64,000 nucleotides of DNA from NCBI GenBank assembly GCA_019055375.1, contig JAHQIW010001909.1:1-64000 (forward strand), in the 5' to 3' direction. Origin of the DNA: Parelaphostrongylus tenuis. Its lineage: Eukaryota; Nematoda; Chromadorea; Rhabditida; Metastrongylidae. Below the pieces are notes generated by a model, which worked only from the letters and a program-made list of their open reading frames with translations, was not told where the DNA came from and did no database searches. Below, in pieces: positions 1-64,000 of this stretch (its first letter is position 1; every line of letters begins with the position of its first letter). The position numbers were made by a program, and so were the translations under genes.

Positions 1-235
1 TGCGCTATCGAACGAGCACTAGCACCTTGAAGAAGAACTTTTGTCGTGCTAAATATAAGCAAGATAAGAAAAAAAATAAGCGGTTCGGAACATCACAATT
101 TTATTTTGAATTATTCAGCGTTATAGAAAGGTGTTTGAAAATCGGCGAAATGTGGCTGTAGCCCAAAGTCTCAGCTCTCATATGACTGCTAACACTATTA
201 TGAGAAGTCCCTTTCCAGCGAACGAGGTTGGTTTT
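1..235 (+). repeat. Dispersed repeat Rep-A, 3' part
   Basis: Sequence ending in a block of the type 'taacactcctatgaaaag ... gtccagcga' recurs at about 2985-3200, 7560-8090 and 59500-60065. This copy is cut by the window edge and is diverged ('taacactattatgagaag'). No ORF or terminal inverted repeat was recognised, so the class is unknown; a short non-autonomous element is likely. The same 'ttcataggagtgttagta' string also occurs alone near 2656 and 7471 in the opposite orientation. Confidence 0.5.
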
Positions 236-424
236 TTATTTGTCTCCTCCTAATGAGAGAAATCCAGCCTTTTTATTTATTGTTATAATTGTTGATCTAA
301 TTAACGTAATCATTTCTTCAGTTGCATGAAGTCATTTTTTTACTCAGTACTCTTTACTTTTCGTTTCAAGTGTTTCTTGACCCTCGCTTGGCTTTCACTG
401 TGCCTGATAGTTATTTTTGAGCCA

Positions 425-645
425 TGCATGTAGTCTGTCATAAGCACTTATACAGTGAAATACAGTCTATCAGCACTGCAGTCTCGTCAGTGTAAAACGT
501 TCTTCGTCAACTCCTCTGAGTGTAAAATGTACATCCTCGAGGAACGACTGAGCGAAAAGGCACCGTTCAACTGACGAGACTGCAAGGCCGAAACACGTAT
601 AATGCACTGTAGAAGTGCCCATAACAGACCACATTCGCGGGTCAA
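425..645. mobile_element. Foldback element with two divergent hammerhead motifs (family A)
   Basis: The two arms are inverted copies: 'tagtctgtcataagcactt' at the left answers 'aagtgcccataacagacc' at the right, and 'gcagtctcgtcag' at 480-490 answers 'ctgacgagactgc' at 571-583. Each arm carries a hammerhead-like core pointing outwards. The left (- strand) motif is decayed and keeps only CUGACGA; the right one is described separately. The matching element in the other segmental copy is 35150-35380. Confidence 0.7.
565..607 (+). ncRNA. Hammerhead ribozyme motif, family A, slightly decayed
   Basis: Order seen: stem I strand GTTCAA 565-570, core CTGACGA 571-577 (position 7 of the core is free in hammerheads), stem II region 578-589 with a GCAA loop, GAAA 590-593, stem III ACACGTAT 593-600, cleavage-site A at 601, returning stem I strand ATGCAC 602-607. 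Stem II has an A-C mismatch, stem III has one mismatch and stem I has two. It is probably weak or inactive now. Confidence 0.6.
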
Positions 646-899
646 AAATCAGTATCAGTCGTATTCATTTAGTTCAAAAATTCTGACAATTTGACGGAAC
701 TTTTTACGCTACCTGTGCTTCACACTTGACAGGAAACTGACCTTTCGTTAAGTCAAAAACTTTCTGGATTGAGTTACAATAGAAGTGGCCTGATTTAAGA
801 AACTATTAAGTGATAACCATACATTGATACACAGAAAATAATGTTGCGAAGCAAGTTTATTTACATGACCTTTGTTGAATCAGTTTTTTATAATCACTG

Positions 900-3330
900 T
901 ATGAAATTCGCTTGACACATTATTGCATTCGAAGAGCAAGGAGAGTGCTGTAGCGAGGCTGTTCGTCGCTCAGTGACTCAACTGAGACGGACGGCAAAAA
1001 AGTGCGAAGACATGGAAATTTTCCAACAAGGAACTTATACAACGCGAAGCTGCCGGAGCTGCTTATTCAGCTTCAATTATCGTTGGTACAAGGGTAACTC
1101 ATAACAGGAACTATGATCACAGAGAGCTAATGGTGCTTTCGATATATCATTTACGAAGTAGATAAGAAAGAATTTATTATGTTTCGAGTCGCGAAATCGT
1201 CGCTATGTTCTGGAAGTCAGTGGATCTTTCTGCTCCACACATTAGGTTGTTTGTTACTGAGATGAGGCTCTCACAAAGAAAGTAATGCTTTTTAGGTGCT
1301 TTCAGTTCGTTATTGGTGCAGTCAGTGAAGAGCTTTCAAAATCCGAAGCTTAATCAACCGTATGCTGCCCTAAGTTCTATAAACTGGAAAACGAGTGCTC
1401 CATGTTCACTGGGAAAATGCCAAAATCGCATTAAACGCAGTTCTCGTTCTTGTAAAGCACACAGATATTTACTTTGTAAACGCTGTTTTAGATGGAGGCT
1501 ATCGGATTACTCCACGAACTTGAACTAATGAGTAGGTCAAATTGATCGCTCATAATAGGAAATTTTCGTTCCGCACTTTTCAAAAGGTCCTTTCAAAAAT
1601 CATCAAAAAATGAAAAAAGCAACTAGATCGTTACACAGTTGTGAGACTTCAATACACGAAGTTTGCATCAACAAATTTTGCTTTCTTTGCATATCGTCGA
1701 GAAACTGAGGGCGTTCCTAAACACACATCTCGTGAGAAAATTCAAACGTCTAAAAAGGCAAAGAACGATTCCTTTTCTTGACGTTTTTAACAAGGCCCAC
1801 TGTAGTTCCCCACTTCAATACAATGTCATTCACTGAAGATCTGGGATCCTTACTTCGCGATGAGATTTGGTGCCTTCATGCAATTATTTGCTCCTCGACT
1901 AATTCTGACACTGTCTCCCTTCTGCCTTCTCATAATTGTGAATCTTGACAGTTTCATTACATACTTGTTTTTTGATCCTTCAGAAAAATTCTTAGAAGTT
2001 CCTGTTTGGATATCTATGCAACTAGGATACCGAACAAGTTTAATTGACTGTTAATTATGAGATTATAACAATTTGGACCTCACAAATGATTTATCCGAAG
2101 CAGTAGTAAAATAAGACGAGCCATCAAACTGCTACCAAATAAAATGAAACTTCGCTAAACAAAATGTTGGCCCTCTCTCAATAAGGAAGATTTCATAAGC
2201 AACTAAATGTGAGAAGCCAATGAGAACATCGAATCCTAACAGACGCGATTTTGATTTTATAATATTTGTTGCCGGAAACCTCTCTCAGCAAGAAGCTGTG
2301 CTCCGTTTTTGTCATTCGATACACGTATCCTCAAATTTTCTCTCACATGTGCACTTGTTGTTTCGGCGTTCTGTCGATTTCGAACTCTTTAATGTTGAAA
2401 AATCACAGCTACATATCGCAGCATCGAATCAGGAATAGGATCGATCAAGATACGTCATATGAGACCTGCCGCATTACTGATATTCATTTTGAATGGTCTC
2501 TTCACGCAACTTACTGTCATTCATAACATGCACTTCACTTCACTAACATATTTCCTATGCTCCTGCAGAGTCTGTTGCAAAACGTGCTGCAAAGATTCTA
2601 GGTTTTTTCGATTAGCGAGAACAATGAAAACCGATCTCATTTGCCGGAGAGGAAATTTCATAGGAGTGTTAGTACCATTAAAGCTGGACTTAGCCGAGAG
2701 CCCAATCGAAATTGCTGTATCTCAAGGACCCTTTGTAACGTTGTAGCACCCAAATCAAAAATGTGTTTTAATCTCGCCTTTTAGCATATTTTTATCATTC
2801 TTATAAATCGCTGGAGCCAGGCATATCGTTGTGTAGAGAAATTTTTGTAATTTTTAGCACATCGCTAGAATGAGAAAATATTGCCCTATTAGATGATTAA
2901 TAGTATTCTAAAAAAAGGGCTCTGTTTGGCGAGGTTTGAAGCACAAATCAAAGCAAGCTTAAATCAAAAAAGTTTAAGTAACAGCTCTCCAATGAAGGAG
3001 TTTTGTCCAACGAAATACGAGCGAGATAAGAGAAAAACATGTGCTTTCATGAAACATGACTTTTCTTCGAATGTTACAATCTTATGAAGGGTGTGTTTTG
3101 AGAATTCGGCGCCATGGGGTTGTAGCCACAAGTCTGAGATTTCAAATGGTAACTAACACTCCTATGAAAAGTTCTTCTACAGCGAATGTAATCAATCTTT
3201 CATTTGTTTCTCTCTTATCAGAAGGAAGCGATTTTGCTAATAATCAACGAATTGGGAACATTTGAAGCTCTCGAAAAATTCAAAGAGCTGCTAAAGCGAC
3301 TTCACCACCGTAAAAGTACTGAGTGCCAAA
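900..3330 (+). other. Conserved upstream module of gene copy 1 (no gene seen)
   Basis: This stretch is alignable by eye with the DNA upstream of each of the other family copies: 10640-13440, 28900-30720, 34990-37860 and 46500-48300, plus a relic at 42985-46110. Marker sub-blocks are 'acgcagttctcgttcttgtaaagc' near 1434, 'tttgcatatcgtcgagaaactg' near 1685, and the region near 2260-2400. Short ORFs here do not stay open between copies, so I do not call a protein gene. It may be promoter plus 5' leader, a non-coding RNA or a degraded older gene. A Rep-A fragment lies at its end (about 2985-3200). Confidence 0.55.
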
Positions 3331-3420
3331 TTTGTTGTTGCCATGTGAATGATTTGTTACGAAAATGATAGATCTGCTCACTGTTGCGTCCACAGTATCT
3401 TCAACTTTTAGGAGCTAGCA

Positions 3421-4986
3421 ATGAGTTTTTTATTATACACTGCGAGGAGAGTGAACGATCCTCTTGTGATTTCATTGTTGGCTACGATCTCGACAGTGTT
3501 TGGATGTGGAGTGCTGCCTGCAGGGCAAGGTAATGAGAAGAAGATTGCCATGGTATTACAGGTATTCTTATTATTGAACAGAAGACTACGATCTTCGATC
3601 AGAATTAATTTATCTAACAATTCGTCGGTACTCCAAAGGTGCCTGAATCCGAGCTTTTCGATGTAAGAATTCCAGGTTTGGATAAAAAACGAAGTGAAAA
3701 TTCATGAAATTCATTAACTCGCGCTTTGTTTATCACCACAAAAATTATGAAATCCCATTGCAGGAAGCACTAGAAATTTCACCGTCACTGGCTTTACTTT
3801 GCCTGTTGCCATGGTTTACTCTACCGCATCTGATGTACAGGCCCAGGTCCCTGGCATCGCAACCAGCAAGGCAGGAGCTACTGGTTTCGTACAACGTCTT
3901 GTAATGCAAACAGTGAGCTGTACTATTCAGATTTCAAGTGTTTCTTTCTTTTCGCGATTTCGCTATATCTGTAATGTAGGAAATGAGCTTCAGCGTGTTG
4001 ACAATATATCGGTTTCTTGGTGTCAATATGACTTGCATCGATTCACATAATTGATAGGAAACACTTCCGCGCGAACTTTCCAAATTGGTGAAAAAATTCG
4101 CACTCTAGGTCTTTGACGTTCTCGAAAGCCAAGGTCGTAGTGCGCTCCTACCTGATGCTGTCATCTCGGCAATTTTGAATCAACTGACTATGACTGTCAC
4201 TTACGAGCCATTGACGTGTCCGAAAGTTCGCCTCAATCTAATGAACCCAGATCGGCGTGGGTATTCAATATTGTATCATTTGATAGATTCGAGGCGCGTA
4301 TATAACATTACTTGAAAAGAAGCAATTTGACTCAAAGGTTTCAAGAAATTTCAGAGAGTTCCCAAAATATTAGAAGAAAAAGGTTGAGAATATGGTGAAA
4401 GCTACAGTAATAGCAAAAACTGAGACCCCTGAATTCAGTGCTATTTTTGAATAACTCTTTTCGTATTCTTTTCTGAGAATGGCATGGTATTAAGTCTGTC
4501 GGATGGTGGTTTGAAAAGTCTCAAAAATAAAAAGAAAATCAGTGCTTGTAACTGCTTCTTGCAACATTCCTTTCAATTTCTATTATGTTAGATAAAAATG
4601 TTTCTCAAAGTATCATAATATCTTACAGTAAACATGATGGAAAGTGCTTGCATCGTCATAGGCGACACGGTGACTGGAATTTGCACTAATATGGACCAAG
4701 GAGCCCCGCAGTCATGTCAGCTGCCAGCGAACCAGATGGTGCAAATAGTACCTGTGTCCGGCCCACCGTTGACAATTTCAGGATCTCTTTCGGTTTAAGT
4801 GGCATTTTTTTCTTGTACAAACTCACTTTGTGAAGAAACAATTTTGTATAGACAACGAACATTATCATGGCGAACTGGTCGAGAGCAATGTGGCAAAGTG
4901 TAGTGAATCGCGCGATGCGAATGTTGGCATTGGGGCCGCATCGATCGCACTTCTTCTCGGCAACTGCTACCGTCGACGGGAATTGA
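3421..4986 (+). CDS. Nematode secreted-type protein family, copy 1 (5 exons, intact)
   Basis: Unrecognised family; no function assigned. Exons read 3421-3529, 3764-3912, 4109-4256, 4629-4792 and 4852-4986. They join to 705 nt, 234 aa plus stop, with matching phases (1,0,1,0) and GT/AG borders. Exon 1 starts at the ATG 3421 and gives a hydrophobic stretch (VISLLATISTVFG, about residues 16-28) then Cys29, which looks like a signal peptide; secretion is inferred. Later exons give FTVTGFTLPVAMVYS, VFDVLESQGRSALLPDAVIS, ACIVIGDTVTGICTNM and a C-terminal block NIIMANWSRAMWQSVVNRAM followed by HFFSATATVDGN. Other cysteines lie in exons 3 and 4. The last exon is the best conserved among copies, at 135 nt in all five. 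An AATAAA follows at 5098-5103. Four paralogues lie downstream on the same strand. Confidence 0.82.
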
Positions 4987-5097
4987 AATTGAGGTGTGAT
5001 GTGTATAGTACCATTAACTTACAACCATGGTTCATAGTGACCTTACTGCTGGTATGAACTACTAAATCGAATGGATTTTGATTTGTTTGGTTACTGC

Positions 5098-5103
5098 AAT
5101 AAA
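5098..5103 (+). promoter_or_regulatory. Poly(A) signal of copy 1
   Basis: AATAAA, 112 nt after the stop codon. Copies 2 (15010), 3 (33594) and 4 (39597) have the same hexamer about 70-115 nt after their stops. Confidence 0.6.
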
Positions 5104-5459
5104 TTTTATTAAGAGTATACAATGTGTTAAAACTGGATTGAGTGCTTTTCTTAGAATGCAGCTATGAAATTTTCAAATAAGGAGAATCACACGAAGAACT
5201 TCTCTTCCCCTTTTCCTTTCCCTTTTCGAACTCTAAGTGTAATTTATTAAGTGAGCAATGCTGATTATAATTTTTTTATTTGCAATTGCTTTCTACCTTC
5301 TAAAACTATTTTTTGTCAACCATAAGAATTTTCGCAAGCGCAGCACGATTTTCTTTTCTTAGTAGGGCTTCTTTTTTTTCGAGAAGACAATTTTAGTTTT
5401 TTTCCTTTATAATACTGTATGTTTTTTTCTAGGCCCTCATATTTTTTGGGTATGCATAT

Positions 5460-5945
5460 TGATTAGGTTGATCCATCAGTTTTGACACTAGAGCAATAAA
5501 CACCTAATTTACTAGCCAGAAGTAAGTGAAATTGCATGACTTTGGTGTCGCTCAATTGTGCATCCAGCATTTTGGTATACAATTTGCCTATACTTACTTT
5601 AGAATGGAGCTGTTGTGGGAACAAATTTGCTTGCTACTCATGCACAACTGGAGAGTAGTGGAAAATGATAATATGAAAGTCGAGCAAGATTCATTTCGCA
5701 TAGTGCGATGATACGTCTGCAGAAAGGCGGAAAGGAAGTGATCTGCAAAGTTCAATGCTGGAGAGAACACTTGGGAGGATTAGTCGAGCTCGAGCTGTCC
5801 ACAGGAGGCTCCATTTGTCTTGGGCGCCGCTTTAAGATTTATCTTGGAGCAAGTGTAGGCAAGCTGTATATCAAAATATTTACAAGAAAATGGGCAATTG
5901 AACGAAGCTAAAGTCATGCAATTTCAATTAAAATTTGCTATCAAA
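5460..5945. mobile_element. Mariner-like long-TIR element, internally rearranged copy
   Basis: The left arm ('agttttgacactagagcaata' near 5476, 'gcattttggtataca' near 5566, 'agaatggagctgttgtggga' near 5601) and the right arm ('caagctgtatatcaaaatat' near 5860) are inverted relatives, as in the fuller copies at 15500-16030 and 50215-50760. The inner piece near 5735-5840 matches the transposase-like core of those copies but lies in the opposite orientation. The short ORFs at 5526-5711 and 5708-5911 run across arms and core and are not genes. Confidence 0.6.
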
Positions 5946-7344
5946 TTTGGTGTTTACACTTTAGTCCCAAAACTTGTGAAGTTGCCTAATAACTCTCACG
6001 CATTGAGGACCTTTTCAAAAACCGTATTAACGGAATTGCCAAGATTTGTGCATTGGGTGAGTAATTGTTTTGCTTAATGAAAAGCTATCCACACACTCTG
6101 GCTAGGTAAAAATTGAACTCGATGTATGAAACATATTTTTAATTCACCGTTGCAGCGTAATCACATAAGCATTTTAAAAACCAAGCATAGTCTTATCGAG
6201 AATTGAGATTTCGAATAAAATTTTCATTTTCGGTGGAAAGACTCTGTTGAGCAAAAACAACCTTTGAAAAGCTGAGATCAATGCGAATCTCACCGTTCGA
6301 AAAGGGTTAATCATGGAGTCACTTCAGTTTATATTCCAAAATTATTCAAGCTTTGTCGACATTGCGAATGCTCTTCCTAGCTTATGCACCTTCGAGTACG
6401 ACTGTTGTTCTTCTCTCTTTAAGAACTTCTTTCATCGCTTCTGTGCGGCGTTTTGCAAGGTCAGGCATGAGTTCTCAGTTGCCCGTGTCTCGAACGATTT
6501 TGCGTTGGTGTATTAGCCCGAGTGTTTCTAAAGTCAAACAACTCTTCATGACTTTCGGGTTCTCCACTTTCATAGCGCTGACGTGAGGGTGCTGGATAAG
6601 CCGGTCTCATGTATCTTGGCCAATGCTGTTAATGACGGTATCCTTCCATGAGCCGAAGAATGGCTTTAATCCCATTTTTTAGTAGTTTTGAGCTCTCGCT
6701 GTTAAGATGCTACAACCTTGCATCTTTGAGCGGAAATAGAATGTTGCGCGGACAAGGTGATCTGATCACTTGAAAAAATTTGAAACAGCAGTGCTATTCG
6801 TTAGACGGAGCTATTGGTTTATTATAATGTGATCTATTCCATTATGACGCTTCCATATCCACCGCTGCGATTGGACGTCTTGAAATTCTGAGGTGCCATG
6901 AGTCGTTTCAAACCCTCTCACTCTGTTTCATTTTTATCCGTGGGTCTCGTTATAACTTTCTTCAAGTTTCCTTCAAAGACCAATTTTCACTTGAACATAT
7001 TTAATGATCACTTGAAAATTGTATGAATTTTCTATTCCTGTTAAATGTTTTTGAGTTCATAAAGTACGCTTTCACTTCGTCTTTCCCATAGCTCTAAGTT
7101 GGTTTATAAGCAATGAAGATGGTCAAAGCTGGCAGTAATTCATATCTTGACAGCCACATTCGTCCGAACCGGCTTGTGAGTTGTTCGAAAGAATCGATAT
7201 TATGGTCGGTACTTCTGCACTATAAGGGTGACAAAAAAGCCGGTGTCATCTGCTGAACAAGAACATTTCATAGGAGTCATCAGATCGACTATTTTTGAAA
7301 CCTCGCAAAAAACATTCAAAATAATTTCAAAAAAGAATACGCCA

Positions 7345-7393
7345 GGGTCATACACCGGTGTTTCGGAGGTTTCGGCCTCCTCATCAGTGACCC
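7345..7393 (-). ncRNA. Hammerhead ribozyme, family D, intact by inspection
   Basis: On the - strand: stem I strand GGGTCA, core CTGATGA, stem II GGAGG/CCTCC with loop CCGAAA, GAAA, stem III ACACCGGTGT (a perfect palindrome), cleavage-site A (triplet GUA), returning stem I strand TGACCC, which pairs perfectly (6 bp). All residues I know as invariant in the hammerhead core are present. The flank AGGGCTTAATGTGGGGCGG upstream is shared with the copy at 29610-29657. It sits inside the RTE relic region, so it was probably inserted there with a small repeat. Cleavage would fall between plus-strand positions 7350 and 7351. Confidence 0.88.
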
Positions 7394-7559
7394 CCGCCCC
7401 ACATTAAGCCCTGCAGTGAAGCGAGGAGGGAGGCGTATGTGGTGATGGCATCACGTTTTCGTGATGAAATTTCATAGGAGTGTTAGTAAGCACTGCAAGT
7501 TTAATTTCTGGCTAAAGCCGTATTGGTCCGTTTTTCGGAAAACCTCTTTTTGACATTGT

Positions 7560-8090
7560 TACGAAAGGTAAACCTGTGTGTTTCACACGCGCGTTTTTCT
7601 CGCAAGACAGAGCTCTTTCTATTAGTAATCATTTGATAGCGTATAATTCAAAGATTCCAACGTTAATCTTATTTTATAGGAAAGCTTTTCTCTGCAGTGT
7701 AACAGGGAAAAGAAGATCAAGTTTTACATATTCGGCTTGCCTGTTTGCAAACATTCACGGTAGGTAGGTCTGGTGGCCGCAGATTCGATGCTGCGGCCGT
7801 CCACGATCGATTGGCGCATGGAGAAGTGCGACTTTTGTCATTCGATTGTAAATTTCTTCTCCGCTTCAAAGGATACTTTCATCAAACGTATGACTCTGAT
7901 AGTAGAAGATCTTCTACACACGCTCATGTGCTTTTCGCGCTTCCAGCGAAGAAGCTGTTTCAAATTCTACAGCGTTATAAATAGGTCTTTTGAAAAACCG
8001 GAACCCGTGGTGCGTTAGCCACAGATTTGAACTTTCGAAAGATTACTAACACTCCTATGAAAAGTTTCTGTCCAGCGAGTGATATCACTT
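7560..8090 (+). repeat. Dispersed repeat Rep-A, longest copy
   Basis: It matches 59500-60065 along most of its length: both open near a 'gtgttt..cacgc' block, share 'tgatagcgta' and 'aacagggaaaa.aag', and end with '..taacact..tatgaaaag ... gtccagcga'. The copy in segment B replaces an exon of gene M. No coding capacity was recognised. Confidence 0.55.
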
Positions 8091-8889
8091 TCTCATTTAC
8101 TGCCTTGTAGTGGACTATAACGTTATGGTCAAACTCCTTTTGACGAAAAGACCAACGCCACCGACGATTCAGACTACTTGATGCTCCAACAAGTACTCCT
8201 CCGCACCTCAAGGGACAAGTAACGCAGTGGTTTCAGGTAACTTGGACACAAATATGGACGATGGTTTAGTCCTGCGCCGAAGGATAACAAGCTTTCCGTC
8301 CCTCCGAGGTCGGTGAACTGCTACCAAACTTGTTAAGGAGGATAACAGGTATCACATGATACATCAACAAGAAGTCACAAGTCATTGCTGATGGTGGGCC
8401 TTTGAAATTGTGAGTAGCATGAATGCTTCTGGTCATAATACTCTTAGAACCTGCCCATAGCCCATTCTAACCCGTGAACCTCAGTGTGACGCTTTGGCGT
8501 TCTTCTAGATACATTTTTCGCCTCAAAATGCTGAAGGAAGGCCTTCAAGAGGAACGGTTCTTTTTTAACATTTCTGTGTTCATGCAGAACAGTTCGACTT
8601 CGTCATAGTCATAACTTCATGTTCCTGCATAAAAAATAGAAACGATCAAAACCAGCTTTGACTTGCATCTTTTCAATTGCAAATGTTCGATCCCGGTTGT
8701 GAATTGTTCAAATGGACAGATGTTCATGGTCAATTTCGTTTTGACGAAAACACCTACACCGCTGCCTCCTCTACTATTGCAAGCTCCAAGAATAGTTCTC
8801 CTTAACATAGGCAGCATGGCGTGTGCAAGTGTACGTGCGTGATAGGTAGGAATCGCCATGTTAGTTCGTTGTGATTCAGGCAGCCTAAG

Positions 8890-10620
8890 AAGATTTCGGA
8901 ATTATAGCAACCTCTTTGTACTTTTCCTCCCAACGCTGCCATATTGGAAACTTCTCTGAGATCAGAGAAATGAACCTGCTTCCTTCATTCTGTTTCTCAT
9001 TTTGTACCCAACGTCCATATTGGTGAGCTCTGAAGTAGGTCCGAATACTCACGGGTAGCTTGGCAGTCACTCCTAATGTAAGAATTAGGGACTTATTTGT
9101 TGGACGTGACTCCTAACCGCTTTCTCTGTACTTTCCAACTGCTTAACAGCGTTGTTTTGGGAATCTGATTCGTAGGAAAGATAGTAGGATAAGTTGATGT
9201 TGCGGAAACAAAAGTCCTCCTACAGTTCTCACCTGCCGTTCAAAAAGTGCGTGGTTATTTATGATTCGTTTCAAACTCGCTTTCACAAGGAGCAGTTTTA
9301 GGAGCACCAGAAGCCTTCGCTACTGATTGGGCAGAGTCTTTTGAGGTGCGTGGATAGTATTCATACATCGAAGAATTAACAATGACGAGCCGACTATAAA
9401 CTGTACCATTAGAAAACCTTCAAGAGAAAAGTATATCCAAGAAGAGTTGGATTTTTTGTATTTGAAATACGGAATAGTTTTCTATAGTTTTCTCAAAACA
9501 CTGATCGGCTACAAGTTTTTTGTACACAATTACAACGGAAAAATCCCACTCCCATCAGATGAGCATAGGCACATTCACAGTGTAGATGTATATGTATAAA
9601 GAGTCATATACAGCAAAATCCCTCGGAAACAATCACAAAAGTAAGATAGATATAGCTCGGAACCTCGCTCCAATGTTTTTAACAAAATTGTGATAGAAAA
9701 TGCAATTGCCGTTACAATCTCTCCAAGGTTTGATAGATTGCCATAATCCAGCTATCAAAAATGTAGTAACTATGTGGACATCCAAAACAGAGGAAAAACA
9801 TAACCTGGAAAAGCTTGTTCAATAAGTGTTGCTCAATAATAGAATTATTTTGCTCATCAATAATTTGATCAACAAAATGTTCAGTATAATTTGTTTAATA
9901 TAACATAATTATAATTGAATAATAATCAAGTAAACTGAGGCTCTGAAGACATATTGTCATCATGAAATGATGAGATTCGATTAAAAGGCTTCTACAGAGA
10001 TAATTTTAGTAAAAAGAACATCCATAACTTACATATTCTGTCTATTTCTAATACTTTAATAGGAAAACCAATTAATTCAGCCTTTATATCAGCACATACA
10101 ACAGAAATACAACACCGAAGTAATAATGTATGTAGAGACAAATATTATTTACAAAACCATGATTATTGAGTAAGACTTGGTGAAATGAGGTCAATCCAAT
10201 AGCTTGTACGAGTTGTACAACTACAAGTAATGTTGTCGCACGAGTTCATAATTCAACGCTGAGTTTACCACGTGAATGAGTAAGTTACAAAAGCATAAAT
10301 AATCAGTCTCCATCTACGGAAATTATAGACATCATGATAAGGTAACATTGATTGCTACTTCAAAAATAAATATATAAGAGGCAAACTATGAACATGAGAT
10401 GGATAAGGAAATAATCGAGTCATGCTAAAATACTGTGGGGACAAGGTTTTGAACCTGAACAAAGAGATAAGATTTGAAACAAATGTGTGAAATTGGAAGA
10501 CGAGTAAATAAATGTGACGGCTCTGCGAACGTTAGATGATCGAATGTTGCTGTATTTGTCTCTAAGTGAGGCGCATTGCCTGGTTAAGTCGTTGGCCATT
10601 TGGTCAGGTTGCGACATGTC
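8890..10620. other. No recognised feature
   Basis: AT-rich sequence with only short random ORFs, in a stretch with no clear partner in segment B. I see no gene, RNA or repeat that I can support. AT-rich tracts occur around 9880-9930. Confidence 0.4.
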
Positions 10621-10639
10621 AATTACTTACGTTACGAAA

Positions 10640-13440
10640 CTTTAGAAAAAATTCTCAGAACTTTTGCACAACCTTAGCTATGATGTACGCCCTCAGCTAT
10701 AGCTTTTCGTACATTACTCCCACCGCGCTGCAGTGATCCAACGTCGCAAATGATGCTGGATGGTCCTAGGACAATTAACGACCGACACTCATCTCACTCA
10801 CTCGCCCCACATGTGAAAATTCATTGCGTAGTAGGCAGATTAACATTAGGAGATCAATAGATGATGAACGGTGTTGGTCATTTTTTGCTCCACAAAATAA
10901 TCGAGTGAATCTAGCAAAGACATATTTTTGGCATAACATCCCTAATTGGTTTTTCGTTATACCAGCAGGTAAATAGCTTTGTATTGTAGAGTGCACTCAG
11001 GTCTCCTCGGAGAGGCATTTGCAACTTGGCGAATATGAGACATGTGAATGTTCACCTTTCAATTTCGTTCTCCTTGTAAAAATCGTATATAAGGAGTAGT
11101 TAGTTTTTGTCTTATCTGATAGTTTCACTTGCAACTGATGTTTATATTTGAACCCAGTGATGTAGAGTGCTGTGCAAAAACGTTTGCGTCAGCCGGGATT
11201 TGAACGCAGATCTTACTCCTTTCGGTGGTGCAACGTTTAGCACATGCTCCGGGAAAGAGTAAGATCTGCGTCCAAATCCCGGCTGATGCAGATGTTTTTG
11301 CACACCATTCTACATCATTGGGTTTATTTGAACATCATGACACCGCAATCGGCGGTCAAGTAAAGATGATTTGCGATTTATATTTGATATAAAACTGAGC
11401 TCCTACCATGTGAAGTTTTCAAACCAAGTTGCTACAAAACTAGTGTGATTCCAAAGACTACTGATTGGGTACCACACAACAATCAACAGAAAATAGCATT
11501 ATGAAACAATTTTATTGACGTGATCTTCAATAAAACAATTTCGTAACAGTATTGGCTATATTTCAGTTGCTCTAATATCGTATTTGAGTACTATTAGAAT
11601 ACTGTAGCAAAGCTGTTCGTCTCTAGAAATTCAACTAAGGCAACACGGAGCAATTTCAACACGGAAGTGCTCATTCAGTTCCATTCTGCGTTCATAAAAA
11701 AACTCGTAATAAGGCGCTGAATCTACAGCGCTGGCCGCTTCGATTTCTCATTCGCCGAACAGAAAGGTGAAAAAGAATTTCTAACCTTTCGAGTCAGAGA
11801 AATTTCGATTTGACTAAATTAAGTGAAGTTTTCAACTTAAGCTAGTACGTGATCACTATGAAAAGGCGCGTGATGAAGCGATGCTTTTCAGAACGATTTT
11901 TACTGACGCTTCAGATGAGTCTGGTAAAAAGAGCTTATCAAGACTAAATTTCCAAGCTATCACGTGCTGCAGATTAAGAACAATTTACATAAATTGGAGA
12001 ACGGATTCCATTTGCGATACTGTTGTAGCCGCGTTAAACGCAGTTCTGCATAGTTCTTTTCCTTGTCAGATCCACCGATGTCTGCTTAGAAGTGTTACTT
12101 TGAATAAGGACAATTTTTTATGACTGAAAATCTGAGATATTGACTGAGTCAAATAAACCATTTATTATGAGTAATTTATTCATTTCATAATTTCTTTTCA
12201 TGAAAAATTTCATTTCATATTAATCATTTCCACTGTTATGTGCTGCAGGGTAATCAAATGAACTTGATAACGAACTGTACTCCATTAGCGAAACTGTCGG
12301 AATAGCATTAAATGCAGTTTTGCGCAGTTCTCTTCCTAGCTAGGTCCACGAAAGTACCTAGCAAAAAGATTGTTAGATAGGTGATCTCTTGCAACTTATG
12401 AGACCTAAGGCACTTATGAATTGGTCACTTGTTATGGGATAAAAATCCTCTAGGTTTTCAGTTGAATCTTTTCAAGGCATTGACAGAAATGAGATAATTG
12501 ATTGAAGAATTCATAACCGTTACATTGACAGAATGAGACTTTGTAATGCGAAATGTACGATAACAAATTTTATTTGCCTGCATATCGTGAAGAATCCGTG
12601 GGAAATAAACTGCATTTCGATAACATCCACATTTACGAGACTCGGAACGTTTGGAAAAATGATTAGAGAGGCCTCAGCTTACTGTCACTTCACTCGCATT
12701 CTCATCAAAGTGCAGTGTATTTTCCATCTTAATGCACCGAACCCCTAATGTGTAGCGATCTTGTGCCTCACGACAAGATATGAGACTTAATACAGTTGCT
12801 TCTACAGCCAGTTCTTGAAGGTTTCTCTCTCCTTTTCTTTCCTAATGGACGATTCTCGAAAGCGTTCACATTCCTCGCTCGTCTCGTCATTTCTTGTGTA
12901 AATATTTGTAGTAGTACTTAATTTTGCTGATAATCGGCCTCCTCGTCACCAAAAAGATTCCATGAGCTTAATAAATTAGGGGCTAATAAAAACTTCAAAG
13001 ATTGTTCAACGAGATTTCTAATTCTTAGAACTTTGTTGCGAAAAACCTTTTGCAGCGAAAGCCGTGCTTTCTTTTTGTCAATCGATATCTGCTTTTACAA
13101 ACTTTCTCTCCAAAGTACACTTGTGATTTCGGCGTTTTGTCGAATGCCAATATATTATCTATGGGAAAATCAGAATTAGTACCTCATCACTGGAAATGAG
13201 AAGGCGGGAACCAAATCTGAGCCACGCCTCTGAGGATTGGAGCATTCACTTAAAATTCTATTCAAAAGGCCTCATCAAGAAGCCTATCATCATTTAATTC
13301 AAATCATTTGATAACAAACCGATTCGCCTTTGATTCCCATTAGAAGTCTCTGTCACAAAACGTGCATCGAATGATTAAGGGTTTATAATTGAGTTGAGAA
13401 CCCGGAAGCCTTGTGATATTAGGTCTCCAACTAGGTTTCC
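10640..13440 (+). other. Upstream module of gene copy 2
   Basis: It aligns with 42985-43600 and 46500-48300 in segment B, sharing for example 'aattctcagaactt', 'tttttggcataac', 'caatcaacagaaaatagcat' and 'gcctgcatatcgtgaag'. Two related sub-blocks, about 11530-12120 and 12240-12800, also resemble the single block at 900-1500 upstream of copy 1. No ORF is conserved between copies. A palindromic SINE pair (11157-11324) is inserted in it. Confidence 0.55.
11157..11324. repeat. Large hairpin from inverted SINE-2 sequence
   Basis: Left arm 11157-11218 ('gcgtcagccgggatttgaac') and right arm about 11259-11324 ('gtccaaatcccggctgatgc') are inverted copies with a spacer of about 40 nt holding 'ggtggtgcaacgtttagcac', which resembles a tRNA A box. 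The right half is a SINE-2 body (compare 26740-26910 and 42740-42935); the left half is its mirror image. It would extrude or fold as a long hairpin. Confidence 0.65.
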
Positions 13441-13548
13441 GAACTCAATACAAAAATTCAAAAAATTCTTCCCAAGCAATCGAAAGTATCAAATAACATC
13501 AATTGATTATCATTGAATAACAATTAATTGATTAACATTGATTAATAA

Positions 13549-13830
13549 TCAACATTCACATTGATTGCTCGTCTGAACATGGAAATCATTGGCCATATCA
13601 CCGGTTGACGAAGTCGGATCTTCTTCATTCGCTCCAATGATTACTTCTCGACCAATTTCACGCAGCCTTCCGGATCTTGGTTGATCGGCAAAATCAGTAT
13701 CTCCATTGCAAAACTTTGTAAACCATTCAGACGCCGTAATTCCATCCACAACTTGGTGACCTTTTGCACGATTGGTGTTGTCGAATGCAGTTTGAAAATT
13801 GTGCCCCAATAATACGACCACGGTTTCTGC
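13549..13830 (-). mobile_element. Mariner transposase N-terminal fragment
   Basis: The - strand reads ASEWFTKFCNGDTDFADQPR then SGRLREI, matching the helix-turn-helix and linker of mariner transposases (family pattern WFxxFxxGDxxxxDxPRSGRP, from general knowledge). The catalytic domain is absent. The fragment abuts exon 2 of gene copy 2 at about 13812, where the first half of exon 2, and exon 1, should be. AT-rich sequence follows at 13500-13555. Confidence 0.72.
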
Positions 13831-14942
13831 TCAGATTCCTGGCATTGCAAGTGACAAAAGAGGAGCTTAGGCATTTGTTACATGCTTTATAATGCAAACA
13901 GTGAGTTCGCAATTCCTGGATTTGAGAGTTCCCTTCGTTTTTTTTTTTGCAAATTCTGAAAAAACGTATGGGACAGGCCCCCATCTTCTGAGAACTCGTT
14001 AATCTCGCAGAGATAACATGGTTCGAATAGCTACACAGATATTGGTGAAAACATTTCTAAGTAAACTAGTGATACACTATGTACTTCAGGTTTCTGATGC
14101 TTTCGAAAGCCAAGGTCACGTAGCGCACTCCTGCCTGATGCTATAATCTCGACAATATTGGGTCAACTTAATGTTATAATCAGTTATGAAACGATGCTAT
14201 GTGAAACAGTCAGTCGTAAACTAATGAGGAATATGGGTAAGTTTTCAATATTGAATATTTATTTGGAAGATTCCAAAAAAAGATGTAATATTTATGGAAA
14301 GAGCTAAACTGTGTTTAACGTCCTCAAAAAAGTGACCGTTTGTGATAAACTAGTAGAAATGATTTGAGATATGAGAAAACCATTATGGTGACACTATTTT
14401 CACAACCGAAGTCAAGCATATTTCAACGAGTTTTTTCGCAACCTTTCCTGTGAATAATTTGGTATTCAAGGTGTCAAGTGATGACTTAGATTTTCTCAAA
14501 TAGTATAAGAAAATTGTAGAATCGTTCGTTGCCTTTTACATTTCTCTATCGTTATGGAAGGAAATGTCTTTCTCAGTCTTGAACTTTCTTGCAGCCGACG
14601 AGAAAAGGCACCGAAACTGCACCGTCGTGGGAAACACAGTGGCGGGAATTTGCACTGTTAACATGAATCAAGACAAAAAACCGTGTGTGGACTCGCGAGC
14701 AAAAATTGGTCCTATTCCCGCCAATCACACGTCAGTCTCTGGAACTCTCATTGTTTGAATAGCTTCCTTTTATGCAACTTTGTTCAGTGTGAAAAAAGTC
14801 TACGTAGACGACAAACATCATTATGGCGAACTGGTCGAGGATGATGTGGCAAAGTGTGTTGAACAGAGCGATCAGAATACTGACATCGGGTCCGCTTGGG
14901 TCGAATTTCTTCTCGGCGATGGTCAGTGTAGGTGGGAACTGA
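13812..14942 (+). pseudogene. Secreted-type family copy 2, 5'-truncated pseudogene
   Basis: Remaining exons: partial exon 2 13812-13900, exon 3 14090-14236, exon 4 14595-14752, exon 5 14808-14942. Exon 1 and the first half of exon 2 are missing; mariner sequence takes their place. The rest of exon 2 has an in-frame TAG (near 13868). Exon 3 has a small insertion (ggtcacgtagc against cgtcgtagc in copy 5), which shifts the frame. Exons 4 and 5 remain open, ending NIIMANWSRMMWQSVLNRAI ... FFSAMVSVGGN. The closest relative is copy 5 (48399-49943), its partner in the segmental duplication. An AATAAA follows at 15010. Confidence 0.8.
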
Positions 14943-15030
14943 AAATGAATTACAATGTTTGAGACAAAGATTTCTATTCAGTGAATGTTTACTATAGTGT
15001 TTCAGCAGCAATAAATTGGCAAATTATAGG

Positions 15031-15048
15031 GTTGTTGTTGTTGTTGTT
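15031..15048 (+). repeat. (GTT)n microsatellite
   Basis: Six GTT units directly after the copy 2 poly(A) signal; absent at the matching site after copy 5. Confidence 0.8.
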
Positions 15049-15227
15049 AGGTAGTCTGAGTAACACGCACATCACATTAAAAATCACATTTGAGCCTAAA
15101 TTGTGATGATTTTGGATTTGCCTTCCTAAAAAATTAACTTAGAAATCCGTAGATAACACAACACCAAAAGATTTATCGTCACTTACAAGTTGAGAATATG
15201 TCACTTCACTATTGCTATGTAGTGAAA

Positions 15228-15475
15228 GGATAAAGGATAAAGCCCTCGGCGTTGACCAACTGCTGAAGGAAAGGACATGCAATCGCGTTCAAATTTTAAC
15301 TTTGTTTGAGGTGATTAACCGTATATCTGGCCTTTACAATGACTCGTAGAGGCCTCCCTCTGTACCGAGTCAGTGCTGTTTAACCTACTAGATAAGCCTG
15401 AGATCAGTCTACCACCAATTTACCGATCCCGCAGAGATGCAAGGCTTGGTGAGCCATGAGCGCTAGGTCGAACCA
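15228..15475 (-). mobile_element. SINE-1, tRNA-derived
   Basis: On the - strand the element carries a B-box-like GGTTCGACC near its head and the body 'gactcggtacagagggaggc', and ends with a GGGCTTTATCC-type tail. This copy is diverged and its A box is lost. Better copies are at 25138-25440 and 62630-62935. Confidence 0.6.
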
Positions 15476-15499
15476 TTATGAAATAAACGGCTATAATAT

Positions 15500-16030
15500 C
15501 AGGTTATTTCATAAATTTTGACACAAGAGCAATTAACATCAAATCTATTAGCTAGAAATAATCAAAATTGCATGACTTTGGCTATCGTTCAATTGCGATT
15601 TTCTTGATAACATTTTGGTATGCATGGAGCTGTCATGGGAACAAATTTTGTTGCTACTCATCTACAAAGGGGGCGTAGGGAAAAATGCTAATGAAGCGGC
15701 GCATAGGACTAATGGAGCTTCTGTGGAATGACCGAGCACGACTGATCCTTCAGACTTCTCTCCAGTTTTGAAATTTTCGAACCACTTCCTTGTCGTCTTT
15801 TCTGTAACCGTATTATCGTCCCAAATTTCATTAATCTTACGCCGCTAACCTGGCATTTCCCTTGTATAGGTCATTCGCGCATAGTAACAAACAAATTCGT
15901 TCCCACGACAGTTCCATCTTAAAGCAAATGTAAGCAGGTTATTTTCTTGTATACCAAGTATTCGCAAGAAAATGCGCAGCTAAACGATACAAAAATCGAG
16001 CAATTTCAACTACTTTTAGTTGATAAATCT
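15500..16030. mobile_element. Mariner-like element with long terminal inverted repeats
   Basis: Left arm about 15500-15670 and right arm about 15880-16030 are inverted copies ('gaacaaattttgttgctact' against 'aacaaattcgttcccacgac'). Between them, on the - strand, runs a degraded helix-turn-helix region comparable to KTIRKWFEISKTGEKSGG in the 50215-50760 copy, which resembles mariner-type transposase N-termini. It is non-autonomous and dead. Confidence 0.6.
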
Positions 16031-16049
16031 GCAAAGTAAAGTTTCCGCA

Positions 16050-16940
16050 ATTAGAGTTCTTCGTGTACAAAAGTGCTTATCAAGTCCTATAAAAACCATT
16101 ATATAAAGTGTTTTGTACATAAACAACATATAAATAAATGGGATTTTCAACGCACTTTCAAATAAAAAAGAATTTACGTATCTTTATTTCTGCCAATATG
16201 ATAGCAAAAAAAAGAACGGAGGAGTCATATTTGTACACCTAATGACTATACACGCCACATGAAATTCCTAACCATGAGATCTGAGTGTCCAATTCGCATA
16301 ACTAAAGCTGTTATGCACGAAAAAACAGGGCCTATGTCAGTAAGGACGTGTAGAGAAATGAGGTGTGCTTAAGAGTAGCGATGAAGTCCATTGAGGATGT
16401 GTTGAACAAGGTGAAACAGAGGCGCTCTAGTTATCGTGGAGTGCATTCTTAGCAGAGGCTTCCCCCCAAAAGAACCTAAAGACTTAGTCACGAGATCGAA
16501 AACAAATCAAATGGAAACTCAGTACGATTAAATGAGTACAAAAACTCATTTTCTCAATAACATACACATTAGAAACAAAAATGAGTTCTCTCAGGCAACG
16601 ATTGCAGTTGATAATGAGCAGCCAAAAAACAACGATGACATCTCAGTAATTTTGTCCATGGACGTAAATGACATTAGGTCACCATGGGGAAGAGGGTATA
16701 GAAGCAAAATTGTAGTTTTTTTCTACGTTTTTTTTTGTAAAAGCTTTGTAAGGACTACTCCAAACAAGTGGTTTAGATCCTCAGTAAAATGTCGATAGCC
16801 TGACACCACATTGTTGTCCGCTTCTTCATCTCTTTCTTCATCATTCTGAACTGTTACCCAACCGAATGCGATTTCCAGTACTGTTAACTTCCTTGCTACT
16901 TATTTTTAGACCAAATACGAGGCACTCATGATACAGTCTA
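16050..16940. other. Duplicated non-coding stretch, no gene recognised
   Basis: It matches 53980-54880 in segment B ('gggcctatgtcagtaaggac' is in both). The ORFs here (for example 16532-16798) are not kept open in the partner. No known family was recognised. Confidence 0.4.
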
Positions 16941-16944
16941 TTCC

Positions 16945-16985
16945 GGCAGCCGACGTTTCGACAGTTTTGCCTTCTTTAGAGCCCA
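16945..16985 (-). ncRNA. Hammerhead-like motif, family F, G5 mutated
   Basis: On the - strand: GGGCT, CTAAAGA (one change from the CUGANGA core), stem II GGC/GTC with an A-rich loop, GAAA, ACGT, cleavage-site C (triplet GUC), then GGCTGCC. Stem I pairs over about 4 bp. The core change should abolish cleavage. The segment B partner at 54886-54926 keeps CTGAAGA. Confidence 0.5.
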
Positions 16986-17343
16986 GAAAGATCACGATGC
17001 TCTCACTGTCAAATATGATTGATGGACAGAAAGACTATGACGAAGGTGACACAAATTTTTTACTGCAGGAGGCGTAATCATTTCCTTTCTCATCAAATGC
17101 TAAGCTCTATGACTAAACATGCTTCCACTCTATAAAATTCAGTGGTTGACAAACTCATAATGAGAAGCCAGGAATCCAGGATTTCAAAACAAGAAGCCCA
17201 TCATTATCAAAGCACGGAACTGATAGACATTATAGTCGGTGCGCATACAGTGAAAATGTAAACATCATATAGAGGAATACCAGAACTAAGGGCTACTTAC
17301 CTACTGCTGCTGTTCATGAGTTTGCACGAAGTTCATATTCGTT

Positions 17344-17382
17344 GTGACTGATGTTTCGGCTCTTTTGCCTCTTCAGAGCCGC
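17344..17382 (-). ncRNA. Hammerhead ribozyme motif, family F, core intact
   Basis: On the - strand: stem I strand GCGGCT, core CTGAAGA, stem II GGC/GCC with loop AAAAGA, GAAA, a very short stem III (ACAT), cleavage-site C (triplet AUC), returning strand AGTCAC. Stem I pairs 5 of 6. Stem III has almost no room for a loop, so activity as a monomer is doubtful. It lies in the same orientation as the motif 400 bp away at 16945-16985. Confidence 0.65.
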
Positions 17383-17432
17383 AAATCATTTAGGGCGAGT
17401 GTCGACTTTTTTCATAAGTTGGACACCCTATT

Positions 17433-17663
17433 TCACTTTATCATTTTATTTGACTGATTCGTCTCCTCGCTTGCTTGAGAATTTCCCCCTTCTTTCACAA
17501 ACATCGTAGAATACTGATCGAGCACATCTCCTTGTAAATCCAAGGATAGCGAGGTCACGGTATTCCTGGCGGCGTTCGTTATTGATTGCCAAAGAGTGTT
17601 GGGAGGCTGCGGGTTCAGTTCCTTATTGAGCTGCACCATGCATCGCCGCAGCCACTCCGTCAC
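17433..17663 (-). repeat. Recurrent peptide-coding fragment, copy 1
   Basis: The - strand ORF reads NTLWQSITNAARNTVTSLSL then LQGDVLDQYSTMFVKE. Related peptide fragments, in varying frames, lie at 24648-24860 (-), 26270-26495 (+), 40657-40905 (-), 55229-55444 (-), 62167-62390 (-) and 63790-64000 (+). The shared pattern is NTLxQS ... ARN ... LQGDxLxQYSxxF. It is probably the remnant of a dispersed element's ORF or a repeated exon. I do not recognise it. Confidence 0.5.
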
Positions 17664-18077
17664 ATTTCCAATAAGTTTATTACAAAGAAAAAAGCAACGT
17701 TTTTCAGAGAATGAATAGTAATAACAAGGCAGAAAGTACTACCATAGTCAACTAAGCTGCCAATCATTGCTTTCATTCAGCTTCCGCCACTGAGAGGAGC
17801 ACCAGACCCACTTTCTATCATTGCACCGTTCAAATCAAGATTCAATCGTTAGTACGAATGAATGAGAGGACTGCAATGTCTTTTAGATCTAGACGGTTAG
17901 GAGACGAATGGCTTGAGAAATGAATGCGCTTAGTAGCCCATAGATGATTAGAAGAAAGTGGAGCATATGCGGACACCTAATATTAACCATTGCTTCCATC
18001 GACTGTTTTTAAACCTCGCTATGAATACTCGATATAGTCTGTGAGAATGTTTAAGCCTTTTTGAGGTTGCTACGTCA

Positions 18078-18316
18078 GTGGCTTACTGCGTTTCGGCGGC
18101 GTCACCCGTTTCGTCAGAGCCACACGCTCCACACTGAACCCTACTCTATAGAAGAATTAGAGAGACGTGTTATGTTGATGGCACGTGATTGTGGTTTTTT
18201 ATCAGTGAATGGATTAGGGCTGGTGTGAATTGTAGACGTCCATGCAATCAACTGTTTTGAGTGGGGCAAGTGGCTCTCATGAGACGGTCGATACCGCGGG
18301 AACGTACGCAAGACGA
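18078..18316. mobile_element. Foldback element with divergent hammerhead motifs (family B)
   Basis: Left arm: - strand hammerhead at 18078-18123 with stem I GTGGCT/AGCCAC (6 bp, perfect), core CTGACGA, GAAA, but a short stem III. Right arm: + strand relic at 18270-18316 with GTGGCT, CTCATGA (core changed), a strong CGGT/ACCG stem II and GAAC. Outer flanks are mirror images ('gccacacgctccacact' against 'ttttgagtggggcaagtggc'). The segment B counterpart, 55861-56098, has lost the left core. Confidence 0.68.
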
Positions 18317-18770
18317 TAACGTGTAGACCTCAAAAGGCTTCAAACATTCTCAGTCTAATCATTGCGGTTATGCGGAAGATGTAAACCAGAAAATTTAGGC
18401 AAGATAGATCGGCTCGGATCTTGAAAGTACCTCAAACTTGGGCAACTAAATCGGGGTGTGCAAGCCAAAACACTAGTATTGCATATTACAAGTGCCAATA
18501 ACAGACCACATGCACTGCACAAAAATGACTATTGGCATGATAACTAAAATTTATCGGATCAGCAGTCAACAAATAACAACAGAAAGCCTCCTGAGCTCTG
18601 AAAATTACTGATAACGACAATGTTCGATGTACAAAACGTTAACAAAGTAAACAGTATCGCGAAGAGCCAACTTTCCGTGATTCTAGGCATAAGGGAATAC
18701 AGCTTAGGCAAGGAAAAATTAATTTCCAATTTTTCTGAAGAGTTCTAAATTAGCTCTAATGACAAGAGAA

Positions 18771-18835
18771 AGAAAAAAGAGAGGGGAAAAGAAGGAAAAA
18801 AAGGGAAAGAAAGAAGAGAATGGGAAGATAAGCCG
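18771..18835 (+). repeat. Purine-rich (GA/GAAA) tract
   Basis: About 65 nt of almost only A and G; repeated at about 56560-56625 in segment B. Confidence 0.75.
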
Positions 18836-19149
18836 CAGGAAAAGCTCAATTATAATCAAAATCAATAAGCAATAAATACGAAAATTAAAAAATTAAATAC
18901 GAAAAAGTAGCAATAAATACGAAAAATTCCGCGCATGAAAATCGATGCTATCGCCCTACTTTGAGTAAGCGAAGCTTTTTCAGCATCCATACGAAATGCT
19001 GTGGCATTGGAGCTGATATTCGAATGGGAGTGCTCGATGATCGCGATGTAGCGGGGGGTAAATGCATCTGAAGAAGTTTATTTCATAGTCCTTCTAGTCG
19101 ACTAATTTTAAACCTCGCTATAAACATACAATATAGTCTATGGTAACGT

Positions 19150-19363
19150 TTAACCTTTTCAGGACCGCGGACCCACGGCCTCTACATCTCTGGCTGGCAA
19201 CTTTGGACGATCTGCCCTACCTCCTCTACATGTCTAACCCCCGGCGTGCAATTGTTAGACACAGCACGTTGGGGATTGGAGATGTAAAGGAGGTGGAGTA
19301 GACCGTCCAGAGTTGCCAATTAGAGATGCAGAGGCCGAGGGTCCACGATCGCGAAAGAGTTAA
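19150..19363. mobile_element. Palindromic MITE with TTAA flanks (piggyBac-type)
   Basis: TTAA at 19150-19153 and 19360-19363 bound an almost complete palindrome: 'cacggcctctacatctct' on the left, 'agagatgcagaggccgag' on the right, centre near 'aattg' 19250. The target TTAA and ends of the CCTTTTxxGGACC type fit piggyBac-class MITEs. Other copies: 26050-26265, 56938-57153, 63523-63775. Confidence 0.72.
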
Positions 19364-19386
19364 AGCCTTGTTGAGGATGGCAGTCA

Positions 19387-19695
19387 ATGGCTTGCGTACG
19401 TTTCGGCGGCATCGCCCGCTTCATCAGTGCCACACGCCCCAAACTTAATCCTTTTTTATAGCAGGGATAGGGAGATCTTTGCTTACTGAACGCCTATCGC
19501 GAGGTTTAAAGATAATCAATCGAGAGGATTTTTTCTTACTCACTACCAACCCTAAGCCATCGACTGGAAAGAAACGGTGATGATACAATACCACTTGCTA
19601 TCACCATAACGTCATCAATGCTATAAAATAGGATTCAGTTTGGGGATATATGGCACTAATGAAGAGGGCGATATCGTCGAAACGTACATATGTCA
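19387..19695. mobile_element. Foldback element with divergent hammerhead motifs (family B)
   Basis: The left - strand motif (19387-19433) has GTGGCA, intact CTGATGA, stem II GCGG/CCGC after an A-C pair, GAAA, a defective stem III, then AGCCAT, with stem I 5 of 6. The right + strand motif (19651-19695) has TGGCA, CTAATGA (one core change), stem II GGCG/CGTC, GAAA, then TGTCA, with stem I 5 bp including a wobble. The inner flanks mirror each other ('cccaaacttaatcctttttt' against 'ataggattcagtttgggg'). It lies beside the last visible exon of gene M, probably in an intron or 3' flank. Confidence 0.68.
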
Positions 19696-19763
19696 CTGAC
19701 TTACCAACCTCGAAAAGGGTCTTAACATTCTCACAGACTCTATTATGTAAGTTTTCTACATAC

Positions 19764-21962
19764 CTATAACTGTCACAAAATGGCAGTTTACTTTGAAGAC
19801 CAAATTTCTATTAACATCGGCATAAATAAGCTCCTCACAACATCACATACCTCTTTCAAATGAATATACATTGGAATCTTGCGGGCCTGAGAGTCGGTCA
19901 TATTGAGTGAATTTAGAACATGTTGAGATAATCTAGAACAAATTGGCTTAGCATCAAGCGTCTCTGTTTGTTGGCAAAATTCAAACAGTTCTCACCGAGG
20001 TGGACGTGGAGACGAACCGCTGTACTTTGAATCTCCAATTAACGGACATCTGGCCATAGCAAGGTGAGCACGAATTTGATGAGAGACTTCTGAACATGAC
20101 AATCTCTCAAGCATTCAAAAACTCCATGAGACCATATCTAGGAAGAAACTGACCTCTTCGTGTCCGCACTTCTACACTTGATACGTACTGCCTTCCTTGG
20201 ACGGTACGGCATTCTGACTCCACATAGAATACTTCGCCCTTCGTCGAGTTTGAATCAACGGAAGAAGCTGAAATCAGTAGTTATGCATGCCGATTCGTAA
20301 AGAATAGAAGCATAGAGCTCTGGAGGTTGAGCAATCCCTGAAAGATACACCATGCATTCGTCTTCATCGATAATCGCTATAGTTGAATGCAGGGATATAT
20401 AGTCCTTACAGTGGGTATCAGGACTCGCGGTGGCCTACTGATCTATCAAGTCAGTGCTACTATTCTCTCAGAGAACCCTGGTACCAACCCGCCAACCCTC
20501 GAGGGATGGAAAGACTGATGAGCCTTGAGCGTGGGACCGAACATCGATTAAGGTTCAATACACTTCTGACTCTAATAAAAAAAACTCTCGGCGTTGATCA
20601 TCACCTACAGAATGCGCCATGCCATGGTTGGTCTTCAATTTTTAGCTTCGTTTGAGGTGACTGAATGCTTATCTGGCCTTTACAATAACTCATGGCGGCC
20701 TACCGCTCTATCGAGTCAGTGATGCTTAGCCTCCCAGATAAGTATGCTACTAGTCTGGTGCCAATTCACTGCCTCCGGAAGGATGGAAGACTAAGTAAGC
20801 CACTCAAGCGAGATCGAAGCATCGACCTCGTGCACGATGAAGAACAACTTATCACTGCGCCACTTGCGCTTTTCTGACTCTAATAATAAATAATAAATAG
20901 AACGACAATACACCTTAACATCTCTATTCTTCACTGTTTTGATCAAAGGTATGGTAATCTTTATGGGAGAATCCTTGAGTTCGTCACGAACAATGCACCT
21001 GAATAGCAATCGTATACAAACTCATAGTCATTATAACCCTTCATAAGTTAGAGATACCTGGTTACCTGCTCTACCAGTCCCTTCTGAAAATCCTCCTTCA
21101 AAGCCAATTGCATAGCCGAATTCCTAAATTATTAGACGTCAAACTTTGGCTAGAATTATTTCAACGATAAAATCTACGAAATTCTTCACTTCATAGCTTT
21201 TTTAAAAGTGTTACGATGTTATAATTATAAATCCAACGACCTGGATGATATTCAAAACTTTCGACTCCACGCGCCCTCCATATAGGTGAAACGTGGGCTC
21301 AACTCCCGCCTGAGGTCGAAAATTTTCCGTATCACTCAGCATCATTGGATATTTCGAAAAATCTCTGTTCACTGAGAGAAACTGTCTTATTCCAGTATAT
21401 AACATAGGTACGTACGTGGCGAACAGAACGATGCCAGACTGGTATTTGTCCAACGATCTCACCAAATAAAGACGTTCGCATTTTGGAACGACCTTAGCCT
21501 TAAAAGCAACAATAATCTACTGTTCAAAAAAAAATCGTTTCAAGTACGTAATCCGGGGACAAATGAAGAAACGACTCCTTTCGCTGGACAAGAACTTTCT
21601 ATGTGTTAGCAACCAATGGAGAGCTTAAACCTCTGGCTACTGCGCTACGTGGCCTTTTCTTTTAGAAAACTCTTTTTCATGACGCTTTGGCAGAAATAAA
21701 GCATTCTGGTTGTAGATTAGATTGATTAGAATAGGCTTATCGAAAGCTACAATATCATCTGAAATAGATAAAGTTACTTGTGTAAAATGATCTGTAACAT
21801 AGTGATCCGATGTTTCTCACCATTCTTGAAGAGAACCCTGTTCACCATCAGATCCACAAGTTCATCCGAGCTCATCTTCCATACTGGTATGAACCGACGG
21901 CGGATTTTATCCCAGCCTGTTTCTTCTTCTAACGAATGAATTACTTCCGAATCATAATCATC
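19764..21962 (-). CDS. Gene M, copy A: unrecognised multi-exon gene (partial)
   Basis: Seven exons are supported on the - strand in transcript order: 21962-21821 (DDYDSEVIHSLEEETGWDKI ... FKN), 21123-21058 (NSAMQLALKEDFQKGLVEQV), 20998-20914 (CIVRDELKDSPIKITIPLIK), 20267-20154 (GEVFYVESECRTVQGRQYVS), 20089-19996 (EVSHQIRAHLAMARCPLIGD), 19932-19851 (LSQHVLNSLNMTDSQARKIP) and 19807-19764 (KFGLQSKLPFCDSY). All have AG acceptors and GT donors. Phases agree from exon 2 to 3 and across exons 4 to 7. They do not agree between exons 1-2 and 3-4, so exons are probably missed there. SINEs lie in its introns. The 5' end may be near 22340, where an ATG ORF begins MAVRKVKSPKRQPS; the 3' end is not seen. 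I do not recognise the protein. Confidence 0.6.
20325..20880 (-). mobile_element. Two tandem SINE-1 copies in an intron of gene M
   Basis: Copy one spans about 20325-20560 and copy two 20583-20880. The second, read on the - strand, begins AAGTGGCGCAGTGATAAG (A-box-like), has GCTTCGATCTCGC (B-box-like), and shares the body and 'ctcggcgttgatca' tail with the other SINE-1 copies. Both are present at the matching place in segment B (58113-58668), so the insertions predate the duplication or were copied with it. Confidence 0.65.
21235..21400 (+). mobile_element. SINE-2, diverged copy
   Basis: Shows 'ggtgaaacgtgggctcaact' (B-box region) then 'catcactcagcatcattgg', the hallmark of SINE-2. Duplicated at 59025-59190. 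Confidence 0.55.
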
Positions 21963-22873
21963 CTGTAATAAAGCTGGTTGTTCAACTCGATCCACCCTAG
22001 TTCACAACGATAGAGGCGTTTGAGGCAATTTTTGATTAATATCTTTGGGATTTTTGGCCTATTTTTTGAGGTTATCAAGATTCGACCTATAATGGTTAGG
22101 CTTACTGGGTTTTCACGCTAGATCGGGCTTCTTTTCATTTGGCACACTGCAAAAGCTGAATATCTTCGGGAAAGAAATTTGTACCGTCTCGTACAATTTC
22201 TCACATCGGTTAAATCTTGGCAAAAGAATTAGAACTGCTGCACAGACTGACTCTTCGTATAAAGAACTTCCGCGAGATCGGTGAATCTTTTTCAGAGTCG
22301 ATGGTTGACGCTTTGGCGACTTCACTTTTCTCACAGCCATTTAACCACTTATGCAGAAAAGATAACCTATGTGTTGTCCATCTCATTGAAATATTTAAAG
22401 TAGATAACTAGTTGGCCCTGAGAAAGAAAAAGTCGCCGAAATGTCAGTCATCAATTTCTATGATAAAGAGGCAATTTTTTTGAGCAATACTCAGTTCTAA
22501 TACCTGTTTGTTCTTTTCTAATTATGAAAGAATATGAAACTAAAAAGAATCATAGCAATGACCAATACGCTGGAAATGATTCCAAAAGGTAAAACTAGTT
22601 CCAAATCAACTCACTGAAAACGACTCGTTTCTAGAACCTTTCACAGCGCTACTTTGCCTCAGTCTCGTAGAGAAATGCATATGATCTTCATGGAAGATCT
22701 TAGCAGAATCCGTTCGTTTGATACGTTTATGATCTTGAGAATTTTCATACTGAGATCGTATCTCACTGGAATATGTCGATTCTCTGCAGATACTTTGATA
22801 ATTATATTTTAGAAGAAAAAAGAAAAAACATTAGAAGCAATTCAGTTCCATGATAAGACCGAAAACTTGAAGC

Positions 22874-25686
22874 TCAATCGACGTAGACTACATACTCGAC
22901 AGATTTTATTCTCCGGAAGAAGGATTCCTCGAAGAGATCCTTGGGCTGTTCTTCCTCGTTTTCTATATTTGCTGATGTTGGTATCTAGAATTGAAAGAAA
23001 CCGCAGAGTCTGACTTTTACCAAAAACGGCAAAGATACGAGAAAATACTTACAGCTTCCAGAAAAAACACCCTATCCAGATAATCGGTTCCTGATAATTC
23101 GCTATCGTCTTTCTCCATTATGCTGTCGTCATTCACAGAAAGTCGACGATCAGATCTGGCTATCTCCGTTTTTCCAGAAGAGTCAATCGCTTCTAAACCC
23201 TGAAAAGCAATTAAATTAAGTGAACAGTGTGAAGATATGGAACACACAGGAAGAGTGAATAAGTGAAAAATGAAACAAAAGTGGTTCTCACAGCAACTAC
23301 AATACCATCCATTGAAATTAACGATATGTACCTTAACTTTCTCAAAAGACTTGTTCAGAGTATGTGAAGCGGTGAGTATGTTGAGAGTTTATTCTGTGTT
23401 TGATGCGATTAAAATCTACATCTGGTGATTTTTTCTGAGGGAGTATTGGAGGTGTTTGGCTTATTGGATTGCGGACAATTTGACCTTTGCAGACTCTGAA
23501 GAAGGCGAACTGCCGAGACGTCAGCTGTCGAATAATTGTAACACCTCGTGTTTTGCTTAAAGAAGAAAAACAGGAATTATATTGAAGCTTGCCGAGGTTA
23601 TTGGACAGTCGGTATTGGGAATTGTTAGAAGAATACCAGCAAGAGTAAGCAAAATAAGCATTAAATAAGAAGAAATGTAAGTAAGTCCTCCCAATTGGAT
23701 TATAGCCTCATTGTGGCGAAGAGGTGTCCCTGGACGCTGGAAAGCGAAGCACAGCGGAGGGTTCAAGCTCCCAGCAGAGCCATCAATGCTGTGGAATCCG
23801 GCGTTTCCACACGGATAGCCCAGTCAAGAGTAAACTGTACCAGCAGTGACCGCCGTCTTGGTAGCTCTTAGTCGCGATGTGGCAATCTCCCTGTGATCCA
23901 CGAGGAACGGAAACTGTTCTAATTGGTGACGACCTGATGAAGCCCCAGTTAGGCTTACCTCGAGACTCAAGGAAGCAAGACAGCTAAACCAGCACAGTTT
24001 GCCTGTGCTGGGTTCGCCCTATCAGTGAACACACCGTCCAAGTAACCAGCATCCGAATTATAAGTAATAATAAGTAAACACGGAGTAGATGGCGAGATTC
24101 CTAGGTGATTAGTGATATAAATCCAAGATGCTGATGATACGCGGAACTATCGAAAAAGATACTTCGGTGGCTGTATCGAGGACAGAATGTTAGCAGAGCG
24201 GTGGCCTCGGTGGTGAAGTGGAACATATGTCTCTGGAGGTAAAACGCGGGTTACTGCCTAGCGAGATTCGTAGGTGATTAGTATATAATATCCAAAGATG
24301 CTGAATGATACGCGGAACTATCGAAAAAGATACTTCGGTGGCTTGTATCGAGGACAGAATGTTAGCAGAGCGGTGGTCTCGGTGGTGTAGTGGTAACATA
24401 TGTCCTCTGTGAGGGTAAAACGCGGGTTCTACCTCGCCTAGAGTCAACAATTTTGCTATAAGACTTGATCATTGGATATATATTTAATATCAACACTGCT
24501 ATAAGAGCAGTTGAATTGAAAATCCTCGTAAATTTCGATGCCATCTATTCAGACGACGAAGAACTAGAATAATAAGTAGACGCGCAATAAAGTAATAAGA
24601 TAAATAGGTAAGGTGAACAGATAATTTTACACTTTATCTATCCGCCATCAGAGTGTTTTTTTTGGGTGAATCCCAGTACTTCTAGCGTTAAATTCGTTTT
24701 TCTGTCTTCTTATTGAAGATCGTAGATAATGATTGAGCGAATCTCCTTGGAATCTCGAGAATAGCCTGGCCGTGGCGTTCCATAAGGCGTTGATGTTGAC
24801 TTCCGAAGAGAGCGGGAAGGGGGAAGAGGAGGAGGGAGTGGAGCTCCGCTCTACTGTAAAGGCGGACGAAATAAAGTAAAATAAAAGAAAAGTTGATACA
24901 CCAGCCATGAGCAATCGACTGTTAATCACTCCAATGTCCGGTGATCATGTAACTAGGCATTCAGTGACATGTTATCCGTGGTTAGGGTGAGCTTTCACTT
25001 GACATGCGATGCAACGTGTTCGTCGACGATTCCTCTATGTAAGCGGGTCCTCACCAGAGAGGGATTGGTACAGACGAGGCTGCGAGGGCGAAACACCTGT
25101 ACTGCGCTATCTAGGCGCCCATAAAAGACCTCATAAAAAGGATCAAGGATAAAGCTCTCGGCGTTGATCAGTTTTTGAGGGATGTGCCACGCATTCGTCT
25201 TCAATTTCTAGCTTTTAGCTTGAGATGACTGAATGCATATTTGGCCTTCACAATGACTCGCGGTGGCCTCCCGCTGTATCGAGTCAGTGCTGCTTATCTC
25301 CCAGACAAGCCTGAAACCTGTCTGGGTACCAATTCACCGACCCCGGAGGGACGAATGGCTTGGTGGCCATGGGCGTGAGGTCAAACCACCGATCTTGTAT
25401 GTGACGTAGTGCACTCCTAACCACTGCGCCATATGAGCTCTTATTGTCCTATATAAATTCTCATAGAAGGTCTCATAAAAGCCTTGAAAGATGCTGTCAA
25501 GTAATTAATATGTGGATGAAAATGACGTAACGGAGTATAATTAGCGTCATATGAGATGTATAACGTACCTCAACTTTCTCAAAGGATTTGTTCAGATCGG
25601 AAGAGAAGCATTGTATGCCAAAGAAGTCGTCGTCGTCCGGTAGATTTTTCGACATTTTGTCGCCTAGAAGCTCAGCAAAATGCTTG
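22874..25686 (-). CDS. Gene N, copy A: unrecognised multi-exon gene (3' part)
   Basis: Supported - strand exons: about 25686-25569 (KHFAELLGDKMSKNLPDDDD then FFGIQCFSSDLNKSFEKVE, donor GTACGT), 23199-23053 (RSDRRLSVNDDSIMEKDDSE then LSGTDYLDRVFFLEA, phase 0 both sides, 49 codons) and terminal exon 22984-22874 (IPTSANIENEEEQPKDLFEE then SFFRRIKSVEYVVYVD and TGA). The acidic, low-complexity stretches suggest a soluble protein. The first exon boundary is uncertain. Between exons lie SINE, MITE-like and hammerhead repeats. A fragment of the first exon's end (LNKSFEKVK) is repeated near 23330-23365. The partner copy is 60684-63175. Not recognised. Confidence 0.6.
23489..23529 (+). ncRNA. Hammerhead-like motif, family F, decayed
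   Basis: CTGAAGA 23496-23502, stem II GGC/GCC, then GAGA instead of GAAA, ACGT, C, AGCTGTC. The core change and poor stem I pairing point to an inactive relic. It lies antisense to gene N. Confidence 0.45.
23690..24080. repeat. Dispersed repeat, also at 61360-61740
   Basis: The pair shares 'gaccgccgtcttggtagct', 'gatctccct.tgatccacga' and 'ttcgccctatcagtga'. No ORF or terminal repeat was recognised; it may be the 3' part of a retroposon. Confidence 0.5.
24090..24530 (+). repeat. Tandemly doubled tRNA-like SINE-2 unit
   Basis: The unit about 24261-24430 repeats the unit 24090-24260. Both contain 'gatacgcggaactatcgaaa' and then a tRNA-like stretch: 'tggtgtagtggtaacat' (A box) and 'acgcgggttctacctc' (B box). 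The first unit lacks many single bases present in the second. Segment B has only one unit (61760-62035). The tail 'ataagagcagttgaattgaa' matches the SINE-2 end. Confidence 0.65.
24648..24860 (-). repeat. Recurrent peptide-coding fragment, copy 2
   Basis: The - strand has SSEVNINALWNATARLFSRF then QGDSLNHYLRSS, matching the pattern described at 17433-17663. The flanks match 62150-62400 in segment B. Confidence 0.45.
25065..25107 (+). ncRNA. Hammerhead-like relic, family A
   Basis: CAGACGA (core U4 changed) 25071-25077, a damaged stem II, GAAA 25090-25093, ACACCTGT, A. Its partner at 62554-62597 has the same core change, so the loss predates the segmental duplication or was homogenised. Confidence 0.45.
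25138..25440 (-). mobile_element. SINE-1, tRNA-derived
   Basis: On the - strand it starts with ATGGCGCAGTGGTTAGGAGT (A-box region), then GGTTTGACCTC (B-box region), a body with 'gactcgatacagcgggaggc' and a tail with the complement of 'ctctcggcgttgatca'. Length is about 300 bp. The two internal Pol III promoter boxes support a tRNA origin. Confidence 0.75.
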
Positions 25687-26049
25687 AAAACACTACAGAA
25701 CATTTACCAATCGTCAACACTCTCATAGAAGGGATTAGAATAAAATAAAAAATAAGTAGTAAGTTCATGGCAAAATAACCAAGAATATCGACCTGAACTG
25801 AGAGAAATAGTCCGCCTGCTTCTTACATTATCCAACTTCAATTAAATATTTAAAAATAAAATAAAATATAACATAAAACAGCGCAGTAAAAACTAAACAG
25901 AAAAATAAAGATAATTTGAAAAAAAGAACTTTCTAGAGCATATACGGTGCCTCTTATTCTCCGTAAGGCTCCCGACGTCTAACTTCACGTCGACTGCGGA
26001 ACTGGTGTGATTGGCGATCGACCATACACGACTGGACCGAGCGGTTGGC

Positions 26050-26265
26050 CCTATCTCGACCCTGGGCCCACGGTCTCTGCATCTCCGACCATCATCTCTG
26101 CACTGTCCGCTCCACCTCCTCGGCATCTCTAACGCACAGCGTGCTGCGTCTAACAATAGCACGTTGGGGATTAGAGATATAGAAGAGATGGGGCAGACTG
26201 GTCCACAACTGTCAGTTAAACATGTAGAGACAGTGGGTCCATGGTCCCGAAAGAGCTAGTGATTG
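26050..26265. mobile_element. Palindromic MITE (same family as 19150-19363)
   Basis: Left arm 'cccacggtctctgcatct', right arm 'acatgtagagacagtgggtc', centre near 26150 ('gtgctgcgtctaaca'). The outer flank 'gtcccgaaagagcta' is like the other copies; TTAA flanks are not preserved. Confidence 0.65.
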
Positions 26266-26269
26266 TCGT

Positions 26270-26495
26270 TGCGGGATCGGTTCGCCCATCCTCCTTCCCA
26301 ACTGCCGAACACTCTCCGGCAGTCAGTACACGGACGCCCCAGGAACGCTGCAACCTGGCTATCCTCGCGATTGCAAGGAGATCTGCACGACCAGCATTCT
26401 ACGACATTCATGAAGAAAACGAAATCTATAAGCAAACTGTGAATGATAGAGGACGAAGAAATCGAATGCTAGCAGTTTTGGGATTCGTGGAGTAA
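26270..26495 (+). repeat. Recurrent peptide-coding fragment, copy 3
   Basis: One frame reads NTLRQS ... RLQGDLHDQHSTTFMKKTKS; another stays open to the TAA at 26493-26495. It directly follows the MITE, as at 63790-64000. Confidence 0.45.
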
Positions 26496-26617
26496 GAATG
26501 TGATACGGGTTCTGTAAGATAATAAATTATAATATAAGACGTGCCCCTGTGGAACTTAAAGTATGCGAAAGCTGTGGTCGCCTTTAATTGAACATCGATA
26601 GGACCTACCGAGGGAGG

Positions 26618-26665
26618 GTGCTACTGATGAGTCCCAATAGGACGAAATAGGCGCCTATATAGCAC
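26618..26665 (+). ncRNA. Hammerhead ribozyme, family C, intact by inspection
   Basis: Stem I strand GTGCTA 26618-26623, core CTGATGA 26624-26630, stem II GTCC/GGAC with loop CAATA 26631-26643, GAAA 26644-26647, stem III 26647-26658 (ATAG/CTAT around GCGC), cleavage-site A 26659 (triplet AUA), returning strand TAGCAC 26660-26665. All three stems pair without mismatch. The sister copy at 53280-53327 has a compensating pair change in stem III. Downstream 'ctcaaaacatgtcatatcc' is shared with the sister copies. Confidence 0.9.
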
Positions 26666-26739
26666 TAGACCTATCGGCTCAAAACATGTCATATCCTTAT
26701 CAGATTAAGTCATTTTGAGCGGGTCTGTAAAAGAGCGGT

Positions 26740-26912
26740 CGATAGCAGAGCTATAGAGAGTTTTATTCACTAAAGGTTCTAACCCATTCTCTAATAGAGT
26801 GAAATGCGGGTTTGAGTTCCGTTTGACGCAAAATTTTACACATCACTCAGCATCATTGGGTACATACAACATTAGATCGCCACTAAAAGCGGTTGAATAA
26901 AACAAATTTATG
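26740..26912 (+). mobile_element. SINE-2
   Basis: Has 'gtgaaatgcgggtttgagtt' (B box), 'gacgcaaaattttacacatc', 'catcattgggta' and ends 'aaaagcggttgaataaaac'. The A box is lost in this copy. Confidence 0.65.
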
Positions 26913-26919
26913 TTCTGAT

Positions 26920-28890
26920 ATATATAATATGTTTAGCCCGTAATACTAAATTGCCGAAACGTTAGCAATTGCTTCTGAATAACCACCCTCAGACTGTAAC
27001 AGCCAAGAGTAGATTGAGTCTCGCAAATCTAGTCAATTTTCGTCTCTGCACCTTTTTTTCGATTCCCTGAGGAAAACTTACCTCTTGTTTTTCTTCAAGT
27101 ACTAACGATTTTCTATTAACTCAAATCTTGGCAATTTCAGTGGTACTTCGTTTTTAATATGACTTTATTACTGCGCAAAGCTTTTATTTAGAATTTTAGC
27201 GATCGTTCTATAGCTCAAACCTTGTCTGTTAGAAAAATACGCTTAGTTTTTGACAACTACTTTTATTGCGCTGTAGCAGTCATAAAAATGCTAAGTTTTG
27301 CGCAGCGCAGCGTTAACACCAGGCCGCCATGCTTTGCCGATTTGTAGATAGGGATTTGGCAATATGGCCGATAAACCACAGCGTTTTTTCACGTGCAAAA
27401 TATGCGAAGTCCAATATTCTTTAGATTGTTACAAAGTGCCAGTAAGTCCTCCTCAAAAAACCAGATACATCATTGGAGTCTTTGAGATTGGATCTATCGA
27501 GTAATTTTGATGGTTCAAAGAAATAGCGTTGTTTAGCAAAAAATGTTGGAAAGTGATAGAGAACCTAATTTTTGCTGCTTCACTATAATAACAAAGTTAT
27601 TTTGAGAAATGCGCCGTTTAAAATTATTGATTTTACTTGCCAAACGATTATATAACCTTTAAGCAACAAAAAAACGTTTTTTCGAAAAGACGACGCAGGG
27701 TACGGATGGCAGAAAAGTACACTTTTTATTGTGCCTTGTTTTTGATATCTAACATACAACTTAGCGAGATCTATACGAGGTGCTGGCTACTGGGTAGCTT
27801 ACCATTTTTCCAAAGGAAAAGAAAGGAGCACATTAATTGGAGGCCGCTTTCTGCTATCTCCATGCGTAGCTTCCGTCCACTTGAGTGCAGAATTTAGTCA
27901 TCTTTACAATTACTAATGAGTTAATATGTGAAGTGTCATCATACTCTAACGATACTACCATCGACCCAAAACACGAGAAGCTCAACAATTAGATTAAATA
28001 TGGCAAAATCGATCACAGCCCTTATTCCAGATCGTTTTCTGAACAGCGGCGTAAGACAAAATGAGAAAGAAATTTGATTGCTGAGAATCATTTCATCTTC
28101 ACTTTACTCATTGCATCGTTTCAATAACATCAAGTATCGAACAGGCAAGGCGAATTTTCCCAACGCTTCTGGAAAGGCACGTCTTCGTCTAAATTACACG
28201 AAAATGACGTTAATGATCGAGGGACTGGTTTTGATTTCCTATTCATTCTTGACGAACCGATATCTTTATGTGCTCAAGTTTCGCTTTTATGATATGGTAA
28301 GTTAATGTGATGAATTGCCTAGATTCAGAGCTGACCAGTATGAAGCTAGTGGCTTGTGAAGCTCAATAGCATCGAGAATTCAATGACGGAGATTAAGGAC
28401 ATCCGACTTTATGCCTAGCTTTTCGTCTCAGCCGTTATGTCTACCTCAACGTATGCTTTGAGAACGTGCTCGCAGTTGATCAGGATAAAAGATCACTTGG
28501 CATTTCGAAAGCTCAGTCAAAAAGCCTATACACGAGCATCCCATACTTGTCAAATGGTAAAAGGAATTAATGTCTGAGCTACGCCAACGATTTGAAAACT
28601 GAAAATGCTGTTCTGTACGCCACTCTGTGCTCCAAGATGTTGATGATCAAGCGAGAAGGACCTATAATATGTTTCAACCACAACCGATTTTTTCCAAAAA
28701 ACCTACAAGAAAGAGTTGATGTCCAGCGAATGCTCTCAATTGGAAGAACACATTTTGGTTCTTTTTCGTGCGAAACGGAAAAATGAGTGGTTTACTGAAG
28801 CGCGCCCGAGTCACTTGACGGTAATTGGGACAGCATGTGACACAAGACGGCAAGCCATACAAAATAGTGTTGTGAGACAAATGTAATCAT
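26920..28890. other. No recognised feature
   Basis: Unique sequence in the spacer unit. Short ORFs (for example 27637-27897 and 28078-28305) have no family resemblance I can name and no partner elsewhere in the window. A 'gccgaaacgttagcaat' near 26953 resembles a hammerhead 3' part without its core. Confidence 0.4.
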
Positions 28891-28899
28891 ATGATCTTT

Positions 28900-30720
28900 G
28901 AGTAGAAGCTTTTGTTACAGCAGTATTCAGAATTTGACTTAGTACAGCATCGTATTTAAAGTGTAGGGGGATTAGTATAACAATATTGCAGGCCAATTAG
29001 GAATCAAAGTAAAGCGACATGAAAATGCTAAAGTACAGAACTGTTTCCACACGGAACTGTAGCAATACGAAACTCCTATAACAGGAACTGCATCAACACT
29101 AAATTGCAACAGTATGAAATTTCAAGAACACGGAAGTGCTGTGGCAAGGGACTGTTTGCGCTTCAATCGCTCGTAAAATCTGTAAGAAGGTCTATGATTA
29201 TTCGGCGCTAATAGTGCTTTGGAATTGTCGCCCGTCACACAGATGACGCAAAGTTTTGTATGTTACAACAGAGAATCCTCTTGAAATTGAGTGGAATTTC
29301 TCCGCTTCAAACACAGGTGACTCCCATAGTGAAGGAAATGTGTTTTAGAAGAAATCTCACTTTGTTGAAATACAGACGTCAGCAAAATGTGCTGCATAGT
29401 CCGGAATCTACTCCCACCTATGCTGCATTGCTCTTATACAATATAAACTAGAGTGCTAGTATAATTCACTTGCAAAAATGCCGTGTTCGTAATAAGTACA
29501 GTTCTCTTTCTTATAAGACACAGAACACTTCTTTTAGAGTAATGTTTTGAGTAAGAACTTCCCAATTAAAATTACTTTGGGGCTTAATGCAGGGCTTAAT
29601 GTGGGGCGGGGGTCACTGACGAGGAGGACGAGCCTCCGAAACACCGGTGTATGGCCCTGGCGTACCAGCCTCGTTTTAGGCTAAAAACATTCTTTTTCTT
29701 GGATAAAATTTCTTCTGAAAGCCCAGGATACGATTGGGTTGCATTGATCTCTTATCATAAAAAAGAAACTGTGCTGCGGAGTTTTGAGATGACCTCTCCA
29801 AACGGAAAAGCAGAAGAACAAGGAAATGGACCATTGAAGTGTTACACAAATGAAATGAGACTTCATACGAAATGCACAACAACATGTTCTGTTTTGTTTG
29901 CACACTGTGGAAATCTTAGGGACGTTTCGTAAACATCCACCGTAAGAAAAATTTGAAATGTTTGAGAAGGTGAGCGAGGAAGCTGTTTGTTCACACATTT
30001 TTTAGCTTGAGAGTCTATTGTACCCATTTCGATAATGTGGCAATTTCACTGAGGTTTGGATTATCTTATTTCACAACAAGATTTGATTTCTTCATGAAAC
30101 TTTTTTGCCTACGATCAGTTTTGGCACGACTGCAATTTTTCTTCCTTTTACTGGTGATCTTTGAAAACATGTCATTACCAACCTTTTTTTTGAACCCTTC
30201 AGCGAAATACCGTAGAAGTTCCTATTTGGGTATCAGTCGACATCTTCATTGGCAAAGATATCAGAGGTGCTCTAAATGTTAGAGAACAGAACACAAGTAG
30301 ATAAACGCGATTACTGTTTTATATGAAATTGTGGCCGGAAATGTTCCGCAGCGAGGTTCTACTTCGTATTTGTTAATCGATATCTCTTTTGCAAATTTTC
30401 CTCAAAAGTGCTCATATAAGTTCGGTGATCTCTCTTCTCCAAATTTTCGTTTTCGAGAGAGTGAGAATTTTATGTCTCAGCATCTGAAACGAGAAGGCGG
30501 GTTTGTAAAGCCGCACCATTTCAGCAATTGTTGCTTTATCTGTTTTCGTTTAGTGGTACCTTACGCAGCTTTATTTTCATTGAGATTTCACATGCACTTC
30601 ATTGCATTATCTTATCAACCCCGGCTCTGGCGAAAGACATTATGTCCTCAACTAAGTTTTCAAATTTGATCCAAGAAATCAAAAATTTATTTTCTCAAGT
30701 AAACGAAACTATCGAACAAC
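28900..30720 (+). other. Upstream module of gene copy 3
   Basis: It is related to 900-3330 and the other modules: 'gcagtattcag...gtacagcatcg', 'ggaagtgctgtggcaaggga', 'tgaaatgagacttcatac' and 'ttgttaatcgatatctc' all have counterparts at the same relative position. A hammerhead element is inserted at about 29585-29670 and a mariner copy at its 3' side. No conserved ORF. Confidence 0.5.
29610..29657 (+). ncRNA. Hammerhead ribozyme, family D, intact by inspection
   Basis: GGGTCA 29610-29615, CTGACGA 29616-29622, stem II GGAGG/CCTCC 29623-29637, GAAA 29638-29641, stem III ACACCGGTGT 29641-29650, cleavage-site A 29651 (GUA), TGGCCC 29652-29657. Stem I pairs over 6 bp with one U-G wobble. Against the 7345-7393 copy, the core differs only at position 7, which hammerheads leave free, and the stem II loop differs, while all pairing is kept. 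Confidence 0.86.
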
Positions 30721-30724
30721 ATTA

Positions 30725-31640
30725 ATCGATGTATTTTCCGTCTATCTGGATGCAATTCTGCCAACGCTCCGAAAACAACTCAATCCCGTGCTCATAACAC
30801 TTATTATTTTTCAATGCGAACCAATCAGTCAATCTTGACGCAAATAATTAATTTTGTAAAACTTCTTCTTGTCCAACCATCACTCCAATGATCTGAAGAG
30901 ATGAAAATTGGATGGAGACAGATTTGGCGACTGTGGCGGATGATTTAAGCTCTCCTTGCCCAAATCGGTCAACTTCTTCTTTGTTTTTCTTGGCAATTTG
31001 TGGCTTTGCATAACCTTGGAGCAAACGACTTGGCGACGGCGGTGACGTGGAATTGCTTGATTGCTAACCATATAATTATATGGTCCAGTTGCTAACAATA
31101 TCGCTCAGCGTGGTGATCTGACCGGTTGCAACAAGTCCCAACAAATCGGCTCACTTGTGTCTCAGAAAATGATCAACACTGTTTTTTGCGCAAATCGATT
31201 TGGTCTTGGTGTTGAGACTCCTTGTTGACCCGATGACAACCACTGGATTAGACGACGCTGGTTCTTGAAGAAGATACACCATGCACACATTGCTTTCTCT
31301 TGTTCTTTTGAGCTTGTGTGAGATCGTGCAAACTTCAGTTGCCCTTAAGCCATTTCTCGCCTGCATCTTTTGAAATCTTCCGGATCTGCTGAACATTGAG
31401 TATCATTGGCCAAATCACCGGTTGAAAAAGTCGATCCTCTTCAATCGCCTTAATGTGATTGCTTTTCGATCAAATTCACGCGGTCTTCCGAATCCTGGTT
31501 GATCGGTCAAATCATTATTTCCGTTGCAAAATTTTGTGCGCCATACATACGCCGTAGTTCCACCCACAATTTGGCGGCCTTTCCACGATTAATGTTGTCA
31601 AATGCAGTTTTAAATGTGCCTCAATTATAGTAAAGCATAA
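30725..31640 (-). mobile_element. Mariner transposase relic
   Basis: On the - strand the N-terminal part near 31600-31380 gives the PRxFDRK-type region with the mariner linker in broken frames. The C-terminal part (31098-30880) reads KKLTDLGKESLNHPPQSPNL then SPSNFHLFRSLE, which corresponds to the mariner block ending in the last catalytic acidic residue; here Asn stands where the family has Asp. The end near 30760-30725 resembles the mariner C-terminus (WQNCIQIDGKYID). Frameshifts are present. It is inactive and lies just upstream of gene copy 3. Confidence 0.78.
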
Positions 31641-32020
31641 GTTGCGAATGACTCTCTTAATGGCTCCATTGTTGGGCAAGTATGTGAAAAATTATACAGA
31701 ACGGTGCGCGAGAAATTCTACACAAAATAGGTAAAAGAAAAATAAAGAAAAATCTGTTCCATCAAAAAATTTCCATTTTCTGAATCAAATTAGAAGCTTA
31801 GTTGGAGACCTAATCTCGCGAAGCTTTTTTTAAATACTTTGCATTAAGCGAAATGAGCCTTCGAAGCAATTGGAAATTCAAAAAAGCTGCTAAAGTGACA
31901 CCACCTGTGTTCAAAAGCTGAGTTCCAAATACGTTGCTACCTTGTGAATTATATGGGACAAAAGTTGTCAAATGGCTTGCGCTGAATTCATGATCTTTGC
32001 TTAGCTATTCAGTGGCTATA

Positions 32021-33524
32021 ATGGTTTTTCTTGTAAACAAAGCCGAAATTCCAACCAGCCGCTTCATGATTTCGTTGTTGGCCACAATCTCGACAGTGTT
32101 TGGATGTGGAGTGATGCCAGCTGGTCAAGGTAATAAATAGAGTATTGCTACGGTTGTTTACATACTCTTATTTTGAGAGCGTATGTTTCACAGCAAAATA
32201 AAAATGGCTTTAAGACGTTGCAGTCCTGTTCCCTGATAAAAGAATTTAATTCTGAGTAAAAAAAGGAGAAAAAATAGTTTAGTATACTAATTTCGTTGGT
32301 AACCATTCATAAAAAAAAACCGTGAAATCTTTTGCAGGGAGCACTAGGAAATTCACTGTTACTGGCTTTACGTTGCCTGTCGCCATGGCTTACTCTACCG
32401 TACCGCAACTGCTGTCCTGGCTCAAGTTCCTGGTATTGCAACTAGTGAGGCAGGAGCTAAAGGATTTGCAGAACGCCTTGTTATGCAAACAGTAAGGGGC
32501 AACTCTTAGTTTTCAAGCGTTTTCCTGCTTCATGCGATACCTTAGAAAGAGTACAAAGCGAACTTCAATCGACAAACAATGTTTCCGCCTCTCGTTGATG
32601 CAATTATCACCGTTATGCGCAATTTGACTACAAGACACTTTTAAATGATCAATTTGAAATTATGAAAAAGTCTGCTTTTCAGGTCTTTGACGTTCTAGAA
32701 AGCCAGGCTCGTAGTGCACTCTTGTCTGATGCTGTCATCTCGGCCATTTTAAGTCAGCTGACTGTGACAGTCGATTACACACCGTTAGAGTGCCCGAATG
32801 TGCGTTTCGGTGACGGAGGCGTAGATCAGCGTGAGTATTCAATCTCTGACTTTTAAGAGACAAGCAAAAATGCGATAGGTATCAAAGAAAGGACGGCTGT
32901 CTTTCTTACTTTCTGTAATACAAACGATTGCTGGAATATTTCTGTAAAGGGTCGTGGTGTATGCGGAAAACCATCAATAACGCCATCATAATTCGAACCT
33001 GTGACATCGACGCCATTCAGATAAATTTTTATTGTCTTTTTCTGAGAATGTTACAACACTCAAAGTCTCACGTAATGACCCAAAAAGCTACAAATAATGG
33101 AAGAACATCAATGCTCAAAACTATTTCGACTTCTTCAAAGATAAGTCATTATGAGGCTGACAGTTTATTGCAGTCGGAATGAATGAAAGAGCTTGCATCA
33201 TAAACGACAACACGGTGACGGCAATTTGCTTTGTAACCGACGCGGCCTCATGTATGCCGTTGCCAGGGCGAGCGAATCCGAAAATAACGCCCGTGTCCGG
33301 CCCACCCGTGACAATTTCGGGATCTCTCTCAGTATGAATTTCATTCATCTATTTGTACAACTTCGTCTTTTGAAAAAGGTTCTCTCCAGACCACTAACAT
33401 CATCATGGCGAGTTGGTCAAGAGCAATGTGGCAAAGTGTAGCAAATCGAGCGATTCGAATGTTGGCATCGGGTCCATTCCGATCGCATTTCTTCTCGGCA
33501 GTCGCCACTGTCGGCGGAAACTGA
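32021..33524 (+). pseudogene. Secreted-type family copy 3, one frameshift
   Basis: Exons 32021-32129, 32338-32491, 32683-32830, 33174-33331 and 33390-33524. The ATG at 32021 gives a 36-residue first exon of the same length as the other copies (MVFLVNKAEIPTSRFMISLL ...); an internal Met at 32066 is an alternative start just before the hydrophobic segment. Exon 2 is 154 nt instead of 149 because 'taccg' is doubled at about 32396-32405, which shifts the frame. All other exons, sites and phases are sound, and the last exon ends FFSAVATVGGN. It is either a very young pseudogene or an assembly error. An AATAAA follows at 33594. No partner copy lies in the window. Confidence 0.75.
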
Positions 33525-33619
33525 AATCAAACTGTGATGTATTTGAAGTAAACACTTTCATTTGGCTGTTATTTACTGCAGCATTACACCAGCAATAAAC
33601 GCACATTTCAATCATTTGA

Positions 33620-34985
33620 GTGTCAGTTACTCAGAGTAATGCAATAAATTGCATTCAAGTTTGCAATGTGATGAATTTTAATTTAGCGCTTTCTTTCAAA
33701 AGCAGCTGAGAAATTCGCAGATGAAAAATTCACATAAAGGAATCTCTCGCATTCATAATTCAATAAAGTATTTTTGTTCTTCCATCATTAATGGCCATAG
33801 ACATGGTGGTTGAAGATGGATTACATGGACGAAAACAATGAAAGATTGTTATGAATAACTAGAAGAAAATCAACTGCGACAGCTTTATGAGGGTTTCACT
33901 AAATGGCATCAAAAAACGATCAATCTGCAAATCTACTGTACAACTTTCAGATCTTTAGCACTTTAAAATTCTGTTCACATACGACGACGAAATTTTACAC
34001 CAATAACAAGTATATTATAATAGATGAAAACTTGATGAAATGTGCCGAAATACGCTTTGAAAGACATTTTAGTATAATTTGACAATTTCTTGTCAGAAGC
34101 AACCAGAACTCTTACGCTTTTCTTTACTACTAATTCCTTAACCCCTTAGGGACCATGTGTATCAAATATGACACACGACTGTTTGAAAGCTTTTCTCGCT
34201 AGATGAAAGTTATCTCCCACACATCTAGAAATCATTTAGAAGCTCGAATATCTGCAATTTTGGCGATAAGTTTAATCGAAAAAAAGACTTATCCGTTGTT
34301 GCAGCAGAAAACGAAATCATGTTTCATTCTCAGTTTGCTTCATTTGCTCGGCTGAGGCTTCTATATGGCTTTCCACAAAAGTCAATATGATGATAATTTG
34401 AGATAGTTTATCTGCAGTGTTGCATTTCCCTCGGCGCTCATGTTCTCTTGGTAGTATATGGAGCTGTGCCTTTTTTTAATGCTTTCTATCGTGAGTCACG
34501 TTTCAGAACGTAGAATCCCAAATGATTTATCTCCAGTGGAGATTACGGGGCCCAAGACATGGATGGTGGAAGGGGAAAGTTCAGTGTAGAACTTTTTCGT
34601 TATCAATTCCATATCATAGCGGAAGTTTTTGTAATCGCATCTTTGTTCGTGAACGCTGACAGTGAAACACTATAATCACACAGATTCTGATGGAAATTTT
34701 CCAAGCTAGATCTTCTTTGTTCTGTTTCCAACAATTTCGTCTACCTCTTTTTGGAGAAAGGGCATTTGGCTGTCAAACTCGTCGAATCTCAAGCCAATGG
34801 AAAATTCCGTGTAGTCCATACCAAAAACGAAATCTCGACTACTCGCCACATTAGCGTAGGCGCTCTTAAAACGGCTTTGACACGTGCTTGGGACGGAATT
34901 AGATGGAAAAGTGTGCGAGCGTCGTTGAAAATTTTTGCAAGCGCCTCCGTAAATGTATAAATGTAAATGAAAGGGGGCAGATCTA
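33620..34985. other. Spacer with a possible piggyBac-type end; no gene
   Basis: At 34136-34155, TTAA is followed by 'ccccttagggaccat', as expected for a piggyBac/MITE terminus, but no matching right end was found. The ORF at 34751-34960 (ISVGALKTALTRAWDGIRWK) faintly recalls a Tc-type transposase C-terminus; I would not call it. Nothing else was recognised. Confidence 0.3.
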
Positions 34986-34989
34986 AGGG

Positions 34990-37860
34990 TTCGTTACATG
35001 CTTTTTTGTTTATTGTTATGACTGTTGATCCAGTAAACGTGATTATTCCTTCAATAGAATGAATTCACTATCTTGTGCAGCATTTTTCTTACTTTTAGAT
35101 TCGAGTGATTCTTTAGCTCTGGCTCAAATTTCAGTGTGCTTATAGTTATTTTTGAGTCATGCATGTGGTTTGTTATGCGCACTTATATGGTGCAATACAC
35201 GCGTTTCGTCCTTGCAGTCTCGTCAGTGTAAAACGTTCCTTGTCAACTTCTCTGAGTGTAAAATGTACGTCGTCGAGGGGCTGACTGAACGAAAAGGCAC
35301 CGTTCAACTGACGAGACTGCAGGCCGAAACACGTGAATTGCACTGTAGAAGTTTCCATTACAGACTGCAATCATGGGTCAAAAATCAGTATGAGCCATAT
35401 TTGTTAGTATTTTGAAAATTCTGGAAAATTGACAAAAGCTTCTACGCTCCCTGTACGCCACATTTGGCAGGAAACTGCGCTTTTATCAAGTGAAAACTTT
35501 CTTAATTAAATTACAATAGAAGTGGCCTGATTTGAGAAACTGTTAGCTGATAATCATTCATTGATCAACAGAAAACAAAGTTGTAAAGCAATTTTATTTA
35601 CGCGACCTTTGTTAAATCAGTTTAATATAATCCATGCATGAAATTCGCTTGACACATTATTGAATTCAAAGATCAAGGAGAGTAGTGTAGCGAGGCTGTT
35701 CGTCACTCCATGACTCAATTGAGACGACAGAAAAGTGCTAAAGCATGGAATTTTTTCAACACGAAACTATTACAACGCGGAGCTGCCGGGGCTGCTTATT
35801 CAGCTCTAATTATCGCTGGTACAAGACTCATAAGAGGGCCAATGATCACACAGCGATAATACTGCTTTCGATTTATCATTGACGATGTAGACACGATAGA
35901 ATTTCTAATGTTTCAAGTCGCACAATCGTCGCTAACGTTTTGGAAATTGATGGATCTTCTTGATCCACACATGAGGTCGTTTATTACTCAAATGAGACTC
36001 CCAAAAAGAGAGAAATGCATCTCAAGTCTTTCAATCCGTTATTGATGCATGGGTCAGTGAAGAGTTCTCAAAATTCCGACCTTAATAAGCCTTATGCTGC
36101 ACGCAGTTTTATAAACTGGAGAACGAGTGCTCTATTGTTTACGGGAAAAATGTCAGAATCGCATTAAACGCAGTTCTCGTTCATGTAAAGCACAAAGATA
36201 TCTACCCTGTAAACGCTTTTCAGATGGAGATTGTCGGATTACTCCAAGAACTTAGAGTAATGAGTTGGCCAAATTGATCGCTTATCATAAAAAAAGTTTC
36301 GTTCCGCACTTTTCAAGAGATCCTTTCAAATCATCATTGAAAATGAGAAGAACAACAGTTGTGAGACTTCAATATACGAAATGTGCACCAACAAATTTTG
36401 CTTTGTTTGCATATCGTTGGGAGACTGAGGACGTTCTTAAACATACATCTCGTGAGAAAATTCAAACGTCCAAAAAGGCAAAAAAACGATTCCTCCTTTC
36501 GGTGTTTTCAACAAAGCCCACTGTAGTTTCCCACTTCGATACAATGTCAGTTCATTTAAGATGTGGGATCTTTACCTTACGATGAGATCTAGTATTTTCA
36601 TGCAATCATTTGCTCCTCGACTAGTTCTGACATGGTTTCCCTTATGCCTTATCATACTTGTGGATCTTGGCAGTTCCATTACATAAATCGTTTTTGAATC
36701 TTTTAGAAAATTTCTAGAGGTTCCTGTCTGGATATCTAAGCAATTACGACACTGAACAAGTTTAATTGACCGCTCATTAGTAACAATTCAGACGTGAGAC
36801 TTTATTATGCAAAATGTTGATCCCTCCCTCAATAAGGAAGATCTCATGAGCATACTAAATTTGAGAAGCCATTGCGAACATCAAATCTTAACAGACGCGA
36901 TTCTATTTTATAAAGTTTGTTACCAGAAACGTGTCTCAGCAAAAAGTTTTGCTCCTTTTTTGTCTTTCTATACATGTATCCACGGATTTCCTCTCACAAG
37001 TGCACTTGTTGTTCTGGCGCTTTGCCGATTTTGAACTCTTTGCTTTTTAGAAAATCGCAATTTCATATCGCAACATCGGTAATCAGGAAATAGGAATCAA
37101 TCAAGCCACGTCATCTGAGAACTGCCCCCAATTTCTGATATTTATGTTTGATTGGTCTCTTCCACGCAACTTATTGTCATCCAACAGCATGCATTGCACT
37201 TCATTAACCGATTTTCCTGTGCTCCGGCAGAATCAGTTACGAAACGTGCTACAAAAGATCCTAGGTTCTTTCTGATTAGGAAGGAGCAAATGAAAAACCG
37301 ATCTCATTTGCTGGAGAGGAAGTTTTCATAGGATTAATAATAACCATTCGAAGGCTAAGATTTCAGGCACAGCCTAATTTGCTGGTATCCCAAAAAACCC
37401 TTTGTAACGTTGTAGTATCCCGATCAAAAAATGTGTTTTACTCTCCTTCTAACTACATTTTTATCACTCCTATAATTCGCTGGAAGCCAAAAAGTATATC
37501 GATGTGCAGAGAAATTTTCGTAATAATTTAAATGATTATTCTATCTAGAGTTTCTTTCAAAGGCGAAGAAAAATTCTCAATTGAATAACAAAATATCAAT
37601 CGTCCTGCCTCGCTCCTCCTCTGCCACGGTCTCCGCCTTGTCAAATAGTTTGTAAACAATGCTACCAAAAATCTCAAATTCGATCTTATTCAATTCGAAA
37701 TAAAAAAAAGAAATTCAAAATCAATTCAAAAGAACAGAATTTTCAAGTAATCAAACGAATTGCGAAAATTTGAAACTCTTGAAAAATTTAAAGAGCTTCT
37801 AAAACGATTTCACCCCCGTAAAAATGCTGAGTGCCAAATTAGTTGTTGCCCCGTGAATGA
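34990..37860 (+). other. Upstream module of gene copy 4
   Basis: Segmental partner of about 255-3380, with many small insertions and deletions. The 106-codon ORF at 36265-36585 is open only here and is frameshifted in the partner, so I treat it as chance. Confidence 0.55.
35150..35380. mobile_element. Foldback element with divergent hammerhead motifs (family A)
   Basis: The - strand motif at 35190-35232 has intact CTGACGA and GAAA and stem III ACGCGTGT, but poor stem I. The + strand motif at 35302-35343 has GTTCAA, CTGACGA, GAAA, stem III damaged at its last position, A, TTGCAC (stem I 5 of 6). The arms mirror each other and match 425-645. Confidence 0.68.
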
Positions 37861-37929
37861 TTTATTGCAAAAAATTGGTAAATCTGCTCACTGTTGCGTC
37901 CACAGTATTTTCAGCTTTTGGAGCTAACA

Positions 37930-39483
37930 ATGAATATTTTTTTACACACTGCGAGAAGAGTGAACGATCATCTTATGATTTCATTGCTGGCCACAATCTC
38001 GACAGTGTTTGGATGTGGAGTGTTGCCTCCAGGGCAACGTAACGAGTAGAAGATTGCAATGGTATTACAGATATTTCTATTCTTGAACAGAAGATTATGA
38101 TCTTCAGTCAGAATTAATTCATCTAACAATTCGTCGGAACTCCAGGGATGTCTCAATTTAAGCTTTCTGATGGAAGAATTCCAAGTTTGGATAAAAAAGG
38201 AAGTGAAAGCTCATAAACCCACTAATTCACTTTTCTTCATCGCTACAATAATTACAAAATTCCATTGCAGGAAGCACTAGAAATTTCAAAGTCATTGACT
38301 TTACTTTGCTTATTGCCATGGTTTACTCCACCGCATTTGTTGTACAAGCCCAGGTCCCTGGTATCGCAACTAGCGAGGCAGGAGCTCCTGGTTTGTACAT
38401 GGTCTTGTAATGCAAACAGTGAGCTATACTACAGATTCAAGTGTTTCCTTCTTTTTGTGACTTTGCGATATGTGAAAAAAGTAGGAAATGAGCTTTAGCG
38501 TCTTGACAATATGTATATCTCTTGGTGTCAATATAACTTGTATCGCTTCACATAAATGATAGAAAACACTTCCGAGCAAACTTTCCAAGTGGTGAAGAAA
38601 TTTGCACTCCAGTTCTTTGACGTTTCTGGAAGTCAAGCTCGCACTACGCTTCTACCTAATGCTGTAATATCGACCATTTTGAATCAACTGACTGTATCAG
38701 TCACTTACGCCCCATTGATGTGCTCGAAAGTCCGCCTCGGTTTAATGAGCACAGATACGCGTGTGTATTCAATATTGTATCATTTGAAAGACTCCAAGCA
38801 AGTATACAAAAATATCTGAAAAGGAGCAGTTTTACTCATAACTTTCCAAAAAAATTAAAGAAAGTTAAAGAAAATTAGAAGGAAAGGGTTGAGAATATGG
38901 GGAGAACTAAAATAATAACAAGAATTAAATCTTTGAAATCAGTTCCACTTCCGAACACTTTTCTCTCATCCCTTTTTTGAGAATGGTATAGTATTCAGTC
39001 TTTCGAATGATGGCTTAAAAGTCCCAAAAAATCAATGAAAATCAATGCTTGTAACTGTTTCTTGCAACATCCTTTTCAGTTTTCTATTATATTAAAACAT
39101 AATGTATTTATAAAACTCATATCTTGCAGTCGATAAGATGGAAAGTGCTTGCATCATCATAGGCAACACGGTGACTGCAATTTGCACTAATATGGCCCAA
39201 GTTATGGAGTCATGTCAGCTGCCAGTGAAGGCGATGGTGCCCATAACACCTGTATCCGGCGCACCGTTGACAATTTAAGGATCTCTTTCGGTTTCAGTAA
39301 CATCCTTTACTGTGCATACCCATTTTGTTAAGAAACAATTTTGTTTAGACAACGAACATTAACATGGCGAAGTGGTCGAGATCGATGTGGCAAAGTGTAG
39401 TGAATCGAGCGGTGCGAATGTTGGCATCGGGACCGTTTGGATCGCATTTCTTCTCAGCAACTGCTACCGTCGATGAGAACTAA
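37930..39483 (+). pseudogene. Secreted-type family copy 4, two lesions
   Basis: Exons 37930-38038, 38271-38418, 38613-38760, 39130-39290 and 39349-39483. It is the segmental partner of copy 1, with the same N-terminus type (MNIFLHTARRVNDHLMISLL). Exon 2 has lost one base (148 nt; near 38394-38400), shifting the frame. Exon 4 has TAA at 39276-39278 where copy 1 has TCA. Exons 3 and 5 are open; exon 5 ends FFSATATVDEN. The first donor is CGTAAC, weaker than in copy 1. It is non-functional as written. An AATAAA lies at 39597-39602. Confidence 0.8.
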
Positions 39484-39613
39484 AATTGAGCTGTGATGTG
39501 TGTAGAACAATATTACCTTACAACCGTGGTTCATTGTGGCATTATATCTGCAATAGACTGTCAAATCGAAAAAATTTTGAATTGTTCAATTAATGCAATA
39601 AACTATATTAAGT

Positions 39614-39641
39614 ATTATATATATATATATATATATATATT
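39614..39641 (+). repeat. (AT)n microsatellite
   Basis: Alternating T/A run just after the copy 4 poly(A) signal; absent after copy 1. Confidence 0.85.
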
Positions 39642-39904
39642 ATAAGTAAAATATATTGAGTATACAATGTGATGAATGTGGATTAAGCGCCTTTCTTAGA
39701 AAGCAGCTAAGAAATTTGCAAATAAAGGGAATCAAACGTAAGACTTCTCTCCCCCTATTCATTTCCCTTCTGGAGCGGTTGTTCTTCAGTTTTCGCAAGC
39801 GCAACACGATTCACGTTCCTTAGTGGGTTTCTTTTTTCTTTCGAGAAGACAGCTTCAGGTCTCCTCCATCGTAATACTTGATGAATTTTTCTAGGCCGCA
39901 TATT

Positions 39905-40110
39905 TTTTGTGCATGCATATGATTAGGTCGATACATAAGTTTTAACACTAAGGCAATAAACACCAAATTTATAAACGAGAATAACTGAAATTGCACGATT
40001 TTGAGATCGTTCAATTGTGCATTTTCTTGTCAGCATTTTGGTATAGAATTTGCCTACGTTTGCTTTAGAATGGAGCTGCCGTTGGAACGATTTTGCTTGC
40101 TTCGCTTGGC
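39905..40110. mobile_element. Left arm of the mariner-like long-TIR element
   Basis: 'cataagttttaacactaagg' and 'gcattttggtatagaatttg' followed by 'agaatggagctgc' match the left arm at 5460-5620; the rest of the element is missing. Confidence 0.55.
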
Positions 40111-40656
40111 TTGTATGTAAGTCGACTTTATGTGCATAAACAAATAATTGAATATCAAATTGTTGAACTTGGAAAAAGGCAAAGTGAAATTAAAGAGAGA
40201 CCATAAGATAAGAAGGTTTCTATAAAGAAAATGCTTTTCCTTCAACTATGATATAGCTTCATTCTATCATTACATAGTAATCTACTTTACGTGATCCATA
40301 ACATCGATGATAAGTACCTGAAGTAAACTGCATACGAGGTTTCAGCCTTCATATTGTTAGTCTCTATTAAACTGGTTACTGTGAGTCTCTCACTTTCATT
40401 GTTGCAAATATTGTACTGAATCATGAAGATTTACGTTTTCAACTGCCTGTAAACAGTAGATAAAAAACGCGGAGATTGAGATCATCGAACAATTCTGCAA
40501 GTGTTAATGCAAGAATCTTCCGTGTTCTTCCTCCTCCTTTTTGCTCCACTTTTTCGTGGCCTATTTTACTGTCTCATAAGATAGATTTCAACTGTTAGGT
40601 TATACACTCATACAAGCTCTATTTACGATTTTTTAACACTTATCACTATATGCGAT

Positions 40657-40905
40657 TCACATCAATTTATTCTCTACTGTTCCGGTCTTAGTACTTCTTG
40701 TGTTCCATCCGTGTCCTCTCTTCGCGAACGCCCTAGAATATTGGCTGAGCACGTCTCCTTGCAATCTCAAAGATGACCAAGTCAGCCGATTCAATAGGGC
40801 GTTTGCTATTGATTGCTGGAGAATGCTATGGAGGTGGGTGATCAACACCGCGTTTAGCTGTGCTGAACGCCAATAATCACTCAGCCACCGAGCTCTTTTC
40901 TTCAA
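40657..40905 (-). repeat. Recurrent peptide-coding fragment, copy 4
   Basis: The - strand reads HSILQQSIANALLNRLTWSS then LRLQGDVLSQYSRAFAKRG, following the pattern given at 17433-17663. Confidence 0.45.
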
Positions 40906-40909
40906 ACTC

Positions 40910-42100
40910 TATGAATCTGTGCACAACTGTCATGTTGTTCGTGTCAAAAAAGCGTCTCCTTACTCTGTTCTCACAGATTTCAGCTTTTGGATACTCATTC
41001 TCATGAGTGGACATTATTTATTGGTACTTGTTCATTTGAGCGCTGCTTAGTCTTCCGCATCCTTTTACGGCGCCGCACTGAAAGAGGAAAGGGAAAATTG
41101 CCGGAAAGCTGTTATCACTCAGCAAATCAATCAAACCGTGCAGAACTGCTTATTCATCCACATTCACACCACACTATCACAATTTTTTCGTAAAGGTGTC
41201 AATAATGTGGCCATGTTTCCGATTTACATTCGTAGGCAGAAAAATACATAATTCGCAACAAGACCCAAAAGTTTTACAGAAAAAATTCAAATTGTTCACC
41301 TGTGTAGCCCTAAGTATTTGTCTTTGAATAGAATCCTAGAGCCGTCGTTCTGTGGATCTGGCGGAGAAGATCTAATGGCTAATCGTAGAAATGCTTAATT
41401 TCCAGTGAAAAGTAATCGTTGAATTTGAAGACGAAACTGACCTATCTCTTGAAGCTACGATATCAGTTGTCTTACGCTTTACTGTTTTTGAATAACAAAT
41501 GACGTTCAGTTACCACTTTTGCTGAACCTCGGTACACATGATCTATGTTTTGCTATATTGCGTGATTAACACGATATGTTAGCCTTTACCATGGCTAACA
41601 TTTGGTCGCTTTCGCCTTCATCACAGCTGCGTTAGTAAAAAGTCTACAGTAGATGTCCTTGTTGTGTCGAGCATGGACATTGTGCATGTTACGTTAAGCA
41701 AAAAGTTCCAAGAAATTCTTGAAAGTTGCATTTTTTGAAATGTTCGTGATGTTTTTTACTGATAGTTTTGCATGTATTTATCTAGTTTATAATCTTCAGC
41801 TCCGAAATGTCTACTGAGCTGTATAGTTTGCGTGTGTTGATCCGCCATTATTGAAGATGAGGTTTGATGATTCTCTAAGTATAACCTAATTTTATACTTT
41901 GAGTCAAGCATAAGGTGTTACAAAATGGGCAGGGTGCATTATAAGCCTATGAGATCTCTTTCCGGTTTTCTGCACTTGAATCATTCAGTGGAACACATAT
42001 AAAAAGCAGTGAGTATGTTGAGAGATGATTTTGTACTTGATGCGATTAAAATCTAGGTCTGGTGATTTTTTTTATAATACCTCGTGTTTGGCTTAAAGAC
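40910..42100. other. No gene recognised
   Basis: Unique sequence. A hammerhead-like relic may lie on the - strand at about 41595-41640 (GTGATGA, a stem, AAATGTTAGCC), too decayed to call. Confidence 0.3.
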
Positions 42101-42159
42101 GATTAATAGGATATGTTGAAGCAGGCCGAGGTGAATAGACAGTCGGTCTTGGGTTCTCT

Positions 42160-42420
42160 AAGTCTTCGATGATATTAATAAGTGAATGTACTGATACGGC
42201 TACGATATCGACTGTGGGCAGATAGTTTGAGAGAATCAAAGAAGGCAATCTTAATTTCAAAGACATGCTTCGTTCTGGCACGCCATCTGTTTTGGATGAA
42301 AGTGACCTGCAAGCCGCCTTGGATACAGAACCTTCATCGAGCACTTGTGATTTGGCTAAAGAGCTTGGTGTTTCGCAACACACCGCTGTCAACAAGTTAC
42401 ACTAATTTTACAATGTCCAA
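42160..42420 (+). mobile_element. Mariner transposase N-terminal fragment
   Basis: The + strand reads, with one stop, RIKEGNLNFKDMLRSGTPSV then LDESDLQAALDTEPSSSTCD and LAKELGVSQHTAVNKL. This is the mariner linker (RSGxP) and second helix-turn-helix. No catalytic domain remains. Confidence 0.75.
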
Positions 42421-42739
42421 AAGTAGCCTCGCCAGAATTCCGATGAGCGTTATTCAACTACGGCCTCTTTCGATCAATTTAACACTTTCTTATAGCCGTC
42501 GATTTGAGCCAATTGGTGAAGATGAAGCTTGTCAAAAGTTTTTCAATTCAGTGGAGCCGGAATGAGACGTCAAGCAGATTTGAAACCTTGCAGAACGATA
42601 GCTCATGAGCAATGGTAATCTATAATTTGAAAAATATACCCAATGTGATGTGCAAAACCCTATTTTAGAATCACTCTTTCTATGGTACAAAGCATTTATC
42701 TGCCAGCGACCAACGGTCAGCGGTTTGGAACAGGTGGTA

Positions 42740-42935
42740 TCCACATTGTACACAGTAACGCTCACAGATCAAGCAGGCGTCAATAGTGCAACGAGTCGAG
42801 CACGCGCCCCCGGACGGGTGAAATGTGGGTTTGTGTCCTAGCTGAAGCAAAAAGTTTTGCACATAGCTCTACACCATTGGATATATTATTACATTGTATT
42901 CCTGCTGAAAGCGGTTGAATAAAAAGGAATTATCA
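42740..42935 (+). mobile_element. SINE-2
   Basis: 'gtgcaacgagtcgagcac' (A-box region), 'gtgaaatgtgggtttgtgtc' (B-box region), then 'acaccattggatatatt' and the tail 'gctgaaagcggttgaataaa'. About 190 bp. Confidence 0.7.
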
Positions 42936-42984
42936 TTTGAAAAATAGTTATTGTTGTTTTTGTTGCTAATCTGCATATAAAAAC

Positions 42985-45900
42985 GAAACTTCAAAAAAAT
43001 TCTCAGAACTTATTCCTCAAACATAAGTATGATGTAACGCCCTCAGCATTACCTTTTCATAAATTACGAAAACCAAGTTGAAGTGATCCGACGTCGCAAA
43101 TGATGCTGGATGGTCTTAGGACGATTAGCAACCGATAACACTCGCCACTCGTGTGAAAATCCATGTTGTAGTAGTCGGATTAACATTAGGAGATCAACAG
43201 ATGAACAATGGTGTTGGTCTTTTTTGCTTCAGAAAATTTTTTCAATGAATCTAGCAAAGATAGATTTTTGGCATAACGCCCCTAAATTGGTTTTTCGTTA
43301 TGACAGCAGGTAAATAACCTTGTATTGTACGACTGTACTCAGACGCCTCTGTAATCGGAGAGGCATTTGGAACCTGGCGAGTATACGACATGTGAATGTC
43401 CACCACTTAATTTCGTTCATCTTGCAAGCTTCGTAGATAAGGACGAATTGATTCTTGTCTTGTTTGATAGTTTCACTTGTAACTGATGTTTACTTTGACA
43501 TTTAACTGAGCTCCTACCATGTGAACTTTTCAGATTAAGCTGCAACAAAACTAATTTGATGTGAAAGAGTATTGTTTGAGTAGCACACAACAATCAACAG
43601 AAAATAGCATTATGAAACAGTACTATTCACGTGATCTTCAATAAAACAATTTCACATCAGTATTGACATTTTGCTTGGTATAGTATCGCATTTAAGTACA
43701 AGTAACCGTAGTAAGATTTTTGGCTCTCACTGATTCAACTAAGGCGACACCGGCAGTTACGAGACGAAAGCGCTTATTCAGTTTCGCTCCGCGCTCATCA
43801 AAGAAATTCGTAACAAGGCATTAAATCTACAGCACTCACTGCTTCGATTTCTCATGTGCGGAACAGAAAAGAGAAAGGAGATTTTCTTACCTTTCAAGTC
43901 AGGGACATTTCGCTTTGAATAAACTATGTGAGATCTTCAACTCAAGCCATTACGTGATCACTACTACGTGGCAAGGCGCGTAAACAAAGATTGTTTTCCG
44001 AAACGACTTTTACTGACGCTTCAGGTAAGTCTGGTAAAAAAGAGCTTATCAGACCAAATATTTAAGCTATCACGTGCTGCAGATTAAGCAGATCAACAAA
44101 AATTGGAGAACGGAATTCCATTTGAGATACTGTCGTAGCCGTATTGATTGCACTTCTCTGTGGTTCTTTTCTTTGAGAGATCCACCGATGTTGTTTAGAA
44201 GTGTTATTTTGAGCAAGAACAACTTTTCATGATTGAAAAACCTGAGATACTGATTGAGTCAAATAGATTATTTATTATAAGCAGACGACATAACGGATTT
44301 TTGAAGCAGTTGCAGAAATAAGTGAAATCTTTTCAGAGTAGCCGATCCTCTCGGGGGCCCCTACCATCTCCCCATACTGAGGTAGGCGACAACGAACGAC
44401 ATCGCCGTCATGTGAAAAATCACAAAATCGGCAATTTTCGACGCTCGATTGCTCATAGCTGCTGTTGTTGTAATATTATATTTTATTTCAAGTATTTTAT
44501 CAAGAGCACTCTCAAATGTCAATATATTTCACAATTAATATTTATGAATTTATTTTGTTTGCACATGTCGAGAAATTCCAAAAAATCGATAGTGTTCTAA
44601 TGAAAATCGATTTAATGACGAACTTCGAACAATCCATAAAGGTGACTAAGATAGCAATCACTGTCACATCAGTTGTGGTCTTAACATCGTCCACTGCACT
44701 TTCCCATATCGACGCTGCCAATCCTATAAACTCTGTCACTTTTGGGTCTCATGATAAGACCTCAGGCCTTATACAGTAATTTCTGTCGACAGTTCTGGAA
44801 CGATTTCCCATCTTCTTTTCATACTAGTGAATTCTCAAAAGCTTTCCCATTTCGCACCTGTCTCGTTATTCCTTCAGGGTGAATCCTTCTGCATAAGTTC
44901 TTTGTTTCAGCTATCATTAACCTTTTCGTCAAAGTAAGAGACTTTATAAATAAGAGAAATTAAGAAGAACATTAAAGCCTAGCAAACGTGGTTCCTGCTT
45001 GTCTCAGATTTTTTGCAAAAATCGCCTCACATCTAAAGTTGTTCTATCTCAAAATTCCATAGACGAAAGCGCTTTGATTATTGAAGAAAAGGACGGACGA
45101 ACACGCGCTATTTTGTTCGAACAACAAGTAATAATAAAAGCAGCAACAACTTAGCATCTCTTCTCAGCTTCTGTCCCGTCATTATTGTTATATATTCATA
45201 CCGAAAAGATCGGTTTCAAATGGGATTTTCAACATCACACAGTGATCTTTCGAAGCAATGCACGATAGCGTCAGAACAAGAGCCACTAAGAATTTGAGAT
45301 AAGAAGAAGATGTGTTGAGAGTAAGAATAAATAAAAGTTGAATGAAAATTATTACATCAATAAAATTACTAAAATTACCATGTTACTATAAGTACTGGTT
45401 TCCACTGCCGACCCCTCTTATCAATGGAATTTTAGGACACTTTTTGTCAATCGATACTTGATTCTACAGATGTTCTTCTACAAAATCACCTGCAATTTGG
45501 GCCCTTTGGCGATAGCGAGTAGCCTTATTTGAGAAAGCCGACATTTTATGCTGCAGCACTAGAGATCACAAGGCGGGAACTTACTATAAGCCATGCCACT
45601 TGAGGAAGTGGCGCATTCACTGAAAATTTTGTTCAAGTGCTTCTCTACACATTCCATTATCATTCAACATTTGACCAGCACTTTGATTCATCAGTCGAAT
45701 TTCTCGCACCTCGGGAGTAACTGTCAAAAAGCATGCTTTGTAAGATATTGGTTCACGACATACGAGTTGGGAACCCCTGGTGTCAATGCTCAATTACTAT
45801 CCTATTTAATTCTTGAAATAACGAGATGGGAGGTCAAAATTAGTTCTATTGCCAAGCTTTCACGAGATCATCGTAAATTTTCACTATGCAAATTCGATGG

Positions 45901-46110
45901 TATCGCAAGGCTTGATCATGATCTGAGTCAAGTGTCCACAGCAGCTCTCTGTCTTGCTATTTTGGGCTTCATGGTTGCCACATTAAGATTAGCCAGTAGG
46001 GTGAGCAAAGCACAAATGAAGTAGCTTTCTTAGAAAGTAGCCTCTCCATAGGTTACTCTAGCCATAATAAGGTGAGCGGACTTACATGTGAAGCTAGACG
46101 GTCATTTGGG
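42985..46110 (+). other. Relic family unit: upstream module without its gene
   Basis: It aligns with 10640-12120 and onward, and its later part (45440-45760) with 13080-13400. At 45925-46010 it reaches the place where exon 1 should lie: 'gtgtccacagcag' matches 'gcgtccacagtat' before copy 1. The exons are lost. The 143-codon ORF at 45593-46024 spans this non-coding module and is not called. Confidence 0.45.
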
Positions 46111-46499
46111 ATTCACGGCCGATATTACTTGCCCTTTGAATGATAATCGATCTTATAACCGTCGGATTTGTTCAGATGGTATTCAGTATGTAAGAAGCGG
46201 TGTTCGCCATGATGTATCGTGATAAAAAAAATCAGACAAGAAGAGATATGATTGACGTTAACATCTCTAAACTAACTTTTCTTTCTGACAACAATTTGAC
46301 TTAGATCTTATGATAGTACTTATCCGCCTTCCGTTCTGTGAAATCTGATTTGGATTCACTATGTGGCGAATAGGAAGCTCGCCAAGTTCACCACTTGACC
46401 AACACTCTCTCGCGAGTGTTTGCGTACATGGAGTGGTCAGTTTTTCTAAATGATAGTTCAACTTGTAACTGCTGTAGGATTTGACCGAAAACAGAGCTT

Positions 46500-48300
46500 T
46501 TACTGAGGCGAAAACTCTTAAAAATAGATCGCAACAAAAATGGTGTGACTCCAGAAACTATTAGTTCGATTTCGTACAGGTATCTCCACAGAAAGTGGCG
46601 TTATGAAACCATTTTGTTCAAAGGACCTTCGTTGAATAAGTTTTATAAAAGCACTGGTTAAATTTTGCTTGATGCAGGATTGTATACAAACTGCAAAGAG
46701 AATACTAAACGAAGCTATTCATCGTTTAGCGCTTCAACTAAGACGACGCGAAACTGCCACAACACGGCACTGCTTACTCGGCTTCAATATATGTTTACTA
46801 TAAGACTCATAACAGGGCGGTGATTCTACAGCGTTGACGGTGCTCTCTATTTCTCATTAGCAATACAGACATAAGAGAATTCACTACGCCATGAGTCAGA
46901 GCAATTTCGCTTATTTGAACTGTATCAAACCTTTAACTTTGCCCTATACATAATTCACTATTAGGTGAGAAATCACAGATAGAATAACGTTTTCCAGAAC
47001 AATTTCATTAACGCTTGAAGTATTTCTATGTGTAAAGAGTTTATAACAATCCGATTCCCAAGCTATTCTGTGCTGTAGAGTAATCTAATGAACTTGATAA
47101 GGAACTCTACTCTATTGAAGAAATGTCGGAATAGCATCAAATACAGTTCTGCGCAGTTCTCTTCCTTGCTAGGTCCGCGAAAGTTTCTAGCAGAAGCATT
47201 GTTTTAGATAGTTAATTTCTTACGACTTGTGAGACGTGAGATGCTGATGAACTGATCACTTGTTACGAGATAAAAATCCTCTAATTTTTCAGATGAATAT
47301 TTTCAAAGCATTCACAGAAATGAGATAATTGATTGAAGAATTCATAATCGTTACAAAAATAGAATGCGACTTTGTTATAGGAAATGTGCGAAAACGAGTT
47401 TTGTTTTGCCTGCATATCGTGAAGGAATTGTGGGAAATCACTGTATCTCAGTAACATAATAATAACATCCACATTTACGTGACTTGGAACGTTTGGAAAG
47501 GTGATTAAGGAGACCTCAGCTTACCGTCATTTCACTCGCATTCTCAACAAAGTGTAGTGTATTCTTAATCTTAATCCATTACCCATACTATGTGTGGGGA
47601 TCTTGTGCCTCACGACTAGATCTGAGACTTAATGCAGCTGCTTCTACAGTCAGTTCTTGAACGGTTTCTTTTTTCCTCTTTTTTCCCTCATGGACGATTC
47701 TTGAAAGCGTTCTTATTCCTCACTCGTCTCGCGATTCTTTCATTATATCTTTGTAGTAGTACATGGAATAGCAAATAATCGGTCTCCTCGTCAACAAAAA
47801 TTATTTCATGAGCGTAGTAAATTAAGGGGCTAATAAAAACATCAAAGATTGGCAAATGAGATTTCTGCTTCTTAGAACTTTGCAGCAGAAGACCTTATGC
47901 AGCGAAAGCTGTACTTACTTTTTATCGATCGATATCTGCTTTTACAAGCTTTCTCTCCAAAGCACACTTGTGATTTCGGCGTTTTGTCGATTGCCAATAT
48001 ATTGTCGGAAAAATCGGGATTAATTTTTCATCATTGAAAATGAGAAGGGGAACAAATTTAAGCCACGCCACTGGGGATTGGAGCATTCACGAAAATTCTA
48101 TCAAGTGGCCTCTTCAAAAGCCTACCATCATTCAATTAAATGCATTTGATAACAAACCGATTCCTTTGTGATTCGCATTAGCAATCTCTGTCACAAAACG
48201 TGCATCGAATGATTGAGGGTCTGATTGAGTTGAGAAACCGTGAAGCTTCTATGATATTCGGAGAGGTCAAGTCAATGTCAACCACGTATAAGTGCTCAGT
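46500..48300 (+). other. Upstream module of gene copy 5
   Basis: Partner of about 11500-13440. The two related sub-blocks (46600-47080 and 47060-47600) are in the same order. Confidence 0.5.
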
Positions 48301-48398
48301 GCCACACCCGCTGTGTCTTGTGAATGAACTAGTGCAAAAGTTGTGAAATTCGCTTTTGATTCAATCTGCGATATTTGCTTTAATTTTGGGAGACAAAG

Positions 48399-49943
48399 AT
48401 GACCATTCTGCCAAGGAAGGCGAGATATTTGACCGGTTCATTCATGATATCGCTACTAACTACAATTTCGACAGTGTTGGGATGTGGAGTGATGCCTGCT
48501 GGTCAAAGTAATGATTAGATTGCTGTGGTACTAAAGATATTGCCAACCTCAAAAAGAAGTTTATGAACCCTAATCAAAGAGAATACATATCTAGTACTTC
48601 CTTAGCACTCTATAGCTATCGCAATCAGAGTTTTTTGATGAAAGGATTTTGGAAGATAAATTAGAAATTTGGATTTATAAATCATTTAACATGGCAATTT
48701 GATATTTGATTATTCACTTACATAAGTATGAAAATTCTTTGCAGTGAGCACTAGGCCCTTCACTGTCATCGGTTTCACCACTTTACCTGTGGCTATGGTA
48801 TATATTGATACGACCACGGTTTCTGCTTTGACTCCTGGCATTGCAAGTGACAAAGGAGGAGCTCAAGCATTTGTTACACGTCTAGTAATGCAAACAGTGA
48901 GTTTGCAATTCCTGGATTTGAGAGTTTCCTTCGTTTTTCTTCTTTCAGATCCTGAAAAGACGTAAGGGACAGGTCTCTATCTTCCGATAATTTGTTTACC
49001 TCGCAGTGCTAACATGGTTTGAATAGCTATACATAAATTGGTGAAAACATTCTCAAGTAAACCAATGATATACTATGTACTTCAGGTTTTTGATGTTCTC
49101 GAAAGCCAACGTCGTAGCGCACTCCTAACTGATGCTATAATCTCGACAATATTGGGTCAACTTGATGTCACTATCAGTTATAAACCGATGCTATGTCAGA
49201 CAGTCAGTCGTAATTCAGTGACGGATATGGGTAAGCATTGAATATTGAGTATTTATTTGGAAGAATATAAGAAGGATGTAATATTTATGAAAAGAGCTAA
49301 GCTGTGTTTGACGGTCCACAAAAAGTGACCGTTTGTAATAAACTAGTAAAAATGATTTGAGATATGAGAAAGCCATTTTAGTGACACTATATTTGCACCA
49401 TCGAAGTCAAGCATATTTCAACGAGTTTTTTCCACAACCATTCCTGTGAACGATATGGTATTCAAGGTGTTAAGTGATGACTTAGATTTTCTCAAATAGT
49501 ATAGGAAATTCAATTCATAGAACCGTTCGTTACCTTTTACAGTTCTATATCGTTATGGAAGGAAATGTCTTTCTCGGTCTTGAACTTTTTTGCAGCCGAC
49601 GAAAAAAAGACACAGAACTGCATCGTCGTGGGAAACACAGTGACGGGAATTTGCACTGTGAACATGGGTCAGCGGATGAAACCGTGTATGCACCAACAAG
49701 CAAAAATCGGTCCTATTCCCGCCAATCATACGTCAGTCTCCGGAACTCTTATGGTTTGAACAGCTTCCTTTTATGTAACTTTGTCTGTACGAAAAAAAGT
49801 CTACGTAGTTGGCAAACATCATCATGGCGAACTGGTCGAGAATGATGTGGCAAAGTGTATTGAACAGAGCGATCAGAATGCTAGCATCGGGTCCCTTTGG
49901 ATCAAGCTTCTTCTCGGCGATGGTCAACGATGGTGGAAACTGA
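48399..49943 (+). CDS. Secreted-type family copy 5 (5 exons, intact)
   Basis: Exons 48399-48507, 48745-48896, 49086-49230, 49596-49753 and 49809-49943, 699 nt, 232 aa plus stop, all phases consistent. N-terminus MTILPRKARYLTGSFMISLL then TTISTVLGCGVMPAGQ: a hydrophobic signal-like segment ending before Cys. Exon 2 has one extra Thr codon (FTTLPV). Exon 3 reads VFDVLESQRRSALLTDAIIS, exon 4 TQNCIVVGNTVTGICTVNMG, exon 5 NIIMANWSRMMWQSVLNRAI ending FFSAMVNDGGN. A donor GTTTGA after exon 4 is weak but shared with copy 2. The poly(A) hexamer is changed to AAGAAA at the usual place; an AATAAA lies at 50210-50215. Function unknown. Confidence 0.82.
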
Positions 49944-50214
49944 AAATGACTACGACATTTAAGACAAAGATTTCTATTCATGAATATCAATATATATTTA
50001 GCGTTTCAGCAAAAGAAACTGGCAAATCAAAGGGTGCTGAGTAGTCTGAGCAAGCCGCACATCACATTAAAAATCACATTGAGCTTAAATGAGATGATTT
50101 TGAATTTGATTTCTTCAAAAACTGACGTAGAAATTCGCAAATAACACAACACTGAAAGAATTTATCTTCACTTACAATTTGAGAACATGTCAGCTCATTA
50201 CTGTAATGAAATAA

Positions 50215-50760
50215 ACGGCTATAATATCAGGCTGTTCCATAAGTTTTTATAAAAAGCAACAAGCACCAGATTTATTTACCAGAAGTAATTAAAATTTAAA
50301 ACTGCATGACTTGGTATGTTTCATTTGCGCATTTTCTTGTTAACATTTTGATATACATGGGGCTGTCTGGAACAAATTCGATTGCTATTCATGCACGAAT
50401 GGCGAGTAGAGAAGATGCCAGTGAAGCGGCGCGCAAGATTAATGGAACTTCCTGTGGACGGCCCGAGAGCGACTGATCCGCCAGACTTCTCTCCAGTTTT
50501 GGAAATTTCAAACCATTTCCTAATCGTCTTTTCTACGACCGTTTTATCGTCTCAAAACGCATTAATCTTGCACGCCGCTTTAATAGCATTTTCTCTTATG
50601 CGCGCCATTCGTGCATGATTAGCAAGCGAGTTTGTTCCCACGACAGCTCCATCTTGAAGCAAGTATGCGCAAGTTGTATACCAAAATATTCACAAGAAAT
50701 GCTCAATTGAACGATACCAAAGACGACGCAATTTTAATTACTTCTGTTTACTAGATTGGT
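50215..50760. mobile_element. Mariner-like long-TIR element, fullest copy
   Basis: Inverted arms of about 170-190 bp ('tgacttggtatgtttcattt ... ggggctgtc' against 'cacgacagctccatcttgaa ... cgataccaaagac'). The core, - strand, reads NTVVEKTIRKWFEISKTGEK-like sequence, close to a mariner helix-turn-helix, then loses frame. Confidence 0.62.
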
Positions 50761-50769
50761 CCTTACTTT

Positions 50770-51665
50770 TCTAGTGCTAGAACCTATGGAAAGACTTACT
50801 AAGTCTTACAGCGGCATCACTTTGAGCTTGATCAGAAGTATACTCATTTAACCGCTAAGAAAAGACCATATCTGGTATCTGAAGTCAACTGGATGGCATC
50901 GAGAACAGATCATTTTTTGATTAACATATCTAGATATTCAGAGCCCAAGTGGTATAGAATCACTGGCAACAAATGTTCGTTTCTCCAAAGATGTTTCTAC
51001 GATTGCTGTGGAAAGCGGTTTATTAGAAACAGAAATCAAAAGCTTTCGCATACTATGACTTTCTTGAGACGCTATATAATGTCTGAAGAAGCATGTTTAG
51101 AGGGATAGGACGGTCCTTGTTCTTGTGGAGAAGCAAAAATGCCGTGTGACAGATTCTCAACACTGCACTAAACTCTAGTGGAGTTCAAAACATCAAAGCA
51201 CTACAGCCTACGCATCCAATTCTCTTGGTTACACAATCACAGCAGTGGCTCAGAGCTGTAAGAACATAAAGCGTTGATATAAATTCGAAAATTTATTTAA
51301 ATGGAAACTCCAGCTTTAAAGAAATTACGTAGTTGATTAGGCTCCACTAATGTTAACATGTTCGCCACAAGTGATGTCCATGAGTCATTTTGAGGCTTCC
51401 AAAGCAGCGGCTCAAAATCACTCAGAGACCATTCCATTACGATGGTTCATTAGAGCAAAAAACTGCTCTCCTAAACTTTTCTTGACCAGTCCACAGTTTT
51501 CTAGAAAACAGATAGCGTGGTGGATATCGACCATGAGAAGATGTTACCCTCAGAAAGCCTCAGTCATCACTCTAAAAAAAAACTGTTTTGGACGGACTCA
51601 TTTTGTAGGTATGAACTATTGCGAACCTTTATTTCGAGTGTTCTACTGAAAACAGCTCAAATTCA
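50770..51665. other. No gene recognised (segment B only)
   Basis: Insertion relative to segment A. The ORFs at 50893-51108 and 51350-51649 have no family resemblance that I can name. Confidence 0.35.
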
Positions 51666-51728
51666 GTAGATCTCTTCATCATTATTTGAGCCAACATGTC
51701 ACGTGGTCTGGTAATGGGCTCTTGTACA

Positions 51729-51770
51729 GCTCGATACACTGTTTCGGCCTTACAGTCTCGTCAGTTGGGC
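51729..51770 (-). ncRNA. Hammerhead ribozyme motif, family A, stem I weakened
   Basis: On the - strand: GCCCAA, CTGACGA, stem II with GTAA loop (one A-C mismatch), GAAA, stem III ACAGTGT, A, TCGAGC. Core intact; stem I pairs 4 of 6. The mirror copy at 52227-52269 pairs 6 of 6. Confidence 0.68.
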
Positions 51771-52226
51771 AGAACCCGTTGTCTTCCAAACTTTTTAGCC
51801 AATCCTCTCGCGACCTTCACTCTCTCTACAGAGAGGTGTCGAAGACGTACGATTTACACTGTAAGTCAAGTGAAATTACCACCGAATTCACAGTGTTGTA
51901 CACTCGATTGCTTTTTGGCTAGTATTTTTATCATATTATACCTTTGTTTCGAGTGTTTTATTAAACCAGGCCACATGACATGTTGGCTTAAATTATAATA
52001 AAGAGATCTAGTGAAATTTGAGCGTGGTTCTTAACAAAACACTAGAAATAAAGGTATAATTTGATAAAAATACCAGCCTAAGAGCAATGGAGTGTACAAC
52101 ACTGTAAGTTCGGTGATAATTTCACTTGAATTGCACTGTAAATCGATGTTCTTCGATACCTCTCTGTAAGGAGAGTAGGGACTGTCGAGAGGGATTGGCT
52201 AAAAAGATTGAAATACAACGGGTTCT

Positions 52227-52269
52227 GCCCGACTGACGAGACTGTAAGATCGAAACACGTGTATCGGGC
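52227..52269 (+). ncRNA. Hammerhead ribozyme, family A, core intact
   Basis: GCCCGA 52227-52232, CTGACGA 52233-52239, stem II 52240-52251 (two outer pairs, one C-A mismatch, U-G, GTAA loop), GAAA 52252-52255, stem III ACACGTGT 52255-52262 (perfect palindrome), cleavage-site A 52263 (GUA), TCGGGC 52264-52269. Stem I is perfect over 6 bp. Confidence 0.82.
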
Positions 52270-52687
52270 TGTACAAGAGCCCTTTACCAGGCCACATGAC
52301 ATGTTGGCTCAAATAATAATGAAGAGAACTATCGTGAACGTTAGTGAACATTAGTCAGCCATTCTTCAGCTTCTCTGTGGTGATATCATGAACTGAATAT
52401 AGTTTTCTCCGACTTCACTGAACTCGATACAGTATCGCAAGAACGACCACATTCTTTTTGATATACTGATTAGGTAGCTCAGCGAAATTATTATTCCTCA
52501 ACGTTGTGAATATATAGGAGAGACCACACCAGTTGAAGCAATTCCTTCACTTTATTACTTTTTGGTCGATTTTTTTTAAACATCGACAAACACATTGAAT
52601 ATAAATAGTCTTTAAGAATGCTTTAGACTTTTTTCGATGTTGTCACGCAACTATTCTTCGTCGTCCTATCTCTATGATAGAGGGCAA

Positions 52688-52730
52688 GTAGCTCTGATGG
52701 CAACACCGTCGAAACGGGTCCGTAAGCCGC
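52688..52730 (+). ncRNA. Hammerhead-like motif, family E/B, A9 changed
   Basis: GTAGCT, CTGATGG (last core base changed), a shortened stem II, GAAA 52711-52714, stem III ACGG/CCGT (perfect), A, AGCCGC. Probably inactive. Confidence 0.5.
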
Positions 52731-53115
52731 AAATGAAATATAACGTTACAGCCTCAAAAAAAAGGCCAAAACATCCTCCACTGAGTAATGTGTAAAAAAC
52801 ACTCTCTTAAACAGGTTTTTTTTAATATGCGCTATATCGAAGCAGGTGGACAATCTATGTAAAGATGACGCAATAGAATACCAAAAATGATCTATAAGAT
52901 CAGTCAAACTTAGATGTATAGTTTACTCGTGATTCAAGGAATGGGCTCAGAAGTTGCCCCAAACCCTGATGCTTCTGGGGGAAACCGTTCAGGGATTGTG
53001 TAGCATCATATTAGGTATACAAATATGACCTACATTCCAACTTTTCTTTTAGACCTTGCTCAAACAATAATAATCTGACAAGGGTAAAACATGACTTTGA
53101 GCTATTAAGGTCTAA

Positions 53116-53163
53116 GTGCCATACAAGCTCCTGTTTCATCCTAACGGGACTCATCAGCTACTC
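53116..53163 (-). ncRNA. Hammerhead motif, family C, stem I degraded
   Basis: On the - strand: GAGTAG, CTGATGA, stem II GTCC/GGAT (closing G-U), GAAA, stem III ACAG/TTGT around GAGC, A (GUA), TGGCAC. Core intact, but the two stem I strands hardly pair. Confidence 0.62.
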
Positions 53164-53279
53164 GTCTGTCGGTCACTACATTGTCACGTAAGAATCATCT
53201 GACTTGCGGTGATTCATTACTTGGCGTCGATTCCTTCATAGGGGATTACTGCCTCAAGCGATCGACTGAACCAAGAACG

Positions 53280-53327
53280 GTGCTACTGATGAGCCCCCGT
53301 AGGATGAAACAGGCGTCTGTATAGCAC
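53280..53327 (+). ncRNA. Hammerhead ribozyme, family C, core intact
   Basis: GTGCTA 53280-53285, CTGATGA 53286-53292, stem II GCCC/GGAT (weakened, two good pairs), GAAA 53306-53309, stem III ACAG/CTGT around GCGT 53309-53320, A 53321 (GUA), TAGCAC 53322-53327. Stem I perfect. Stem III carries a C-G pair where the 26618-26665 copy has U-A. Confidence 0.82.
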
Positions 53328-53734
53328 TTAGACCTGACGAACGGTTCAAAACATGCTAAATCCTTATCAGATTATATTACTCTGCCATTTTTTACTGTGT
53401 TCATCAAGAATAAAGATATGCAAATACTCTTTTTCGTTTGACAGTGATCAAAAACGTTATTTATTTATTGTTTTTCATATACGAAATATTTCATATGATG
53501 GTTTTTTGTAAGGATCTGAAGATGACGACTTTTTGTTTCAAAAATACACCATTTTTGGTGAAAAATAAGGCGGGAAAGTTTGAAGCCTCCTGAAACCTCC
53601 CAGCTCAGCACTTTTGAAACGTTTCCGATCGATTTTGCAACATGAAGTCGAGCGTTACCACGCAGCAAAATTACAAAGTTCGTGCCGTTTTGGCATTCTA
53701 ATATGATTTTTGCAATGTGATTCCCTAATAACCT

Positions 53735-53970
53735 CGGTTTCGTTCAATGAGCATTTTCTTGTGAACAATTTTGGTAGACATATTGGTATTCTTGTGCGCC
53801 GCTTCACTACCATATGCGCTCCTACGCGCTATTCGTGCAGGAGCAACATGCCAATTTGTTCTCACGACAACTCCATCTTAGAGCGAGTGCCAACAAGTTG
53901 TAGACCAAAATGTTCGCAAGAAAATGCGCAATCAAACGATGCAGAAATCAAGCAACTTTAATTACCAATG
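53735..53970. mobile_element. Mariner-like long-TIR element, deleted copy
   Basis: Short left remnant ('gcattttcttgtgaacaatttt') joined to the right arm ('cacgacaactccatcttaga ... caaaatgttcgcaagaaaat'). Partner of 15500-16030, with the centre lost. Confidence 0.55.
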
Positions 53971-53979
53971 GTTAATGAA

Positions 53980-54880
53980 TCTGCAAAGCTCCCGCAAATA
54001 GTGTTTTTCGAGTACAAAAGTCGTCATCTTTAAATTCCTATAAAAACCACCATATAAAATATATTGCGCATAAGAACATATAATATATGGCGTTTTTGAA
54101 GCACTTTCAAACAGAGAAAATTCTACGCGTCTTTATTCTACTATTATTACAGCAAAAAAAAGAAAACGGCGGAGTCACATTTGTGCACCTATTAGCTATA
54201 CAGGCCACATGTAGATCCTAACCATGAAGTTTGAGTGTCCAATTCTCATAGCGAAAGCTGCTGTACACGAAAAAATAGGGCCTATGTCAGTAAGGACGTG
54301 TAGAGAAATGAGGTGTGCTTAAGGCGATAACGATGAAGCCCACTGAGGGTGTGTTGAACAAAGGAACAAAGAGGCGAGCAAGTTATTGTGGAGTGCATTC
54401 TTAGCAGTGGCTTCTCCCCAAAAGAACCGAAAAGACTTATCACGAGATTGAAAACCAAGTGAAACTCAAACTTTGTCTTTCAATACGATCAAAGGAGAAT
54501 GATAAACTCATTTTCTAAGTAACACACAACAAAGACAAAATGAGTTCTCTCATGCAGCAATTGCAGTTGATAATGAGCAGCCAAAAAACAACGATGACTT
54601 CTCAATACTTGTGTCCATGGACGTACAAGACATTAGGTCACTATGTGGAAGAGGGTATAGAAGCAAATTATAGGAAGAAAAGTTTTATAAGGTACTACTC
54701 CGAAAAGAGTGGCTTAGATCCTCATTAAAATGTGCGATACCCCGACACCAGATTCTTGTCCGCTTCTTCATCTCTTTCTTCATCATTCTCAACTGTTACT
54801 TAACCGAATGCGACTTCCAGTACTATTAGCCTCTTTTTACTTATTTTTAGATCATATACGACATATTCATGACGCAATCT
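53980..54880. other. Duplicated non-coding stretch, no gene recognised
   Basis: Partner of 16050-16940. The ORFs differ between the two copies. Confidence 0.35.
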
Positions 54881-54885
54881 ACTTT

Positions 54886-55135
54886 GGCAGCTGGCGTTTC
54901 GACAGTTTTACCTTCTTCAGAGCCCAGAAAGATCAGATTGCCCTGACTATCAACTATAATCGCTGGACCGGAAGACCACGACAAAGATGACACAAATTTC
55001 TTACCGCGAGCAGCGTAAACAATTCCTTTCTTCCAGAGATGAGGCCTACTTACTCGTTGCTGCTATTTATGAGCTTACACGAAGTTTATAATAGTTGTGA
55101 CTGATGTTTCAGCCCTTTAGCCTCTTCAGAGCCGC
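54886..55135 (-). mobile_element. Direct pair of family F hammerhead motifs
   Basis: Two - strand motifs in the same orientation. 54886-54926 has core CTGAAGA and GAAA, stem I 4 bp, and a weak stem II. 55097-55135 has core CTGAAGA, stem II GGC/GCT, GAAA, ACAT, C and AGTCAC, with stem I 5 of 6. Segment A has the same pair 400 bp apart (16945-16985 and 17344-17382). Confidence 0.6.
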
Positions 55136-55228
55136 AATAACTTGACACGAGTGTCCACACTTTTCATCTGTCAAACATCTTACTTCACTTTATCATTTTA
55201 TTTGACTCGCATCACAATTTAGTTTCCA

Positions 55229-55444
55229 CTACGTGGGTCTCAGTACTTCTAGCATTCGATGCATCTCCTCGCTGCTTTGAGAATTTTTCCTTCTTACACA
55301 AACGTCGTAGAATACCAGTCGAGCACAGCTCCTTGCAAACCCGAGGATAGCCAGGCTATGGTATTCCTTGCGGCGTTCGTTTTTGACTGCCGAACAGTGT
55401 TGGGAAGCTCTGGGTTCGGTTCTGTGTTGAGCCGCACCAAGCAT
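55229..55444 (-). repeat. Recurrent peptide-coding fragment, copy 5
   Basis: In segment B this replaces the 17433-17663 copy; - strand peptides such as YHSLAILGFARSCARLVFYD match the frame seen at 26270-26495. Frameshifted relative to copy 1. Confidence 0.45.
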
Positions 55445-55860
55445 CTCTAGCCACTCGGCCTTGGTTCCAAGCCATTTATTACAAGAAAAACACGTTTCAG
55501 GAAAGAATAGTATATCAGGAACTACTATGTCGACTAAACTGCCAAGTCATTGCTTTCATCCAGCTTCCACCAATAACAGAAGCGCCAGACGCGCTCTCTA
55601 GCATTGAATCGTTCAAATTAAGATTCAATCGTTAGTACGAATGAATGAAAGGTTTGCAATGTCTTTAAGATATAGACGGTTAGGAGACGAATGGCTTGAA
55701 AAATAAATGCGCTTAGTAGTCCATAGATGATTAGTAGAAGGTGTAGCATATGGGACACCTAATTCTAACCATTGCTTCCAATCGACTCTTTTTTGAACCT
55801 CGCTATAAATATTCGATATAGTCTGCGAGAATGTTAAGCCATTTCGAGGTTGCTACGTCA

Positions 55861-56098
55861 GTGGCTTACTACGTTTCGGCGGTGTCACCCGCTTCGTTAA
55901 AGCCACACGCTCCACACCGAACCTTACTTTATAGCAGAAATGGAGAGACGTGTTATGTTGATAGCACGTGATTGTGATTTTTATCAGTGAATGGATTAGG
56001 GCTGGTGTGAATTGTAGACGTCCATCCAATCAACTGTTTTGAGTGGGGCAAGTGGCTCTCATGAGACGGTCGATACCGCGGGAACGTACGCAAGACGA
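55861..56098. mobile_element. Foldback element, family B, both hammerheads decayed
   Basis: Partner of 18078-18316. Left - strand: stem I GTGGCT/AGCCAC kept, core altered to TTAACGA. Right + strand: GTGGCT, CTCATGA, GAAC, as in segment A. Confidence 0.6.
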
Positions 56099-56559
56099 TG
56101 ACGTATAAAGCCCGGAAAGGCTTCAAACATTCTCACAGTCTAATCATTGCGGTTATGCGGAAGATGTAAACCAGAAACGTTAGGCAAGATAGATCGGCTC
56201 GGATCTTGAAAGTGCTTCAAACTTGGGCAACTAAATCGGGGTGCGCAAGCCCGAAACACGAGTATTGCATTGTAAAGTGCCCATAACAGACTACATGCAT
56301 GGCACAAAAATAACTATTCGGCATGGTAATCAAAATTTATCGGATCAACAGTCAACAAATAACGACAGAAAGCCTCCTAAGCTCTGAAAATTACTGATAA
56401 CGACGATGTTCAATATATAAAACGTCAACAAAGTAAACAATATCGCGAAGAGCCAACTTTCCGTGATTCTAGGCATAAGAAAATAGAGCTTAGGTACGGA
56501 AAACTGTAATTTCCACTTTTTCTATGAGATTTATAAATAAGCTCTAACGATGATCGAAA

Positions 56560-56625
56560 GAAAGAAAGAGAGGGGAAAAGAAGGAAAAAAAGAGGGAAAG
56601 AAAGAAGAGAATGAGAAGATAAGCC
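56560..56625 (+). repeat. Purine-rich tract
   Basis: Partner of 18771-18835. Confidence 0.7.
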
Positions 56626-56937
56626 GCGGAAAATTTCACGTAATAAATCAATATCGGCTCAAGCAATATCAAAAATCAATGCGTATTAATATCGCTGACA
56701 ATCAATACCAAAAATTCCGCGCATGAAAAATCGATGCTATCGCCCTACTTTGAGTAAGCGAAGCTTTTTCAGCATCCATACGAAATGCTGTGGCATTGGA
56801 GCTGATATTCGAATGGGAGTGCTCGATGATCGCGATATAGCGGGGGGTAAATGCATCTGGAGAAGTTTACTACATAGTCCTTCCAGTCGACTGTTTTTAT
56901 ACCTCGTTATAAACATTCAATATAGTATATGGGAACG

Positions 56938-57153
56938 TTAAACCCTTTAGGGACCGCGGATTCACGACCTCTACATCTCTGGCTGGCAACTTTGGACGAT
57001 CTGCCTTACCTCCTCAGCATATCTAACCCCCGGCGTGCAGTTGTTAGACGCAGCACGCTGGGGATTGGAGACGTAGAGGAGGTGGATCAAACCCTTTAGA
57101 GTTGCTCAATTAGAGATGCAGAGGCCGAGGGTCCATGATCGCGAAAGAGTTGA
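56938..57153. mobile_element. Palindromic MITE, piggyBac-type
   Basis: Partner of 19150-19363. Left TTAA kept and followed by 'ccctttagggacc'; the right one is TTGA. Arms 'cacgacctctacatctct' and 'agagatgcagaggccgag'. Confidence 0.72.
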
Positions 57154-57176
57154 AGCCTTGTTGAGGATGGTAGCTA

Positions 57177-57484
57177 GTGGCTTGCGTACGTTTCGGCGGC
57201 ATCGCCCGCCCATCAGTGCTACACATCCCAAACTTAACCCTTTTTTATAGCAGGGATAGGGAGATCTTTGCTTACTGAACGCCTATCGCGAGGTTTAAAA
57301 ATAATCAATCGAGAGGATTTTTTCTTACTCACTACCAACCCTAAGCCATCGACTGGAAAGAAACGATGATGATACAATACCACTTGCTATCACCATAACG
57401 TCATCAATGCTATAAAATAGGATTCAGTTTGGGGATATATGGCACTAATGAAGAGGGCGATATCGCCGAAACGTACATATGTCA
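57177..57484. mobile_element. Foldback element with divergent hammerhead motifs (family B)
   Basis: Partner of 19387-19695. The left - strand core is CTGATGG here (intact in segment A). The right + strand motif at 57440-57484 has CTAATGA and stem II GGCG/CGCC, one pair stronger than in segment A. Confidence 0.62.
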
Positions 57485-57551
57485 CTGACTTACCAACCTC
57501 GAAAAGGGTCTTAACATTCTCACAGACTCTATTATGTAGTTTTCTACATAC

Positions 57552-58913
57552 CTACAACGGTCAGAAAATGGTAGTTTACTTTGAAGACCAAAATTCTATT
57601 AACATCGGCATAAATAAGCTCCTCACAACATCACATACCTCTTTCAAATGAATATACATTGGAATCTTGCGGGCCTGAGAGTCGGTCATATTGAGTGAAT
57701 TTAGAACATGTTGAGATAATCTAGAACAAATTGGCTTAGCATCAAGCGTCTCTGTTTGTTGGCAAAATTCAAACAGTTCTCACCGAGGTGGACGTGGAGA
57801 CGAACCGCTGTACTTTGAATCTCCAATTAACGGACATCTGGCCATAGCAAGGTGAGCACGAATTTGATGAGAGACTTCTGAACATAACAATCTCACAAGC
57901 ATTCAAAAAACTCCATGAGACCATATCTAGGAAGAAACTGACCTCTTCGTGTCCGTACTTCTACACTTGATACGTACTGCCTTCCTTGGACGGTACGGCA
58001 TTCTGACTCCACATAGAATACTTCGCCCTTCGTCGAGTTTGAATCAACGGAAGAAGCTGAAATCAGTAGTTATGCATGCCGATTCGTAAAGAATAGAAGC
58101 GCAGAGCTCTGGAGGTTGAGCAATCCCTGAAAGATACACCATGCATTCGTCTTCATCGATAATCGCTATAGTTGAATGCAGGGATATATAGTCCTTACAA
58201 TGGGTATCGGAACTCGCGGTGGCCTACTGATGTATCAAGTCAGTGCTACTATTCTCTCAGAGAACCCTGGTACCAACCCGCCAACCCTCGAGAGATGGAA
58301 ACGTTGATGAGCCTTGAGCGTGGAACCGAACATCGATTAAGGTTCAATACACTTCTGACTCTGATAAAAAAAAACTCTCGGCGTTGATCATCACCTACAG
58401 AATGCGCCATGCCATGGTTGGTCTTCAATTTTTAGCTTCGTTTGAGGTGACTGAATGCTTATCTGGCCTTTACAATAACTCATGGCGGCCTACCGCTCTA
58501 TCGAGTCAGTGATGCTTAGCCTCCCAGATAAGTATGCTACTAGTTTGGTGCCAATTCACTGCCTCCGGAAGGATGGAAGACTAAGTAAGCCACTCAAGCG
58601 AGATCGAAGCATCGACCTCATGCACGATGAAGAACAACTTATCACTGCGCCACTTGCGCTTTTCTGACTCTAATAATAAATAATAAATAGAACGACAATA
58701 CACCTTAACATCTCTATTCTTCACTGTTTTGATCAAAGGTATGGTAATCTTTATGGGAGAATCCTTGAGTTCGTCACGAACAATGCACCTGAATAGCAAT
58801 CGTATACGAACTCATAGTCATTATAACCCTTCATAAGTTAGAGATACCTGGTTACCTGCTCTACCAGTCCCTTCTGAAAATCCTCCTTCAAAGCCAATTG
58901 CACAGCCGAATTT
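57552..58913 (-). pseudogene. Gene M, copy B: first exon lost
   Basis: The - strand exons correspond one to one with copy A: 58913-58848, 58788-58704, 58056-57943, 57877-57784, 57720-57639 and 57595-57552. Most are almost identical; the last reads NFGLQSKLPFSDRC. The exon equivalent to 21962-21821 is absent, because the sequence between about 59495 and 60065 is a Rep-A repeat. Unless another exon is used, this copy is truncated. Confidence 0.6.
58113..58668 (-). mobile_element. Two SINE-1 copies, partner of 20325-20880
   Basis: Nearly identical to the segment A pair; the - strand A and B boxes of the second are kept. Confidence 0.65.
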
Positions 58914-59024
58914 CTAAAACATTAGACATCAAACTTTGGCTAGAATTACTTCAACGATAAAATCTACAAAAATTCTTCACTTCACAGCTTTTTTAAAAGT
59001 GTTACGACGTTATAATTATAAATC

Positions 59025-59190
59025 CAACGACCTGGATGATATTCAAAACTTTCGACTCCACGCGTCTTCTATATAGGTGAAACGTGGGCTTAACTCCCGC
59101 CTGAGGTCGAAAATTTTGCACATCACTCAGCATCATTGGATATTTCGAAAAATCTCTATTCATCGAGAAAAACTGTCTTATTCCAGTATA
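59025..59190 (+). mobile_element. SINE-2, diverged copy
   Basis: Partner of 21235-21400; 'ggtgaaacgtgggcttaact' and 'catcactcagcatcattgg'. Confidence 0.55.
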
Positions 59191-59494
59191 TAACATAGGT
59201 ACGTACGTGGCGAACAGAACAATTCCAGACTGGTATTTGTCCAACGATCTCACCAAATATAGACGCTCGCATTTTGGAACGACCTTAGCCTTAAAAGCAA
59301 CAATAATCTACTGTTTAGAAAGAAAAAATCGTTTCAGTTATGTAGTCCGGGGACGAATGAAGAAACGACTCCTTTCGCCGGACAAGAACTTTCTATGTGT
59401 TAGCAACCAATGGAGAGCTTAAACCTCTGGCTACTGCGCTAAGTGGCCTTTTCTTTGAAAAACTCTTTTTATAACGCTTTGGCAGAAATAAAGC

Positions 59495-60065
59495 ATTTGT
59501 GTTTTACCCACGCATATTTCTCGCATGAATGAACTCTATTCTCAATTTGTGGGTAACCATTCGATAGCGTAAGTTTCGACGAATCCAACGCCCTTCTTGT
59601 TTTCTTGGAAGATCTTTCACTACATTGTAACAGGGAAAATAAGGTCGAGTTTAGATACGTTGCGCATTTACTTGTCGGCTAGTGTGTGCTGGATGTGTGC
59701 TAGTTGTGGCTTCCATAAGGCGTTCTCCGATCGAGAGATCGATCGCGCTGGGGTGCCTCACATGTAGAGTGCAATTTTTGTTATTCAATTTGGGATTTTT
59801 CTCCGTTCATTGTGATCTCCAGATAAAATATATGACTCTTACATTACAAGAGTTTCTCTATACGTTCATATGCTCTTCGTGCTTCCAGCGAACAAACAGT
59901 AAAAGTGCGCGGCCGGTGTAAAACATAATTTTATACTGAATGCTGTAGCGTTCTGGAAGAACTTTTCACAATACAGCCATGTAGCGCAGGACGCGGAGAT
60001 TCAAGCTCTCGAATGATTAATAACACTAGTCATGAAAAGCTGTTGTCCAGCGAATAAATAATCTT
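59495..60065 (+). repeat. Rep-A copy replacing an exon of gene M
   Basis: Matches 7560-8090. The left junction falls after 'gcagaaataaagcatt' (shared with 21687-21702); the right junction lies before a stretch matching about 22170 onward. About 470 bp of segment A sequence, including the first supported exon of gene M, is missing here. Confidence 0.6.
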
Positions 60066-60683
60066 CGAAAAAAATCTGTACCTTCTCTTACGATTTCCGA
60101 TATCGGTCAAATCTCGGCAAAAGACGATTCAACGACTTCACTTTTCCTTCAGAGCCATTTATCCACTTATACAGTAAAGGTCACCGATGTGTTATCACAT
60201 TTCATTGAAACATTTAACAAGATAAATGGCGCTGAGAAAGAAGTCGCCGAAATGTTAGCCATCGATTTCGATAGCAAAAAGCGATATTTTGAGCACATTC
60301 AGTTCTAATACTTGCTTGTTTTTTTCTAATCATGAAAGAATATGAAGCCAAAAGGAATCACAGCGATGACCAATACGCTTGAAATGATTCTAAAAGGTGA
60401 AACTAGTTCCAAAATCAACTCACTGGAAACGACTCGTTTCTAGGACTTTTCACAGCGCTACTTTGCCTCAGTTTCGTGGAGAAATCCATATTTTCTTCAT
60501 GGAAGATCTTAGCAGAATCCTTTCGTTTGATACGTTTATGATCTTGAGAATTTTCATGCTGGAATCGTATCTCACTGGAAGTCGTCGATGCTCTGCAGAT
60601 AATTTGATAATTATCTTCTAGAAGAAAAAAGAAAAAAACATTAAAAGAAATTCAGTTCTATGATAAGACCGAAAATTTGAAGC

Positions 60684-63175
60684 TCAATCGACGTAAACTA
60701 CATACTCAACAGATTTTACTCTCCGGAAGAAGGATTCCTCGAAGAAATCCTTAGGCTGTTCTTCCTCGTTTTCTATATTTGCTGATGTTGGCGTCTAGAA
60801 ATGAAAGAACCGCAGAATCTGACTTTCACCAAAAACGGCAAAGATATGAGAAAACACTTACAGCTTCCGGAAAAAAGACCCTATCCAAATATTCGGTCCC
60901 TGATAATTCGCTATCGTCTTTCTCCATTACGCTGTCGTCATTCACAGAAAGTCGACGAACAGATCTGGTCATCGCCGTTTTTCCAGAAGAGTTAGTCTCT
61001 TCTACAGCCTGGAAAAAAATGAATTCAAGAGAACAGTGTGAAGAGATCTACAAAAGTATAGAAAGAGTGAATAAGTGAAAAATGAAATAAAAGTGGTACT
61101 GATTGCAACTACAATACCAGCTATTGAGATGACCAATAAGTGAATGAGGTGCAAAACTTTTGCGTCGGGCGGGACTCGAACCTGCATTTCACCCTACCCC
61201 GGAGAGCGTGCTCTATCCTCTGCACCACCGATGCCTGTTTTGCTACCGCTCTTTCTACGTAACGACGCATCTATCTCTTAACATCATTGGTATATTTATA
61301 ACATCATACCACCGCTAAAAGATTGAATAAGAAGAACTGTAAATATGTATTGGTCCTCCGAAATGGTTTGCTGCCTCATCGTGGCTGGGAAGTGTTCTTG
61401 GATTCTGGACAGCGAAATACAGCGGAGGGTTCAACCTCCCATCAGGGCCATCAACGCTGAGGAGTCCAGCATTTCCACTCAGAAAGCCCAGCTATGAGCT
61501 GATAGTACAGGAATGACCGCCGTCTTGGTAGCTGCTAGTCGCAAGGTGGTGATCTCCCTCTGATCCACGAGGACCGGAAACTGCTCTGATGTGGTGAAGG
61601 CTTGAGGAAACCCCAGCTAGGCTTACCTCGAGACTCCGGAAACAAGACAGCCAAACCAGCGCAGTTTGCCTGTGCTGGGGTTCGCCCTATCAGTGAAGAC
61701 GAACCGTCGAAGTGACCAAGCATCCAAATAATAAGTAATAATAAGTAAACAAGTGAGTAGGTGGCGAGATTCGTCGGTGATTAGTAATATAATATTCAAC
61801 GATGCTGAATGATACGCGGAACTATCGAAAAAGATACTTCGGTGGCTTATATCGAGGACAGAATGTTAGCAGAGCGGTAGTCTCGGTGGTGTAGTGGTAA
61901 CATATGTCCTCGGTGAAGGTAAAACGCGGGTTCTACCCCACCTAGAGTCAATAATTTTGCATAAACTCTTCATCACTTGATATATAATCATAATACATGC
62001 ACTGTTATAAGAGCAGTTGAATTGAAAATTCTCGTAAATTTCGATGCCATCTATTCAGACGACGGAGAACTGAATAACAAGTAGACGAGTAATAAAGTAA
62101 TAGGATAAATAGGTAAGGTGAATAGATAGTTTTACACTTTATTTATCAGCCATCACAGTGTTTTTTTCACTGTGTGAATCCCAGCACTTCTAGCGTTAGA
62201 TTCGTTTTTCCGTCTTCTCTATTGAACATCGTAGAATATGATTGAGCGAATCTCCTTGCAATCTCGAGGATAGCCTGGCCGTGGCGTTCCATAAGGCGTT
62301 GATGTTGACTGCCGAAGAGAGTTCGGAGGGTGGAGCTCCGCTCCACTGTAAAGGCGGACGAAATAAAATAAAAGAAAAATAAAAATACTAGCCATGTGCA
62401 ATCGACTCGTCGGTAGTCACTGCAATGTCCGGTGATCATGTCACTAGGCATGCAGTGATATGTTATCCGTGGTAGGTGAGTTTTCACTTGACACGAGGTG
62501 GCAACGTGTTCGTCGACGATTCCTCTATGTAAGAGGGTCCTCCCCGAGAGGGAATGGCACAGACGAGGCTGCAAGGCCGAAATACGGTGTATTGCGCTGT
62601 CTAAAGGCCCATGAAAGACCTCATAAAAAGGATCAAGGATAAGCTCTCGGCGTCGATCAATCCTTGAGGGATGCGCCATGCATTCGTCTTCAATCTTAGC
62701 TTCGTTTGAGGTGATCTGAATGCATATCTGGCCTTTACAATGACTCGCGGTGGCCTCCCGCTGTACCGAGTCAGTGCTGCTTATCCTCCCAGACAAGTCT
62801 GAGACCTGTCTGGTAACCAATCTACCGACCTCGAAAGGATGAATGGCTTGGTGGCCATGGGCGCGAGATCGAACCATCGATCTTTTGTGCGACGTAGTGC
62901 ACCTCTAACCACTGCGCCATATGCGCTCTTATTGTACTGTATAATGCCGTAAAGCCTCATAAAAGGCTTGAAATATGCTGTCAAGTGATCAATATGTGGA
63001 TGAAAATGACGCAATGGAGTATAATTAGCGTCATATGAGATATATAGCGTACCTCGGCTTTCTCATAGGATTTGTTCAGATCGGAAGAGAAGCATTTTAT
63101 GCCAAAGAAGTCGTCGTCGTCCGCTAGATTTTTCGACATTTCGTCGCCTAAAAGCTCAGCAAAATGCTTGAAAAC
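60684..63175 (-). CDS. Gene N, copy B (3' part)
   Basis: The - strand exons match copy A: about 63175-63053 (KHFAELLGDEMSKNLADDDD then FFGIKCFSSDLNKSYEKAE), 61008-60862 (RSVRRLSVNDDSVMEKDDSE then LSGTEYLDRVFFPEA) and 60794-60684 (TPTSANIENEEEQPKDFFEE then SFFRRVKSVEYVVYVD and stop). All are open with intact splice sites, so both copies may be functional. Several amino acid changes are conservative. The 5' part lies to the right or was not recognised. Confidence 0.6.
61140..61265 (-). mobile_element. SINE-2 head with good Pol III boxes
   Basis: On the - strand: ATCGGTGGTGCAGAGGATAG (A box) and CAGGTTCGAGTCCCGCC (B box), then GACGCAAAAGTTTTGCAC. A SINE-2 tail in + orientation follows on the right (about 61280-61345), so two copies lie head to head. 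It is the best preserved tRNA-like head in the window. Confidence 0.72.
61360..61740. repeat. Dispersed repeat, partner of 23690-24080
   Basis: See 23690-24080; many small length differences exist between the two. Confidence 0.5.
61760..62040 (+). mobile_element. tRNA-like SINE-2 unit, single copy
   Basis: 'tggtgtagtggtaacatatg' and 'acgcgggttctacccc' are the A and B boxes. Partner of the doubled unit at 24090-24530. Confidence 0.62.
62167..62390 (-). repeat. Recurrent peptide-coding fragment, copy 6
   Basis: The - strand reads FYFISSAFTVERSSTLRTLF then GSQHQRLMERHGQAILEIAR and ends LTLEVLGFTQ. It forms the C-terminal part of a 236-codon ORF whose N-terminal part is translated SINE-1, so that ORF is not a gene. 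Confidence 0.45.
62554..62597 (+). ncRNA. Hammerhead-like motif, family A, core U4 changed
   Basis: CAGACGA 62560-62566, stem II GGCT/GGCC with a GCAA tetraloop (62567-62578), GAAA, stem III about 62582-62590, A. Stem II is the best of family A, but stem I and the core are damaged. Confidence 0.5.
62630..62935 (-). mobile_element. SINE-1, best preserved copy
   Basis: On the - strand: ATATGGCGCAGTGGTTAGAG (A box) near 62930, GATGGTTCGATCTCGCGCC (B box) near 62870, body with GGTCGGTAGATTGGTTACCA, tail near 62640. About 300 bp. Confidence 0.78.
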
Positions 63176-63522
63176 ACCAGAGAACACTTACCAGTCGTCA
63201 ACACTCGACAGAAGGGATTAGAATAAAATAAAAAATAAGTAGTAAGTTTATAGCAAAATAACCAAAACATCGACCTTAAACTGAGAGAATAGACTACCTG
63301 CTTCTTACATTATCCAGCTTCAATTAAATAATAAAAATAAAATAAAATAAAACATAAAACCCAAAGTAAAAACTAAACAGGAAAATAAGATAATTTGGAA
63401 AAAAACTTTTAGAGCTTTCGATACGGTGTCTCTATTTCCGTAGAGCTCCAGACGTTTAACTCACGTCGACTGCGGACTTGGTGTGATTGGCGATCGACCA
63501 TACACGACTGGGCCGAGCGCTT

Positions 63523-63775
63523 AGCCCTTTCGCGACCCTGGGCCCACGGTCTCTGCATCTCTGACCATCAACTCTGGACTGTCCTGCTCCACCTCCTCGG
63601 CATCTCTAACGCACAGCGTGCTGCGTCTAACAGTGGCATGCTGCTGCGTCGAACAACGGCGTGCTGCTTCATTTAACAGTGGCACGCTAGGGATTGAAGA
63701 TGTAGAAGAGATGGGGCAGACCGTCCACAACTGCCAGTTAAAGATGTAGAGACCGTGGGTCCATGGTCCCGAAAG
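63523..63775. mobile_element. Palindromic MITE with expanded centre
   Basis: Left 'agccctttcgcgaccctggg', right 'ggtcccgaaagggcta'. The centre holds about three copies of a 'gcgtgctgcgtc.aaca' unit instead of one. Confidence 0.65.
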
Positions 63776-63789
63776 GGCTAGTGATTGTC

Positions 63790-64000
63790 GTTGCGGGATC
63801 GGTCCGCCCATCCTCCTTCCAATTGCCGAACACTCTCCGGCAGTCAGTACACGGACGCCCCAGGAACGCTTCCAGCCTGGCTATCCTCGCGATTGCAAGG
63901 AGATCTGCCGACCAGCATTCTACGACGTTCATGAAGAAAACGAAGTCTATAAGCAAACAGTGAATGAGAGAGGACGAACGAATCGAATGCTAGAGTGTTG
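63790..64000 (+). repeat. Recurrent peptide-coding fragment, copy 7 (cut by window end)
   Basis: Partner of 26270-26495; NTLRQSVHGRPRNASS and ARRSADQHSTTFMKKTKS are readable on the + strand. Confidence 0.45.

Follow-up and report, generated by a model that had tools for sequence, protein, structure and literature searches.

Hammerhead motifs and elements in the window

The window, by which we mean the whole 64-kb stretch of DNA that was analysed, carries hammerhead ribozyme motifs and short inverted-dimer elements (Table 1). A segment of about 35 kb occurs in it twice, and the two copies have diverged. The initial annotation had taken the DNA for that of a nematode, and this is supported: the genome matches Parelaphostrongylus tenuis, an RT frame on another contig showing 100% identity to P. 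tenuis KIN20_027010 (Strongyloidea). Seven frames of at least 120 aa are present in the window, and none of the six scanned with Pfam gave a match above the cut-off. Thus, the window copies are non-autonomous at best. Hammerhead pairs at most 500 bp apart in the window diverge in 6/6 cases. The hammerheads 52227+ and 53115-, which belong to two elements and lie 845 bp apart, face each other.

Table 1. Positions of hammerheads, inverted-dimer elements and related features in the window.
Feature	Position	Strand	Remarks
Old C-related inverted dimer	337..634		self-inverse 404-658 at 71%; hammerhead 565-608 (+), 38.7 bits with window-free model; relic near 490 (-)
Family A hammerhead	7344..7393	-	stem III CACCGGTG; descriptor; dimer fold; window-free E-value 0.68
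Segmental duplicate of 55093..55135 relic	17344..17382	-	
Family D hammerhead, decayed	18077..18123	-	24.6 bits, model that contained its own row
Family D relic	19386..19433	-	E-value 0.09, model with 7 window rows
Single arm of family B, inverted partner not seen	26607..26757	+	holds best Rfam hammerhead 26618-26665
Family A hammerhead	29610..29658	+	descriptor; window-free E-value 0.14
Segmental duplicate of 337-634	35090..35365		hammerheads 35194-35227 (-, partial match) and 35302-35344 (+)
Family C arm fragment, no recognisable hammerhead	44326..44543	-	
Left target-site duplication, family C element	51613..51626		12/14 identical to 52326-52339
Family C inverted-dimer element	51625..52332		long end 51625, short end ~52332, centre ~51964; self-inverse over 51667-52331 at 84%; units -u319->..->u295 and +u230->..->u276
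Type I hammerhead, left arm of family C element	51728..51770	-	window-free model 50.6 bits, E-value 2.3e-10
Extra 3' segment E copy (hairpin region), palindrome centre of family C element	51965..52055	+	
Type I hammerhead, right arm of family C element	52227..52270	+	window-free model 59.1 bits, E-value 1.5e-12; descriptor
Right target-site duplication, family C element	52326..52339		
Family B inverted-dimer element	53030..53375		left arm to u279 (long), right arm to u237 (short)
Hammerhead, left arm of family B element	53115..53163	-	window-free model 21.6 bits, E-value 0.0067
Hammerhead, right arm of family B element	53280..53328	+	window-free model 46 bits, E-value 3.6e-9; descriptor
Family E relic	55093..55135	-	E-value 0.0093, model with 7 window rows
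C-related relic, broken core	62557..62598	+	window-free model E-value 0.0018

The CUGANGA ... GAAA core with stems I, II and III in type I order was found in the window. A strict descriptor of the core and the three stems gave 6 matches, whereas 100 dinucleotide shuffles averaged 0.11 and never exceeded 1. Five of the eight best sites of the initial annotation are among them (7345-, 26618+, 29610+, 52227+ and 53280+). In contrast, the core word CTGANGA alone is not enriched (42 observed versus 37.5 expected; 27 of 100 shuffles reach 42), and counting this word was given up for that reason. Sites recognised from nothing but the core word may be chance matches.

The scan of the window with Rfam RF00163 yielded 26618-26665 as the sole match (29.5 bits, E-value 0.0034), and no hammerhead in the window reached the gathering score of 34. 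Among the genome matches listed (74 scored of 119811 candidates), 20 of 31 exceed this cut-off. A window-free covariance model was considered separately; it comprises 36 genome sequences and zero window rows (32 of 61 genome hammerheads and 4 RF00163 loci). With this model nine window sites were detected at an E-value of at most 0.01, including four from the earlier list (51728-, 52227+, 26618+ with 49 bits, and 53280+). The sites at 29610 and 7344 scored weakly because they are another family, and 18078 and 17344 were absent at E-values up to 1. A second, partly circular model with 7 window rows detected 13 window sites at an E-value of at most 0.01, seven of the eight listed ones among them; it missed 17344 and found only its duplicate 55093-. 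Judged from the sequence, six of the eight sites are well supported by the descriptor or the window-free model, 18078 is fair and 17344 is a relic. The type I motifs thus stand at most of the places first listed, and the distinction of several sequence families holds as well, with at least four stem families readable in the sequence. The sites are not independent, because the segment of about 35 kb is duplicated and because several of them belong pairwise to the arms of a single element.

Stems I and II covary, with 46 cells changed on both sides and a score of 0.427 compared to 0.174 after shuffling (reached in 0/500 shuffles). The rows of this test were 37 of 61 genome hammerheads (26/32 C, 11/29 usable B) and 7 window rows; the genome rows were picked by eye, mostly omitting decayed ones, so that the pairing percentage describes the better-kept copies. 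The core is intact in only 16/32 C arms and 18/30 B arms. Stem III is a palindrome of the minimal kind, for which dimer pairing is predicted. In the predicted dimers of 26618+ and 7345- two hammerhead cores are joined by the palindromic stem III, with -40.1 versus 2 x -10.2 kcal/mol and -48.9 versus 2 x -16.7 kcal/mol, respectively. For the decayed 52227+ sequence the hammerhead was not the best predicted dimer. A self-cutting RNA is predicted from sequence and folding models in the arms of the elements.

The density that had been thought unusual for one locus is not peculiar to it. The window-free model detected 9 sites in the 64-kb window and 7 in 60 kb from other contigs (six 10-kb stretches), and element clusters of families B and C numbered 8 in the window and 8 in the six stretches, which were taken from contigs already known to carry matches. 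A locus-specific density was dropped on these grounds. The hammerhead repeats are spread genome-wide over many contigs. The main point, the arrangement of many of the sites as strand-opposed arms of inverted dimers, had been overlooked.

Architecture and ancestry of the inverted dimers

Many of the sites formerly regarded as separate motifs are strand-opposed arms of inverted-dimer elements. With a one-arm query 40 loci were scored of 5337 candidates: 26 were head-to-head, 13 one-stranded, 1 otherwise mixed and 0 tail-to-tail. All 19 inverted loci with both outer ends defined combined one long and one short end (long+long 0, short+short 0), the short end being about 50 nt shorter; the one-arm query is biased towards finding one long end but leaves the type of the other end free. 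In families C and B together 27/33 copies were long+short and zero had two long ends, a count for which the cut-offs were chosen after the values were known and the copies were found with long+short dimer queries. The second outer end is constant (u264-287 in 16/18 C copies) and lies at the loop of a hairpin, termed E. Nine of 13 one-strand copies start at the same hairpin.

In 16/18 copies the positions of the two inner arm ends add up to 512-537 (r = -0.93, partly an ambiguity within the self-complementary segment), which fits the expectation if one hairpin E occupies the centre. In 4/18 cases the inner end lies at u204-210, and the predicted ribozyme cut is after u208. Hairpin E folds in both families. 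Its covariation in 31 long arms was weak (1 pair changed on both sides, below the average shuffle) and was dropped as a proof of the hairpin. The unit measures about 285-320 nt, and direct tandem units were observed inside several copies (C2455, C4727, C4804 and C1106).

Target-site duplications scoring at least 9 were found for 14/30 copies, compared to 0.8% of 870 mismatched flank pairs; 16/30 copies showed none at this score, and the length varies between copies. This test covered 17 C and 13 B loci and omitted L010 (a duplicate), L015, L040, L052 and L066.

On average, the two arms of one copy resembled each other more closely than they did the arms of other copies, with identities of 0.878 versus 0.813 in family C and 0.791 versus 0.774 in family B. 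The F-F, T-T and F-T identities in family C were alike (0.818, 0.809 and 0.813, respectively), which argues against two separate arm lineages. The sister arm was the best match for only 20/34 arms in C and 4/30 in B. Well supported sister-arm pairs were obtained in the arm tree for L024, L038, L034 and L026, and for 17/18 loci midpoint rooting placed both arms in one half of the tree, L009 and L010 being one insertion. The arms of one copy tend to come from a common source, and neither the arm identities nor the tree supported propagation of the palindrome as a unit. Gene conversion between arms could also cause the likeness, although the duplicated locus L009/L010 keeps its arms apart.

Origin of the elements

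The genome contains frames for GIY-YIG endonucleases (150 scored of 1723 candidates), with open frames of up to 902 aa. Neighbouring GIY-YIG frames within 6 kb were arranged head-to-head in 20/22 cases and directly in 2, never tail-to-tail, and the genome thus holds a candidate partner with the same head-to-head layout as the repeats. No single ORF with a telomerase-like RT and a GIY-YIG domain was found in the window copies, and in the top-scoring samples of each list inspection by eye revealed no hammerhead or element match overlapping a GIY-YIG place. A GIY-YIG Penelope-like retrotransposon of the same genome is the likely agent of their spread.

On balance we lean towards the view that such a Penelope-like (GIY-YIG) retrotransposon copied the repeats from RNA and that each insertion remade the mirror image. 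Transcripts of tandem or circular units would be cut by dimeric hammerheads paired through the stem III palindrome. The enzyme would make a target cut staggered by roughly 9-14 bp. Both target 3' ends would then prime cDNA synthesis on RNA from a single source, at two neighbouring start sites: the loop of hairpin E, which lies immediately 3' of the ribozyme, and the 3' edge of this hairpin. Synthesis of the two cDNAs would proceed to the 5' end made by the ribozyme, and they would join at E because their ends carry this self-complementary hairpin, so that a single E would remain between the inverted arms.

Penelope-like elements with pLTR hammerheads are those of the Penelope/Poseidon type, e.g. 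Adineta vaga Pen2/Pen3 and Anolis PAc. The hammerhead lies near the pLTR-ORF junction, and the Anolis protein cleaves and extends both strands, starting at two adjacent internal sites which bound a 'tail' (PMC11167929). In rotifer Penelopes one pLTR may be inverted and shorter, with an optional tail on one of the inverted pLTRs, 8-10 bp target-site duplications and junction palindromes (PMC3846280). The copies described here share with them the head-to-head inverted repeat, the tail on one end, the junction palindrome and the short target duplications. From its sequence, the layout is the known Penelope-like one in the form of tiny non-autonomous derivatives, and the Penelope or retrozyme kinship first proposed for the hammerheads is supported. 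Unlike in Penelope elements, no reading frame was found in the window copies, the units measure only about 285-320 nt, each query finds thousands of candidate places, and the arm analysis does not support propagation as a unit.

A role of the hammerhead in integration is a tentative and rather doubtful addition: its cut might set the RNA 5' end so that each cDNA ends in the self-complementary hairpin, and this end would join the cDNAs or prime a second strand, so that every insertion becomes a new mirror image. If this were true, the genome would be a collection of tens of thousands of frozen reaction products. It counts against the main reading that ribozyme mutants of the Anolis element had no effect on in vitro insertion, which makes a required cut less likely, and that no start-site difference between the strands was seen (PMC11167929). 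PMC11167929 and PMC3846280 leave open the completion of integration, the frequent inverted repeat and the need for the ribozyme. With many minimal inverted dimers whose ends, duplications and centre are readable these questions become counting exercises, and such a genome yields exact predictions of where RNA 5' ends and cDNA starts should lie.

Self-priming, which inverted palindromes at the junctions had suggested for rotifer Penelopes (PMC3846280), is a possible but not a probable alternative. Here a single cDNA from the long start would fold back at its 3' end on hairpin E and prime its own second strand, which would stop roughly 50 nt short of the target. The single E with its hairpin fold at the centre and the tendency of both arms to share a source agree with this, whereas the constant second end at the hairpin loop and the one-strand copies starting at the same hairpin are left unexplained.

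That the elements are ordinary animal retrozymes, i.e. direct tandem repeats giving circular RNAs with the inverted layout as a by-product, appears improbable. Animal retrozymes are repeats of 150-450 bp with longer duplications (PMC7229834), and small size (units of about 285-320 nt here), non-autonomy and a type I hammerhead are common to both; direct tandem units were observed in some of the loci scored here. The inverted dimer is, however, the commonest form among these 40 loci (26 head-to-head) and stem III is of the minimal palindromic kind; a term search of PMC7229834 gave no occurrence of 'head-to-head', and the passages shown for 'invert' all read 'invertebrate'. The very short palindrome-capped stem III resembles that of the newt and axolotl satellite hammerheads, which cleave better as dimers (PMC7229834). 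Those satellites are direct tandem repeats, in contrast to the dispersed inverted dimers of this genome.

Foldback DNA transposons of the MITE-like kind, in which the entire palindrome moves by cut and paste and the hammerheads are incidental, would account for inverted arms, missing coding capacity and many copies. Such an origin is very improbable, as the outer ends are unequal in 19/19 loci, direct tandem units occur, and neither two old arm lineages nor a fixed duplication length was found. Chance matches to a short motif, in keeping with the unenriched core word, deserve hardly any credence and are refuted for the main sites by the descriptor count (6 versus 0.11) and by window-free E-values as low as 1.5e-12.

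Hammerhead motifs in the window and in the genome

The initial annotation had described a dense field of hammerhead ribozyme motifs. A descriptor comprising the core and three stems gave 6 matches in the window compared to a mean of 0.11 in 100 shuffles, which confirmed that the type I motifs are genuine; the bare core word showed no enrichment there. Covariance-model searches of the window supported the sites in part. The Rfam model yielded 1 match, below its cut-off, whereas a model built from 36 genome sequences without window rows (window-free model) detected 9 sites at E ≤ 0.01. In the 481.5 Mb genome at least 31 matches to the Rfam hammerhead family RF00163 were found at E ≤ 0.001, of which 20 exceed the Rfam cut-off (74 candidates scored of 119811); in 14 control genomes there were zero. 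Eight places share an identical score of 34.5 bits and perhaps represent a young family.

Stems I and II covary across families, and stem III of families A, B and C is palindromic or close to it. Dimer folding of the window hammerheads 26618+ and 7345- gave a double hammerhead, while their single strands do not fold into a hammerhead. For the decayed 52227+ sequence the best predicted dimer fold is not a double hammerhead.

The density of the locus, previously regarded as unusual, was not exceptional. With the same window-free model, six other 10-kb stretches (60 kb) gave 7 sites; they were taken at round coordinates from five other contigs, which are long and in which matches were known beforehand, so that the sample is not fully blind. 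The corresponding numbers for these stretches and the window were 9 versus 13 sites with a broader, partly circular model including 7 window rows, 8 versus 8 clusters of family B and C element sequence, and 2 versus 6 strict descriptor matches. Naive scaling from six stretches leads to some 56,000–72,000 hammerhead sites per genome, as an order of magnitude only. Several window sites are duplicates because most of the window consists of two diverged copies of a ~35 kb segment (267-26480 and 35000-64000; matches of ~75–90%).

Architecture of the elements

When the window was taken together with the six other stretches, hammerhead pairs less than 500 bp apart were divergent in 6/6 cases (broader model, E ≤ 0.03; see table). 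The next-closest pair, 52227+/53115- (845 bp), is convergent and derives from two separate elements. Several elements exhibited a self-inverse structure. The family C unit has the order M, hammerhead, E (a hairpin region 3' of the hammerhead), and both arms run outward from the centre. The long end of a copy lies at about unit position u319 or reaches a few bases into the following unit, and the short ends of the opposite arms have their median at about u274; the family B ends lie at about u285 and u231. Among 40 loci scored of 5337 single-arm query candidates, 26 were head-to-head, 13 one-strand, 1 otherwise mixed and none tail-to-tail. All inverted loci with both ends defined (19/19) combined a long with a short end; in the remaining 7 of 26 one arm is cut short elsewhere. 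Nine of the 13 one-strand loci start at the E hairpin (query positions q272-286). The E segment of family C folds into a hairpin, and the short end falls on the loop edge; a similar hairpin is present in family B. In hairpin E 85.6% of cells pair, with a double change in 1 pair only. Direct tandem units precede the inversion in some loci (C2455, C4727, C4804, C1106), pointing to a template that was multimeric or circular.

Divergent hammerhead pairs (broader model) and additional features
Feature	Place	Coordinates	Remark
Divergent pair	window	35194-/35302+	
Divergent pair	window	51728-/52227+	
Divergent pair	window	53115-/53280+	
Divergent pair	L072	8124-/8371+	
Divergent pair	L074	6635-/6898+	
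Divergent pair	L074	9653-/9926+	
Tandem plus inverted arm	C2455 (G000)	227213-228337	~2.5 direct units; sign of multimeric or circular template
Self-inverse repeats	window	11136-11337, 19149-19364, 63522-63780	no hammerhead found within; perhaps other families of like kind
Tandem repeat	window	24092-24428	period 172, 2 copies, 92%
tRNA-like match	window	24376-24446	weak
tRNA-Pro (GGG anticodon)	window	61161-61234 (-)	gene or pseudogene; narrowly above Rfam cut-off

Proposed origin of the mirror image and probable relation to Penelope-like elements

Target duplications scoring ≥ 9 were observed in 14/30 copies versus 0.8% of 870 mismatched flank pairs, with 12–13 identical bases at loci L019, L028, L018 and L038. 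At L031 and L038 the duplication is separated from the end of E by a few bases matching the start of the next unit, as would fit internal initiation on RNA continuing past E.

Arm identity was 0.878 within versus 0.813 between copies for family C and 0.791 versus 0.774 for family B; random arm pairing (300 trials) reached at most 0.841 and 0.788, respectively. Identities within and between the two arm classes (F-F, T-T, F-T) were nearly equal. In a midpoint-rooted arm tree, whose bootstrap is not settled and in which L009 and L010 represent one insertion, both arms fell into one half for 17/18 loci; L029 straddles. Sister arms were well supported in L024, L038, L034 and L026, and many other copies were left without resolution. 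In the duplicated locus L009/L010, F groups with F and T with T. A best-hit test of sister arms was mixed (20/34 for C, 4/30 for B). Judging from arm identities and tree, a single source most likely gave rise to the mirror image at insertion, rather than its two arms being inherited.

We favor two-ended priming, in which the cDNAs would be joined at E; the main rival is self-priming. The Anolis Penelope protein performs extension from two sites on two strands (PMC11167929), which by analogy offers a direct explanation for one long and one short end. GIY-YIG endonuclease frames of the presumed autonomous partner are open up to 902 aa, and their neighbours within 6 kb were head-to-head in 20/22 cases, direct in 2/22 and tail-to-tail in none (150 frames scored of 1723 candidates). 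The same layout is reported for rotifer Penelopes (PMC3846280). The elements are best filed as putative non-autonomous Penelope-like derivatives. Among the papers listed by a literature search, which were judged by title and abstract opening and included few subscription papers, none dealt with small nematode elements of this kind, inverted dimers that carry hammerheads.

A contig other than that of the window (L033) carries a reverse transcriptase frame with 100% identity to a protein of P. tenuis, a strongyloid nematode, and further P. tenuis matches reach 98–99%. Annotated proteins of the shrew Sorex fumeus (P0051, P0084) are 63–70% identical to the nematode retroelement protein, perhaps through parasite contamination or transfer.
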